A DNA stretch of 64,000 nucleotides from contig JAPDRO010000020.1 in the NCBI GenBank assembly GCA_030247885.1, positions 186,001-250,000 on the forward strand, written 5' to 3'. The notes below the pieces were generated by a model that did no database searches, was not told the DNA's origin, and worked only from the letters and a program-made list of their open reading frames with translations. This document shows positions 1 through 64,000 of this stretch, one piece after another. Position numbers and translations under genes: made by a program. Positions within the stretch are counted from its first letter, which is position 1, and the number at the start of each line of letters is the position of its first letter. Source of the DNA: Taxawa tesnikishii (nom. ined.) (lineage: Eukaryota; Ascomycota; Dothideomycetes; Dothideales).

Positions 1-128
1 GACGACACTACGAAAAGCCTTTTCTCGTTTCTCTTGCATGTTCCTTCCTTCACTTCAAACCACCAAGCCCTCCTTACAAAAATCTTGACGACTTCGCCAA
101 CTCATCTTATCCCTGCGGTTGCTGGCGC

Positions 129-2444
129 TTAAACGTGGAAGCCACGAGCGTGGCGGCGCTTCTGAGTGCCATAGCTCTCACCGCCGTAGGCAGCAGGAGC
201 GGAGTAGGTCTCCGGGCTGTAAGTGGCAGAGGCAGCCGTGCTGGAAGCCACAGTGGTGGCCGCAACGACGGAAGAGGTCGAGGTGGCGGTCACAGCGGCG
301 ACAGAGACGGCGGAGCTGGGAGCCACGAACGAGGAAGCGTAGGCGGAGACGGATGGGATGACCGCAGCAGAGGTGGCAGAGGCGGTGGCGGCAGCGACGG
401 CACTGCTGCTGGTCTTGCTGCCCTCAAGCTCGCCGGCCAGGAGGGAAGCGATCCACTCGAGGATCTGCTTGAGAGTCAGGCCGTGATGGCCAGAAGGGGA
501 GGTGCTGGTGCTGCCGTAACCGGCTGGAACGGAGGCGGTTGGAAGGACCGAGGCGACGGCAGAGGCAACAGCACCAGTAGGGAGAGCAGTGGTGAGGTTG
601 GCAACGATGGAAGACACAACAGCTGGGAGATCAGTACCGACTGGGGAGACGACAGAGGTCAGAGCCTCAGTGGGAAGAGCGGAGGTCAGGTTAGCAAGGA
701 TGGACGAGGCAGCGGCAGAGACGACGCTGCCGGTTGGGTAGGCAGTGCGGAAGGGAGCGGTGCCGTTGCCAGCTGGGAATGGGGCACTTGGGCGCTTCAG
801 GGTGACGGTGGAAGTGCAGCTGCTGGAGCTGGAGGCCTGAACGGCGGCAACGACGCTGGAGACGCTGGTGCTAATGGCGAAGGAGGTAGTCTTGACAACA
901 GTGCTGCTAGCTGGGCAGTTGGTCACATCGGGAGCGCAGCTAGTGATGGTAACGACACCAGTGGAATAAATGGTGACGGTGATTGGGACGGTTGGGGCGG
1001 AAGAGATAGGAGCAGAGCTGATCGAGGCAACGACAGAGGAAGCTGGGGCGCTGGAAGAGCCAGTGACTGCGGCGGCCTCAGAGCTGGAACCAATGGTGCT
1101 GCTGTAGCTGGTTGGGATAATGACAACAGACGAGGTGACCGTAGAGGAGATGGTGGCGGTGCGGGTGATGTGGGTGGTGATCACGGATGGGGTGGTCAGC
1201 ACGGTGGTAGAGCCAGAGGTGGTCAGAGTATGGCCGACTGGGCAAGTCCTGTTTCTCTTGTTAGTAGACTGTTACCTTTGTAGCGATACGAAGCACTTAC
1301 GTGACGGTCTCGCTAGTGACCTCAGTGACGTAGACAGTGCCGTAGGTAGCGACAGCAGAGGTGACAGGAGAAGACACGGCACCGATGGCGGTGGAAAGAA
1401 CCGAGGTAGAGTTGCCGTAGGCGGATGGCAGACCGGAGCTGGCGGTGCCAACTGGCGAGACCTCGCTGCTGCTGACAGCGGCTGAGGTGGTAGCAGCGGA
1501 GACAGGAGCGCTGGAGCTACCGGTGGCCGGGGAAACTTCGGAGCTGGACTCAGCAGCTGGGACGGTGGTAGTCTGGGTAACAGTCTGGGTGGCTGTCGCG
1601 GTGAAGGTGGAGGTCTCAGTGACGGTAGAGACGCTGGCCGCGGCAGAACCAGAGCAGGCAGCGGTGACAGTCACAGTGCTGGCCTCGCATGACGAGGCAC
1701 CGTAGGCCTCCTGCCTCTTGGCTGGGGCACAAGCGCAGGTCGAGGCGGCAGCTTTGGTGACGGCGGCGACGGTGGAGGTCTTCTGGACGGTGACGGTGGC
1801 CTTCTTGCTTGAAGCAGCAACGGCGGCAGCCTCCGAGGAGGCTGGGGCGGCAGCACCAGAGCCAGAACCGGAGACAGTAAAATCAATGCAGGACTCGTAG
1901 GTCTGGTTGATGTCTGGGGCGTTCCAGTAGTGCTGGATGACACAAGCGCCGGCGGTGGCACACTGGCTGCCAAGGTCGGATGGGATGGTGACGCTGAAGT
2001 TGAGGTCGTCGGCAGCAACACCAGTGGAGGTGGAAGCGAAGTTGGATGGCCAAGACTTCAGGGTGCTAATGATCTTGTTGTTGGCAGTGCTCACGATGGA
2101 GACGTTGGCGTAACCAGTGTGGGGAGCGCGGACGTCAAAGGTGATAGGAACAACTTGGCCAGGAGTGTACTTCTGGACGTTGGCGGTGTTGTCGGCGTAC
2201 TTGTAACCCTTGCACGTCCATATCTGACACTCGGCGGCGTTGTAGTCGGACTGAGTGTTGGCGACCTGGAGCATACCCTGGACGTTGCCGTAGTTGTCAC
2301 CCATCTGGTTATAGTAGACTTGCTGACCGCAAGCGGCCTCCATAGCGGAACCTGGCATACGGGGCTTGGGGAGGTGATGAAACCGTGACCGGCGACCGTG
2401 GAGGCCAAACCGGCGGCGGCGAAAAGAACTTCGGTGGTCTTCAT
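129..2444 (-). CDS. AA16-type lytic polysaccharide monooxygenase with long Ser/Thr/Ala-rich tail
   Basis: Secreted copper oxidase of the LPMO fold, resembling AA16 enzymes that act oxidatively on cellulose. The ATG at 2444 opens a signal peptide ending in VAG, so the mature protein would begin HGFITS with the copper-binding N-terminal His. The second brace His is probably in RAPHTGYANVS. Other family hallmarks are PGSAMEAACGQQVYYN, CKGYKYADNT and NAPDINQTYESC. One intron lies at 1249-1300 (gtaagt donor, ctaac branch). About 500 residues of low-complexity Ser/Thr/Ala tail follow the catalytic module, with an island GHHGLTLKQILEWIASLL and a basic end at RRHARGFHV; I see no GPI signal or CBM1. 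One base is missing near 2361-2371 (C runs on the coding strand) between HGFITS and PRMPGS; the exons sum to 755 codons once it is counted. The family call is from remembered AA16 sequences. Confidence 0.85.
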
Positions 2445-3460
2445 GGTGATGAGCGAGGAACGTAGTGGTGCTGGCAAGGCAGTGGCAACAAAGAGGAGCT
2501 GTCTACAGCGTGTCTAGCACCCGGCTAGAGTACAAGAGTGGATGAAGAACGAATGTGGTGGTCACAGACCGAAAAGAGTGTAAGGGTGCAGAGACGGAAG
2601 AAGGAAGACGTTGAAGATGATGGTGAGGGGAGAAGAGAACAGAGAGGCAGAAGGATAGGGCGATATATAGATGAACGGGAAGATAGAGAGAGACCTATTC
2701 TTGCACGCTCGTACCATGGCCGGTGCGTTCGGTTTCACACAGGCGGCCGCCGGCATCAAGGCCGGTCGCATCTTCGACAGCACGCTTCTGGGAGCACATG
2801 GCAGTTCCTGCGCTGTGATACGGGTGTAGCAGCGCCAAGGTGACGGCGGTGCAGCGAATTGATGGTAAGGCGATGCTCGAAGCTCGATGCTCGATGCTCT
2901 CGTTTGCATGTTTCCCGACGGCTTCCCCACAAGTCCTGGCTCAATTTCCTCGTGCCAGCGGCTGCAAAACGTCCCCTGATTGACCGAGTGCAAGCCAGAA
3001 GGAGGCGTCGTCTAGTCGAACATCACGTCAGTTGTGTGCGATGAAACGCGGGTCGCGGGCGGATGCAGATGGTGAGGGCTCGAAGTGAGGCAGGGGAAGA
3101 CTCCAAACTCCAGTCCCTGGTGATCCGTTTCACCTTGAGCGAAAGGCGAGACGAGATGAAAGGCGTGCCAAGCATCTCGGAAACACGTCGGGCCAATCAG
3201 CGCAAGCACAAGGTTGCGAGCCGCCTCGAGCCTCTCCCCGAACCTCCATCCCTAACACTTTCAAAGGCATTGTTGCTCATTAATCACATACACCACACCG
3301 CGCCGTAAGCCGCCTCTGTGTCCTTGTTCCAAGAAGCTTGCCTGCTGCACAGGCTGCCTGCTGAGACCAACCGCTCACCCGTCTGCTACCGACAACCTTG
3401 TCTGTTCAGCATCGCACCGCACCGCACCGCACCGCACCGCAAGAAGAGCATGCCGCACTC
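2445..3460. other. Intergenic region between AA16 and cyclin-L-like genes
   Basis: About 1 kb with no convincing gene. It should hold the promoter of the minus-strand AA16 gene and the promoter and 5' UTR of the plus-strand cyclin gene. A short tandem array of accgc units (five copies, about 3416-3440) sits just upstream of the cyclin ATG. Nothing else is recognised. Confidence 0.6.
3416..3440. repeat. accgc pentanucleotide tandem
   Basis: Five copies of accgc in the presumed 5' leader of the cyclin-L-like gene, 21 bp before its start codon. Confidence 0.85.
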
Positions 3461-4418
3461 ATGCCACCCATCCACGGACTGTCGCACCTTACTAACCCTC
3501 TTGCCACGCCCGATCAATTAGCTACCTCTTCATCCCAGCTGGACGGCGTGCCTGCAGATCTCGAAGCCTCAGTCAGGTTTGACGCGGCCATCCTCATACA
3601 GGCTGCGACTACACTGCTACGCCTTCCCCACGAACTCGCTGCCGAGGCAATCGTCATCTTTACCCGATTCTGGGTCGGATCAGATGGAGGAAGTCTCATC
3701 ATCTACGATGCTAAAGTAAGTCCCTTGCGCCGAGCATCTCTCTTCCCGTGCGGGTGGCGGCACCTGATACTGAATTGCCGAATCAGGATGTCGCTGCGGC
3801 CTCCTGTATCTTGTTGCGAAACCTTCAGCACACCCGGTCAGCCCACGAAGCCTGTTGACCGTCTTCGAGTACCTGGACAAGTTTCCACCGAGGCAACCCT
3901 TCAGGCAGGACGCGAGCCCGGAGGACTGTTTCTTCTCCGAGTCATCGTACCAAACAGGACGCAACACCCTTCTCAAGACCGAGGCTCAGATCCTACGTAT
4001 CCTTGGTTATCAAACACATGTTGCACTCCCATACACGTTGTGCATCAACTATCTCCAAGCTCTGGAAGTCTTCGGATCATCATCTGGAAAAGCACTGGCC
4101 AGACGGGCATTTGCCCACCTCAACACTGCTCTGCTGAGTCCCCAGCTCCTTTACCTCACCCATCAACCAAGCGCACTAGCAACGGCGGCTATCTATCTGG
4201 CTGCCAGACAGGTTGAGGTCAAACTGCCTGCCGATGAGTGGTGGGAGGTGTTCGACCTCGAGCGTGAGGAGCTGGGCTTCTTGGTCGTTGCACTCACGAG
4301 CATGACCGGCTTCACTGAAGAAGAATTACGCAAATGGGGGCGCCGGAGGGTGCCGTTGACCATTGAAACCGTCCGCGGTGAGATCGAAAGCAGACGTTTG
4401 CTTGAAACGGGCGAGTGA
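3461..4418 (+). CDS. Cyclin-L-like protein
   Basis: Transcription/splicing-type cyclin, which in this family partners a CDK11-like kinase in the nucleus. Exon 1 (3461-3715) starts MPPIHGLSHLTNP and enters the first cyclin fold at LIQAATTLLRLPHE. The intron is 3716-3786 (gtaagt...cag). Exon 2 carries DVAAAS, then LYLVAK and SPRSLLTVFEYL, then a second fold with ILRILGYQTHVALPY and ATAAIYLAARQVEVKLP. DVAAAS and LYLVAK lie in different frames: one C appears to be missing at about 3803-3804. With it the gene has 296 codons. There is no long RS-rich tail, so the protein is shorter than animal cyclin L. A start at 3398 would need TTG, so the ATG at 3461 is preferred. Confidence 0.85.
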
Positions 4419-4939
4419 GAGCCGTCGAGCGCTTCATGCATCGACCCTTTGTTGTCGGTGCGCAATCTTCATCGAAACTGCAAAACTGCACAATCATTGT
4501 TCCATGCATTAGAAACAACCATGCGCCTTTGAACCTCTACCGTCAGGATATGGATGTGAGATGTTGGACAACAAAGATTTTGGCTACAAAGAGACTGCCA
4601 ACGACATCAAGCGCTGCAGACGGCGGACAACCTTGACAAAGCTTCCTCCACTGCTTCTTTGTGTACTCAATATGTACACAGATTGTCCCGTCACGAGGCT
4701 TATCATTAGGTGTCTTTTGTCAGTCAAAGACACGAACAAAGACAGTCTCACTGACTACGAAGAAACCCATTGTAAGACCTCATTGTTTATCTCCCTTGTC
4801 TTGTCTCAGGAACCTATACGAACTCTTCATATACAACCGCAGGATATCGAGCATCATGCGTCCCTCTATTGCGTAACCGACTTAAGCCGTCGTGTCCTAT
4901 TTCCATTGTAATTCTCGCGTTTCGTTTCCGTTGACAACT
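4419..4939. other. Intergenic region, nothing recognised
   Basis: About 520 bp between two plus-strand genes. It must contain the 3' end of the cyclin transcript and the promoter of the next gene. No coding frame, RNA gene or repeat is convincing here. Confidence 0.5.
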
Positions 4940-5545
4940 ATGTCATCCAAGACACACCAGAAGGAGCAGGTCTCCCAACCCCGTCGTCCGCACCTCGCAC
5001 GCGGCTCCGCCCCTCTCGCCTTCCACAACACAGCCTGGGGTCGCGCCTACGACGCGAACCCGTACTTCGAACGCCAAACCCGCCAAAACAAACAGATTCA
5101 ATGCGTGCGCGACGGCGTCCCTAAACGGTTCGATGAGAAATACGCCGCGCGGTATCACTTCTCCGGCTCGACGTACCTTGACGCCGTCGCCAATACGAAT
5201 TCCTTCCATCGCCGAATCAGGAGCGTGCGCGTCATTGCGCTGCCGCTATCCATACCCGAGAAGGAGGAGAGAAAAGTAGAGGTAGAGGTCAAAGCTGAAG
5301 GTAAGCAAGGAAAGGCCAGGAAGTCCAGCTTCATCGAACGGTTCGGAGAAGAAGCAACAATGAAAGGCTTCAGTCCGCCCAGGAGAGAAGAGGTGGTTAC
5401 GTATGCGGGGCGCGCGTTGCCGGTGCCACCTGTGCAAAGAGTTAGTATTTCGATCCCGCGCTCGCCTGGTGAAAAAGTATCCAAGTTCAGGGAAGAGGGA
5501 ATTTGCAGGATGAGTGTGCCGGCGATTGTGGTTTCTGAATATTGA
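4940..5545 (+). CDS. Uncharacterised basic protein, 201 aa
   Basis: Single-exon frame starting MSSKTHQKEQ and ending IVVSEY. Not recognised. The N-terminal half is rich in Arg, His and aromatic residues (HNTAWGRAYDANPYFERQ, SGSTYLDAVANTNSFHRR), followed by a Lys/Glu-rich linker (VEVEVKAEG) and a C-terminal RRAALPVPP-like proline segment. There is no signal peptide or membrane segment. The local frame is longer than its rivals and its wobble positions look coding. I chose the second ATG because the frame's first ATG (4892) precedes a sequence that looks like 5' UTR. Confidence 0.55.
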   Translation: MSSKTHQKEQVSQPRRPHLARGSAPLAFHNTAWGRAYDANPYFERQTRQNKQIQCVRDGVPKRFDEKYAARYHFSGSTYLDAVANTNSFHRRIRSVRVIALPLSIPEKEERKVEVEVKAEGKQGKARKSSFIERFGEEATMKGFSPPRREEVVTYAGRALPVPPVQRVSISIPRSPGEKVSKFREEGICRMSVPAIVVSEY

Positions 5546-6296
5546 TAGTGGTGGCTGAGTGGTGACTAATCTGTGGTGCAGGACATCACGAGCCGGGGGG
5601 GGGGGGGGTGGGGGTGAAGAGAAGACGTTGGTACATTGGGCAGGTGATCTGTCCGTCAGGCTGTCCATGTGGGACAGAGACATTGAGGGAATGGGAAGCG
5701 GACAACGCGCACTGGATGCGCTGGAATTAACGAGGCAGCGAAGGCACTACAATTCTGTAAGCCTTGTGTTCAATTTAGTATTAACGCTGAGCAACTGAAC
5801 TACTAACAGATGAGATAACGTTGACAGGGCCTCGTCGTCATAGATGAGACCTTGCGGATACAACGAAGTGAAAACACGTGGACCAGACGTTGCCTCCAAC
5901 ACAGAGTGGCTACCTCAAGCGAGAACGGTGCAGAAGAAGAGACCATGTTTCTTCCAGCACCTCTCCATCTCCACGGCTTTGCATTCTGAGCGACGATGAT
6001 CCGGTCCTCACCGATGCCGATGTCCGGGCTGATGCCGTTCACAGTGTCACAGCCACCGTTGCTCATGTGTTTGAGCGGTATCGAGCGTGCGTCGAGACGC
6101 AAACAGAAAGATAAATGCTCAAGGTCCGCCGCGGAAGCATACCCAAGTATCAAGACTGCAACATCACAAGCGAAGCACGTGAACGCGCTTACTTTATACA
6201 CATCGTCAATTAGTAAAAGTAGAAAATCTAATAAGTATTTACACAACATTTGTACAAAGTGCTTCTTGTCTATCAACCTCCTGCATGCGCGCAAGG
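5546..6296. other. Intergenic region with a 14-G run
   Basis: About 750 bp between convergent genes, with no supported gene. A run of 14 G followed by TG5 (5595-5614) is the only striking element. Confidence 0.55.
5595..5614. repeat. Poly-G run G14-T-G5
   Basis: Fourteen consecutive G, then TG5, in the 3' flank of the basic-protein gene. Long enough to form a G-quadruplex. Its exact length is doubtful, given the homopolymer errors elsewhere in the window. Confidence 0.8.
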
Positions 6297-9200
6297 CTAA
6301 CATGTCTCGCCGCCTCTGCTCAGATCGACGTCTCTCGCCTCAGGCTCGTTCTCGCCCTCCTCCGTTTCAGCACGGGATTCAGATACAGGATCGTGGACCT
6401 TTTCAGTTCGTAAACTCCTCTTCAATTCCTCCTGGATATCGCCCTCCCTTAGCCCTAAGCTGCGGAGCTGCCTAGTGGCCCAGTTCGCCGCCTTTCTCTC
6501 TTCTTCAACAGCCTTGCGGAGTATGATGCGGATAGTCGATATATCAGGCTTGAATCGCACAGCGACGCGGATAGGATCTTGATCTTCTCGGGGAATGTAG
6601 CTGATCCTTGTGTGAGAGGGCTGGTGGACGGCACCTGGCCGCTCTGCAGGCATGCGCGGAACACCCCTTTGTCCTCCTCCAAAATGCTTTCATCAGACTG
6701 GCCAGGGCGCCAAAAGCGATTCAGTAGAGTTCGGCCCTCTACGCTTCCGTACGCATCCACTACACCCTCCAGGACAGTGTTGAATGAGCGAGGTGACAAT
6801 ACGACCTCGCCTTTGATCCTCGAGGCGGTAGGAGGTGGCAAGCTCTCACACAGAGACTTCCAGGCCTTATTGATGCTCGCAAGCACTGCTAGCACCGAGT
6901 ACAGAGGCTTTTTGGGCAAATTCTGAATGCCATACACTTTCCGGACAAAACGGCGCAGCATCACAAATGCTTGGCCGTACTCCCCACGCGTTAGTGGTCG
7001 TGGTTGTCCGTCGGAGTTGCCGAAGACGGCATGACGCGCTTGCCTGAGCATAGCCCTTGCGAGCATTGCCGCGACAAGGTCTGTATACGAGACACTCGGC
7101 GTGTCCAAGAGCACATCCATGATTTTTTCTGCAGCCTCCCAATTTCTTGATTCGAGCTGGCTCTCCAGGAACGACACGAGCACTTGCCCGGAGAAGCGGG
7201 TGCTGCGTTTCCCTCGATCTGCACCTCTAGCTTTGGCGCTCTCCAAGTCGATGATCTTGCGCAAGAGCACTTTGTCCTGAGCCGCGGCGGCAAAGCGGAT
7301 GAGTGCTGGTGCCATGACATCGTCGGCGTACAGCGATTCGGGTATCACGGGGCCGTCGACATCCTGTGCACGGAGGAGCCAGGTTCCGAAATCAAGGGCG
7401 CCGGCGTCCACAATCAGATCTAGCAGCGGCGCTAGAACTGTAACCGGGAGTTGCATGAAGAAGTTGGGGTATTCGATACCGGCATATTGGCTCTCGAAAT
7501 CTAGTCCAGACGGAGGGTCGGGGTGTAGTGCCGAGTTCAAAGGATCGACAGATAGCCCTTTAGTCTTCTGGAAGAAGGCTTCGATGGATCGTTGCTTGTC
7601 CTGATCGGTGCGTTTTTGAAGAGCGTTGAGAACGCGCAAGGCGCCGCCGAGGTTTCCGACGCGGATGTAGGCTTGCAAGATACGATGGGTGAGGCCTAAC
7701 GGAGCAGCGGTTCCGTCGTGGATGTACACGGGCTGAGGCTCCCATTGTTCATTACGCGCCGGAGAGTTTGTGGACCCAGGTTCCTGTCCGAAAGGCGATG
7801 AGAGGTCGATTATCCGTTCAGCAAGTCCGGGCTCCACTTCGATATCGACGCCCTGCGATTCGATGATGCGCAGGATGATTGAGTCCCATGACATCGTACC
7901 CAAACTGAGATTGTTGGTTTCGAGGAAGCGTTTGAGCGTCTGTAGCAGCTGCACGATCACGCCGGGTGCAGTACCTCGCACTCCTACACCAACCCTGACG
8001 ATGTTGATCAGGGCATCTGCGTATGCTGCCACGACTTCGGCACTCACTGTCCGTCTGACCTTTTTCCGGATCTCAGCGTTCAGTGTAGGATTACCATACA
8101 CGGTCCCACTGTTGAGGAGGTACCTCACTTCGTTCCAATCGACAGAGTTCTCCTGCCCGGCACGCACGATGGGTGTCACAATCTCGCGCCAGGATAGTAT
8201 CGGCCATCTCTGTGGATCCTTCTGTCGAGCGACCGCGCCGAGAACCGATGCCCCGTCCAAAATCCAGCCGCCGTGCAAGCACGACCAGAGCACTAGTTCA
8301 AGCCAGATCTCGTGCCCTAGCCCGGCAATCCGAACATTATACTGTGATCCGGGTATTTCAGGTCGGGACGCTGCATATGCTCCACCTTTTGCGCGAGCTT
8401 CCTCGACAACCGATTTTTCGTGTGCTTTCCAGGCGGCATCTGAGAGCGAGGTGAGAATGTTTGAGGACAGCAAATGCAGCGTCGGAGGCTGCTGGAGGGA
8501 AGTCGCTTCGTCCGAAGGGGTATACGAGTAAATGGACTGTGGCATGAACCCGCAATGGTGCAAAAGCGCAATGATCTCGAGGATTTCCGGTGTGATGGTG
8601 TTCTCTTTGGCAGGCTTACGAGCCGCGTCAGCTACGATCATGTTTCCCAAGCTCCGCCATATTTGCCCGAGTAGTTGATGGTCTGCACGTGGGTTCTCAC
8701 GCGACATCAACGGTTTGTAGAAGGGATTGGAGGTTGCAGTCACGCCGTCCAGGCTCTCTTGTTCTGCTTGTATGAAGGAAGCCGTCTCTTGGTAGCGAGT
8801 CCCAGTGCGCGTCGCGGTCAGCTCGGTGAGTGAAGCCTGTCCATTCCATATCCCCGGCAGGCTCCTCCGAGGGGTTTTGGCGCCTTCCAGATGTTGTCCA
8901 CCAGGTGTGTCACCAGCCAGACGACGGCTCTCCAACGACCTTTCTCGATGCCCAAGTGCGTGAGCAAGTCAATGCCGTGAGAGGCGTTTGCCTGTACCAG
9001 TATGGAAGCAACTTCTCTGGGTGTCAGGCCTAGGGTAGGTGAGGGACCTCCTGCCTGCACTGTTCGTAGACGGGCGGGGAGCGCATTTTCGAGGATGACC
9101 GTCCACGAAGAGGGATCCTTGCGTCGCGGCCACGGTGGCAGCTTCTCATCGGGCACGTGGGAGCGCAGAGACTGCCGCACTCGCCGTGCGGTAGATGCAG

Positions 9201-9351
9201 CGTCTTGCTGGAGTGGCCTTGTGTTTGATAGCGTGCTGGCGTTCCTGAGCAGTAGAGATCTGGCAGTTGTCGTTCGGGTGAAGGAGAGCTGAGCGCTGCT
9301 GATGGCCGTAACACTCAGTGCGTGCGTGCGCCGCCGACAGCATACTTGCAT
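6297..9351 (-). CDS. Mitochondrial helical-repeat (PPR-like) protein
   Basis: About 1018 residues. The N-terminus (MQVCCRRRTHALSVTAIS) is Arg/Ser/Thr-rich and lacks acidic residues, as in mitochondrial presequences. The rest is alpha-helical with motifs such as AYIRVGNLGGALRVLNALQ and FKPDISTIRIILRKA that fit pentatricopeptide-like RNA-binding proteins of fungal mitochondria. The exact ortholog is not recognised. The reading frame shifts twice. One base is missing at 8871-8878 (TTTT/GGGG on the plus strand), joining VDNIWKAPK to TPRRSLPGIW. Another is missing at about 6664-6667, joining EEDKGG to VPRMPAERPGA. Counting both gives exactly 1019 codons. No GT-AG intron of adequate length fits either point. 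Confidence 0.65.
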
Positions 9352-9902
9352 TGGTTGCGCGCGAGCATTCTACTCCCATACAAGGGGCGGCTGTGATATG
9401 TACAGATGAGTGACAGACGGTCGGAGGCGTCTTGTCTCCAAGCTGTGGTTGCACCCTCCTTCCTCCTTCGGGTATCGTCGACCTCATCAATCCTGGGAAT
9501 CTCCGTCTGCTACTAGATAAACTAAACTATCCGAAGAGACTAGCGATGGTTCCCGCTGCAGGTCGAAACTTCCGTTAAGTGGTTTCACGCTTCACGCTTC
9601 ACCGCGCCGCGCCATCCTCGGCATGACGATGTTCCGCAGCGCGTCTCGTCTCGCGTCGAACAGGCTGCCAGCACTTCACGTGAAAGCTGCCCACGATCAG
9701 TCGCAGGCTTCCGGAACAAAAACCACAAACGCGACAATCGCACAGAAGAAACAATATCGCTGCGTCAAACTCCTTCCGTCACGCTGAACCCGCGAGTATC
9801 GAGTGCTTTCCGCCGTCGCGATTGTAGCTTCTTTCTCCGACAACCGCGCATACATCTGCGCTTCTCCTTCTCCCCCAACAGCACCATACACTCACGCCAA
9901 AC
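9352..9902. promoter_or_regulatory. Divergent intergenic promoter region
   Basis: About 550 bp separate the divergently transcribed PPR-like gene and the PARP-finger gene, so both promoters should lie here. No specific element is identified. Confidence 0.4.
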
Positions 9903-11197
9903 ATGTCGTATCGCATCGGTCAGTTGCTTTCTCGCATCTCGCATGATTGACCTGTCTGCTAACGCGTTGAACAGACGTCGCGAAGAACCGCCGCGCAGGT
10001 TGCAAGGCCACCGACTGCAAGAACCAGGGCATCAAATTCGACCAAGGCGAGCTTCGCTTCGGCACTTATGTCACCATTAAGGAGCACCAGAGCTGGTCGT
10101 ACAAGCACTGGTATGTTGTTCTTCCGTCCTATCGCCCACCACGATTAACACGTCACAGGGGATGCACCACCCCACAGCAAATCGGAAATCTGAAGAAGCT
10201 GTGCGGTGATGACATGGACCTGGTCGATGGCTACGACGAGCTGTCTGCGGAACATCAGGAGAAGGTCAAGCGCGCCATCTTGCAGGGACATGTTGACGAT
10301 GAGGATTGGAAGGGCGTAAGTTTCCTGACCATGTCATTGCCTTCCATGATTAACGATGAACAGGACGTCGATATGAACAGACCCAACGTAGGCAGGGGTA
10401 AGTTCAAGAGAACCCCAAAGAAGAACACCGATGAGGAGGTCAATTTCCATCTCACCTCCTTTCATAGCGTTCGTGCTGAACAGATAACACAGGAGGACGG
10501 TGAGAGAGCTGAGCCAAAGTCGCCATCCAAGAAGGCCACCAAGAAGCGCAACCGTGCTAAGAAGGACGAGCCCGCGGAGAACGAAGACGAAGCTCCCGCT
10601 CCAAAGAAGGCCAGAGGTCGTGCCAAGAAGGAGTCCAAGGTCGAAGACGACGAGAACGATGAGGAGGCCCCAGCCCCGAAGAAGGCAAGAGGCCGCGCTA
10701 AGAAAGAGGCTAAGACTGAAGAAGACGAGGATCAGGCGCCTGCTCCAAAGAAGACCAAGAGCCGTGCGAAGAAGCAGACCAAGGCTGAAAATGACGAAGA
10801 CACTGCTGTGGCCGACACCGTTTCCGTTGCGACCGTAAAAGCGTCCCGCCACACGGCCAAGAATAAGGATTCCTCTACTGACGCCGCAATTGATGGCGCC
10901 GCCGGCGAAGCCGAGCATGAAGAGGAGGAGAATCCAAAGCCAGCCGTCACCAAGAAGGGCACTGCTAAGAAGGGCACCGCTACGAAGGCCAGAGGCAAGA
11001 AGGCTGCCCCCAAACCTGAGTCAGAGGAGAGCGAGCTCTCAGAAGCCCCCTCAGACAACGAGCCTGAGCACTCCCCGAGCCACCTAAGCGTGGCCGCCGA
11101 AGCACGTAAGCCACAGACCACAACGATGCCACTCGATCGTCCAAGATGCTGACACGCGTTTCTAGCCGCAAGTAAGGCGCTTGTCTTCTCGCCATAG
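9903..11197 (+). CDS. PARP-type zinc-finger nuclear protein without catalytic domain
   Basis: Six exons: 9903-9918, 9975-10110, 10159-10315, 10364-10438, 10493-11105 and 11166-11197 (343 codons, phases consistent). The N-terminus MSYRIDVAKNRRAGCKATDC leads into a zf-PARP domain with GCKATDC and the later HWGC ligands plus the TTPQQIGNL segment. This fold recognises DNA ends or nicks in PARP1 and DNA ligase III. The remainder is a Lys/Glu-rich disordered region with three or four imperfect repeats of APAPKKARGRAKKE, resembling chromatin-tail or AT-hook-like sequence. No PARP catalytic domain follows. The last intron is less certain; unspliced, the protein would end at 11152 after DRPRC. No missing base is seen in this gene. 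Confidence 0.8.
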
Positions 11198-12191
11198 GAA
11201 CGTCGCCCTACCAGGAAACCGTTCCATGGCTCTTCTCGCTGTCTTTCTTCACAGTGCAGCGCACATTTCATGTCCGGAATGAAAGACTGTCAGCTGATCA
11301 CCACGGCAGACTGGCGACATTCCAGGACATGTCGGTTGCTCTATTTGCACTGCATTCACCTCACCAGCCAGCGCTGCGCTTCTGCTAGATACCCGACAGC
11401 AATGTCGCTAATGGAATCTCCGATGCTTCTCAGTCTGGTGAATTCCTAGTGACGGATTTATGAGCGTTACTCGAGTAACAGTATAACCACCCCTCTGCCA
11501 ACGAGCTCAGCGCTGACTACCCACAATGGGGCAGTTGTTTGTGAGTCAATCTTGCGCACGGCAAACCGAGTGCTAAGTATGCAGAACGCAATTCTCGTTT
11601 CTGGCGGACCTCAAGTGTCGTGCATAAGTACACAAAAGTTTGACGTGAGGTAAAGACGATCATCAGAGCCACGCTAGTTGAGGCGGTGAGGGTCTAACGT
11701 ACTGACACATTCAGCTTCGACCACCGCATGTGCTTCTGGCCGGACCACTCACCAGGCACATATCCAACCGCTACTCTCCCGAATGCGTCTCTAACTGAGC
11801 ATCTTTTGTCACATGTACGTGCCATCATTGTTGTTGGTACCGATCTCACCGCCTTCGTTAGCATGGGTTCGTCGTTGCCTTCAAAGGGGAACGAGATTTG
11901 ACACTTGTTTTCAAACTTGTGTCGTCGAGGTGAAAGGGTATCGAAGTCATTGGTCTCATTCGACATGGTGCCTGTAAACTCTTGAGGGTGCCCACCTCTA
12001 TACGATACAAAAGCAACCCGCCTGCTCGCTCAGAATGCACCTGCCTGCGTAAAAACGCAGCCCACCGTCTTCTATTCATAAGCCCATCCATCCTAAGCCC
12101 GACGCGAAGTTCCTATGCTTTCCTTCCTCATGCCAACCCATCCCACCCCAACCTAGATCGCTCGCCTCCGCTCCCTTTCCCCAACTACCGC
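11198..12191. other. Intergenic region, nothing recognised
   Basis: About 1 kb between convergent genes. Frames here are short and lack recognisable motifs, splice-consistent extensions or RNA-gene signatures. Confidence 0.5.
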
Positions 12192-13425
12192 TCATTTCAT
12201 AGCATCGTCCAGCCCGTTCAGAATCCTTTGCGCCTCTTTCACCAACTCCTTTCTTCTTGCCCTGGCCTCTGGATCCCCCTCTGTCTCCACAGCGTCCAGC
12301 TTGAGCAGTACTTGCGCAAGCACAGTTTCGCTCAACTTCTTGTGCTCAAACTCTTTTTGGCTGGATCAGTGGGTGGGGAGAGGGTGAACTGCACGCACAA
12401 CGGTAACAGCTCTTGCAACTTGTGGTGCAAAGCGTCGAGTTTGTCAATGGGTGCGGAGGGGGTCGGCGCGGGCTTCGGACTCGGCGCACGCGATGTCTCT
12501 GACGGTGGGACTGGGAGGGTATCGACCGGTGTATCCGCGCCTGAGCTTCCACCGGCCCTCTTGCCCTTCTTCTTACGATTCCTGTTGCGGTTGCGCTTCC
12601 GCTTCGGTGTCTCGCCTTCTCCCTCCAACGGCACTCCATCATCCTCCCCATCATCTTCGCTATCACTCGATTCTGCCGGCGCGTCTCCAACCGTACAGAG
12701 AATTTCCGCACCGTCCCTCAGCCCCATGGCGCGACACGTGCGCTCGTCGTCCTTGAGGTTCTGACCCCTGTACAGGAGCTTGATCCTCCTCGCATCCGCA
12801 GCACCGACTTTCTTCGCCGCTTGCTCGCGCACTTGTCCCACCTTCAACTCACCTTTGTCGATACTATACGCCGGGAAATGTACGGGGTACGAAATCCTCT
12901 TGTTCTTAAGAATCAGCACGTCAGTATCTCTCGGCGGGCCGGTAGGTTCGGAAGCGTGCTTTTGAGATCGTCGGAGGTGATGTAGCTAAAATCCGCGTCG
13001 GAAACCTGAGTGGAAGAGGTTGGGGAGGATCGCCCGAAGGGGCTGAATTGGCCGGCGTATTTCGAGAATCGCGAGGACCAGGACATGATAAGGATGAGGA
13101 AGGCGAGGGTTGCGAGAACGAATCCGCTGTTTTCGAGAGTGGATCGGGAAGAGATGTACTTGTAGGCTTCGTACCACAAGTCCGAAAGGTGGTCTTGTAG
13201 GGTAGGCGTAGCGGGCGCAGCGGGTGGTGAGTTTTCGGTAAAGGATCGCAGGTAGGTGAGGATTTTTGGTGTGCGGAGGTCACGCTGGGAATTGGCGAGG
13301 CCGTGCCTGTGATGCGCTGAATGACTGATGTAACTGCTGCGGCCAGCTTGGCGGTGTTGTCGTGTAGCTGTGGTGGGTGTGATGGTGTGTATATGTGTTC
13401 GTGTTCGTATGAGAAATTCGGACAT
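12192..13425 (-). CDS. Membrane-anchored ubiquitin-like/BAG-domain co-chaperone
   Basis: BAG proteins act as Hsp70 nucleotide-exchange factors; the membrane-anchored form recalls yeast Snl1. Order: N-terminal region, transmembrane segment [16 protein letters not shown], linker with [18 protein letters not shown], ubiquitin-like domain ([18 protein letters not shown] ... [18 protein letters not shown]), acidic and KRKRNRNRN linker, then a BAG helix bundle ([17 protein letters not shown] ... [16 protein letters not shown]). The frame breaks twice: near 12936-12942, before [12 protein letters not shown], and at 12354-12358 (five T on the plus strand), before EFEHKKLSE. With one base added at each, 12192-13425 gives exactly 412 codons. 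The start at 13425 (MSEFLIRT) is tentative; another ATG lies in frame at 13524. Confidence 0.8.
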
Positions 13426-15219
13426 GACGCAGTAACCGCGCGAGGCGGTCTGCGAGTCTGCAGGGCAGTAGGGCCGTAGTCTTGCGGGACGCACGGATGG
13501 TAAAGAGGACCGGAAAACCGACATGTTGCCTAATTCAGTAACCATCACATCACGTTCTTTGATACATGTGCACTCATGCAGAGAGTCATTGGTTTTGACT
13601 GTCTTCGGAAGAGAAACGCAAGATCCAGCTACTACAGCAAATACAAGGTGCACACCGAGATGCGACCTTCCTCTTCGACGTCAAAGTAACAGTTGCCCGG
13701 TTCGATTACAACACAACAGCAATCAACATGCAGGCAGCGGTACGAGATCCGCAGACGAATCTCTGGTCTAGTGGCCATCCCTTGACTACAATTCATAGTT
13801 GATATGGCGTCTTTATACCTTGCTACCGGAAATGCTTCGATGTCAACAGATGTTATACTTACGGAGCAGAAATCCACTAAGTTAGTAGTTCACTGATGTA
13901 TCATCGACCAACACGCTCAGTATACTTGGTCCTCACGCCAATCAAACGCGAACATCTTTCCAATCTCTCTAGGATGATCGAGGTGTCAGCACAGGCTGAC
14001 AATCGCTATACTGCCGTAGAGGGTGTAGGTCGTATCGGAATACTCTGCCACGTTTACTTTGAGGGATCTTGTGAGGGCCGCAGAGAGCCCTTGTGGGTTA
14101 TCTTGAACAAATCGGAGCTGAATCCCAGAGCAGATAAAGTTCGATGCCTGCTCGCAACCATATTTCAACTAACTTTCCGCAAGCTTTTCAACAACATACC
14201 ACTCCTAAATTCGTGTGTTGCCTAAGGCTCTTCCTCGCAAGGTTCCCAGGAAAGAAGAAGCATGGACTCGTCTTCCACTTCATAAAATCTCAAGTCTATT
14301 ACTCTACGATACCCCAGCTCGTGCACGTATCACACGCGCGGCCGCTCCATCTCTGTGCGCCTCTGCACGGGGCGAGATATCTGCTCAAAGAAATGCCCTT
14401 TTGACGACGCAACACCCGTCAAAGAAGAGTGCCAAGAAGGCCCAGGACGACGAAGCAGTACCTCCGTTGCTTACTAGCTCGGTGCGGATGATAGAAGGAC
14501 TTACCCAGGATTACGTACGGTCAAGGCTACCGTGTTCAAGAGGTGAAGCGAAACGAGCAGCATCGATAGAACAATGGCACTCTCAGACAGACCCGGAGGA
14601 GAATTCGACGTTCAACGGGTGTCCTAGTTGCCATTGTAGTTATCAGGGAAGTCGACTATCCTTCCAGCTAGACGAGGTTCTTGACCGGACGGACGAACAT
14701 CTCATTTTCCATACTGACAGGCACCGTTCTCTATACTGTGTGAACCTTCTCTCGATGGACGTTATCACTGTACTCCTGGGTTGAAAGTTTCAGACAATAA
14801 ACAACATGCTGGTACACACGCTTGAAACTGACCTGTTCCAAGCCGAAGTTTCTTACGTGAGTCGGTACAGTAAAGTCAATGACAGGTTGGTGTGATTCTA
14901 GTCATAACCCGAATGCACCGACATAATCAATCAGCTTGGCGTAAAGTCGTGGCACATTTATCACATGATATCCACGTGCCGGCGCAACCTTCGCGGAGGA
15001 GCTGCTGCCTTAGCCGACCCTATCCGGCTGCTCCTTCGCTCGTCAGGCGCGCTGTCGACCTCTAACTCCCAGAGGTTCAAGACACGGTCCGTCATCACAG
15101 CGCCGACTCATATATCGGAGAAGTCCAGTATATACTCGTCGTGGTAAATTACCTGTGCAGAGTCTATTCATCAACTGGGCAACTACCTCACTCGACTACC
15201 ACACGCCAGAGCGCCAAGA
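13426..15219. other. Long intergenic region, no convincing gene
   Basis: About 1.8 kb between divergent genes. The best frame, 14215-14784 (+), encodes a Ser/Arg/Lys-rich protein with no recognised domain and a composition like random frames, so I do not call it a gene. The region should hold the promoters of the BAG and GNAT genes. Confidence 0.5.
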
Positions 15220-16128
15220 ATGGTCCACAAGGCAGAAATCGCGATTTCGACCGGAGGTAAAGGTACGTTCGTCGTTTTGTACCGTTCCAAGAAGTGAGCA
15301 CTGTTGCTCAAATCCACAGATCGGTTGTCGCAAGCCGTTGATACCCTCGCGCCCGAATTCGTGGATGATCCGGTCATCACTTGGCTACTCCACGATCTCT
15401 CTCCGACGAAACGAGATGCTTACTACCGCTCACTGTTTGTATCCTTGCTGACAGCGGCTGCTCTCAATTCTGCAAGCTTTTGTGAAGCGGGTGATTGGGG
15501 GTCATGTCTCGTCTTGATGCATCCCGGAGACAGAGTGGATAACCCAAGGACTTGGTGGGCAGCTGGTTTGCCCTCTGCTCTCTGGAATCTTGGAATATCA
15601 CCATGTCGAGTGAGTCTGCACGGCGGGACACAACGGAATTCGTCTAAAAGATTACTAGCGGATCTTGTTCGGATATCCCGGAGCAACAGAAGGAATGAAA
15701 AAAGAGCGTTGAAGGATGAAAAGAGATTCTTCTATATCTTCTTCGTGGCCACTCGGTCTGACTCGCGAGGGCGAGGGCTGTGTTCTGCTTTGATAAGACA
15801 TTGTCAGCGCGTGGCCGAAGCGGAGAACTACCCACTCTGGTTGGAAGCAACAACAGCGCATTCGCGAGACGTATATGCGAAAGAGGGGTTTAAGGTTGCC
15901 GAGCAGGTTGTGTTGGGCGAGGGTCAGGTGGACGCAGACGGCAAGACTAAGAAGAATGGCGAGGGTGTGACGGTTTGGGGCATGGTGTGGCGATCAGAGA
16001 AGAACGATGCAGCGGTCACGGATGGTGCAGATGGTGCAGATGGTGCACATCTGACTTTGGAGACTGGCCCGGCTCATCACAAAGTTCATCCAGATGACCG
16101 TTTCCGCCGAGGACCAGCGCAAGGCTGA
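15220..16128 (+). CDS. GNAT-family N-acetyltransferase
   Basis: Acetyl-CoA-dependent acyltransferase; substrate unknown. Three exons: 15220-15262 (MVHKAEIAISTGGK), 15320-15609 and 15659-16128. The second intron (gtgagt...ttactag) was hidden by an accidental open frame; splicing joins LGISPCR to RILFGYPGATEGM, as expected for the family. Acetyl-CoA binding is indicated by FFYIFFVATRSDSRGRGL followed by CSALIRH, and the end of the fold by YPLWLEATT and YAKEGFKV. One base is missing in the six-A run at 15698-15703 (EGMKK to ALKDEKRFF); with it there are 268 codons. The C-terminus contains a 9-bp tandem encoding DGADGADGAH. Confidence 0.85.
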
Positions 16129-17983
16129 TGCGGTCAGTGGAGGGCAGACATACCCGTCGCCCACGGTGAATGCTAATCTAGTCTCCAGACGTTTGCGTCT
16201 TGCTGCAGGATAGAAGCACAGAGGCGGTGGAACTGTACATATGTCCCCAATAACCACGTTAATGGGGGCGGGATGGCGTGATGAGGTTTGACGCTCCTTC
16301 CATTACAGCAGAACATGTTATCGTACCCGCCTCGCCGTATGGACAGGTTCGTGTCTTTGGCCTTCCTGCCTTTTCTCTCCCAATACCAGAGATGTGGCTA
16401 CCCGCTTCAACGAACAACCATAGGGAAGGAATTGCCAGATTCGAGACGTTTTTGTTGAAAATGTACTCGCAGTTCCTGCTCGGACATTCAACGTTGCTCG
16501 GCGTTAACACTGCTTTCTGGCCTGCGGTCCCTCGGTATCAACCTGGTTTTAAATGAGGGGTGTTGGTTCACTGAGTTGATGGAACGCCACGAAGCATGAT
16601 CGTGTCACGGACGCACTTTTGCCATACTAATCCTCCATGAGGCGTGAGGTTGGTGGAGAGTTTCCCGCCTATCAGGCCTTTACCTAGAAATCCGATCCAG
16701 GGATACCCATCGGATCCCAGACATCATGCCCATAGACGCGAAGGAGTTGATGTTGCAGCAACAGTGAAATGGCAACAATTCCAACGAAGGGCGTATGCAT
16801 ATGCAGGAGTGGTTACTACGCCAAGGCGCATCTCCGGGCTTCCGATTAGCTTGATCGTCCTCCGTGTCTTGTCTTGACCCTCCGGCTATTCTGGTATTTG
16901 CACTGCCACTCCTGCAACGGTATAGCGACTTAAACTGCCACAGACGACCGTTGTTCCGGATTTGGGACGACGGCTTGACGTGGGATACGGTTCACTACAA
17001 GGAAGGTGTCAGGATGCGACGTCTGCTCACGCTTTCTGTGTGGTGGTCACCCCGGTTGATCCTCACATTGCGGTGACTTCACCAGCCTGATCTGACTTGG
17101 TGTACTACTGTAGCGTTGCTGTATTAGCAGCTCAGCCAAGCGTGTCGGAGAAATACTGCGGTATCACACCGTAAGATGAACATCAGAGGCGTGCGTCCGC
17201 CGGACGGGAGCGCAGATCAGACGACTGCGCCTCTCTCTGGAAGGCTAAATATATCCCCACCAACACAAAGTTTACCTTACTCCACCATTGACCTTGAAAT
17301 CTTCTTGCACTATGGCGGCACCGAGACAGATGCCAGTGCTCCTTGGCCGAGTCAATCTTGCATTGGGGCGCCATTGTCTCGTATTCCAAGGCTCACGAAC
17401 TGATGTGGAACCTTGGCGTGCTGCCGTTGTGTAGCGGATACGGTACAGCAGCGCAGAGCACCTTCAATTCCGACCATGTAGCAACCCTCTCGAGCGATTT
17501 TTGGGCTCACATCATCCTCACGCGACAGATTTGCCGACGGATTTGCATCGTGACGCTTCCCCTCACTATAACTGACTCTCATGTCTAGTAATCTCCGAAA
17601 CAGAATTGCTCAGCCGCCTCAAGCCACGATCAGGAACACACCTGTCATGGCGTAGCTAATCACTCCTGGCAGGCGGACCATGTCTCTTCTTGGTCTCTCT
17701 CGAAGAAAAGCAATGGCACTACCCACTACTGCTGCATGCCGTAGAACACTCTGCACGAAAGTATTGACTTTCGAAAAACGCCGTCTTCGTCTGATCACTC
17801 TTGGAAATGCAACCTTGCTCATTAGACTATTCTAGTACCCGTGATCAGCTCTGGAAGCGAACTCTGTCACTCCGTTCTATATCTCACCCAGGGAGCTCCG
17901 CACCTGTGCCTGCGTGCGGAGACACCCACCTCGAACTACTAGCTTCATCCGCCCTCTTCTTGTATTGCGCCGTTCGCCTTTGC
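16129..17983. other. Long intergenic region, nothing recognised
   Basis: About 1.85 kb. Frames such as 16278-16556 (+) are short and lack motifs. No tRNA-like box pairs, microsatellites or transposon ends were noticed. Confidence 0.45.
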
Positions 17984-19219
17984 ATGGACGCGAACAGATT
18001 CAACCATCCCGACTCATATCAGTCACTCCGCCCACGCCGGCATCGGTATCCAGATCCGGAACCTCATGAAGGTGTGCCGGTGCCAGCCCCTCTACAGATA
18101 AGACAACATGCTGCGCTACGATCCTGGGGAGATCTTCCAGCGCAACGATCTTGGGAGGATATTGCGGTAGCGTTCAGACCGCGGCATCAAGTTCCGGACA
18201 CCCAGGCCCCGGCAACGGCCAACGAACCATCTTTTGCCTGGCGTCTTCGACGACAATCAAGGGGCAGCAATGACCGCGAGCAGATCCAACGAACTCAATC
18301 TTCCAATCGTGCCCGCAGGAGACCAACGCGCCTGCAACCATCTCAACTGGGACAGGAGGTGCGACCCGGCACGGCAACCCCAGATCCTAGCCTTCTAACC
18401 GCCGAGTACTCACAAGGTTCACCCTACGGTCCTCCCTCGCTGTCCCCTGGTTGGGACACCATGCACGCTCGCTCCGTCAGCCAGCCCAACACGCCCTCCT
18501 GGCTCTCGCACACGACACACTCCGCTTCAACCAGCAATCTGCACGTGTACATCGATCGGCCTCTACCACGCCTTCCGCCCGCCGCAACGAGCCACGAGAC
18601 CTTCACTTCATCCTCCGAGTACCAACTCTTTGTCGAAGCAACCTCAGGCTTAAGCCCTGACCGCGCGCCATCCGCATCGTTGTCCCAACAGAACGAGGGA
18701 GCCCAACCTCCCTTTGGCGGCCACAATGGTGTTGGCAGTCCCGTACAAGAAACCCCGACTACGTTGCGCGCGCTCGCCCAGCTGGCGCAGGAGCCCGAGA
18801 TGCCGCCCGCGTTGACGCGGCGTTCAGTGACTTATCCGCCTGCCTCAGGCGGTCCATCGCCTCTGCATCCCAGTCAGCTGCCGTGGACTCGGCCTCCGGT
18901 TGCTGGTAGGAGACGAGCGAGGGCGTACGAGGTTGACTTTTATGATGTGAGTCCAGTGGAAGAAGATGAGGACGTGGATGATGACGATGACGAACTGCCC
19001 GACTACGACTCCAGTCAGCGTATGATGCATGCACAACAGAGGGAGGAAGCGACCAGGAGGGCTCAGGAGTTGCAGAGGAGATGGAGAGAAAGTGGGGGGC
19101 TGGAGGGTTTCGGTGATGCTTTATGTAGGGTCTGCGCCCTGCAGAAGGGAAAGGAGGGCCGTGCGAGGCGTGGATGTGCAAATGCGTGCTGTAAACTTTG
19201 CGAGATGCGGGAACACTGA
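17984..19219 (+). CDS. Uncharacterised disordered protein with C-terminal Cys cluster
   Basis: The single-exon frame stays open from 17801, but the ATG at 17984 (MDANRFNHPDSYQSLR) looks the better start. Most of the protein is Pro/Ser/Arg-rich and probably disordered, with a serine/proline stretch (RSVSQPNTPSWLSH) and an acidic run VEEDEDVDDDDDELPDYD. The end has eight cysteines or so in CRVCALQ ... GCANACCKLCEM, a spacing that could bind zinc. This pattern (disordered body, compact Cys tail) occurs in uncharacterised dothideomycete proteins. Function unknown; no signal peptide is seen with this start. Confidence 0.65.
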   Translation: MDANRFNHPDSYQSLRPRRHRYPDPEPHEGVPVPAPLQIRQHAALRSWGDLPAQRSWEDIAVAFRPRHQVPDTQAPATANEPSFAWRLRRQSRGSNDREQIQRTQSSNRARRRPTRLQPSQLGQEVRPGTATPDPSLLTAEYSQGSPYGPPSLSPGWDTMHARSVSQPNTPSWLSHTTHSASTSNLHVYIDRPLPRLPPAATSHETFTSSSEYQLFVEATSGLSPDRAPSASLSQQNEGAQPPFGGHNGVGSPVQETPTTLRALAQLAQEPEMPPALTRRSVTYPPASGGPSPLHPSQLPWTRPPVAGRRRARAYEVDFYDVSPVEEDEDVDDDDDELPDYDSSQRMMHAQQREEATRRAQELQRRWRESGGLEGFGDALCRVCALQKGKEGRARRGCANACCKLCEMREH

Positions 19220-19431
19220 AACACGAGAGACGAGAGTACGGGAACACAAGGGGTGGATATACCCAGCATCTGGAATATGTTTGAATGAATCACCTACGGT
19301 CGTCGCTCTCACACAAAAAGCGTCGCTCGAACGCAGCTTGAAGAACGCTATCAACACGGCTCGTGTACTTGCAATCCACCGAGGGTATCTTCAGCAGCAA
19401 CTGGCAACATCAAATGGACATCCCCGCGCGC

Positions 19432-20563
19432 TCAATGAATCTTTCCGATCCTCTTCTTCGCCACATCAATCTTCCCTTGCACACGGTCGACGTCCTGATC
19501 CAGCAATCCCAACATCCCGTTCTGCACAACAAGCTCCTCGTTGATCATAATACCCATCTCCTTCATGCGGCTCACGGCCTTGCCCAATTCCAACACATCC
19601 TCCTCCTGCTCCCGCATGACCTGCTTCTGCATTTGCAACACGCCGTTGTTGTCCAACTCGCGCGTGCGCTCCGTCTCCTTCATCGGCCCGCCCAGCACCC
19701 TTCCAGTCTTCTGCGCACCCGACTGAACCCCGTCCCCCGCCACAGCGCCTCCTTATCACCCTGCGTCGCCGCCGCCGCGCCAGCAGAGCTGCCACCTGTG
19801 CTGCCGGAGGAGCTGTTCTTCACGCTCATACTCCGCATCACGGACTCCAGACCCTCAACCTCCTTACGACTCGCACTCAGCAAATCCCTCCTCCGTCTAA
19901 TCTCGCCCTCACCAAGTCTCTCCCTCCCCAACCCCCATCATCTCCCTTCTCCTTGCCCAACTGCTTGAGCCCGTCCTCCAACCTCGCTATCCCCGTCGCC
20001 GCACGTACGAGATGCGCCTTCGCATCAGCCGTGAGTCCATGCTGCTCCGCCGCCGTCTTCGCACCCTCCCGTTTCTTGAGCGTGAGCCGCGCGTTGTGAA
20101 TATTGGTCTTGACGTCTCTGTGCACGTCCAACCACATCCTCTCGTCCATCATGTCCCGCCCTCCTCCCAAGCTACTCTGCCTTCCCTTGCCCTTGCTCTC
20201 GCTCCCCAGCACCCCGCTCGGCAAGTCCAACCACCCGCGCCACGCAGCACAGGCCCTCCATCTCGGATCCTGAGCCTCCAGGATCGCCTGCAGATACGCT
20301 TCTAGCTGCTTCCGGCGTTCCTCGGTTTTGTGTGTGTTGTTCACGGTGCTGCCGAACCAGGATTTGGCGGGTAGGGATGCCGGAGGCGGTTGTGATGTCT
20401 GTTCGATGAGCGAGGTGTGCAGGGAGAGGAATTCGGAGAAGCGTTTCCGGATTTCGTGGGTCCGGAGAGGGAGGGTCAGGGTGATGTGATACAGCGTGTA
20501 AGGTTTGCCATTCCCCGAGGCGGTCGAGGTCGTTGGGATGGTGATCTGGAGCGGTGGTGGCAT
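19432..20563 (-). CDS. VAM7: Vacuolar SNARE Vam7 (PX domain plus Qc-SNARE)
   Basis: Soluble SNARE recruited to the vacuole by PI3P, where it completes the fusion complex with Vam3, Vti1 and Nyv1 orthologs. The PX domain fills residues 1 to about 125 (KRFSEFLSLHTSLI, KTEERRKQLEAYLQAIL). A helical linker follows, then the C-terminal SNARE heptads REQEEDVLELGKAVSRMKEM and INEELVVQNGMLGLLDQDVD, with Gln of VVQNG as the likely zero-layer residue. There is no transmembrane anchor, as in yeast Vam7. Two bases are missing, both at C runs on the plus strand (19926-19936 and 19728-19738); with them the unspliced length is exactly 378 codons. Confidence 0.88.
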
Positions 20564-21069
20564 GACGAAGTTGGGAAGTGAGTTGTATGGTTTAATGGGA
20601 ATATTGTTGTCGTTGTGTGTACAGTACAGGCATTGAATTTCTCAGGGTGGGTGTAGTTGTGTAGTTGGAAACATGGTCGCCTTTGTCTCGGTGTTCCATG
20701 TTTAGCTGCGGCACGCGATGAGGTCAAGCCGCAGACGTCTGTGCAACCGAAACAGGGTCTTGGTGGAACATTCACTTCCCATCTTTCACATGACACTCGA
20801 AGAAATGCAAATTGTGCCACAATTGGCGATGTTGGTGTTCAGTTCATCGCACGTCTCACCGCGTCAACGCCTCTATCACATTGTCAAGTAAATCGTCCCC
20901 ATGCGTTGGCCGATCCTACGAGCAAAAGCTCCAGTGTTTTGCCTTCTCATCCTAGTGTATCTTCAAATGCCTCCCCAGTCGTAATGCATGTACTCCTCCG
21001 TTTTGCCGGCCGGATCGCGGAATGCCTCTGCGAAGAACAACGCTTAAACGCAGGCAGTCTTGGTATCAT
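20564..21069. other. Intergenic region, nothing recognised
   Basis: About 500 bp holding the promoter and 5' UTR of VAM7 (minus) and the 3' flank of the EB1 gene (minus). No other feature is seen. Confidence 0.5.
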
Positions 21070-22171
21070 TTAGAAAGTCTCCTCCTCGGGTACCTCGCCC
21101 TCCGCCTCAGCCGGGATCTCGAAACCCTCCTGTAACATCCTTGTTAGAACGCGAGTCGCATTTTTAAGGTTCCTTTGTTTCTGGTCACTCACCTCCGTGG
21201 AGTAGAGGATGGTCTGAATCTGCCTGAGCAGGCCACCCTCATCCTTCTCCAGCTCTGGCTGTTCCTCCATAGCGCCCTGCACCAGCAGCTCAATGTCGCG
21301 CAATTTGCTGAAGTAGAAGTCCCTCTCCCTTTCCAGTCCCTGCACCGTCTCCTTAAGCGCTGCATTCTCCTCGTTCAGCCTCGCAGTAGCTGCGCTTGAA
21401 ACCCCACCTCCCATCGGTGTCCTCGTCCTAGCCGCGCCCGCTGTGGCTGTGACTGTGGCTGTGGCGCCGGCAGCCGGTCTCCGCGCGGCAGAGGTAGTGG
21501 AAGAGCGCATGGATGCGGGCGCACCGCCTGAAACGGCTTGACCTTTCCGGCGAGCGATAGGATCGTAATCTCCACCCGGGTAGTACTGATCCCAGTATCT
21601 CTTTGTCCACTGGAGGAATTCGAGGTTGTCCTGCATCTTACATTTCACAAGCTGCTCGACGGGGATTGGTCGCTCGATTTGGTGCTTGCGAAAGACATCT
21701 GCAGTGTCGCATCAGCACGGATTCAGACAACATCCTGCCCCACGAGAGCCTGATGCTAACTGAAGGAGAGACGTACTGGAAAGAATCTTGAAGTTGTCGA
21801 GGTATGCGTATTCGGCGTTTGCGTTGAACTTCACGCGCGACATTGGAACGTCAACTAGCCGGCTGTTAATGCTTTTGTACCATGGTGCTTGTAGCTCCGC
21901 TGAGAACTTACGAAAGATGCTGTCGTAGACCTGACATAGAGCCGCTCTACGAAAACATATATCAGCCTTGTTCGTCTCCAGCTCCTTCTGCCATCCTCGA
22001 TCGTACCCTGTACCGCATTGCTCGACCTTGGTAAGATTCAGTTGGAGGAGACTGTTGATCCAGGCCAGGAGTTCCTGTCTGCAAGTGGGCGGAACTCATT
22101 AGCAACCGTTCGTGGCAGAGAAGAATTCGATGCTGTGACGCTGAGTTGTTGCCTCACCTCGATTCACCCAT
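21070..22171 (-). CDS. EB1-family microtubule plus-end protein
   Basis: Ortholog of yeast Bim1/Mal3: binds growing microtubule ends and recruits partners. Six exons, in order of translation: 22158-22171, 22007-22078, 21912-21946, 21777-21854, 21193-21698 and 21070-21129 (255 codons, phases consistent). The calponin-homology domain starts GESRQELLAWINSLL and includes GTGAALCQVYDSIF, VPMSRVKFNANAEY and NLEFLQWTKRYWDQYYPG. A Ser/Ala/Thr-rich linker follows, then the coiled coil LNEENAALKETVQGLERERD and EB1 domain FYFSKLRDIELL. The acidic end EGEVPEEETF resembles the EEY/F tail bound by CAP-Gly proteins. The last intron (21130-21192) is 63 nt, in frame and stop-free. No missing base is found. Confidence 0.93.
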
Positions 22172-23190
22172 CTTGAACGCGATTTCCTAGATGATGTCGT
22201 GCGAAACGGGACACAGATATGCGGAAGGTATACACGAGTAGAGAGCAAAGCGACGGACAAATCAGGGGTACAGACGATGTTGCCGCGAAGGTGGAGGATG
22301 TGTTGCTATTAGTCGTGTTTTCGAAATGTTAAAGACAACAAAACCCCCACTAAGAGCGGCCGGCCCAACGCCCGTGCGCCATGTCTTGTCTCAGGGCACA
22401 TCCTTCACTTGCTCATCACCCAATGAGAATGTTTCAAGGAAGATGTCACTTTTTTGAGCGTGTGAAGGGCCTCGAACAGAGGGTCAAAGACTATAGAGAC
22501 AGAACCGGAACGAAACAAAATACGGGATATAGGCTTGTTGGACGCTGATTTGAAAGTTATCTTTCATGGGCTTGTTACGTTGTTAACTGCTGTACCGTCA
22601 ACCTCTCTAGCTTGTGGCGGTTGGCTATACGTATACCTGATCGGGTATATATGGCCAAGCCTAGCGCAGCGCAGCGAACTGCATTCTGTTCGTCCCGGGC
22701 TCTATTATCGATCTCAAATTCGGTAGGGATTCGCCGGGATTTTTCCCTAGCAAGTAATCCTAACGGAAGTAGCGACTCTCTATAAAGACCATGGAAGACG
22801 AGTAAGCAGCTTAGCTAAAAGCTTGTTTAGGAGAGACGTGTCTCTATATTCCATCTATAAAACTACTCAATCGACTTCTCCCACCATCATGCGGAGACTA
22901 CCAAAGAGCTGTTCGAGCACGACATTGCGTTCTAGGGTGAAGCATGTTGAAGTCTTTGGGGTTTTGTCCCTAACGATTCGCTCCACCAAATGACGCTCCC
23001 TCCAAGGGTCACGGCAATGACGCAACATACTGTAGCACCCGGTAGGTGATATATCAACATCCACCGCGCTCGTTATACAAAGCCCGTGTTTCATCTTCAT
23101 CTGCTTGTAGTCCAGTACACAAGCTTTCAATTGCCATAAAAACTTCTTTACCATTTCTCCATCTTTGCTAACATAACTCCTCAACCAAAA
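22172..23190. other. Intergenic region with degenerate repeat
   Basis: About 1 kb between divergent EB1 and SDR genes. The middle (about 22.5-22.86 kb) is TA-rich and contains a diverged copy of a repeat also seen near 33.1 kb. The remainder is presumably promoter sequence. Confidence 0.5.
22630..22745 (+). repeat. Diverged dispersed repeat, copy 1
   Basis: Shares an interspersed match with the reverse complement of about 33,000-33,125, including tgatcgggta, atggccaa and gcagcgcagcg blocks in the same order and spacing. This copy is richer in TA, consistent with repeat-induced point mutation. Family unknown; the limits are approximate. Confidence 0.5.
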
Positions 23191-23988
23191 ATGGCACCAC
23201 CGAAGGCTCTCGACTTCCAATGCGCCCTGGTCACAGGCGGGGGCGGCGGCATCGGCAAAGCAATCTCGCAGTACTTCATCTCTCAAGGCAAGAAAGTCAT
23301 TATCGCCGGTCGCACAGAATCCACTCTCCAAGCCACCTCTAAGGAGATTGGTGCCACAGCCTATTACCACCTGGATACGGGCGATATCGACTCTCTTCCC
23401 GCCTTTATCAAGAAGATCACCTCCGAGCACCCCGAGCTCGACTGCCTAGTCAACAACGCCGGCGTACAGCGACCGCTCAATGTCAACGACATGCAAGCCG
23501 ACGAGTTTTTGACCAAAGCCGACAACGAGATCAACATCAACATTCGCGGACCTATGCACTTGGCCATCGGACTCTTGCCGCACTTCAAGTCCAAGCAAGG
23601 TGCGGTGATCATGAACGTCTCGTCCGTGCTGGGTTACATTCCCTCCTCTATCATTAACCCGGTCTACAACGGCACCAAAGCCTGGTTGCATTTCTGGTCC
23701 ATGAACCTGAGGACGCAGCTCGCGCAGGCGAAGGCGAATGTCAGAGTCATTGAGATTGCGCCGCCGAGTGTGGGTACGGATTTGCACCGTGAGAGGGCGG
23801 ATCCGAACGACAACAAGAAAGACAAGAACCCGAATGCGCTGACGGTGCAAGAATTCATGAATGATTTGATCAAGGGGTGGAAGGAGGATAGGGATGCTAT
23901 CGGCGCGGGGATGAGCCAGAGGATTGTGGAGAGGTGGTATGGAGAGTTTGGTCCGGATTACAGCAAGGCGTCCGCGGGATTGCCATGA
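23191..23988 (+). CDS. Short-chain dehydrogenase/reductase (DltE-like)
   Basis: Single exon, 265 residues, intact. Classical SDR layout: cofactor loop TGGGGGIG near residue 15, AGRTES after strand two (an Arg that suggests NADP(H)), NNAG near residue 90, catalytic Ser in MNVSSVLG and the YNGTK (Tyr-x-x-x-Lys) motif near residue 157. The C-terminal part (VQEFMNDLIKGWKEDRD) resembles the DltE-like oxidoreductase subgroup. No transmembrane or signal segment is present. The substrate cannot be inferred, and no pathway genes lie next to it. Confidence 0.9.
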   Translation: MAPPKALDFQCALVTGGGGGIGKAISQYFISQGKKVIIAGRTESTLQATSKEIGATAYYHLDTGDIDSLPAFIKKITSEHPELDCLVNNAGVQRPLNVNDMQADEFLTKADNEININIRGPMHLAIGLLPHFKSKQGAVIMNVSSVLGYIPSSIINPVYNGTKAWLHFWSMNLRTQLAQAKANVRVIEIAPPSVGTDLHRERADPNDNKKDKNPNALTVQEFMNDLIKGWKEDRDAIGAGMSQRIVERWYGEFGPDYSKASAGLP

Positions 23989-24080
23989 GCACGACCAGGA
24001 AGTGCAAAGGTGTGGCGTACTGAGTCAAGGGCATGGCTTCTCTCCCAAGTGCCACCGGAAGGTGGGTTCTGTTGTACAAT

Positions 24081-26129
24081 CTATACGAGCACATAGAGCG
24101 CGCACATCTGCGGCATCATCAGTATTCCTATCCTAAGCATATCCTCTCGAAAACCAGACGATCGATCACTTACCATGCTCAATCCCAAAATCATGCTGCA
24201 CCAGAACAGCACGTTATTCAGCAAACTCCTATTTCGGACCCACTTGCTGCGCTGCAGCAATACTATAGGCATCTGCAGCATCATAGCTACGAACCCGTAG
24301 CCACGGAACTTGCGCGTGATGCAGCCCATGATAAGTTCGTGCGCAATGGCCGAGATCAAGAAGGTTAGAACGGTCGCCGCGGGGCGGGACATGGTGTTGC
24401 GAGAGGCACTGTAGACGTGGCTGCCAAAGGTTGTCAGTGGACCGGAAGGGGAGTGAGAGGGAGGGAGCTTACCGCCGGAAGAAGTGGTGCACGGGGATGT
24501 TCCATTCGCGGGAGAATTCGAGCCAGTCAAGACTGTTCCACCAGTCCGAGTAGAACTGGCGGTCGGCGAAGCCTGTGACTCAATCAGCTGTCTGACCTGA
24601 TAAACAAACAGGAGAGTGCAATGCTCCAGATTGTGGCAGAGTTGGGTTGTCGCAATGAAGATGTAGTAGCATCAGTGTATTAAGAGGCTTCCCCGTGAGC
24701 AAACGCCGGTCTGTTCAGAATCTTGAAACGCCCGCAAGTTGACTTACGTGTAATCTCTGCGAACGCGCCAAGCCAGTATTCGAAGATGACCAGGAACACC
24801 AGCAAGAAGATGACCATGAACGGAAAGAGCAGACTGCTGACCGTCTCGGCGAAGATCAAAGCACCTTCATGCCAGTCTCGTTGGTTCTGCAGTCGGATGG
24901 CCGACTGATCCAACACGGGCATGACGAACTCCTCGCTGGTAACGATCATAAGGAATATACATCCGAAGACTGCGAGCGTTTTGTAGAAAATTTCCATGTA
25001 TGAACGGAACTCGTTACGGGGGTATTCAAGCTCGTAGCAGAGCGTTGGGCAGAGAAGATAGTCGCAGTAATTGGCGACTGTGAGATTCTGCGGATAAGCA
25101 GTACGGCCAAAAGGTGACACGAGCTCCATGGCGAGATCTTCACGCAGTTGTGACAGGGAATCTGCTCGCGATTGATCCTCTTCCTCTTGTGCCTGGCTAA
25201 TTTCGTTCAGGTGGGTGCGAGAGGACGGGTACTTGACTGCTGGTTCTCTTGACACCGTCCTTGAGAGCGGGTTGTCCAGCTCGTACAACCGTGACTGCGT
25301 GGCTGCCAAATGGCCGTTATAGAACGCGTATGAGTGCATCTTCATGAACAACACAAGAAGATGCAGAGTGAAGAATACTTGCGCAGTCCAAGTCCAGTCA
25401 CGGATGAATGGCCAGCTGCAGGGAAAGTCAGCGATGAGGGCCAAGGCGACGCGTTACCCACACGTACATACCTGACCCAGAAGGCCAACCAGATAGCCTG
25501 GAGGATGCTCTGGACTGCCATGCCACCATGGCTCCATTTCAGGAAGCCCCTACTGTCCTTGTATAATCGGTGCAATGGGAGACTAAAGGCGGTGCTAGAC
25601 ACCATCAGAAGATCACTGATGCCCAACTCCCAGATGTTCTTGGTGAACAAGCTCCATTGTCGCAGACTCAAGGGTGAGCCCGTTTCTTTTAGGTTGCGCA
25701 GCATAGTCGTGATGACCATGATGGCGAGACCAATCCAGAACAGGACGAAGAAGCCGCGGAAGTCATGATAGTCAGACTTGGGGTCGAAATGAGAGACGCG
25801 TGCGGTATAGTCGATTCGTGGGAAGAGACCCCTCTTATGCTGAGCGCGAACCTGCTTTCGAGCGGAGGCTGTAGCTTGGACGGAGGGAGGAGCATCTGGA
25901 GGAACAGGTGTACCAGGTCCACTAGCAAAGTTCAGTAGACTACCATGGACATGTTCTGTTCTACTGACCTAGACATGCCGGACCCGGGTATCTGATCTGG
26001 CGTTGGCGCCTTCAAGCCATTTACATGGTCCTCCTGCAAGGCACGCAACAATTGTCGGTGGTCTGGTTTGCGCGCCCTCGGCTGGTGGATGTCTGGCGCA
26101 TGCCCGTTCGCGCCGGTAGTCGTCGACAT
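24081..26129 (-). CDS. Sterol O-acyltransferase (ACAT/ARE family, MBOAT)
   Basis: ER membrane enzyme that esterifies sterol with fatty acyl-CoA for storage in lipid droplets. Six exons: 25969-26129, 25472-25921, 24748-25415, 24473-24572, 24174-24420 and 24081-24107 (551 codons, all phases agree). Multiple membrane spans are evident (GFFVLFWIGLAIMVITTML, TAQVFFTLHLLVLF, LFPFMVIFLLVFLVIF). MBOAT signatures are FYSDWWNSLDWLEFSREWN with HHFFRRHVY after it, and the probable catalytic His in SAIAHELIMG. The cytosolic N-terminus is hydrophilic. The 66-nt last intron (24108-24173) has no in-frame stop. The gene is divergent from gamma-adaptin across 431 bp. Confidence 0.93.
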
Positions 26130-26560
26130 ATTGCACTGCCTAGAGTTGTAGCAATAAAGAAATCATGTCGTGCTGAGCTGAAATCTATATAGTCGCACGG
26201 CAATGTGCGGAACCTAAGGTATTCCTCAAGAAGCTTAAAAGGACTGTAAGCTTGGAAGCGAGACCCAGCAATCCGAGCAATCCGAGCGACAGATGGTAGG
26301 TACACCCAGCCTTTCGTCAGGTAGTGGGGCTTAGCGGCGGGAGCGACCGCTCGGCTCAGCCCTACCGCAACCTCCTGCCTTCTCCTGGAATGGATGCGGG
26401 AGAGACCCTAAAACAAATAATACCACAGCCCGCATCATCGCCAACCAACCCATCGTGTCCGCACTTTCGCCAGCAGCTCGTTGCACTGTGAATACACTTC
26501 ACCACACAAGCACCACAAGTAACCCATACCGGATTATCTGGGGTCCGAGGGGCCGCCAGG
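26130..26560. promoter_or_regulatory. Divergent promoter region ARE / gamma-adaptin
   Basis: 431 bp between the start codons of two divergently transcribed housekeeping genes; both promoters must lie here. A short repeat (agcaatccgagcaatccgag, about 26269-26288) is the only visible pattern. Confidence 0.5.
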
Positions 26561-29394
26561 ATGAGTTCCCGTAAGCGGCACATCTCGACCTGGCAGACAC
26601 GTGTTGACGTCGGGTCTAGTCAAGCAGTTCATTCGAAATGTTCGAGCGGCCAAGACCATCGCGGACGAGCGTGCAGTTGTTCAAAAGAGAGCGCCGCAAT
26701 AAGAGCTAGCTTTAGAGAGGAAAGTCATAATTCCGACTTGCGGTATGAGGGGCCAGCCGTCAGCAGCAGTTGAGGAGAGAAGCTTACACTGGAGAAAGGC
26801 GGAACAATGTTGCGAAACTCCTCTACCTATTTACCCTGGGAGAGCGGACACACTTTGGACAGATCGAATGCTTGAAGTTGTTGGCCTCCCCTCGGTTTGC
26901 GGACAAGCGACTCGGTTACCTTGGGACGATGCTGCTGCTCGATGAGAACCAGGAAGTGTTGACATTGGTGACGAACTCCCTGCAAAAGTACGAAGAGACG
27001 AAGATCCAGAAGAAACAACATCTGACCTATCACAGTGACCTGAACCATTCCAATCAGTACGTGGTAGGCCTCGCCCTTTGCACGCTCGGAAATATCGCGT
27101 CTGTCGAAATGTCCCGTGATCTATTTGCCCAGGTCGAGCAGATTCTCTCGAGCTCGAATCCCTACATCCGCCGGAAAGCCGCAATTTGTGCAATGAGAAT
27201 ATGTCGCAAGGTTCCAGATCTGGCCGAGCACTTCTACGAAAAAGCGAAGCTACTCCTTTCGGACCGGAACCATGGAGTATTGCTGTGCGGTCTGACCTTG
27301 GTGACGAGTCTGTGCGAGATGGACGAGGAAGAGGGTGGGGAACAAGGTGTCGTGGATATGTTCCGGCCGCTTACACCGGCTCTAGTCAAAGTGCTTAAGA
27401 GTTTGTCCAGCTCTGGGTACGCGCCCGAACACGATGTAACCGGTATTACGGACCCCTTTTTACAAGTCAAGATACTCCGGTTATTACGGGTACTGGGTCG
27501 CGGTGATGCTCGCACAAGCGAACAAATTAACGATATTCTGGCGCAACTGGCAAACAACACGGACTCTTCGAAGAACGTTGGAAACTCCATTCTTTACGAA
27601 GCTGTTTTGACGATCTTGGAAATCGAGGCGGATTCGGGCCTGCGCGTGTTGGGTGTCAACATTCTGGGCAAGTTCTTGACCAACCGGGACAACAACATTC
27701 GTTACGTTGCCTTGAACACGTTGATTAAGGTGGTCGCTGTTGAGCCGAATGCGGTGCAGCGACACCGGAATACGATTCTGGATTGTTTAAGAGACCCGGA
27801 TATCAGTATCCGGAGACGAGCCCTGGATCTCAGCTTCACGCTCATCAACGAGAGCAACGTCCGGGTACTCATTAGAGAGCTGTTGTCCTTTTTGGAGATT
27901 GCAGATACCGAATTCAAGCCTATAATGACTACTCAAATTGGCATTGCAGCAGATCGGTATGCGCCCAACAAGCGGTGGCATATCGACACCATGCTGCGAG
28001 TGTTGAAGCTCGTAAGTCCAGCGGCACGCTGAGGAGGAGAACTGTGTTAACAATCATAGGCTGGCAACCATGTCAAAGAACAGATTCTATCGTCCTTCGT
28101 CCGCCTGATTGCGACTACACCTGAGCTGCAGACTTACGCCACACAAAAGTTGTACGCAAGCCTGAAAGATGACATCTCGCAGGAAGGTCTCAACCTTGCA
28201 GGAGCTTGGGTCATTGGAGAGTACGGCGATGCTCTTTTACGAGGTGGGCAATACGAAGAAGAGGAATTGGTCAACGAGGTCAAGGAGAGCGATGTTGTCG
28301 ACCTCTTCAACGCCATCCTAAACAGCAGCTATTCCGGCCAGCTCGTTACGGAGTATATCATCAACGCGGCAATGAAATCAACAACACGGCTTCGAGATCC
28401 GGCACAGATAGAGCGCTTGAGGAGACTACTGCTCGCCAACCAGACAAACCTGGATGTGGAGATTCAGCAGCGTGCGGTCGAGTATGGCAATTTGTTCGGC
28501 TATGACCAGGTTCGGAAGGGTGTCCTTGAGCGGATGCCGCCACCCGAGATCCGAGAAGAGCAAAGAGTGCTGGGCGAGGCGACGAAGAAGAAGACTGCTA
28601 AAGCACCAAGCAAGAAGAAGCCTTCTCAAGTCACCGAGCAGGATATGCTTCTGGATCTGATGGGCGATACGAACATGCCTTCTTCAGACGTCAGCTCCAC
28701 AATCAACGCCACGCAACAAAATGCCGACTTGCTAGCGGACATCCTGGGTGGTGGAACATCCGTATCATCCCCGCCTCCACAGAGCACCTCGCCACCACCT
28801 GCGCAAGGTCAACGCAACAACATGAGCTCCATCATGGACCTCTTCGACACTCCCTTTACATCTACCACACCTCAACCAACCGCACAAGCAAGGCCGCCCC
28901 CTTCGGCCAGTACCGACCTCTTCGGCGGCATGGCATCACCCCTCCACAGCCCACTCAGCAGGCCCCGGCTCACACCGCATACAACAAGAATGACCTGCTC
29001 CTAACATTCCACCTGCAACGCAACGCAAACGGTATCCAAGTCATGGCACGGTTCCGCAACAATGACAGCTTCGAACGCTTTTCAGGTCTGAGCCTGCAGG
29101 CTGCCGTGCCCAAGACCCAGCGGCTGCAGCTGCAGGCGCTCAGCACCGCCGAGCTCGATGGTGGGCAGGAGGCCACGCAGCAGATGCGTATTGTCAGTGT
29201 TCAAGGCGTAAGTCATCTTTCTTTGTCCATGCCCTCCCCTGCCTTTCCCTTTGCCTCTTACTGTTCGGAAATGCTGATGAAGATCTTTGATGCAGCCACC
29301 GCCAGCCAAACTCCGCTTGAGATTAAAGATTGGTTATGCCAAGGGCGGCAATGCACCTATCACCGAACAACTCGACTGGTCAGAGCCTGCGTGA
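26561..29394 (+). CDS. APL4: AP-1 adaptor complex large subunit gamma-adaptin
   Basis: Clathrin adaptor subunit for TGN/endosome traffic. Six exons: 26561-26570, 26620-26742, 26799-26987, 27036-28011, 28060-29207 and 29296-29394. The trunk begins [18 protein letters not shown] and includes [40 protein letters not shown] and [21 protein letters not shown] hinge with LLDLMG and MDLFDTPF follows, which may be clathrin-box-like motifs. The ear begins [14 protein letters not shown] and ends [20 protein letters not shown]. Two bases are missing: in AAAA at 26693-26696 ([11 protein letters not shown]) and CCCC at 28939-28942 ([15 protein letters not shown]). With both there are 849 codons. The 48-nt third intron (26988-27035) is in frame without stops. 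Confidence 0.93.
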
Positions 29395-30292
29395 GTGTGC
29401 TTTGGTCGTTACGTTGCATGTTGCTCGGCACAAGGTCAAGGGCAAACAGGATTGCATAAATTGTGAATTAGCTGAAGCATTGAGAGAAAGCTTTACGAGG
29501 GCATTGGTGCAATGTCGTATACGCGCACAGTAGAACAAGGACTGAACGTGGCTAAGCAGCCGCAATGGGAAGAAATGAAGTGAGTTGATTTCTTGAAGAC
29601 ACATGTATGCTGCTCTCCTTGGAAATCGAAGGTGCATGTTCCGCAGCTTTACAAGATGCGCCTTGAGGTAGAAACGATTCCTCAACACATGTTTGAGAGA
29701 AAAGTCACAAAGCGGCAAGACTAAGATGACATGTCCGAAACGAAAGCCCTGGCAGCGTCCAAGTCTGTGACGCCTGAGGTAGGTCCTACGGTCCGCCTCT
29801 CTTTCCACTATATTTCATCTCTGATTCTATCACTACTTCTCAAAGACTTCTTGATGCGTCTAACAAGCAGGCACCTGCACAGATTACCCTACACATCATC
29901 TATGCCACACTGTAGGTGGAGCAGCCCCTTTCAGGACTAGGCAGCGGCTAATGGTTGAATGGGACCACTATGAACAATGTCGACCGTTCTGCGTCCGACA
30001 CAAGCGCGAGCGGTGAAGAGCAGAAGCCTTCCCAGAGCATGTGGAATGAAGCCGAAGATGGCACTGGAGAGGAGGTTGTATGTGTCTGCCCACAAAGCAT
30101 GCTCAAGTAGGTGGTTAGGACCAGTTCGTTCTCAAAAGTATCTGTCACGATCACAACTACCAACCACTGCATGAAATCGGTACATTCCGGGACCCTCTCT
30201 AGCTGAACTACGAACCTTGAGTCTGACTCAGGTTTCCAACTCAGTAGCTTGCCTTCAAACAGAGTTTCAAATGACTTCGTTAGCCGTCCAAC
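29395..30292. other. Intergenic region, nothing recognised
   Basis: About 900 bp between convergent genes. I see only short frames and no RNA gene or repeat. Confidence 0.5.
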
Positions 30293-30955
30293 TCAAGCTG
30301 TCCTCAAGAATAGTGCGACCGCACTGCAAGCCGGTGCAGCCCACAAGCAACCCAGTGGTGGATAAATTCCTGGTCTCAGATACCGCGAACCCACAAATCC
30401 ACCTGCAACAACTGTCGTCCATAGCATCCCCAGTTCCTCCATAGTCCCTGGCCCATCCGTTCTCGCCCATTGGTAGTTCAACAGCGCTTCAATTCATCCA
30501 TCAGCCCTCCCTACTTGATAGGCGGCACGTGGAATATTCAACGAGTTCTTTAGCTCGGGATGCCCTACCTGAGACGAGCAAGAATCCGTTTCCCCAATCC
30601 CAAGCATTGGAGGCTGCCCGACGACCTATCGGATGCATGGTAGCGGAAAGAGTATCGATGGCGGGATGCACGTGTTGGATGCCATAGAGGATGTGGCCTG
30701 CTATGCCCCAGAGGTTTAGCAGCACTGCGATTTTGTGTAGGAGAGACGGCGACAGGAATGGGCCTGTTGCAGATGGCATGACTTTAGAGATGTATGCGAG
30801 GTCTTGGAAGAAGAATGCCGCACAGGAGTCGCCGGCGATAGTGAGGTTTCTCCGCCTTCCAACAGATGTGCATTCACTTCATGGCGGAACCGAATTCCGC
30901 CCTTCGGCTACAGCCGAGGATCTACTACATCATCATCGAGGAAGAGGAAGGATCC
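30293..30955 (-). CDS. Small multi-pass membrane protein, unrecognised
   Basis: Not recognised, but the splicing logic supports a gene. The main exon (30569 to about 30850) encodes AAFFFQDLAYISKVMPSATG, then HKIAVLLNLWGIAGHILYG and a hydrophilic loop. An 82-nt intron (30487-30568, gtaggg...gaag) joins it in phase to a final exon (30293-30486): ALLNYQWARTDGPG, then LWTTVVAGGFVGSRYL and a last hydrophobic stretch ending FLRTA. At least three membrane segments are likely. The 5' end is uncertain: a first exon starting MDPSSSSMM near 30955 with a gtagta donor is possible. Each exon alone gives only short fragments, so it would be easy to miss. Confidence 0.5.
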
Positions 30956-31075
30956 ATCTCAAAAGGCAACAATCGCACATTAACATGACAGAACCACGCA
31001 TCCAGCATTCTCACTCGAGCCATCACCAGACTCATCCGCCTTGAATCTTATCCAGTCCGAGAACGATTCTTCCAC

Positions 31076-31993
31076 ATGCTCATGGTCAACCCCATCCTCC
31101 GACCTCTCCGCAGCCGGCCCTTTCAAATCGCCAGTATATCAGCGGCAACTCTCCTGCTCTATTCCTCCTTCTCCACCTCCACTCTGCACGCCGCCTCCAT
31201 GTCTTCCTCCGCAGCAGCTAGTCAAACATGGCCCGTGACGCCCTACACGCCACGGCACCAGAGCTGGCCATACACCCCTCGAGACTTCGAGCGTCAGGAC
31301 TCAACATCCGACGACGACTTCTACAGCGCTCCTCGGTTCGTCACGCACATCGATGACGCGGCTATCGCGAGTCTAAGAAAGTACTACGACGCAGTGCTGC
31401 CGAGAAGAGGGCGGATACTGGATTTTTGCTCGAGCTGGGTCAGCCATTACCCCAAGGAGGTGGGGCAGGCGGCCAAGAACGGAGAGTTGAGGATTGTGGG
31501 TATGGGCATGAACCAAAGGGAGTTGGCGGCTAACGAGATCTTGAACGCTGGACGGATATTGCAGGATCTGAACGAGCAACCCAAGGTACCAGTGACGGTG
31601 TGTGAAGAGGGCAAGGGCAATGAGGGCCTGCTTGATGCGAGCACGTGTGTCGTGAGCATTGACTACCTGATTCATCCTGCCGAGGTCCTGTCGAGTCTGC
31701 GCGAGAGGACGAAGGAGGGTGGCATGGTGCACCTGATTATCAGTAATCGGTGCTTTCCCACGAAGGCGGTTGGCAGATGGTTAAGGATTGATGAGGATGA
31801 AAGGTTGGACATGGTGGGAGATTACCTGCATTTTGCGGGCTGGAAACAGATCGAGATTGTTGATTTGAAGAAGGGACCTGGAGCAGACGAACAGGCTCAG
31901 GAACAGCAGGGAGGCTTGTCGAGCTTCATGCGGTTCATGGGCATGGGAGGGTCGGATCCGCTGTGGGCTGTAAGAGCAACCAAGGGACAATGA
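31076..31993 (+). CDS. SAM-dependent methyltransferase-like protein, probably organellar
   Basis: Single exon, 305 residues, intact. The N-terminus (RPLRSRPFQIASISAATL) is basic and then hydrophobic, like a mitochondrial presequence or anchor. The body has a Rossmann-like arrangement: GRILDFCSSWVSHYP in the position of the SAM-binding strand and loop, LRIVGMGMNQRELAANE as second strand, DASTCVVSIDYLIHP as motif IV-like, then KEGGMVHLIISNRCFPTKA. Similar class-I-like proteins in fungi and plants are mostly uncharacterised. The usual GxGxG loop is atypical (DFCSSW), so activity is not assured. The in-frame ATG at 31082 is an alternative start. Confidence 0.7.
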   Translation: MLMVNPILRPLRSRPFQIASISAATLLLYSSFSTSTLHAASMSSSAAASQTWPVTPYTPRHQSWPYTPRDFERQDSTSDDDFYSAPRFVTHIDDAAIASLRKYYDAVLPRRGRILDFCSSWVSHYPKEVGQAAKNGELRIVGMGMNQRELAANEILNAGRILQDLNEQPKVPVTVCEEGKGNEGLLDASTCVVSIDYLIHPAEVLSSLRERTKEGGMVHLIISNRCFPTKAVGRWLRIDEDERLDMVGDYLHFAGWKQIEIVDLKKGPGADEQAQEQQGGLSSFMRFMGMGGSDPLWAVRATKGQ

Positions 31994-32628
31994 TCCTGAG
32001 CTGATCACCGGCTGCTGCCAGTAAAAGCGGCTATTATAAGTCGAAGTCGTTTCTACTTTAGGTCTATGTCTACTTAAATACGAGATTTCTTATTACTATA
32101 GAGGGCCCTCTTCCTGCAGAGGGCAGTTAACCAAGCCCAAGCTCGAGATTAAAAGTAAGTATAGAGGTCTAGTTAGGTAGTCGTCAACTTATAATAGCAA
32201 TTGCGAACTTAAACGCTATTACTTAAAAACGTGTATTATTATCATGTTGAGTAAGCCTTCATTAATAGAAGGCAACATAGGGAAGAACAGTCGCAAGACC
32301 GACGATATGCAGAAGGGTATTATGGCATCATTGTTGACTTCCAATAGCAATTTGGCGCCTTCTAATGTGAGGGGTTTGTACTCATGGCAAACTGATGCGT
32401 GTTGGGCGCGAGGATTGCGTGCCAATGTCATGTCTTGACGTGAAGTGCTACACTGCTACACCGCCAAGCAAAGTGCTACACCGGTGTAATGCCCACCCTG
32501 ATCCGTGCAGCGAGGTTTTGCTCGGAGTCCTTCTGCAATCGACGGAAAGCAGAATCGCAGTTGTTCTGTGAAAGAGAAGTAAGCGGAAGTGGAGGAAAAC
32601 CGTAAGGAAAGTAAGTACCATGCTTGTC

Positions 32629-32818
32629 TCAAGTAGGAGAGGCGATTGTCGAGGTAGTGAGGTGGCTTTCGATGATGTCCAGGCGGTTTTCGATGCCATC
32701 AAGACGCTTGTCGATGTTGTCAAAGCGTTTCATGATGTTGGCATACTGATCGTTTAATAGCTTCAGGAGGTTGGTTAAATTCGTCAATGACAACGTAGCT
32801 TGGGGGAGCCATGGTGCT
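32629..32818 (-). other. Short coiled-coil coding remnant
   Basis: An open stretch of about 60 codons encoding LLKLLNDQYANIMKRFDN followed by repeats of the type IDKRLDGIENRLDIIESHL: clean heptads predicting a coiled coil. There is no convincing start codon or complete gene structure. It lies inside a repeat-rich, AT-biased segment, so it may be a relic of a repeated family rather than an active gene. Confidence 0.35.
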
Positions 32819-32999
32819 GTGACATCTTTGCGAAGTGAGGCCTGGAGTGAGGTTTGAAGTGAGGTTTGAAAGTTGGTGTTGAGACGAGAAGAACTGAGAG
32901 AATGAAAGATGTTAAGTAGTTATCTTGTTGAAACATCAGGCAGCAGCGTCCGTTGCGTTGGGATACTCCAGGAAAGTTTGAACGAGTTGGGATATTCCG

Positions 33000-33125
33000 T
33001 CTTCCGCAGGAGAAAGCAGGAGTCCCTCCTGCTTGATCCAGGTACTCTCTTAATCTGAATAGTAGAAGGCTTAGCTCCGCTGCGCTGCGGTAGTTTTGGC
33101 CATGCGTACCCGATCAACAACACCT
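33000..33125 (-). repeat. Diverged dispersed repeat, copy 2
   Basis: Reverse-complement counterpart of the copy near 22.63-22.75 kb. Translated, both give a related stretch (LIGYAWPKLPQRS here, LIGYIWPSLAQRS there), so the ancestor may have been coding. Limits and family are unknown. Confidence 0.5.
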
Positions 33126-33370
33126 GGACATTCGGTACTGTAAATCCATCACAGCTGTACACTTACAACTTCCTCCATGCTATACGCGAATGAGGTAACA
33201 TCCGCTTCCCACCAAGGCCCAGGTTGTTCCATACACGCATACGCTCCCATATCCCTCCGTCCATCCGTCCATCCTTCCAGACGCCCGCCAAATAGCAATA
33301 CCGTCGATCCATCCTGTACAATCCAAAGAGACAATCCACAGCTGCCGATAATCCATCTCTCACTGCTCCA

Positions 33371-36300
33371 TCATATTCCCCCGTCGCCTTCTCCCCTCTC
33401 CAACCCTACCGCCTCAGGTGCCAGATTCTGCTCTAGCCCCAACTGACTCAGATCCCCAAACCCATGCATCCCCAAACTATTCAAATCATACCCGGCGCCC
33501 TGAAAGAAATTTGTATCATCCGCCCCAAGATTCGGTGGGTCCAGATTAAATGGCATAAACCACGCGCTACTCTGATCCCACACGTTACTCTGATGATGCG
33601 GGTTGTTCCCTCCACCTGCGCCAAAATTCGAGTTGTTGAAGGAGCTGAGGTCAATGTCGAAGGGGGCGTTGAGGTCGGCAGGGGCGGCGGAGGTGGAATC
33701 AGAGGGGTTGGAGAGGGAGGAGAGGTTGTTGTGTAGGCTGGATGAGATGGACATGGGGTCTAGACCAGCGTATGAGGAGAGAACCATGTGTCGGTCCAGT
33801 TGAGACATGATGCCGGGATTGGAGTTTTGGTGGTGGCGTTGCTGGGCACGGAGGAGTGCAACGTCGTGGCCGAAGCCGGAGGAGAATTGGTTGGGGTTGA
33901 AGTTCATATGGTCCGGGGATTGGAAATTTGAATTCATGAGGTTGGCCATCATTTGTGGGTTGTGCGGCGGGAGGGCTTGTTGCGGGTCGTTGTTCTGCTG
34001 CTGCTCTTGCGGCACCGGAGGGTTGCCTGCCGTCTCTGCTGTCGTCGGCGGAACGGCGTCGGATTTCGTTCGCTTTTTGCGTGGCTGCCGCTTCTGTACT
34101 GCCCCTCTGCTCGGCGGACTAAGCTTAGCAAAGAACTCTTCCACGCTTTGTAGATCGCTCTTTTGACCGAGAACCGCATCCGAACCGGGCTCTTTCTTGA
34201 CCTCGACAGCTGGATCCTCATAGTCTGTGCCTGACACTCCATGTGGGTATCTATCAAACCAGTCTCCGTACTGGAATATCGACTCCTGGCCCTTGCGACC
34301 ATCGGGTGTGTTGCTCGCGTGCAGTCCGCGGAGCGCCGCGTCCGCATGTTTCCTGTAGAGCTCCTTAAGGTTCTCCGCAACGAAGTGAAACATACCCCAG
34401 TGCTTCTTCATTTTGCTGATATACTTGACGTTCCAGGCCAGGTTTTGCTTCGAAGATGCCTCTAGCGCGGGGTTCTTTGAGAACACGCCGTGTATATGTA
34501 CCGTGCTTGAGAAGAAAGCACAGTATCCCGCAAAAGGCGCCACAACACGGTGATCCATCGCTTCGTTGACGAGCGCAGATATTTGGTTCGCCGCATCAAG
34601 CGCTGCACGTCCGCATTCCGAAATGAACTGCTGCGGCATCTCTTTGTAAACGGCGGCCTTGATCCAGGATAAGGCAAAGCGAACCGGTTCATGAAGAGGA
34701 TGACTTGGTTGTAGAAGATGTGTATGAAGATGAACTGGTTTGCAGTCTTTTCCGTGGCGTGATTTTGGAGGTTGTCTTGGTCGTAGTGAAGTGCTTCCGG
34801 CAAAGATGCTTTCCAGTCATCCACAGCTTTCTTGATTTCATGGAACGTCGAATCCGGTGACCACATAGGGTGTTCTTCCTTCTCTTTGCCACCCAAATTC
34901 ATGTACTTAATCAGCCGACCCCAGATTGTGGTCAGGCGAACCAGGTAGGCCGCAACACCCATATTCTCCTTGGGATCACTCATTTGGCCGGTACCTGGTT
35001 CTACTGGATTCGGCACTGCTCCGTCCAGGTCTTCGGTGGGACCAGTGATTTCCATCTGGAAGTAGTGCTCCTTGATCGGAAGCTGAGCCGAAATATACTG
35101 TTCGTTCACAAACAACGGTCTGTCCGTGCCGGAGGAGTTGAACCGATCCATCATGAAGCACGACCACATGGTCCGTCGCCGAATCTCCCGGTCCGTGAAC
35201 GTGAGTTCTGCACTTCCGTTCGAGCTTCGTCCGCGAGGTTCGTAATCCAGGTCCTTGTGCAATTGTAGTGCATACGCCATACGCTGAGCCATGCCTCCAA
35301 ACATCCAGCTACGGCCACCTTGACAGGTACCGAACTCGTGGAGTCCTAGAATCAAATATACGATCAAGATGGTGATGTTTGGCGTATCAAATCGCTTGAG
35401 TGCAATCTCCCTTGCAGGTGTGGCCCATTGGTTTCCTCGCAAGAATGCGGGCTCAGTACGGATTTCAGGATGCGAGGAAAACCTGGCCGAAATAGCGCAT
35501 ACGGCCAGGATTAGTACTGGCGGTATCTGTCCTGCTGCCAGCTTGCGCATGAAGCTGGGCTTGTGCAGGAGATGGTAATTCTGGCCGTAGACGAAATCAA
35601 AATAGACTTCCGCCAGGTGTTGCTGGAGTTCACGAGAAGGCAGACTCTCCGCACCTTCTGAGAGCAACCTGTTCTCATCCGATTCAGGTACTCTCTGCTG
35701 TTGTAAACTTGCGCCATCCGGGTTCGGAACTTTCTGAACGTTGACAGGTCGCGATTTTGCCCATTCATCCAGCTCCTCTCCAAATGCTTGATCCGCCGCC
35801 CGTTTCTTCTCGTTCGCAGATTTGGGTGGTAATCCTGGTATCGCAGGTTTCACCACAGCCCTCGCGACATCCTTGATGTTCGCCTGCTCCTCCTTCGGAA
35901 TGCATTTAATGACCCGGTCCTCCATTCTCTTTAACCGCTTGTCCAACATAGCCATATAGTCCGTCCGAGGCGCTGCTTTTCGCGTTGTGACTTTGTAAAC
36001 GCATGGTATCCGGGACCTTAAACAGTGCTTGCAGGCCGGTTTCTCGCCCGAACAGCGAATCTTCTTCCGCCTGCAAGCTATACACGCCAGCGGTAAGCGT
36101 TTCCGCTCTTTACCAGCCTTGGTCTTGAGCTCGCTCCATGGCGGCAATGGCTCCGTCTTCTCTTCCTTGCTCTTCGCATCCTTGTCATCCTGACTTTGGG
36201 GAGTGGCATTGTTCGCGTTGTCGTTTGCGCCAGAGATACTGTTGATGTTTTCGCCAGACAAGCTCCCTTGCCCTCTAGCGCTGCCGGGACTGGTAGGATC

Positions 36301-36795
36301 CGAATCGTCCACGCTGCCGGTGGTCATTTGCGGGCCAAAAGGCCCATTGCTACCTATGCTCATCCGATGCGCATGCGCCGACATGGGTGATCCATCGGAA
36401 AGATTCGAGGTGGAAGCGCCGGAATGCGCGTACGGATAGGCGCCGCCTGCTAAATGCTGCGAAAGTAACGAATTCCCTTTCAAACCCGGCTGAAAGGGCG
36501 CATAGCTGTTGTTGTGGCCACTCGACAGCGACGCGTCGTCGAATGCTGAGTAGGCATGCGATGTGGCCGAGAGCGGATCCTGCGGGTTGACGCTCGGCTG
36601 GCTGCGTTGCGCTAGGGAGTCTGGAGAGAGAGACATGGCGAAGAGATCGCCTCCACGGCCGAGCGTCGGCCTGCTGTTCGGACCGGAAGCAAAACCGAAG
36701 GGAATCGGGCTGTCGAAGGGAACCTGGATGGAGAGAGATGTGCTGCGACGAGGAGATGTTAGAGGCTGGGATGTATTTTGTTGGATGTTTGCCAT
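33371..36795 (-). CDS. Zn2Cys6 fungal transcription factor with MHR domain
   Basis: Nuclear regulator of about 1141 residues. A disordered Ser/Asn-rich N-terminus (about 230 residues) precedes the binuclear cluster ACIACRRKKIRCSGEKPA then CKHCLRSRIPCVY, with spacing C-x2-C-x6-C-x6-C-x2-C-x6-C. DYMAMLDKRLKRMEDRV follows as likely dimerisation coil. The fungal-specific middle homology region starts near YFDFVYGQNYHLLHKPSF and includes FGTCQGGRSWMFGGMAQRMA and RRRTMWSCFMMDRF. The C-terminal third is Gln/Asn/Ser-rich, as in activation domains. One base is missing between 34674 and 34690 (FMNRF to FALSWIKAAVYKEM); with it there are 1142 codons. The target pathway cannot be inferred from neighbours; it is not an XlnR-type finger. 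Confidence 0.88.
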
Positions 36796-39325
36796 TGTTG
36801 CCGCATTTGATTCGCAGCACTCTAACGTCCTCGCCTCGATAGTCTACGCTCTGTGCCGTTTCGCTCGCGCTCAACTCAGCTTGCTGTGCGAGCACGGAGT
36901 TAAACGCGTGCCAAAGTCCAGCCCCACTCAGCCGAGGCAATGGCTCGAACCTGAGTCGTCGGTGTTCCACAGCGGAAAGCTTGGTATGCACGCAGAGTCG
37001 TGGCCGTGTGGAGTGAAGTGAGATGGATGCAGGACGCAAAGCAACGCATGCAAGATACAGTATAGACTGGCAGAGTAGCTGGAGCTGGAGCTGGAGCTGG
37101 AAGATGCCGGGTTGCACGGTCCCGCGAGTCCTTATTTCCCTCTGAGAAGTCGTTTGTCTCGATGCATTGCGATGCGATGCGGTGCGATGCAAGCTGCAGC
37201 CGGTGCGTCACAGCTTCCTCAAGATTGCTGGGGAAGAGGCCTTCGTGCATGTGATCTGCGTCGTCCGACACAAGTTTCTCGCACTTGTAGGCAGTACGCC
37301 AGCCTTCCTTCTTTTCGTCTGTGCAGCCATTGACGCAGGGCGAGATTGGTCAGGCTAAGGAATACACGCATCCCCGTCATCGTCGACGCTCAACGCAGCA
37401 GCATTGACTTGCTTTCTCCGCCAATGCCATGGAGTCTGTGACCTGGTGGAGGGTCGAACGAAGGAAAGGGTCCACAGTTCGTTGCGGTGTCCGCTACTGA
37501 TCGCTGACCGCCAGCGCCTGCAAGCCCGACCCCTACTCCTAGTCCTACTCCAGCGTTGACGCACTGTTCGCAGACACGGTTCCTCTGCTTCTAGCGCTGT
37601 TCCAACAATCCCGTTCACAACCCCCGCACAATCTTTTCATTTGGACTTTCGAACCGCTCACTCAAGCCTCGAAGGGGCCATGGCTAGCCTTGCGACGATG
37701 ACAAGTGAGACATCAAATTACATTCCAGCCTCATGACCACTGCGCAGCAGCCTCGTTGAAGTAATCTCTATCTTGCCGTCCCGGACATTGAATGCACGCC
37801 TGATCTTCGCTGCACCGCGAATGAACGAGGCGCCGATCGCTCCACGTCCAAACAGCCCCCATCCCTGTCATGGGGCAGCGGGTACTGCCTATTCGAGTTC
37901 TAGTCTATTTGTCCTTAACGCCTGACTTCCATTGTGCAAGCCACGCTGCACCTGCCATGTGCTCTAGAGACTGCGTGCTGTCAAACGCTCAAAGGCTCTC
38001 TTGCTTTGTCCTCGGTTCCCCGTTATCGCACCGCCGAGCTGTTCTAGAAGGGCCAAGAGAAGCAAGACGCTGTAAGCAAGCCTGCGTCCACCACTTCGCG
38101 GGAGAGCCAACCATGCTGTCAAGGCAAACCTTCGTCCGGATGTTCGGATCCTCCAACATTAACATTACAACACTTTCTAGATCCTGTCTCAGGAACGACA
38201 AACGTCGAGTTTCACGGAGATATACAATACAGACTTGCCCGTTTACGCTCGCGTGGGTTGCGCAACGCCAGAGCCCTAGAGAAGCCCCACATGAGCGACA
38301 TGACAGTCAAGGGCCACCATGTCAGACTTTTGCGCCTGCGCATGTCGTTATGCAAGTTGCGCAAGTGGTACCACTACTAACCCTACTAATGCGTGGCCCC
38401 CGCTACCTTGACGACGGGGTCGAGTGCGCATCATCGTTGAATCAAGCGAACGAAAATATACGGTATGGAGAGAGACAGAGGGGAGTTACATGTTATGCGG
38501 ACCCCACGACCCGGTCCGGGGCCTGTCACTATTACCCGACTTCCGGCCCGGTGAAAGAATGGAAGAGGCCACTGCCAGACACACGAACGTCTGAGAATCA
38601 GTTTCTAGAAGGATTTTTGATGAGGCGTTTCGCAATCCAAGTCCGTTTTGTAGGACTGCTGGACCGAGGCTTTACCGTGCTAGCCAGGGCGGCGGAAAGA
38701 TCACATATGCGGCCCCTCATCTCTCCCTAAAACTGTCTCGTCTGAGACAACCGTCCCTCCGGATCTAAAAGAATCATGATCATGGATAATCCGACCAAAA
38801 TCGACCTGAACTCGTGAAGCTGCTGAGCGATCATCGGTTGTATCAGCCTCCAGCTGGTCACCGAGGGAGCATGAGATACTGTAGGAGTATCAGACTTTAC
38901 CGCTTTCATTGAGTAAGGCATAACATAAGGAGAAACTTGGTAACAGTGTATCTTCGACGTGATGAAAGTTGTTCTAAGATTTTGTGCCATAGAAGACAGC
39001 ATGCTCTTCCTTTTGCATGAACTCATGAATGCGCTCGTTGTTTGCGGATATCTAACTCAGGTACAACTCAGGATCCCGGCTTGAGGTCTGTTACAATATG
39101 ATCAAATGGTTCGCCTTCCGATGCTGCCGGTTTGGGCCAGAGTGCTGCATAAGGAGCGACGGTTCCGGTGTGAGATATCCTCCTGCCCGTTTGGCAATCA
39201 AGTTCGTCGCCTGCTTATGGATTATCCAGCAATGCTTCGGGGGTAGCGCGCCGCCGTATAGTAAACTGTTCGTTTCGTCATATTGATTGCAGGCTTGACG
39301 AGTCACTCGTAATCTGCTGTGCATC
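36796..39325. other. Longest gene-poor gap (2.5 kb)
   Basis: Presumably the promoter and 5' leader of the Zn2Cys6 gene (from 36,796) and the 3' flank of the methyltransferase gene. It contains short tandem repeats: agctgg units at 37,077-37,100 and gcgatgc-like units at 37,163-37,192. A 286-codon frame at 37,870-38,730 (+) has no motif, odd composition and no clean start context; I do not call it a gene. Confidence 0.5.
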
Positions 39326-40105
39326 TCAAGACGTTGTCTCCCGCCACTTCCAAACGACGCATTCACACTGGAGCTCATCGTCCCATTGGGCGCCATTCGC
39401 GGTTTCCCTGAGTTCTTGGATTGCCTCAAGGCCAGCCGCTTCCAGGCGTTCCCAGATTTCACGTATCTGGTCGAGATATGCGACGCGTAGCGGCCAGGTA
39501 ATGATGAACCGCGCATCCTGGTCCCGTCTCAGCCATGTCGTGACCACGTTGAAGAGCAGCTCAGGGTGATCCTCATCGTATATCACGTCTGCCGCCAAGA
39601 TGACATTTGCTTTGTGCCTGTTGGAGCGTTGTTCCGACTCATCGTTTTCTCCAGACACTAGTAAGAGCTCTGAAGGGTTCCTCCAGTCGAGCGTCCCGCA
39701 TCTCGCACTGCCTCCGTATTCCGCCACTAGGGAGCGGTTGAGCGCTATGTTCGTAGCCATGCCGGATACATTCGGACTCAGATCCGTCAACACGGCCTCA
39801 GTGTGCCACAAGGTCGCCGCCGTGAGCCCGACAAGTCCGGTTCCTGCTCCCAATTCAAGGACTGACAGTGAATTTTGGTATGTGGAAGGGGTGGGGATGC
39901 TGAGACGATGCAGCTGACCTGCCATGATGAAAGATGATGCCCATGTCTCGAAGACGAGGTTGTCCGCTCGGATATCAGGTTCACTAATCTTGAGTGAGAT
40001 GTTTCTACCGGAGCTGGAAATGGGGATATTGAAGGATCTCTCTCGGTGTCCGTTTTCTGTAGTAGAGGATTTGTACGGGATTTGCCTTTGGGACATGAAT
40101 GCCAT
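39326..40105 (-). CDS. METTL21/EFM-type protein methyltransferase
   Basis: Class I SAM-dependent methyltransferase of family 16, whose members methylate lysines of elongation factors and chaperones. Single exon, 259 residues, intact. ADNLVFETWASSFIMAGQL matches the family's (L)WxA-type lead-in. Motif I is VLELGAGTGLVGLTAATLW. VLTDLSP is the post-I acidic strand. LDWRNP and ILAADVIYDEDHPELL correspond to the conserved W and DxxY region. The end is FIITWPLRVAYLDQIREIWE plus a short C-terminal strand. The exact substrate (eEF2-, eEF1A- or other-type) cannot be set from sequence by eye. Confidence 0.85.
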   Translation of the reverse strand: MAFMSQRQIPYKSSTTENGHRERSFNIPISSSGRNISLKISEPDIRADNLVFETWASSFIMAGQLHRLSIPTPSTYQNSLSVLELGAGTGLVGLTAATLWHTEAVLTDLSPNVSGMATNIALNRSLVAEYGGSARCGTLDWRNPSELLLVSGENDESEQRSNRHKANVILAADVIYDEDHPELLFNVVTTWLRRDQDARFIITWPLRVAYLDQIREIWERLEAAGLEAIQELRETANGAQWDDELQCECVVWKWRETTS

Positions 40106-40657
40106 TGTGTTGGTACTTTTTTGTCCCTTCCTTCTTGCCTTTTGTAATTCTATGCAACCGTAAGAATATATTCCGCCTCGGAACAGGGGATAGATGGATG
40201 TGATGCTGGCAAAATAAAAATTTTAGTTGATTGGACGAGAGATTCTAGGTTGCGTCTTTTCGTCCACCGTACTCTGCCATCCGCTTCTTTCCTCTTCTTC
40301 TGGTGCGCATTGGTAACTCTCCTATTAAACTGCGTACGTGCAAAAGCAGATAGCTCACAGGCTATGTCTGTTCTCTCCCGTCATTCTCAATGAGCTACAT
40401 GGCGTAGTTCTAGAGATAATGGTCCACTGTGAGATTTGATCTCTTACATCGACGAAAATGATTCTGACTGCAGATGGCGTGACATCCGGCCGAATATCTT
40501 CGAAGCGGCGTATACGTTCCACATGTCGACAAATAGCTCTACTTGGCGGACACTCTGACTCGCCGTGGCTGAGCGATTCATTTCCGGAGGATCCAATAGT
40601 TAGTATACATACTCTTCCTAAGTACTTCCGTAGATTCGCATGTTTTAATAAACATGC
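40106..40657. promoter_or_regulatory. Divergent intergenic region
   Basis: About 550 bp between divergently transcribed genes, presumed to contain both promoters. It is locally AT-rich near 40,200-40,240. No specific motif is called. Confidence 0.4.
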
Positions 40658-41686
40658 TTGAATAACATGCACAGCAAAATCAAAGAAGAAAAGCGGCGAG
40701 ACACAGCGAGGGCGCGTTCCACAAGGAACCCCACAACAGAGCCAAGTGCGTACCTGCAACAATCCTTCTTCAAGAAGTCCTATCCGGGTTCGGACGAGAT
40801 AGACTATGCGGAGTACAGCGCAAAACGGCTCAGGACAGCCATCCGAAGTCAACAGCTTCAAAGTACAGAGGCTGCTAAGATGGTGGGATTTATTCCCATC
40901 TCTTATCAGCAATTCAATCAAGTGTACAGCGTCTATCACCAGTGGAGCACCCGGAAGCTGGACCAGTCTGTCAGGGCTCGAAAGCTCACCTCGCCTCCAT
41001 TGCCTGGACGCCAGAGGTCCAACTTCATTGACGCTCTTGAAGATGCCGACCGCGAGCCCCAATTCGACCATTTTCTGAACCTTCCAGCGGAAATTCGGAA
41101 CATGATCTACGCATTCACCTTCCCAGGTGATTACGAGTGCGGTCTTAGACATTCCAAGAGATGGCGCTGCACAGCTTGTCGTCGTGAGATTGGTGCAAAA
41201 CCACCAGCGCTTTTATCAGTCTCTCGACAGGTTCGACAAGAAGCACTTGCCGTCTACTACAAACAAGAAATCTTTGTCCTCGGCATACAACGTACAGACT
41301 TTACAAACCCTACCCCGTCTTCGACTCAATCGCTGGAGCAATCCATCCGGAGAATAGAACAATGGGCAGATGTCGTGGGGCCAGAGAATGTAGCCACCAT
41401 TCGCCGCTTCGTGTTTGCCGACTCCAAAGACTATTATTTTGGGCATGGCTACGAAATATCGGTCAGGATGAGCAGAAATCTCGGGACCGGATGCGACGTC
41501 AGATTAGCAGTCAAGAGATCCCTTAAAACAATTCGGATGGCGAAATTCCTGGAGGATATAAGGTCCAGCATACAGAAAAGATTAGAGCAAATCATCAGAG
41601 AACGAGATTTTAAAAAATTGACTGTTGATGATCTGGTAGCTGGCGCAGAGCTGTATACCGGGAAAGATCATGCTGCAGACTCGTAG
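40658..41686 (+). CDS. 2EXR/F-box-like protein
   Basis: Single-exon frame of 342 residues. The recognisable part is FLNLPAEIRNMIYAFTFP around residue 147, the 2EXR/F-box-like signature common in large uncharacterised families of plant-associated ascomycetes. It is followed by PPALLSVSRQVRQEALAVYY, the usual second block. The Cys-containing RWRCTACRREIG between them is an unusual insertion. The C-terminus is a basic helix-rich region. The start is uncertain: the first ATG is 40658, but MVGFIPISYQQF at 40880 is an in-frame alternative closer to the domain. Role unknown; some relatives are proposed ubiquitin-ligase adaptors. Confidence 0.65.
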   Translation: MNNMHSKIKEEKRRDTARARSTRNPTTEPSAYLQQSFFKKSYPGSDEIDYAEYSAKRLRTAIRSQQLQSTEAAKMVGFIPISYQQFNQVYSVYHQWSTRKLDQSVRARKLTSPPLPGRQRSNFIDALEDADREPQFDHFLNLPAEIRNMIYAFTFPGDYECGLRHSKRWRCTACRREIGAKPPALLSVSRQVRQEALAVYYKQEIFVLGIQRTDFTNPTPSSTQSLEQSIRRIEQWADVVGPENVATIRRFVFADSKDYYFGHGYEISVRMSRNLGTGCDVRLAVKRSLKTIRMAKFLEDIRSSIQKRLEQIIRERDFKKLTVDDLVAGAELYTGKDHAADS

Positions 41687-43516
41687 TGACGACACCATGG
41701 ACATTGTGCTGACAGGGTTTCAGCTACATAATCCAAAACTGGTATACGAATTCACGTCTCAAATGTCGCCATATATCAAGCTGCTTGCACACCTTCCCTC
41801 TCAACACATGCAGACGTACGCGCACATCAACATCTCGACATCTCAAAATCTTCTTGCAGCGCGTTACTACGTATCGCAAAATTTACGACTGCTTACCGCA
41901 ACAATTCCCATCCCAAACATCAACCTGCCACTTCCTACACTTCAGCAAATCACTGCCACTCCTGTCAACCAAGCTCGCCTTGGAGGAGCTTGAATCATAA
42001 TGGAGATGATCAGTGATTCAGGCACGAGAAGTGAGCAAGCAGCAGGACCCCTGCCACTCGCGCGTTGCCACTCGCGCGTTGCCACGACAGCGGTCAACCA
42101 AAACACTATCGCCGTTGCCGCACCATCGCAAGACAACGCCCTGTCACCACAGACAGCATGCCGCCGTGCTGGCCATGAAGCGCTGAGAAGAGAGATGTGC
42201 CGTGAAGAAGACGATCGCAAGGCCACCGCCGAGTCAGCTTTTGAAGACAGCATTATCAAACCACCTTACAATATCCTCAACAGGCTATCAACCCAACAGG
42301 ACGCCGCTTCATGGCAGACACCAGATGACTATCCGACGGATCGCCCTCCAGAAGGGGCAGTTCCTGCACCGAAAACATATTGAGCACGCCGGTCCCACGT
42401 TCTCAAGGCCATAGCCTGCTGAGCCTGTCTCGACCACGATATCCAGCGCCGCTATCATTGGTTCAAATTCCCTCATGCTGTAATTGAGGAGCCAGCTACC
42501 ACAAAAGGTTGCTAGATCCGGCAAGAGACACCCTCAATGTTTCATGGGTACAACGCATTCGACCTCCATATTCGCTTCCGGTATTTCAGCCAAGTCTTCA
42601 ACTGGATAAGTTCTCGGGACGCCTATCGTCAGTTCCTCCGAAGGCTGAACCTGCGCATACCTGATCAAGCTGCCTACCACGATGCTCTCTGGGCACTGGT
42701 TATGTTTGTGCGAGATACCCCAGCAATCGGAAAGCACGAATTGATCTCAACATGACCGCAGTCGCGCGGGCCGAACCGGTGACTTTCCCCCACGATCGCA
42801 TTCTGAATCCAGTAGCTGAAGCGATTCGTCTGGGCAAGGAGCTCCGCAATACTGCGGCCAACGCTTCAAAACACCACACCGTGACCGGCACTGTCAACAG
42901 TTTGGACCTCGCCAAGGGCGACTCCAGCATCCACTATGAGTTGCCTCACAGCAATGCCAACTTCCTGGAGGCGTTTCAGAAATTCCTGACTGGGAAGGGA
43001 CGCCCATGCAGCAGCGAATCATCGACATGCGGCAACTTGACTAGTCAAGACTGGGTTTTCTATGATACAGGTTCGCTCTTCTGTACTGCTGGTTCGAAAT
43101 TGATGAGGCTTAAACGGAACCGCGAGCGTTGTGCCGAAATCTGCGCCAACGCTTGTGGCCACTTCGATGTGACTCTGGGCAACCCGAAACACGACCATCA
43201 GTTCGATCAGAAGAATTCGGTACTTGTGGAGAAGGCAGAGTCCCGAGCCGGATTGGATGCACTATGGCGCTGGGGACGGTAAAGAGGGCGCATCAAGTCT
43301 TGCACTGTGATGCCTTGGTTCTTATTCTTCCTCTTCCGTTGTTCTGTTGGATTGATGCGCAGAGTTTGGGCCGGGCTTGATTCCTGTCCTGACAAGGCGC
43401 TAGCGGGCTTCATATCGTTTGCATTGTACTCTGCGAAGCGTACAATTGATTCAACTACAACTATATCTCGTACTTCGCACGTCTGCCAGAGCGACACTGA
43501 GGGCATAGATAGCCGC
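41687..43516. other. Gap with unresolved open frames
   Basis: About 1.8 kb. It contains a direct duplication of ccactcgcgcgttg (about 42,054-42,081) and several medium frames, of which 42,752-43,282 is listed separately. The frame at 42,537-42,755 (FRYFSQVFNWISSRDAYRQF) could be an upstream exon of the same gene, but no clear splice pair connects them. Confidence 0.4.
42752..43282 (+). CDS. Possible uncharacterised protein, 176 aa
   Basis: Frame from MTAVARAEPVTFPHD to ALWRWGR. Not recognised. It has six cysteines in the second half (CSSESSTCGN, FCTAGS, CAEICANACGHF), no clear signal peptide and plausible composition. It could be an exon of a longer gene that starts upstream near 42,537, or an accidental frame. 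Reported with low confidence because no homology or splice evidence supports it. Confidence 0.3.
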   Translation: MTAVARAEPVTFPHDRILNPVAEAIRLGKELRNTAANASKHHTVTGTVNSLDLAKGDSSIHYELPHSNANFLEAFQKFLTGKGRPCSSESSTCGNLTSQDWVFYDTGSLFCTAGSKLMRLKRNRERCAEICANACGHFDVTLGNPKHDHQFDQKNSVLVEKAESRAGLDALWRWGR

Positions 43517-45290
43517 TCAACCGTTGATCAACGCCTCAACCTCCTCCCACGTCCTCGGCGCCGTTGTCAGATTCTCACACCCATCCTTATGCACCAGCAC
43601 GTCATCCTCAATCCTCACACCGCCAACGTCCCAATACCTCTTCAAAACTTCCTCATCGATAAAACCCTTCAACCTCTCGTCCTTGAGCGCGGGTTCAACA
43701 ATGAACCGACAGAAATACACGCCCGGTTCAACCGTAATGACCGCACCCTCGGGCACCTTACCTCTAACCCGCAGGTAGCGGAACATATGATCCGGATCGT
43801 TGTAGTTAGCATTTCCACCCGTATCATGGCAGTCCATGCCCAGATAGTGGCCCAGGCCATGCGGGAAGAAGACCGTACTGACGCGGCTGGCGAAGACGTC
43901 TTCCTTGTCTCCACGCAGCACGCCGAGGTGCAGCAGCCCCTCGATGGCGACCTGGTGCGCGGCCGAGTGCACGTCCTCCCACTGAACGCCCGCTCGCAGC
44001 ATCCCCATGCACACGCGCTGCATCTTGTCCACGATATCGTAGATTTCGCGGCTCTCCTTGGTAAATTTGCCCTTGAGCGGGTACGTGCGCGTGATGTCGG
44101 CGCAGTAGCAACTGTACTCGCACCCGGCGTCGATGAGCAGGTTCAGTTTGTTGGAGACGGGCAGGTCGTTGTGCACGTAGTGCAGAGTGGCGGCGTTGGT
44201 GCCGGAGGCGCAGATGCAGCCGTAGGCTTGCTCGCGTCCGCCGTTGGAGATGCAGGTTCCGACGAACGTGCCCATGAGTTCGGCTTCGTTCTGGGCGCGT
44301 CGGACCATGCGCATGACTTCGGTGTGCGCGTGGCTGGAGATGGCGTTTGCGTGCCGGATTAGTGCGATCTCGAAGGAGTCTTTGACGACGCGGCAGGTAT
44401 CGATCGCGGGCTTGAGGAGAGTGAAGTCCGTCTCGTCGAAGCTCAAGAAAGTGACATGGTCGGATACCTGATTGGGAATGGCGAGAATCGTGCTGTGGGG
44501 TGTTTCCTTGGAGGAGAGGTGGGAGTTGATTTGCGACGAGGGAGACAGTCGTCGATGTCGTAGAGCTTCATGGCCTCAGAGACGGTCGTTGGCATTCCGG
44601 ACCAGATCACGTCTTCGGGATCGACAGGCGGGATGAAGAGAGTGAGGTGCGATTGCTCGATGTCGTAGGTCAAGTATGAGTCCGGCAAGGGACAGCCGGA
44701 CAGGTAGAAAAAATAGCGGCGTTGGCTGGTTAAGGTCAGAACGTTCGATCAGTAGAAAAGAAGCCATCCAAGCTAAGGCAGAGAGAACACAAGAGGAGAG
44801 TTCAGGTTAGCTGTGCCGTCCATAGTACAGTAAGAGATACGATATACGAGTTCGTTGAAACGGCACGAGGTATCGAAAAGCACGCCCTAAGGTCTCCACT
44901 CTGGGCAGAAAAGGCAAAGCAATGATGAAGAGTAACGATGAGTCTCGAGACAGACAGGCACAAAGACTTGAAACACCCGTGATAACAGAGAAGTGAATGA
45001 TATCCCTGTCAAATACTCACCGGAAGTGCATAGCCTGGTCGTCGTCCTACAACCTCGTCAGCTCATTCGCAGGACATCCTAGAACATCCCAGGGCAACAT
45101 GGTTCTCCCTTGCTGAAGCTCCACTCCACTAATTTACCTCTACCATCTTCGTTTTCTGCCCCTCAAGGTAGATGACACCTGAGGTGGGCCCGCCGTTGTC
45201 ACGGATGTAGTCGGCAACTCTCTTCGCGTGGGCTTTGGCAGGATATCTGCCGCTCGGTGGAGGAGGGAGATCTGGATTGGCGAGTGGCAT
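43517..45290 (-). CDS. pepP: Xaa-Pro aminopeptidase PepP (M24B)
   Basis: Cytosolic metallo-aminopeptidase removing residues N-terminal to proline. Three exons: 45138-45290 ([20 protein letters not shown]...), 45021-45046 (26 nt, DDDQAMHFR) and 43517-44725, the last after a roughly 295-nt intron. Family blocks: [33 protein letters not shown], then the pita-bread fold with metal ligands in [52 protein letters not shown] and [12 protein letters not shown]. One base is missing at 44540-44542 (GGG on the plus strand), joining LYDIDDCLP to [12 protein letters not shown] and [14 protein letters not shown]. With it there are 463 codons, the usual length for fungal PepP. Confidence 0.93.
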
Positions 45291-45752
45291 GGTGTGTGTG
45301 TTCTTTTGTGTTGTTAACCAACGTGGAGGAGGAATGTGTGTGACTGATGGGAGCTGATAACAGTGTTCGGAATGGATTCAATCGAAGCCCGCATTATGGG
45401 GTTCGTTATAGTTCTATTTGGGACGTTGGTCGCCATGCTATACAACGACTAACGATGGACAACATTCTGAACAAACATCCGAGTAGACACATGTCATGTA
45501 GTTGATCTCGTTTTATTTGATGTTTTCCTTCCTAAACGCCCAATCGTTCCCATTCAACGAATGCCATTCTTGGTTCTGCATTTTCGCACCATCAGGGAGC
45601 ATTTCATAAGCCAACGCAGCACCGCAGAAAAGCATACCAAAAAGCTCGATAGTTTGTCTGTCATGCGCTGTACATTATAAACCTCGATATCTAACTAAAC
45701 CCGCAAAGACGCCTCCCAGATCATTCACGACGCGCTATCCAATACTACGCTT
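45291..45752. other. Short intergenic region, nothing recognised
   Basis: About 460 bp holding the PepP promoter (minus) and the KRE9-like 3' flank (minus). No other feature is visible. Confidence 0.5.
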
Positions 45753-46710
45753 TTAATCCGCCCATCTCTTAAGGAACTTGGCCATGTCGTTGTTCGAGTT
45801 CGGGTTCGAGACTGGCGAGGCCTGGTTCTCCACACTGCTGGCACTGAAGGTCTGAGATGCGGTGATGGTCGTCACGATCGACGGCTTCGGTAGCCAGGTA
45901 GTCGCAATGGTGAAAGCGGAGGTTGGGTGGAGCGGTGTAGGGCTCTTGGCGGTGATCTTGGTAGGAGGAACTGGCTGCATTGGTGCGTATTTGGTGAGAC
46001 CGGTCTGGAGCTGGTAGGGGACAGTGAAGGCGCTGGCTGCTGGAGCTGCGCCAGCGGCAGCACCGTTGGACACAGCGTTGATGGTGTCAGGACCTGCGGT
46101 TCCGGTAACTCCTTGAAGTCCGGTGATTACGGTTGCTGGGAAGACACCAGTCATGCCCGTGAGGGAAAAGCGAGGAGAGAAGTTTGTGACTGTTCCGCCC
46201 TCGGAGGCTACAGAGATCATCTTGAGGAAGCTGTGACATGTTAGGGACGTGGTTTGGCGTATAGGCTACGCGAATCAAGCAGCGTAGAGACTGAAATGCA
46301 TACTATGCGTTCGTTGTACTCGCGCCGAGGCCTGAGGCGACGGTCGCTGTGGCTTTGTTTCCATTTGCGAACACTCCGTTGGCAACCAAAGTCGACAATT
46401 GAATCTGTACGAGACACTTGGTCAGTTCTGGTCTTCGAAAACAAGCCCTCCTTGTGTATGTGTGTTCTCAACGTCCCCTCTCTTGTATACCAAAGATAGC
46501 TTACATAGGATCCGTCCTCGTTTCCTCCGGCGCAGAGGAACAGCTGGTATGAAGTCAACTCGCTCAGTGCTGGAGAGTCGCCCGAGTCCGCCCAAGTGAT
46601 CGAGAGTGATCCTGCTGGCAGTGCAGCTCCAGCAGCGGGTGTTGTGAACTTGACATCGGCAAGCACGGTGGAGGCGAGCGCGCCGAGCAGGGAAGGAGTG
46701 AAAGCCGCAT
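45753..46710 (-). CDS. KRE9/KNH1-family cell-wall glucan assembly protein
   Basis: Secreted, Ser/Thr-rich protein family required for beta-1,6-glucan in the fungal wall. Three exons: 46505-46710, 46304-46404 and 45753-46230. The ATG at 46710 gives MRLSLLPLLGALASTVLA, a good signal peptide, if one base is restored at 46690-46692 (GGG on the plus strand). Then ADVKFTTPAAGAALPAG, DSGDSPALSELTSYQLFLCA and, across the introns, IQLSTLVANGVFANGNKATA and KMISVASEGGTVTNFSPRF, the KNH1-like Ig domain. The tail is Pro/Thr/Ser-rich and ends NNDMAKFLKRWAD, without a GPI signal. With the base, there are 262 codons. Confidence 0.87.
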
Positions 46711-47569
46711 GGCGGCGGTGTGGACGCTGGGATTCGAAGAGTGAGAGGCGCCTTGGTCCGGTTGCAGTTGCTGTGTTCGAAGGCGGTATCGAGGGATATG
46801 TTATGGAGAAGCGTGAGTTAGGTATGGGTTGTTGTGGTGTACCAAGTCTGACCAGGATGTGTGCTGGATGCACCGCGTAACCATCGAGCGGCGCTGCACG
46901 CCCGGCCTCAGATCGTCGGAAGGCGGGACCGAACGCACGTGATACCACCTTCTGATCTTGGTACTTCATGCTCTTGATTTGTACGGAACTACATGTCAGG
47001 ATATACTACGTGCCCTTTTGCAGTAGCGCGCGATCCTTGGTTCCTTGAGCATCGAGCATTCGGGATTGATTACACCCACGGCTTTCAGAGGGACGGTAAA
47101 GTCCTTGGCAGATATGGAAGCAGACGTTTACCAATCCTTTCTTCGTCACAGCACCAGAACAGACGCACACCAATGCGGGCAAGACATCGACGAGACAACA
47201 CAGGTGCAGCAGGGACACAACAGAATAGGTGTGGTATGGGCATCAAAGGATCATCAGGACATCGCAAGGGAGAGAGAGAGAGTCAGCAAAAACACATGTA
47301 GGACACTATGTACATAAAGGTAGTTGAAGGAGGATAAACCTTGCTTTTCTTGCTTTTCCGCATGTTGCATAGCTACACGCAATAACGAAAAGTGGAAAAG
47401 GCGCTATCTGCTCAGCTCAGCCGTCCTACGCCAATATCTTTGCCAGATTTGGGATCTCGCCGTTTCCATCGCACACTCCTTACACCACTAGAAAGTCAGG
47501 GTGTAATCGCCATTTTGAGGCCTGTCAACCAGAAAAGGGGTTCGACAGAGCCATGTCTGTATAGTGGAT
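46711..47569. other. Intergenic region, nothing recognised
   Basis: About 860 bp: KRE9-like promoter (minus) and the 3' flank of the Stm1-like gene (minus). No supported feature. Confidence 0.5.
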
Positions 47570-49120
47570 CTACTGGCCACCGAGGGATGGGAAGGCCTGG
47601 TTGTCCGAGATGTTGACGGCGGGTCCGTTAGCACCGCCCCTGCCACCTCTGGGTCCACGCTCGCCGCCACGCTCGCCGCCACGCTCGCCGCCACGCTCGC
47701 CGCCACGGTTGAAGTCGCCACGGCCACGGCCACGGCCACCACGTCCACGACCTTCACCGCGGAAACCACCCTCGCCGCGTCCACCACGTCCACGTCCGCC
47801 ACGGAATCCACCCTCCTCACGGGATGGCTCCACCCAAGCCTGATCGATGTCAAGGGTATTCTTCTGCTTGCGCTCACGGTTGCGTCCAGCCTTGCCGCCG
47901 GAGCCGGCCATGTAGTTCTCCGCGTCAGCGTCACGGCTGAAGGCCTTGCCCTCGGGGAACTTCTTGGAAGAGCCCTCGTTGGGCTTGCGAGCCTCAAGGG
48001 CGCTGCCACCAAGAGCGGCCTTCTTCTCAAGCTGCTCGGCCAGGTACTGCTCGTAGGACTTGGTCTTCTCCTCGACCTCGGCCTCTTGGGTCACTGGGAC
48101 ACCGTTCTCGTCGATTGGGGTGTCATCGGCAACGACAGGAGTCTCAGCCTCGTCCTTGCGGGCGTCAGCCAGTCCGGCGGTCTCGTCGGCGAGCTCGCCC
48201 TCGCCGGTCTCAGCGCCCCAGCCGTGGGCAGCCTGCTTCTCGTGCTCACTGTTCTGACGTTAACCCAGCTTTCCAAGGCTTGCGAACGGGTATACTAACC
48301 CAACGCCGGTACGGCTGTGACGGTCGTCACGGGCGGTGCGGGTACCCCTCATGCCCCTGTCACCATAGCTCTTACCACCACGGGAAGTGCGGTTAGGGCG
48401 GGCGTTGATGTCGCGGTGCTCGTTTGGTTCTGAGGTGAGAGTGAGCGACGAATTTGAGGTGGACCGTGTGCTCGCGACTTACGTCTCAGACGGTCAGGGT
48501 GACGGTCCTGGCGAAGGCCATCGTCAACTGGACGGGAGCGGTTGTTGAAGCTTCCCACGTTCTTATCGCGGGCGGCTGCAGTTAGAGGTCAGCAATGTTC
48601 CACAGACAACCCGCATATAGGCACTGTATAGATGCAAGAGATATATGACGTTTTGCGTCCAAAGCACGTCGTGCTACACACCTTGCTCAGAGCCGGTGAA
48701 GACTTCATGCCTTCCACCACGTCCGCCGCCAGCGGGCCTTGAACGTCCCTTTGCGGCCCCTCGGCGCCTGCGTTGCGCTTACCAGCACGCTGGACCGGCT
48801 TGTCAATGACCTTGGTGGGCGGCTCCGGTTCCCTGTCAGGGTCGAGCTCTGGGTCGTTGCCTGAGATTGAACGTTAGAGAAGCTCGGCGCTGATTGTCTG
48901 ATGAGGTTGAGATGTACCCAGAAGCTCGTAAAGGTTCTGTCGAAGCGATAGAGGTCAGCGACTGTCTTGGGGAAGCTGGGGAAAAACCGCGATGCAGTGG
49001 ATTTGTCGGGTTCTGCGTGCTCATGCCAATTGGTGCTGGCATTAAACAGTGTGCCAGCACGGATTGACATGCGACGATGGATGATGTACATACCTTGCTG
49101 GCAATGCCTCCTGTACTCAT
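47570..49120 (-). CDS. Stm1/HABP4-SERBP1-type ribosome-associated RGG protein
   Basis: Ribosome-binding factor of the Stm1/SERBP1 family, which clamps or preserves idle 80S ribosomes. Six exons: 49094-49120, 48918-48936, 48682-48860, 48483-48575, 48296-48429 and 47570-48253. Start MSTGGIASK, then NLYELLGNDPELDPDREPEP, the family N-terminal motif. Then GRSRPAGGGRGGRHEVFTGS, RSRPVDDGLRQDRHPDRL, and EVEEKTKSYEQYLAEQLEKK with ENYMAGSGGKAGRNRERK. The end is an RGG box with GGER repeats and NISDNQAFPSLGGQ. One base is missing at 48757-48760 (CCCC on plus); with it there are 379 codons. The fifth donor (gtatac) is the least certain boundary. Confidence 0.85.
47656..47703 (-). repeat. 12-bp minisatellite in RGG box
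   Basis: Four tandem copies of cacgctcgccgc on the plus strand encode RGGE repeats in the Stm1-like protein. The copies are identical at DNA level while flanking RGG codons vary, so copy number may be polymorphic. Confidence 0.85.
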
Positions 49121-49594
49121 GTTGGCCCGAGATGCAGTTGTTCAGCGTACAACAAGCTCGTGATGAAAAGACAAGACAGACGACTGGACGTTCCGCGTGC
49201 GCGCGCCAAGCCAACGTCACGGCTCATACACTTGCATCCAAAAGGCCCGTGCTTCACTCCAAAATTGCGATGTGGGCAGAATTACCTAAGCGACCTGCCC
49301 CCATTCACTCATACGACACTCTGTTCACTAGCAAGTAGCAGGTACAGTACAGTACAGCACATGCACAACTGTACTCTGTTTGCTTCGGCGTGAGGTGATC
49401 ATATTGTGCTCAGTCGTGATCATACTGTCATCAGCGTGGTATCACGGTCGCGCGACTCGATGGTCGTGGCTGTCGAGCATTGCTACACCATAAAGACCTA
49501 GACTACTGCTACTGCGCTTAGCAATTGCCCAGGAGTCTCGTGGTATGTGCTCAACCCACGTTCAAGCTAGCCAAATCACGCCAAGGCAACCTGC

Positions 49595-49668
<74 letters not shown>

Positions 49669-49923
49669 ATATCATTACAAGGGCAGGTTTAGACAAACAC
49701 CACGAATTTGCCAAAAGCCATGCCGTGTCAAACAACGCATGCATGCTAGCTCTATTCGCACTACCAACCCCTCCAAGCTACGGGTCCACTGGCACCTGAA
49801 CTCCTCGCTGTAACCCAAGCACCCAAGCACCCAAGCACCCCAAGCACCCCAAGCACGCATCAACTCCATCCGACCATGCCTCGTGCCATTCGTCTGTCCC
49901 CACTTCCCACCAGCTGAACGCTC
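49121..49923. other. Intergenic region with microsatellites
   Basis: About 800 bp holding the Stm1-like promoter (minus) and the MOT1 3' flank (minus). It contains a long TC/TG dinucleotide tract and an acccaagc tandem (about 49,813-49,855). Confidence 0.55.
49597..49665. repeat. (TC)n(TG)n compound microsatellite
   Basis: About 20 TC units run directly into about 14 TG units. It is pure, uninterrupted and intergenic, so likely length-variable. Confidence 0.95.
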
Positions 49924-52900
49924 TCACGCCTTCATTGTGGCCAGGAACCCATCCAGGTTGAACTCCTCCTCGTACTGCTTATCATCCCAGAGCTCCGTAA
50001 GCTCATCCAGTATACCCTTTCTCCCCTTCTCTCGCACGTTACCTTGTTCGTCGACAGCATCGTTCTCGTTAACGCCGTTGGCCTCTTTGCCCTTTTCCTC
50101 CAGTGACAGGTTGGGATCCGTTTCTCCCAAATTGAAGAGGTCAAGGAGTTGGTCTGTGTCCATTGTGCCAAGGCCAGCATTTTGCTGGTTGACCACTGTG
50201 GAGGCGACGTCGATCTTGAATCGTTGCAGGCTGTTGATGTGAGGTTAGCAAGACACCCAACCAACGGTGGGAGGCATTGAACGCGACTTACTTCAAGATC
50301 TTCTCCTCTAGCGTTCCCCTCGTGATCAACCGGTAGACGTTGACGACCTTCTTTTGGCCGATACGATGGGCGCGATCCATGGCCTGGATGTCCTTCTGTG
50401 GGTTCCAGTCGTGCTCCACGAAGATGACTGTATCGGCGCCGGTCAGATTCAGACCGAGACCACCGACGCTGGTCGTCAAAAGCAAGCAGTCAATCGAAGG
50501 GTCCGAGTTGAAACGGTTCACAATGTCTTGGCGTTTGGAGGCCTCGACACTACCATCGAGACGAGAGAATGTCACGCTCGGCAACATCTTCTTGAGAACC
50601 GTGTTTTCCACCATGTCGAGCATCTCCTTCATCTGACAGAAGATGAGCGCACGGTGGGGCGAGACCGCCTGGTCGGCGGTGGGAACTTCCTGAGCGTTTG
50701 CGGGTGTATTGGATTCAACGCCGATACCACAGTCGACAAGCAAGTCCCTGAGCGCCGTGAGCTTAGGCGCGTGAACGGGATCTTTCAAGCTGGAGTTTTG
50801 TTTGGCAAGGTACGCTTGGATGGTAGCATACTGCTTGTGACCTTCTTTCATGACAAGCGCAGGCGAGTTACACAGCTTGCGCATGTACTGCAACGCCTGG
50901 AAGATGTGTTGCTTGGCCTCCTTGTCGCCCGAGCCAGCCTTTTCTTGGAGGGTCTTGCCTTCTTTGCGAGTGAAGTCTTCGAACAACTTCTTTTGAAGCT
51001 CACTGAGATCACAGTAGTAGTTCTGCAAGATCTTCGGTGGGAGATCGTTGAGCACCTCTTCCTTCAACCGGCGCAAGAGGAACGGAAGCACTTGCTTGTG
51101 CAACGCCTCGATGGCGAGCGCGCCCGCTTCTTGCTCCTTCGAAGATGACTTGCTGAATCTAGACGCTGCAATGGGCTTTGCGAAGCGATCCTGGAACACC
51201 TTTTCCGTACCAAGGAAACCTGGCATGAGAAAGTCGAATAGAGACCAGAGTTCCAAAACGTTGTTTTGAATCGGAGTTCCAGAAAGAATCAACCTGTGGT
51301 TGCTAGCAAGGCGCTTTACCGCTTGCGTAACCTTGGCCTTAGGATTCTTGATCAGATGGCCTTCGTCCAGCACGCAGTAATTCCAATTGATAGGAGCAAG
51401 GATGTCTGCGTCGTTCCTACAGATGTCGTAAGAGGTAATGACGATATCTGCCTGGGTAAGCATCGAGCGAAATCTTCCACGCTCACCAGGCGGGCCGACA
51501 TATGCGACAGCGGTCAGGAAGGGTGCATATGTCTTGATCTCCTGCTGCCAATGACCAGAAAGCGTCGGTGGACAGACGATGAGGGATGGCAGTCGGCGCA
51601 TGTCCGGAGATTGCATTTTGGCGAACTCCTCGGCACGTATGTGGTGGTCACTGGCCACGATGCAGAGGGTTTGCAGAGTCTTGCCAAGTCCCATATCATC
51701 GCAAAGCACACCGTGGAGATGATACTTGTTGAGGAAAGCAAGCCAGTTAACACCGTCCTGCTGATAGGAGCGCAACTCTGCTTTGATAGCCACAGGGATT
51801 TCGAATGGCTCCACTTTCTTAGGATCAAGCATCTGGGCAATGAACTTTCGCTCACGCTCCCGTCCTTTAAGCAGCTCTTCAGATAGACCAGGAGGGTCGG
51901 GGATACCAGCCTCCAATGGGACAAGCTTGACGAGCGTGGCAAATGCTGTGGTGGCAATGAGACGAATGCCATTGTCGGAATCGCTCATGCGTCCCAGAAC
52001 CGGTACAAGCAAGAAGATAACGTAAGGCAGGATACGGTCCTCCATGACCTGAATAAGGTGATAAATGCATTCGATTGCACCCTGTCTGCAGTGAACGTCG
52101 TTCGCGTTGTTGATTGGTGGTAGGACCTTCTCGACGAGCATTGTAAAGCCCTTGACGGTGATGACACTGCAGATACTAGCAAAGCACTTAGCTGCTGTAT
52201 ACCGCAAAACAGCAAGGCGTGTCTGGAGAGCCTTGGCAACGTATGACATGAGATCCAGGACGAGGCTGTGAAGGTCAGAGTGGAACGAAGGCACTAGAGC
52301 ACGGAGAGTAGACATGGCGTCCACGACTTCTTGACCGGTCTCGTTGTCAGGATCCGTAATGTCCGATGGCAGCTCCTTGGTAAAACAGCGCTGGATGGGT
52401 TCCTCGATGAGCGTCTTGAGCATGGGTACCTTGGTGAATAGTTCGCTGCCGAACATGCCGCACAGCTGCTCCAGCGCTTCCTTTGCACCGCGTCTGGTAA
52501 CACGTGCCTTCTTGACTTCCCGTTCGTACTTCGCAGCGTCGGGCCGGTCCTGGATGTCCTCATCCTTCTGGAGTGATAGAATGCCAGCGTCTTTGTTTGC
52601 GTTGGGGTGGAATTCGGGCGTTTCACCGGTTTCCATGCAACAGAACTTGACTAGGTTGCCAACGATCTTGTCGACCACCTTCATGCGTCCACTGTCGACG
52701 AGTTGATCGATAAGCCCAGCAATGGCGGCGGCGGACCGTTTCTGGAGTTCAACATTCTCTTCTTCCTTTGCGCTGTCCATCAGGCCTCTGATGGTCAGCT
52801 GGGGCTTCTTTGGTATGTCGCGGAGGGCTACAATAGCAGCAGCTGCCGCTGCCTTAATGCGCACATCACGCTGATGCTTGATGTCACCGGCCTCCGTGAT

Positions 52901-55828
52901 GACGGCTACAGCATCCAATCTGGCACTGGTTAGCATCTCAGTAGCAGTTACGCGCTGAGCGGGTGACAAGGTCTTCTTGAGCCTTTCAAAGTCTGCATTG
53001 ACGATGCGTTCACCGTCGGCAAGGGAAAATGCATTCTTTCCAGCTTCCGGCTCGCCCTGGACGACAACGGCAATGGTCGGAAGTTTGTTAGGAGGAACAT
53101 GAGCTTTGTCTCGGAAGGTATTGAGCAGTACCTGGCATTGCGCACGAACAATCTGCAAGTAGCTGGTCAAGTCACTGTAGAATGGTGGACGTTCATCCTC
53201 GATCATAGGACGTAGGTTCTCCACCAAAGCTTGCGCCACATCATCCTTGGCCTCTACGGACTTGGCGTACTCTTCAGCAACGATGACCGCGAACAGTTGC
53301 GTCGTGGAGTAGGGCGAACGAAGGTTGGGCAGGATCCAAGGCATGAAGGTTGCCGATCTCGTCTGTGCAGGCCACAAACACATGGCTTTAGCCAGAGCTT
53401 GTGCAGTGAAGACCCTCGACCTGATCATGACGTCCGCTCCAACAAGGTCCACATCGCCCTGCATCATGTGCCCATCGATGTTGTGGGACGATGTGATAGG
53501 AGGAGCCATGTCTTTCTCCTTCCTGTCTGATCTGCGTCTTTTACGGGTAGGCTCGGAAGTGCCATTGACTGGTGATTGTCTGCGGGGTGCGTTTGCCAGA
53601 GGAGCGTAGCTTGAGCCGGAAGGACGTATGAACAAGGTGGCGTCCATAGGTATCGGGTGACGAGAAACACCGACAGGATGCATGGTCAACGTCAAAAGAG
53701 GGGCAATGTGCGGGCCGAACTCCACAGCGAACGCATCTGGGCCCATAAGGCTGAGCCTAGCAAGCAACGCCTGCCAGACTTGTAGTGATAGCTTGAGGAC
53801 AGGCTCATTGCGTTCGACGAGTAGGTTCTGATAGACGAGACGCAACGCTCTGCCGTTGACCCAGCTAAGAGTATCCGTTCCTTCGATATCAAGGAATGTG
53901 AGCAGGGCGCGCAGAACAGCGGAGCGGACTGAAGTGATAGTGTGCCGCAAGAATGGGTAGAGACGCGGGACCAGTTCGGTGAAAGACTGCTCGGGATCTT
54001 CCGCAGCATTCTTTTTCATCGCATCCAGCACCTCGGGGAAACTGCAAAGCTTGGCCAGCAAATCCATCACTGAGCCGGTACTAGCGCTGAGATCATCGCT
54101 GAGATTCGAAAGGCATTCCCAGACCACGCTGATGAGATGGTGGAGTGCAGTACCGCGCATGTTGACAAACTCTTTGGCGACTGGAATCAGGGTGGCGGCA
54201 CTCACAGCGCGTACATCATCGTCGTTGTCGCCGAGACCCTTAATGACACACTCCAGAACACCATCCATCAAGGAGCTGTCCTGCAACAGCAGGTCGCTAC
54301 GCACGGCCACGAGATACCGCATGCCTATCATACCGCCATGGCATGCGTGCCAGATGCGCTTGCTAACCTTGAGATCTTTCTGCATGACTAACCGGTAGAG
54401 GATGCGATTGACAGCATGCACCGAAGAGGCTGGAAGATACTGCAAGATCGCTCCTAGAACCTGTCCAGCAGTTTCTCGGATCGGTGCAACAGCGTTGTCA
54501 GAGACGTAGTCAGCGAAGCGATCAAGCATGAAGACGCAGCACAAGCGACAGGCAAGATCATCTAACCAAGCTTGGTTCAGGTGATCGTTTTCGGTGCGAG
54601 TCTTCCCAAGCCTACGTCCAGCACCTGCACCATGGACTCGAACGATCTCTCTGAGGCCCATGGCTGCACCATGTCTTATCTCCCATTGGTGGTCAAAGAG
54701 GTCCACCGTCAGGAACTCGCAGAGCCGCTCGAACGGCCACTCTACGCCTTCCTCTTCAGCCTCGGTCTGAAAAGTCGACTTCTCCGGAACCGGCATTCCC
54801 TTGAACTCTGACACAACCTTGGTGTCGTCATCAGTGGCGCCATTGCGCTCGAGCGAGAAGTAGTCGTTGGTGTTTCCATTTTCTTTCTCTTCCTTCACCT
54901 CCTGCTTGACATCCGCGTCCAACGGGGTTTGTGCAGTGCTCTCTCTTCGGCCGCCGGCGAAATCGTACTTGAATTTCTTGTTATCGCGTTTGAGTTCCTC
55001 TTTGCGCCTCCGCTTCAGCATGTTGAGTTGCCTCTTGCTCATAGCTTCCCCTGCAGGTGTTTGGGCTGTCGAGTCGCCACCAGGAGACATCACGGCGACG
55101 TCACTACCAGGTGCCGAAATGCTGTTGTTCCGAGAAAGGCCGGTGTCGAGCTTGGCTGGGGTCGGGAAAGAGGTTCTGACAGCGATGTCCTTTTCGGTGA
55201 CAAGCTCCTCTTCGATGTACTCTCCGCCAAGACCAAGTCTTGCCGTCAGACTCTTTTTCTGGTGGGCGAGCCTCTCCGCAGGGCCCATACCGGCAAGCTG
55301 GAAGTCGTACTGCTTTCCGGCACTGCCAAGTAGTTCCTTACCATGGGTCAAGATTGCTTCGACGTCCAAGGTCTCAAGGCGCAACTGATCCTCGGCGGAT
55401 TGGGCAGGGCCTCCCTCTTCCTTCAACGGGATGTCGCTGAGATGGTCGCCATTGGTCTCATCCTTGACCGGTGCTTCATCGGCGTTGGGGTCAAACTTGA
55501 CTGCATGCTCGACAATGCCGCCGACGGCTTTGGCAGCTGCAGTCCTGGTGTCCCATGATGTCGATCTGAGATAAGGGACGACACGGGTGAGAAGATTGAA
55601 CAACTCATCGGGGTGATTCTTCTGGACGTCGGCAAGTTGCTGGGCAGCGGTGTTGCGGATGAGTTGGGTGCTTCCAGTCTCAAGCAAGCTGTGATGCAGT
55701 CAGCGGCATGCAGTCAAGGGAGCAGAGTTAAGATGGCATACATCACTAATCTATCGAGCCTGCACGTGACGTGTTAGCGCAAAGCAACATGGCGACCTAT
55801 AGGATTGCACAAACCTGGAGGCGCTCAT
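49924..55828 (-). CDS. MOT1: Mot1/BTAF1, TBP-displacing Snf2-family ATPase
   Basis: Removes TATA-binding protein from DNA using ATP. Four exons: 55815-55828 (14 nt), 55742-55759 (18 nt), 50292-55688 (5.4 kb) and 49924-50230; 1912 codons with agreeing phases. The N-terminus is MSASRLDRLVILLETGSTQL. HEAT repeats fill roughly residues 1-1250 (WDTRTAAAKAVGGI, YVSDNAVAPIRETAGQVLGA). The ATPase has DDMGLGKTLQTLCIV (Walker A), DEGHLIKNPKAKV (DEGH box), RLILSGTPIQNNVLELWSLF, then TTSVGGLGLNLTGADTVIF and MDRAHRIGQKKVVNVYRL. The C-terminus carries NLDGFLATMKA. The very long exon is intact, which contrasts with the neighbours' single-base gaps. Confidence 0.97.
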
Positions 55829-57428
55829 TTTCGGTTGCAGAACAAGCAGAACCTAACGCCGGCAAGATGCAAAATAGGGAAAGCACAAGTGGGAAACTGG
55901 GGGGCTGGATTGGTTGTATCAGTAGCGCATCAACACAATCATCATCATCATCTTGATGGGTATTTGATGATCCGATGCCGATAGACGGGGGTGTTGGCGT
56001 TGGTGTTGTATGTGAGCCTGGGTCTGGGCTGGTCAGTTGTCGGAGGCCGTCGGGGCTGGGGCTGACTGCTGATGGCTGGCTTGCTTCGCGGCGGTTTGAG
56101 CGACTCTGGGAGCGACTTGGACTTATGTATAAGTAGACGCGCATCGAGCCCTGTGCGGAAAGCGCGCTAGTGCGCCGAGACCGAAACCGGCTTAGCTCCC
56201 GTGGCAGAAAACACCGACCTCTCACGGTTCGACACCTCCCCTTCCACTCAACACCCTTATCTCAACTCATCTTCACTACTCCACTGCTGCTTTCTACGGC
56301 GTCCTCTCCGGATCTGCTCGGATCATATCGTATTGCGTTCAGTCCTGACAAACGCCCATTTCCCCGCAATCCTGCAAAGATTTGATGGCTTGATGTATTG
56401 ACCGCCGCGCATAGGGGAAAGTGCCATCAGCCTTGCGCTACTGCCTAAGTTGCACGCATGCGGACGAGGCCACGGCAAACTTCTGCGTTTGGGTGGGGAC
56501 GACAGATGTGCTGAGTAGATGTTTGACGCGAAAGTGTCAGCTCCGGCCAACAGCCCTGCCGAACCACTACTGCTTCGTTCAGGTTGCCAAGCCCTAAATT
56601 GTATAGCGGAAGGCCTCTGGTATTGCTAAACAGTACAGGAGACCTGTCTGCACCTAACGCAAATGGTGTCATCTCCCAGAAACAAAGGCCACGTAAGTAG
56701 CAGACCGCTCTGGATGAGTACCTGAAGCATGTGCACCTGAGCCTGGGCCCTCCACTGCTTCCGAAGTGTGACAACGATTCAAGTGCACACCCAGTACCTC
56801 TACGGGCCGCTTTCTTTAAGGGTCCCCCCTCGCTAGATGGCCTGTTGAACACTGGTGCATGGTCAAACTGCTCGCAAAGCCATGCATTGTGATAGTACCT
56901 TATGCTAACCCTAGTAAACAGACTGGAAGAAGGCTCGGGCCGAGACCAATGGGTGGACTAACCAGCCGAATGCGACGCAGGGAATGAACAGAGATGAAGA
57001 GGAGAAGAGCAAGAAAGCAACCTCTAGTCCCCACTCATTGTCTCCTTCAAGAACTCTCTCCCGCTGGCCACTTCCTACTTGGAACCAGAGCGTTCCACTG
57101 TTCCGGTAGGCTCCATGCTGTTACTCTTCCCGTCACGGACTTTTCGTTTCTCCATTTCTCTCTCGGTCTTCCCGCTCATCTTCCCCGTGTCCCCGTTTTC
57201 TTTGGGGGCATCTTGTGAAAGGCACGAAGGCAGCTATCCGAAGAATAACGTGGCGTCCATGTGAGTTTCTCAAACGACACGCCAATCCATGCTAGCGGGC
57301 TTTAGCCGCATCTGTGTTTCCCAATCGCCGTTCTCTTGAGTCACGTTTTCCCATCCTCACAGACATCCTCACAAACTACACTATCGGTCTTCGTCCCCTC
57401 GTAGGCAGCCGCCGTCGCAGCTGAAACC
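55829..57428. other. Intergenic region, nothing recognised
   Basis: About 1.6 kb between divergent genes: MOT1 promoter and flank of the probable pseudogene. A tca/tcatca-type short repeat lies at about 55,938-55,953. Frames here show no motifs or consistent splicing. Confidence 0.5.
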
Positions 57429-58717
57429 ATGGAAGCATCTGCATCATCCTACTACGAAGCTTGCTGCGAGACGTTCCTTGAGGCTTTCGAGGCATTGGAG
57501 TCGGAATCGCACGACGACTGTATCGCGAAATGTTAAGAATTGCTCTTCGACCGGAATCTCCCTCATTTCCTCCATATGTGCTGTCCCATTCTCAAAGCAG
57601 CCTCATTGGACCAGAGCTATGAGGTCGAGGTACGTCCGCCAGAATACCACGCCTTGTACTAGCAGCATGAAACAGAGTGACTAACGGCGTTCTTCGGTGC
57701 TGTCGTGAACTGGCTGGAGCCTGCTTGAAGGACACACGTAACAAGTGGCCAAAAGGCGCTAGAGAAGACGTTGGCAAAGTGATTGAGGCCATGCGACAAT
57801 AGCTCGATGAGCTGGCAACATCATACGATGACAATGGAAGCGTGCCTGAAGATTTGGACTGGCGCCAGGTCACCATCAACGTCGCCACGAGGGCGGAGTA
57901 TGACATCTTGAAGTTTCTTGCCAAGCGGTGGGAGGCTGCAAGGAACCTTGCCATCGGAGAGCGTGCTACCCACAAGAGCAGCGTGTCAAAACGCTCAAGA
58001 GATGGCGTGGGAAAAGGTGACGTCCACCACATGAGGCCGGAGATACCCATTAGAGCAAGAAACAACGTCTCCTTAGACATCATTTCCTCCTGCCGGACCT
58101 CAATCCACAAACAGCCGAGTCTTGCAGTCGAGTCCGAACAAGACGGCAGTCACTCCGATGAGCTGTTCGAAAACGTTTTAGAGCCTCAGAGCCATACGGA
58201 CCATATGATCGAACTGGAAGATCGTCTTCCTGAGCACACGCAGCGTGAGAAAGAGCAGCACGCAACCACGCAAGCCTCCGCCCATTCCGCTTCAGACAGT
58301 GTTCCCACGGAGCCTTCAGACACGACCCATGAGGTTGGCGCTGTCACCATCGACGTGAAAACGGTTGCAATGGACACGAGCAAGGACGGAAAAAATATAG
58401 GAAAGGTTGAAATAGATAGGGTCAGGACCGAGCCGGATACGGGGAACGCGGCGGAGCGCATCAGTCGTCCCCTTGAGCAACCCGAGAACACCCAACCGTC
58501 CCAGGCAGTCAACGAAGAATGGATCATGCTGGACACCCCTTCGGTGCCAATCAAACAGTCACAGCAACAGACGTACGTTCGTCCTGCAAAGACCCTTAGC
58601 ACTGCCTGGACTGGCAGACACATCAGGATTCCTGTACGGGATTCGGAGGAGGACGCGGTGGGCTGCCTGATTGATGTGGCGAATCGCGTTGCACACTACA
58701 AAGCTGCCCCTTGTTGA
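57429..58717 (+). pseudogene. Probable host pseudogene of unknown function
   Basis: A reading frame starting MEASASSYYEACCETF runs coherently through an intron (gtacgt donor at 57630; acceptor likely at 57730, ctaac branch near 57680) and on to HYKAAPC at 58717. It is interrupted by two in-frame stops: TAA at 57534 (after DDCIAKC) and TAG at 57800 (after VIEAMRQ). Both flanks remain coding-like (ELLFDRNLPHFLHMCCP; LDELATSYDDNGSVPEDLDW). Each stop is one C-to-T change from a Gln codon in CpA context, the target of repeat-induced point mutation. The C-terminal 290 residues are acidic, with no recognised domain. Alternatively the downstream open part is a separate gene. Confidence 0.5.
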
Positions 58718-59100
58718 GTACATTGCCGGTCTCGGTGCCGGCCAAGATGCTGATGCAGACGAACCCTCGAGAACTTACTGAGACGAGCAAGAGAAGTAGG
58801 ACGGATGAACAGGCAAGATATCGCGGACAAAACTCAATCCTACGTCAAACAGGATTACCTTGAGGAGTTCCAGCAATGTGTTCCAAGCTGTGCGTGGTAT
58901 GACGAAGCTGTGGGCTCAGGGGGATCAACGACAGACATGGGGATATGTAGCGTGGACAATAAAGCCATTTACGGATCGGAAGGAGAAGATGTAGGTAGCT
59001 TCGTTGTTGCTGAATGAAACGACTGTTCTCCGGAGGATGCCAGTGCTTGTACTTCGTGTTTCCCTTGTTCATCATGCGGTCCGCCGCCCCGCGCTGCACT
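58718..59100. other. Short convergent intergenic region
   Basis: About 380 bp between the 3' ends of the probable pseudogene and the CE15 gene. Nothing is recognised. Confidence 0.5.
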
Positions 59101-60510
59101 TCAGTACAGACGAGCACGCGGGATGCTCCAGTCCACCCAGTAGCTCTCGTTGAACGTGTAGTTACCATCAGTCCTCAAGACGTTCGTGTTCGCAGGCTCA
59201 TCGAAGAGAAACTTGTCATAGAAAGCCGTAATCTCTCCAACTTGGTCCGGCGGGAATGTGCAATGGCTGTGGTTCTGTGGAAAGCGAGTCAGTTTGCGGA
59301 ATCCGTCGAGTAGGTGCTCCTGAACTTACGCCATCTTGCGAGAAGCCGATGTGGTCGGGAGCGCCGACGGCTTCGAAGATGAGCTTGGCTGTCTTCATGC
59401 AGCCGTAGGTGGCATTGATACCGAGCCAAACGAAGTCGAGGTTGTCCGTCGCGTAAAGGCCACGCGGAGCGATGAGGCCTGCCAGTTGGTGGTGGTCGAA
59501 CGGCAACAGGTCGGTGTGGTTTGCAAACTGGTTGAAGGACTCGGAGAACCACACATTCTCGCCCACAATCTCCGATGCGGTCTGAACGACGTATCCAAGT
59601 GCCAGATCAGCATCAGAAAGACGCCAGCAAGCATCGCCACCGGAGCCGGATTCTGCCGGTTGCGTTAGTTTGTTTGTGCCGAATGCGGCAGTCCGTTGTT
59701 TTACCTTGTGGGATAGTCAGCGCGATACGGCTGTCAAAGGCACCCGCCACCATAGCTCCCTTGCCGTTACGGGAGCACCCAGTAACTGCGAGCTTCCTTG
59801 GGTTGCTGGTCATACCAACATCAGTTCGGTTATATCTCAAACACAATGCATGTTGACTCACATCTTAGCGCTGGGTGTCATCTCCAGAGCATCGATAATA
59901 CGGCTGACACCGTAGGCCCAAGCCATCAAAGCGCTTGCAGTGGCATTGCTTCCGTACAAATCGTAGAACTGGCCGACGCCTCTGCTCTGTGGTCCGTTCT
60001 GCTGCGCAAATTGCGATACGGCGAAGGTAATGACGGCAGCACCAGCGGGTCGTGGGATGCTCAGTCCATCAAATGCGATGATGGCAGGGTAGGGTGCCGT
60101 GCCATTTGCAGGGTAGCTGATCGTGGGCGTGAAGGTCAAAGACTTGCCCGCTTCCGTGAGAGTGATGGTAAGGTTGGGCGACGAGAAGGACGCAGACACC
60201 CTGTCGGGGCGCGGTGGCTTGGTTCCGAGTTCGTAGCGCTGGAAGAGGGCGCTTACTTCCTCTTGGCGGCACTGCCAGTCCTTCTTGTTCTTGACATAGG
60301 AACCGTCGACGAACTTGAATGGGTTCGGCAGCTTAGGGTCCGAGTGAAGGGCTAGGTTGCTGGGAAGATTTGAACAGTGATTATTAGCTAGGCTACTGTC
60401 AGCTTTGATCTCTCAAGCGGTTCCGAACGAGTATACGAACACCTTGCCCCGATATGAGGGAACGCAAGAGCACTTGCGGACAAGAACGCGGTGGCCCAGA
60501 GCAATTGCAT
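59101..60510 (-). CDS. CE15 4-O-methyl-glucuronoyl methylesterase
   Basis: Secreted esterase that cleaves the ester between lignin alcohols and glucuronic acid of xylan. Five exons: 60443-60510, 59862-60359, 59705-59805, 59330-59652 and 59101-59274 (388 codons, phases agree). Signal peptide [18 protein letters not shown]. Then [19 protein letters not shown] and [10 protein letters not shown]. Catalytic Ser lies in [18 protein letters not shown], the acid probably in [15 protein letters not shown], and the catalytic His in [10 protein letters not shown]. Further family blocks are [14 protein letters not shown] and [18 protein letters not shown]. No CBM1 is attached. Intact. Together with AA16 it points to growth on plant cell walls. 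Confidence 0.94.
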
Positions 60511-61281
60511 TTTGATAAATGAGACTAGAAGAAAGCTCGTTGCACGCCTAAGAAGGCCTTGGAAGGCCTTTTATAGGGCATCTTAACCGTGAAAAATTAC
60601 GAGCTCCGGTTTGGGGACGTCGTCTGGTCACCGCATGTTGTTGCATTGACGATCCGGTTAATCTCGAAACTTGAGCATGGCTACCTTGTCTGGTCCCTTC
60701 TTCCTTTCCCAAAAGGGCATGTTGCAATATCAACCAGCTGTCCGTCGCCGGTCATACCACAAGAGTAGGAAGCTGCTTATGGAATGCGACGACACCGTGC
60801 ATAGGCTGTATGCTTAGGTGCATCTGAGGGTGCAGCAATAATTGCTCCGCATGATCGGGTCTGAAGCCCCACGTTTGGGATATGAGCAATAACAATCTTG
60901 CCACACGGTTAAATGCGTCCTCTCCATCGCAATACAGCCGGGGTCGTAATGAGGGGTGATATTGCGAGCAGAAGAGGTTCGAGTAGCCTGTTCCTGGAGA
61001 GCCCCATCAACAAGATGCGGGGGACGTGCAGATCCGGGCGGCACGAAGGCGCTCCCGACGGTCACTTTTCCACGTTCATGCGGGCTGAGTTGATGAGTGG
61101 GTTCACTTCCTGTCTATAGCCGCTGCCTATGCTTCCAGGGAGAAAGAAGCTAAAAGGAGCGTTCTCATTGAGGGATGCTCATCGAAATCATAACATGATT
61201 GCACTGAGGGTATAATGCTTGTATAGCCATGGGAAAATCACAGCAAAAGGAAGGCAACATTGAATCCGGTCCACTATTTCG
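60511..61281. other. Intergenic region, nothing recognised
   Basis: About 770 bp: CE15 promoter (minus) and ISN1 3' flank (minus). The 60,545-60,565 stretch repeats aaggccttggaaggcctt, a short palindromic tandem near the CE15 start that could lie in its 5' leader. Confidence 0.5.
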
Positions 61282-62939
61282 TTAACGCGAGCCGTGCTCG
61301 AGTACGTTCAGTTCAGCAATCTCATCGAGAAGGGCCACTGTTTCGGCCGGGTTCGCTATCCAAGCCGTGGTACAAGCGAGTCGAGCCTAGCTCTGTCAGG
61401 GACCGTAACTGAAACACACCCATATATGAGGGCATACCTTGAAGTCATTTGCCCCAATAGACAAGAATTGGTCACCGACATGGAGCGACTTGCTGCCCTC
61501 GATACCACCAAAGTAACGTTGACAAGATAGGACACCCCAGCTCTTATCTCCGATGTCTATGAAAACGTCGCTGCCTCCTGCCCGATGGTTAGTCGGTCGT
61601 TGAGTTTACATCGACTCATGGAGAGGTAAGATGTGTATTGGTAGACATACCGTTGAACGCACAGAATGGCAATCTTCGGCCTACCTCGGACATCTCCTAC
61701 GCCGCGCTTCAGTCTCAACAATTGCTCCAACGGCCAGGAACATACATACAAGCAGTTTCTGCGTAACAAGCACCGTCTCCTCCAGTTGCTCTCTGGACAG
61801 CTTCGTGCCTTTAGCCGGAATAACTCCGACCGCTCTCTCCTTACGGAGGATTTCAGCTTGGAGCTTCATGGACTCCACACAATTCCGCAGCGCCTTCTCG
61901 GCTAGGTCCAACAGTGTTGTAATGTCCTGCTCGGTCCAACTGCGCATCTCATGCAGAAGCCATTCTTCTCGTGGCACATGCGCTAGCCTGTCAGGTTTGT
62001 CGCCAGTATATCGGAACAGATAACTCGCTTCGCCACCAATGATCACAAGATTGCGCTTCTGCTGTGTTGGCAGATCAGATTCGGCAATGGCGTCCAGCAA
62101 TCCGTGAAGTCGGCCGTAGTACTTCGAAGCTTCCGTGTAACCAGCAGCCGTGACGATGCCGATGCGGGTGCCATTGCGCATCAGATCTAGTATTCGTGGG
62201 ATAGCCGGGTTGTCATCCGCAAGGGATTGCCCGTCATCATACAAGGTCACATCTCCGTCGAAGGTTACAAGCTCCAGGGGACCACCTTTCACCAGGGACA
62301 TGACCTGAGCAGTGTTGAGAACGAGCCTGATGTCGTTGAAACTGGGCGCTACGAAACGTCGCGAGCTGATATACCGTCTCTGATCCTGCCAGATGAAAGC
62401 ATCCTTGAGGAGTAATGGCGTAAAGAAGATGCCGACGGAAGGCACAAGCAATTTCAGCTTGGATTGAGTATGTGTGCCGGACTTTTGATGGGCTATATGG
62501 TCGTTGATGAGATCCTCCACATCACCCATAATTTGGGCGTAGCGTTCGTGTGCACTGGCTGCCATCTCGGCTATACTTGGTCTGTTGGGCTCGAAGACCG
62601 CTGTAGGCTGAGACAGCAGCACAAACGGTACCGCTAGCAGACCCTTGATCCATTCTATCTGTTGTGATGTTAGCGGACAGGAGTTTGGTCCAACCTTGTG
62701 TAGTCATTGCCAAACGTTGACGCAACACAGATGGAAGAGTCGCGGTAGGGCAGAGAGCAGAACTTGAACTTACCAATTGGTCACGCCTGTGAGTCTGGAG
62801 GCCATTTAGTAAGCAGCTGCTTGCAAGGGATGGTAGCAAGGATGCACACCTTGAGTGCGTCTACAAAATTATCAGTTCAACCAGGGTGCATGCTGGGGGA
62901 CGGTGTAAACGGACATTCGACACGATATCTTGTAGTCAT
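61282..62939 (-). CDS. ISN1: IMP-specific 5'-nucleotidase
   Basis: Cytosolic HAD-like phosphatase converting IMP to inosine in purine salvage. Seven exons: 62915-62939 (25 nt), 62850-62860 (11 nt), 62774-62794 (21 nt), 61750-62658, 61651-61696, 61438-61577 and 61282-61386; exactly 419 codons. Spliced start MTTRYRVEYALKTHRRDQLI, then EWIKGLLAVPFVLLSQPTAV. Catalytic strand ELVTFDGDVTLYDDGQSL (DxD nucleophile loop), RIGIVTAAGYTEASKYYGRL, then RLPFCAFNGGSDVFIDIGDK and LHVGDQFLSIGANDFKARL, ending ACTTAWIANPAETVALLDE. Intact with no missing base. The three tiny 5' exons make it hard for automatic predictors. Confidence 0.95.
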
Positions 62940-63257
62940 TGTTTAGATTTTGGTCCGATGATGAGTTGGTGAGTTCGTTGATCCAGTTGAGATGTAGGTT
63001 GCAAGCTGATGCATGGAACAGAGAGAACGAAGGATAACGGCAATGGTGAGGAGTGAGGAGCATGTGATAAGGCGGCCGTCTCCGGCCCAGGCTGACCTGC
63101 GCTAGCTAGGCACGCTAGGCTCGCCCCGCAAGGTGAAGTGAAACCTGGGACCTTCACTCCTATTGTCTATCGGAGCGCGCTAGATGTACCTTCTTAATTT
63201 CTGTCTTCGCAGGACCGATCAGCGTCACCGATGAGTTGTACCACCGGACAATAAGCA
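62940..63257. promoter_or_regulatory. Divergent promoter region ISN1 / MED17
   Basis: 318 bp between the start codons of two divergent housekeeping genes. Both promoters must be here; no element is called. Confidence 0.5.
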
Positions 63258-64000
63258 ATGGCAACCATCAACGGCACTCTACCACCATCGCTACAGCCAT
63301 GGCCGCGAGACGATAACGAAGATCAGTCGCTAAAATACATCCTTGGACGGGTACAAGCGGAACGTGGACATTTTCGCAATGTTACCGAAGAGAGTCTGGA
63401 GAAAGAGATGGCGGATGGTACAACAAGCACAACAACTACGGACGAAGAAGAAGACGAAGATGAGGATAGCAAGGAGCCGGATACCAAGACCCGGCGGGAG
63501 GAACTCTGGATCGCAAGGAATGAAATGCTGCAGCAGGTCTCGTACGTGTCACAACGAGCAATCGTAGCGGACCACCATGCTCACTAGTTGCAGATCGGCG
63601 CACAATGAGGTTTTGCTCGCACTGGATTTTGTCTCCCTCCTGCTCAGCAAAGATGCTCCCAAGAACGGAGAGGCCACTATGTCGCCGGCTCTCAAGCAAC
63701 TAATTAAGCCCGGAACCCTTGGAACGGATGTTTGGCAAGGCACAAATCCCTTGCGCACGAGAAGAAGCAAACAGATGATACAATATCCAAGGGCTGGAGG
63801 ATGCAGTTCTTGCAGAACAGTGCAGACTCACTCCTCAGGGCGGCTTCCCGATTGCAAGACAACGTGAAAAGAGAGACTCAGTATTGGGAACAGGTGTTAT
63901 CGCTTAGCGAAAAGGGCTGGTCAGTCTGCCGCATGCGCGGCGAAAGACACAATTTAGGCGTTCGATATGGTTTCTCGGAAGCGTATGGAGAGTTCCGGGA
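63258..64000 (+). CDS. MED17: Mediator complex subunit 17 (partial, 5' part)
   Basis: Head-module Mediator subunit (yeast Srb4) linking activators to RNA polymerase II. Exon 1 (63258-63541) begins MATINGTLPPSLQPWPRDD and has an acidic run TTTTDEEEDEDEDSKEPD. A 52-nt intron (63542-63593; gtacgt donor, ttgcag acceptor) precedes SAHNEVLLALDFVSLLLSKD, then PKNGEATMSPALKQLIKPG, SKGWRMQFLQNSADSLLRA and TQYWEQVLSLSEKGWSVCRM with GVRYGFSEAYGEFR-like sequence at the window end. One base is missing at 63748-63750 (CCC), joining GTNP to LAHEKKQTDD. The gene continues beyond 64000. An alternative acceptor (tcactag) would add two residues. Confidence 0.9.

What the first reader, a model, noticed from the sequence alone, without database searches (positions are those of the whole stretch)
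2361..63750. Sixteen same-sign single-base gaps in twelve conserved genes, nearly all placeable in homopolymers
One missing base is needed in AA16 (about 2361-2371), cyclin L (3803), PPR-like (6664; 8871-8878), BAG (12354; about 12936), GNAT (15698), VAM7 (about 19730; about 19930), gamma-adaptin (26693; 28939), Zn2Cys6 (34674-34690), PepP (44540), KRE9 (46690), Stm1-like (48757) and MED17 (63748). None needs a base removed. After counting them, every gene's coding length divides by three and family motifs run continuously. Random pseudogenisation would give both signs and substitutions, and would not spare MOT1, CE15, ISN1, EB1 and ARE. Uncorrected long-read consensus error is the simplest explanation; any annotation made directly on this sequence will split these genes.
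Basis: partly seen in the sequence, partly recalled or inferred. Interest (0 to 1): 0.85.

Follow-up and report, generated by a model that had tools for sequence, protein, structure and literature searches.

The report
Nanopore base-loss errors breaking fungal genes
About every two thousand coding bases, this desert fungus's genome sequence lacks a single letter, most likely because the sequencing machine misread it, so ordinary genes look broken although the living fungus probably has them whole.

Summary
The window lies in the Taxawa tesnikishii JES_119 assembly, a desert-crust black fungus sequenced mostly by Nanopore (194.58x; Illumina 25.38x). Of the 16 breaks, 5 are confirmed with homologous proteins, 5 with Pfam or PDB matches, 4 only by a homology-free frame model, and 2 (KRE9, Stm1-like) rest on my reading. 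All 16 lack a base. In 19 stretches from 19 contigs the model finds 26 missing-base and 1 extra-base switches at its strict setting, while recovering planted deletions and insertions equally (30 and 33 of 62). 'Nearly all in homopolymers' is overstated: 9 of 16 sites have a run of four or more within 8 bases (1.5 expected). Two public gene models bridge breaks with introns that homologs contradict, and lose N-termini. The strain's Illumina assembly has more complete BUSCO genes (97.4%) than the Nanopore one (92.9%). Reads could not be mapped.

The parts
2361..2371 (-). AA16/LPMO_10 gene: frame break just after the start of the mature domain, C4 run
   Evidence: model call at 2373
3795..3810 (+). 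cyclin L gene: frame break, only a run of 2 nearby
   Evidence: PDB cyclin-L1/L2 match across the break; model call at 3802
6656..6674 (-). PPR-like gene, C-terminal frame break
   Evidence: 110 of 119 homologs switch frame here, 9 without match on a side; HSPs
8860..8884 (-). PPR-like gene, N-terminal frame break, A4/C4 runs
   Evidence: 110 of 119 homologs, 9 without match on a side; model call at 8860
12346..12362 (-). BAG-domain gene: break inside the BAG domain, A5 run
   Evidence: BAG profile 2-76 joined, 29-76 downstream piece, none upstream
12930..12962 (-). BAG-domain gene: N-terminal frame break
   Evidence: model call at 12962; frames
15690..15703 (+). GNAT acetyltransferase gene: break at an A6 run, downstream of an intron read at 15610-15658
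   Evidence: 9 of 9 homologs score higher with intron plus break
19722..19748 (-). VAM7-like gene (PX domain), C-terminal break, G5/G4 runs
   Evidence: model call at 19748; frames; PX domain
19922..19940 (-). VAM7-like gene, second break, G5/G4 runs
   Evidence: model call at 19936; frames
26684..26693 (+). gamma-adaptin: N-terminal break; public protein P0001 lacks everything before it
   Evidence: 119 of 119 homologs; P0001 sequence
28932..28953 (+). gamma-adaptin: hinge/ear break at a C4 run
   Evidence: 119 of 119 homologs; Adaptin_N and Alpha_adaptinC2 in different frames; model call at 28934
28933..28988 (+). GC-AG 'intron' of 56 bp implied by public model P0001, straddling the break; homologs encode protein here
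6601..6752 (-). GT-AG 'intron' of 152 bp implied by public model P0121, straddling the break near 6664; homologs align into it from both sides
34660..34690 (-). Zn2Cys6/Fungal_trans gene: break after the Fungal_trans domain
   Evidence: model call at 34665; domains
44532..44550 (-). aminopeptidase P gene: break between AMP_N and Peptidase_M24 parts
   Evidence: model call at 44548
46682..46700 (-). KRE9 gene: break in the signal-peptide region
   Evidence: read by eye; domains
48749..48765 (-). Stm1-like gene: break near the N-terminus, G4 run
   Evidence: read by eye; Pfam not discriminating
63735..63755 (+). MED17 gene: frame break
   Evidence: Med17 profile 115-168 in one frame and 167-213 in the next; model call at 63743
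50288..55699 (-). MOT1-like gene, intact 1803-aa frame (control)

Best explanation
The breaks are sequencing and consensus errors. Nanopore basecalling (Guppy 3.4.4) lost single bases, preferentially in short homopolymers, and the final consensus was left uncorrected at these places although about 25x Illumina data existed. The genes themselves are ordinary and presumably whole in the fungus. Shown: the frame breaks, their sign bias, its spread over many contigs, the enrichment at runs, the sequencing platform, and the damage to two public gene models. Inferred: that the missing bases are present in the DNA, and that the Nanopore step lost them.
For: Contig and scaffold lengths match strain JES_119. 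ONT 194.58x versus Illumina 25.38x; BUSCO complete 97.4% in the Illumina versus 92.9% in the Nanopore assembly of this strain (Table 2 of PMC11195213, passages; methods section 12 read). Homologs agree on the frame switch and its sign: 119 of 119 twice, 110 of 119 twice with none contrary, 9 of 9 for GNAT. Unselected frame model: 26 missing to 1 extra in 100 kb of predicted coding sequence from 19 stretches (binomial P 4e-7), with at least one event in 12 of 19 stretches. Planted errors are recovered equally for both signs, with at most 2 of 62 of wrong sign. Homopolymer enrichment: 9 of 16 sites against 1.5 expected; at unselected missing-base events 15 of 52 against 9.3% of random coding positions. 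The same kind of defect is described for Nanopore-only fungal assemblies, where BUSCO overlooked it (PMC7500977, passages); homopolymer length errors are the main Nanopore consensus error after Dcm sites (PMC6591954, passages).
Against: Seven of 16 sites have only runs of 2 or 3 within 8 bases, less typical of homopolymer under-calling. The assembly is called hybrid (MaSuRCA with Illumina), which should have limited such errors. In the sister strain JES_115 of the same paper BUSCO is higher for Nanopore (92.6%) than for Illumina (90.2%), so that comparison is not one-sided. PMC7500977 saw more insertions than deletions after polishing, so the sign depends on the pipeline. The run-length spectrum is not diagnostic: the G/C drop from length 5 to 6 (149 to 5) has a parallel in 50 kb of E. 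coli (14 to 1). Eighteen loci not used for training gave only 2 to 0 (strict) and 9 to 3 (looser, P 0.15), with some loci overlapping.
Confidence: 0.96

Rival explanations
1. The lesions are real: the strain carries single-base deletions, and the genes are decaying pseudogenes.
For: Taken alone, the sequence shows broken frames in 12 genes.
Against: One sign only; breaks in core genes such as MED17 and gamma-adaptin; protein on both sides of the gamma-adaptin breaks stays 74-84% identical to P0002; the same bias on many contigs; higher Illumina BUSCO completeness for this strain.
Confidence: 0.02
2. The genome is right and the fungus restores the frame during expression, by -1 ribosomal frameshifting or by transcript slippage at homopolymers.
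For: Nine of 16 sites are at runs of four or more, where slippage is conceivable; the sign is uniform.
Against: Contexts differ (A, C and G runs; seven sites with runs of only 2 or 3); annotated proteins of relatives run through the places without interruption (proteins only, their DNA not seen); rate of about one per 2 kb of coding sequence; higher Illumina BUSCO completeness.
Confidence: 0.01
3. The breaks are unrecognised short introns or reading errors of the first reader.
For: Introns do shift frames in these genes: read in KRE9, GNAT and gamma-adaptin; the public models use introns at two breaks.
Against: At both gamma-adaptin breaks the compared flanks lie 6-9 bases apart and at both PPR-like breaks 34 bases apart, too close for a usual intron; Med17 profile segments abut; the introns implied by the public models delete residues that homologs have. 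In the strict model any GT-AG intron of 42-130 bases cost less than a direct switch, and direct switches were still chosen.
Confidence: 0.01

Closest known systems
Homopolymer indels in Nanopore-based fungal assemblies (Drechmeria coniospora, PMC7500977, passages seen)
   Same: Frameshifts in conserved genes, mostly at homopolymers, partly hidden from BUSCO; corrected there by short reads
   Different: There, polishing introduced more insertions than deletions; here deletions dominate
Consensus error profile of Nanopore basecallers (PMC6591954, passages seen)
   Same: Wrong homopolymer length is the main error outside Dcm sites
   Different: Bacterial benchmark; here 7 of 16 sites have only runs of 2 or 3

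Membership tests
Uncorrected Nanopore consensus deletions | Produced from Nanopore reads | tested here: met
Uncorrected Nanopore consensus deletions | Excess of missing over extra bases across contigs | tested here: met
   26 to 1 strict, 52 to 12-15 looser over 19 stretches; controls; replicate of 18 loci 2 to 0 and 9 to 3
Uncorrected Nanopore consensus deletions | Located at homopolymers | tested here: inconclusive
   enriched (9 of 16 against 1.5) but 7 of 16 have runs of only 2-3
Uncorrected Nanopore consensus deletions | Absent from short reads of the same strain | not testable with these tools
   reads not held; indirect: BUSCO 97.4% Illumina versus 92.9% Nanopore for JES_119, but 90.2% versus 92.6% for JES_115
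Programmed -1 frameshifting or slippage | Common slippery motif | tested here: not met
   run base and length differ between sites, judged by eye and counted; no formal motif search was made
Programmed -1 frameshifting or slippage | Break conserved in the DNA of relatives | not testable with these tools
   only proteins of relatives were seen; 119 of 119 gamma-adaptin homologs are listed as proteins covering both sides
Pseudogenes | Both signs of indel and loss of protein conservation | tested here: not met
   single sign at all 16 sites; 74-84% identity to P0002 on both sides in gamma-adaptin

The most novel reading that the evidence does not exclude
The deposited bases are correct and the fungus routinely recovers the frame by transcript slippage or -1 frameshifting in a large share of its core genes.
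Probability: 0.01. Interest if true: 0.95.

Novelty: not a real feature. Interest (0 to 1): 0.15.

Why it matters
It is a practical warning. At roughly one lost base per 2 kb of coding sequence (estimate), many gene models of this public genome are probably truncated or carry invented introns; two were shown here. Statements on gene loss, introns, signal peptides or pseudogenes in Taxawa tesnikishii should wait for short-read correction. If instead the bases were right, it would be a startling case of wholesale frame recovery, which reads would settle at once.

Tried and rejected
The first frame model (order 4, trained on 41 long ORFs) found no switches; retraining and a sweep of penalties were needed. 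Ratios depend on the penalty: at the loosest settings 25 to 12 and 28 to 14 (window), 99 to 59 and 97 to 58 (stretches). The window alone at the strict setting gave only 3 missing to 1 extra. The planted-error control used ORFs partly from the training stretches.

Homopolymer length spectrum as proof of compression: rejected after the E. coli comparison; no fungal DNA control was available.

GNAT first looked like a refutation, because homologs align in one frame through the site, but with 13-16 gapped residues; the scored comparison reversed this.

P0008 gave one long tblastn match through the second gamma-adaptin break in one frame (68% identity); tested by flank it switches frame like the others.

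Counting breaks in TCP-1 and HSP70 genes by family search was given up, because introns could not be told from breaks; one abutting frame change of missing-base sign (my arithmetic) is in the HSP70-family gene at C3:494622-494625.

Three extra-base calls of the model in the window (16064, 37119, 59104) and two missing-base calls at no listed site (13299, 18355) were neither confirmed nor excluded; 16064 lies beyond the end of the GNAT homology.
Full report
What the sequence is. The window is bases 186001-250000 of contig C13 in an assembly of 29,367,862 bases in 34 contigs. A protein search with gamma-adaptin returned as first hit a protein of Taxawa tesnikishii (nom. ined.) on a contig of 697,599 bases, the length of C13. 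The species paper (PMC11195213; abstract, passages and methods section 12 seen) gives for strain JES_119 a largest scaffold of 2,828,030 and an N90 of 558,687, which equal contigs C1 and C17. The paper lists 38 scaffolds and 29,383,553 bases, slightly more than held here. The strain was sequenced with Nanopore at 194.58x (Guppy 3.4.4) and Illumina at 25.38x; the hybrid assembler was MaSuRCA, and section 12 names no short-read polishing. BUSCO completeness for JES_119 is 97.4% (Illumina) and 92.9% (Nanopore); for the sister strain JES_115 it is 90.2% and 92.6%, the other way round.

The 16 sites. I read all three frames around every site. In every case the frame falls by one position, as a missing base would cause. 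Independent support differs. For gamma-adaptin, the best frames of the flanks differ in the missing-base sense for 119 of 119 listed homologs at both breaks; for the PPR-like gene for 110 of 119 at each break, the other 9 having no match on one side. For GNAT, a model with an intron at 15610-15658 and the break scores 10-21 bits better than straight reading in 9 of 9 homologs, and better than an in-frame skip in 9 of 9. Pfam and PDB matches support cyclin L, MED17, BAG at 12354, PepP and AA16. The homology-free model alone supports BAG at 12962, both VAM7 sites and Zn2Cys6. At that setting (looser, F -6, X -7) 10 of its 13 missing-base calls in the window lie within 40 bases of a listed site, an eleventh (6575) is 89 bases from one, and two (13299, 18355) match none; it also made 3 extra-base calls. 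KRE9 and Stm1-like rest on reading alone; for Stm1-like the Pfam scores do not discriminate.

Is it general? A Viterbi model with six coding frames, explicit GT-AG introns and equal cost for missing and extra bases was trained without homology on 19 stretches of 10 kb from contigs C2-C20 (one of them C13; the AT-rich C1 stretch was dropped). At the strict setting (F -8, X -4.5) the stretches gave 26 missing to 1 extra, at looser ones (F -6) 52 to 12 or 15; 12 of 19 stretches had at least one strict event. When single-base errors were planted in intact ORFs the model recovered deletions and insertions alike (48 and 45, 30 and 33, 35 and 37 of 62 at three settings), with 0 to 2 of wrong sign. 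The bias is therefore not made by the method. Eighteen further loci not used in training, some overlapping, gave 2 to 0 and 9 to 3, the same direction but not significant alone (P 0.15). With the observed recall the rate is about one lost base per 2 kb of coding sequence (my estimate).

Homopolymers. Within 8 bases, 9 of 16 sites have a run of at least 4, against a mean of 1.5 in random draws of 16 coding positions (P 0.00025); 4 of 16 have a run of at least 5, against 1% of positions. Five sites have only 3 and two only 2. Unselected missing-base events show a weaker enrichment (15 of 52 against 9.3%), as their positions are imprecise; extra-base events gave 3 of 15. The overall run-length spectrum proved undiagnostic.

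Damage to the public annotation. The public gamma-adaptin model (P0001, 757 aa; nearest relatives 841-847) starts after the first break and implies a GC-AG intron of 56 bases at 28933-28988 over the second. The public PPR-like model (P0121, 730 aa; the three nearest relatives 924-939) starts at 8641, downstream of the first break, and implies a GT-AG intron of 152 bases at 6752-6601 over the second. Homologs encode protein through these places, so the introns are very probably prediction artefacts. Public models of the other ten genes were not looked at.

Conclusion. The simplest and best supported account is uncorrected Nanopore base loss, a defect described for other fungal assemblies (PMC7500977, passages; PMC6591954, passages). 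Real decay or frame recovery during expression is not formally excluded without reads, but both conflict with the sign bias, its spread over contigs, the conservation on both sides of the tested breaks and the higher Illumina BUSCO score of this strain.

Noticed in passing
window 5595-5608: A run of 14 G, followed after one T by 5 more G, where no other run in the 254 kb counted exceeds 8. Possibly an artefact of short-read poly-G calls (recalled idea, untested).
   Followed up: no
L002 (C1:100001-110000): Ten kilobases at 23% G+C where the other stretches have 48-57%; perhaps a mutated repeat or centromere-like region; dropped from the frame model.
   Followed up: no
C3:494622-494625 (partly in L036): HSP70-family gene whose two profile segments (29-265 and 265-420) abut in different frames with missing-base sign.
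   Followed up: partly
window 9971-11152 (+): Open frame with two matched stretches of the PARP-type zinc finger.
   Followed up: no
protein P0157: A Sphaceloma murrayae relative of the PPR-like protein bears the public name 'AP-1 complex subunit gamma-1', which looks like a mislabel.
   Followed up: no
PMC11195213: The abstract calls one species Cladosporium tulheliwenetii while the title says Coniosporium.
   Followed up: no
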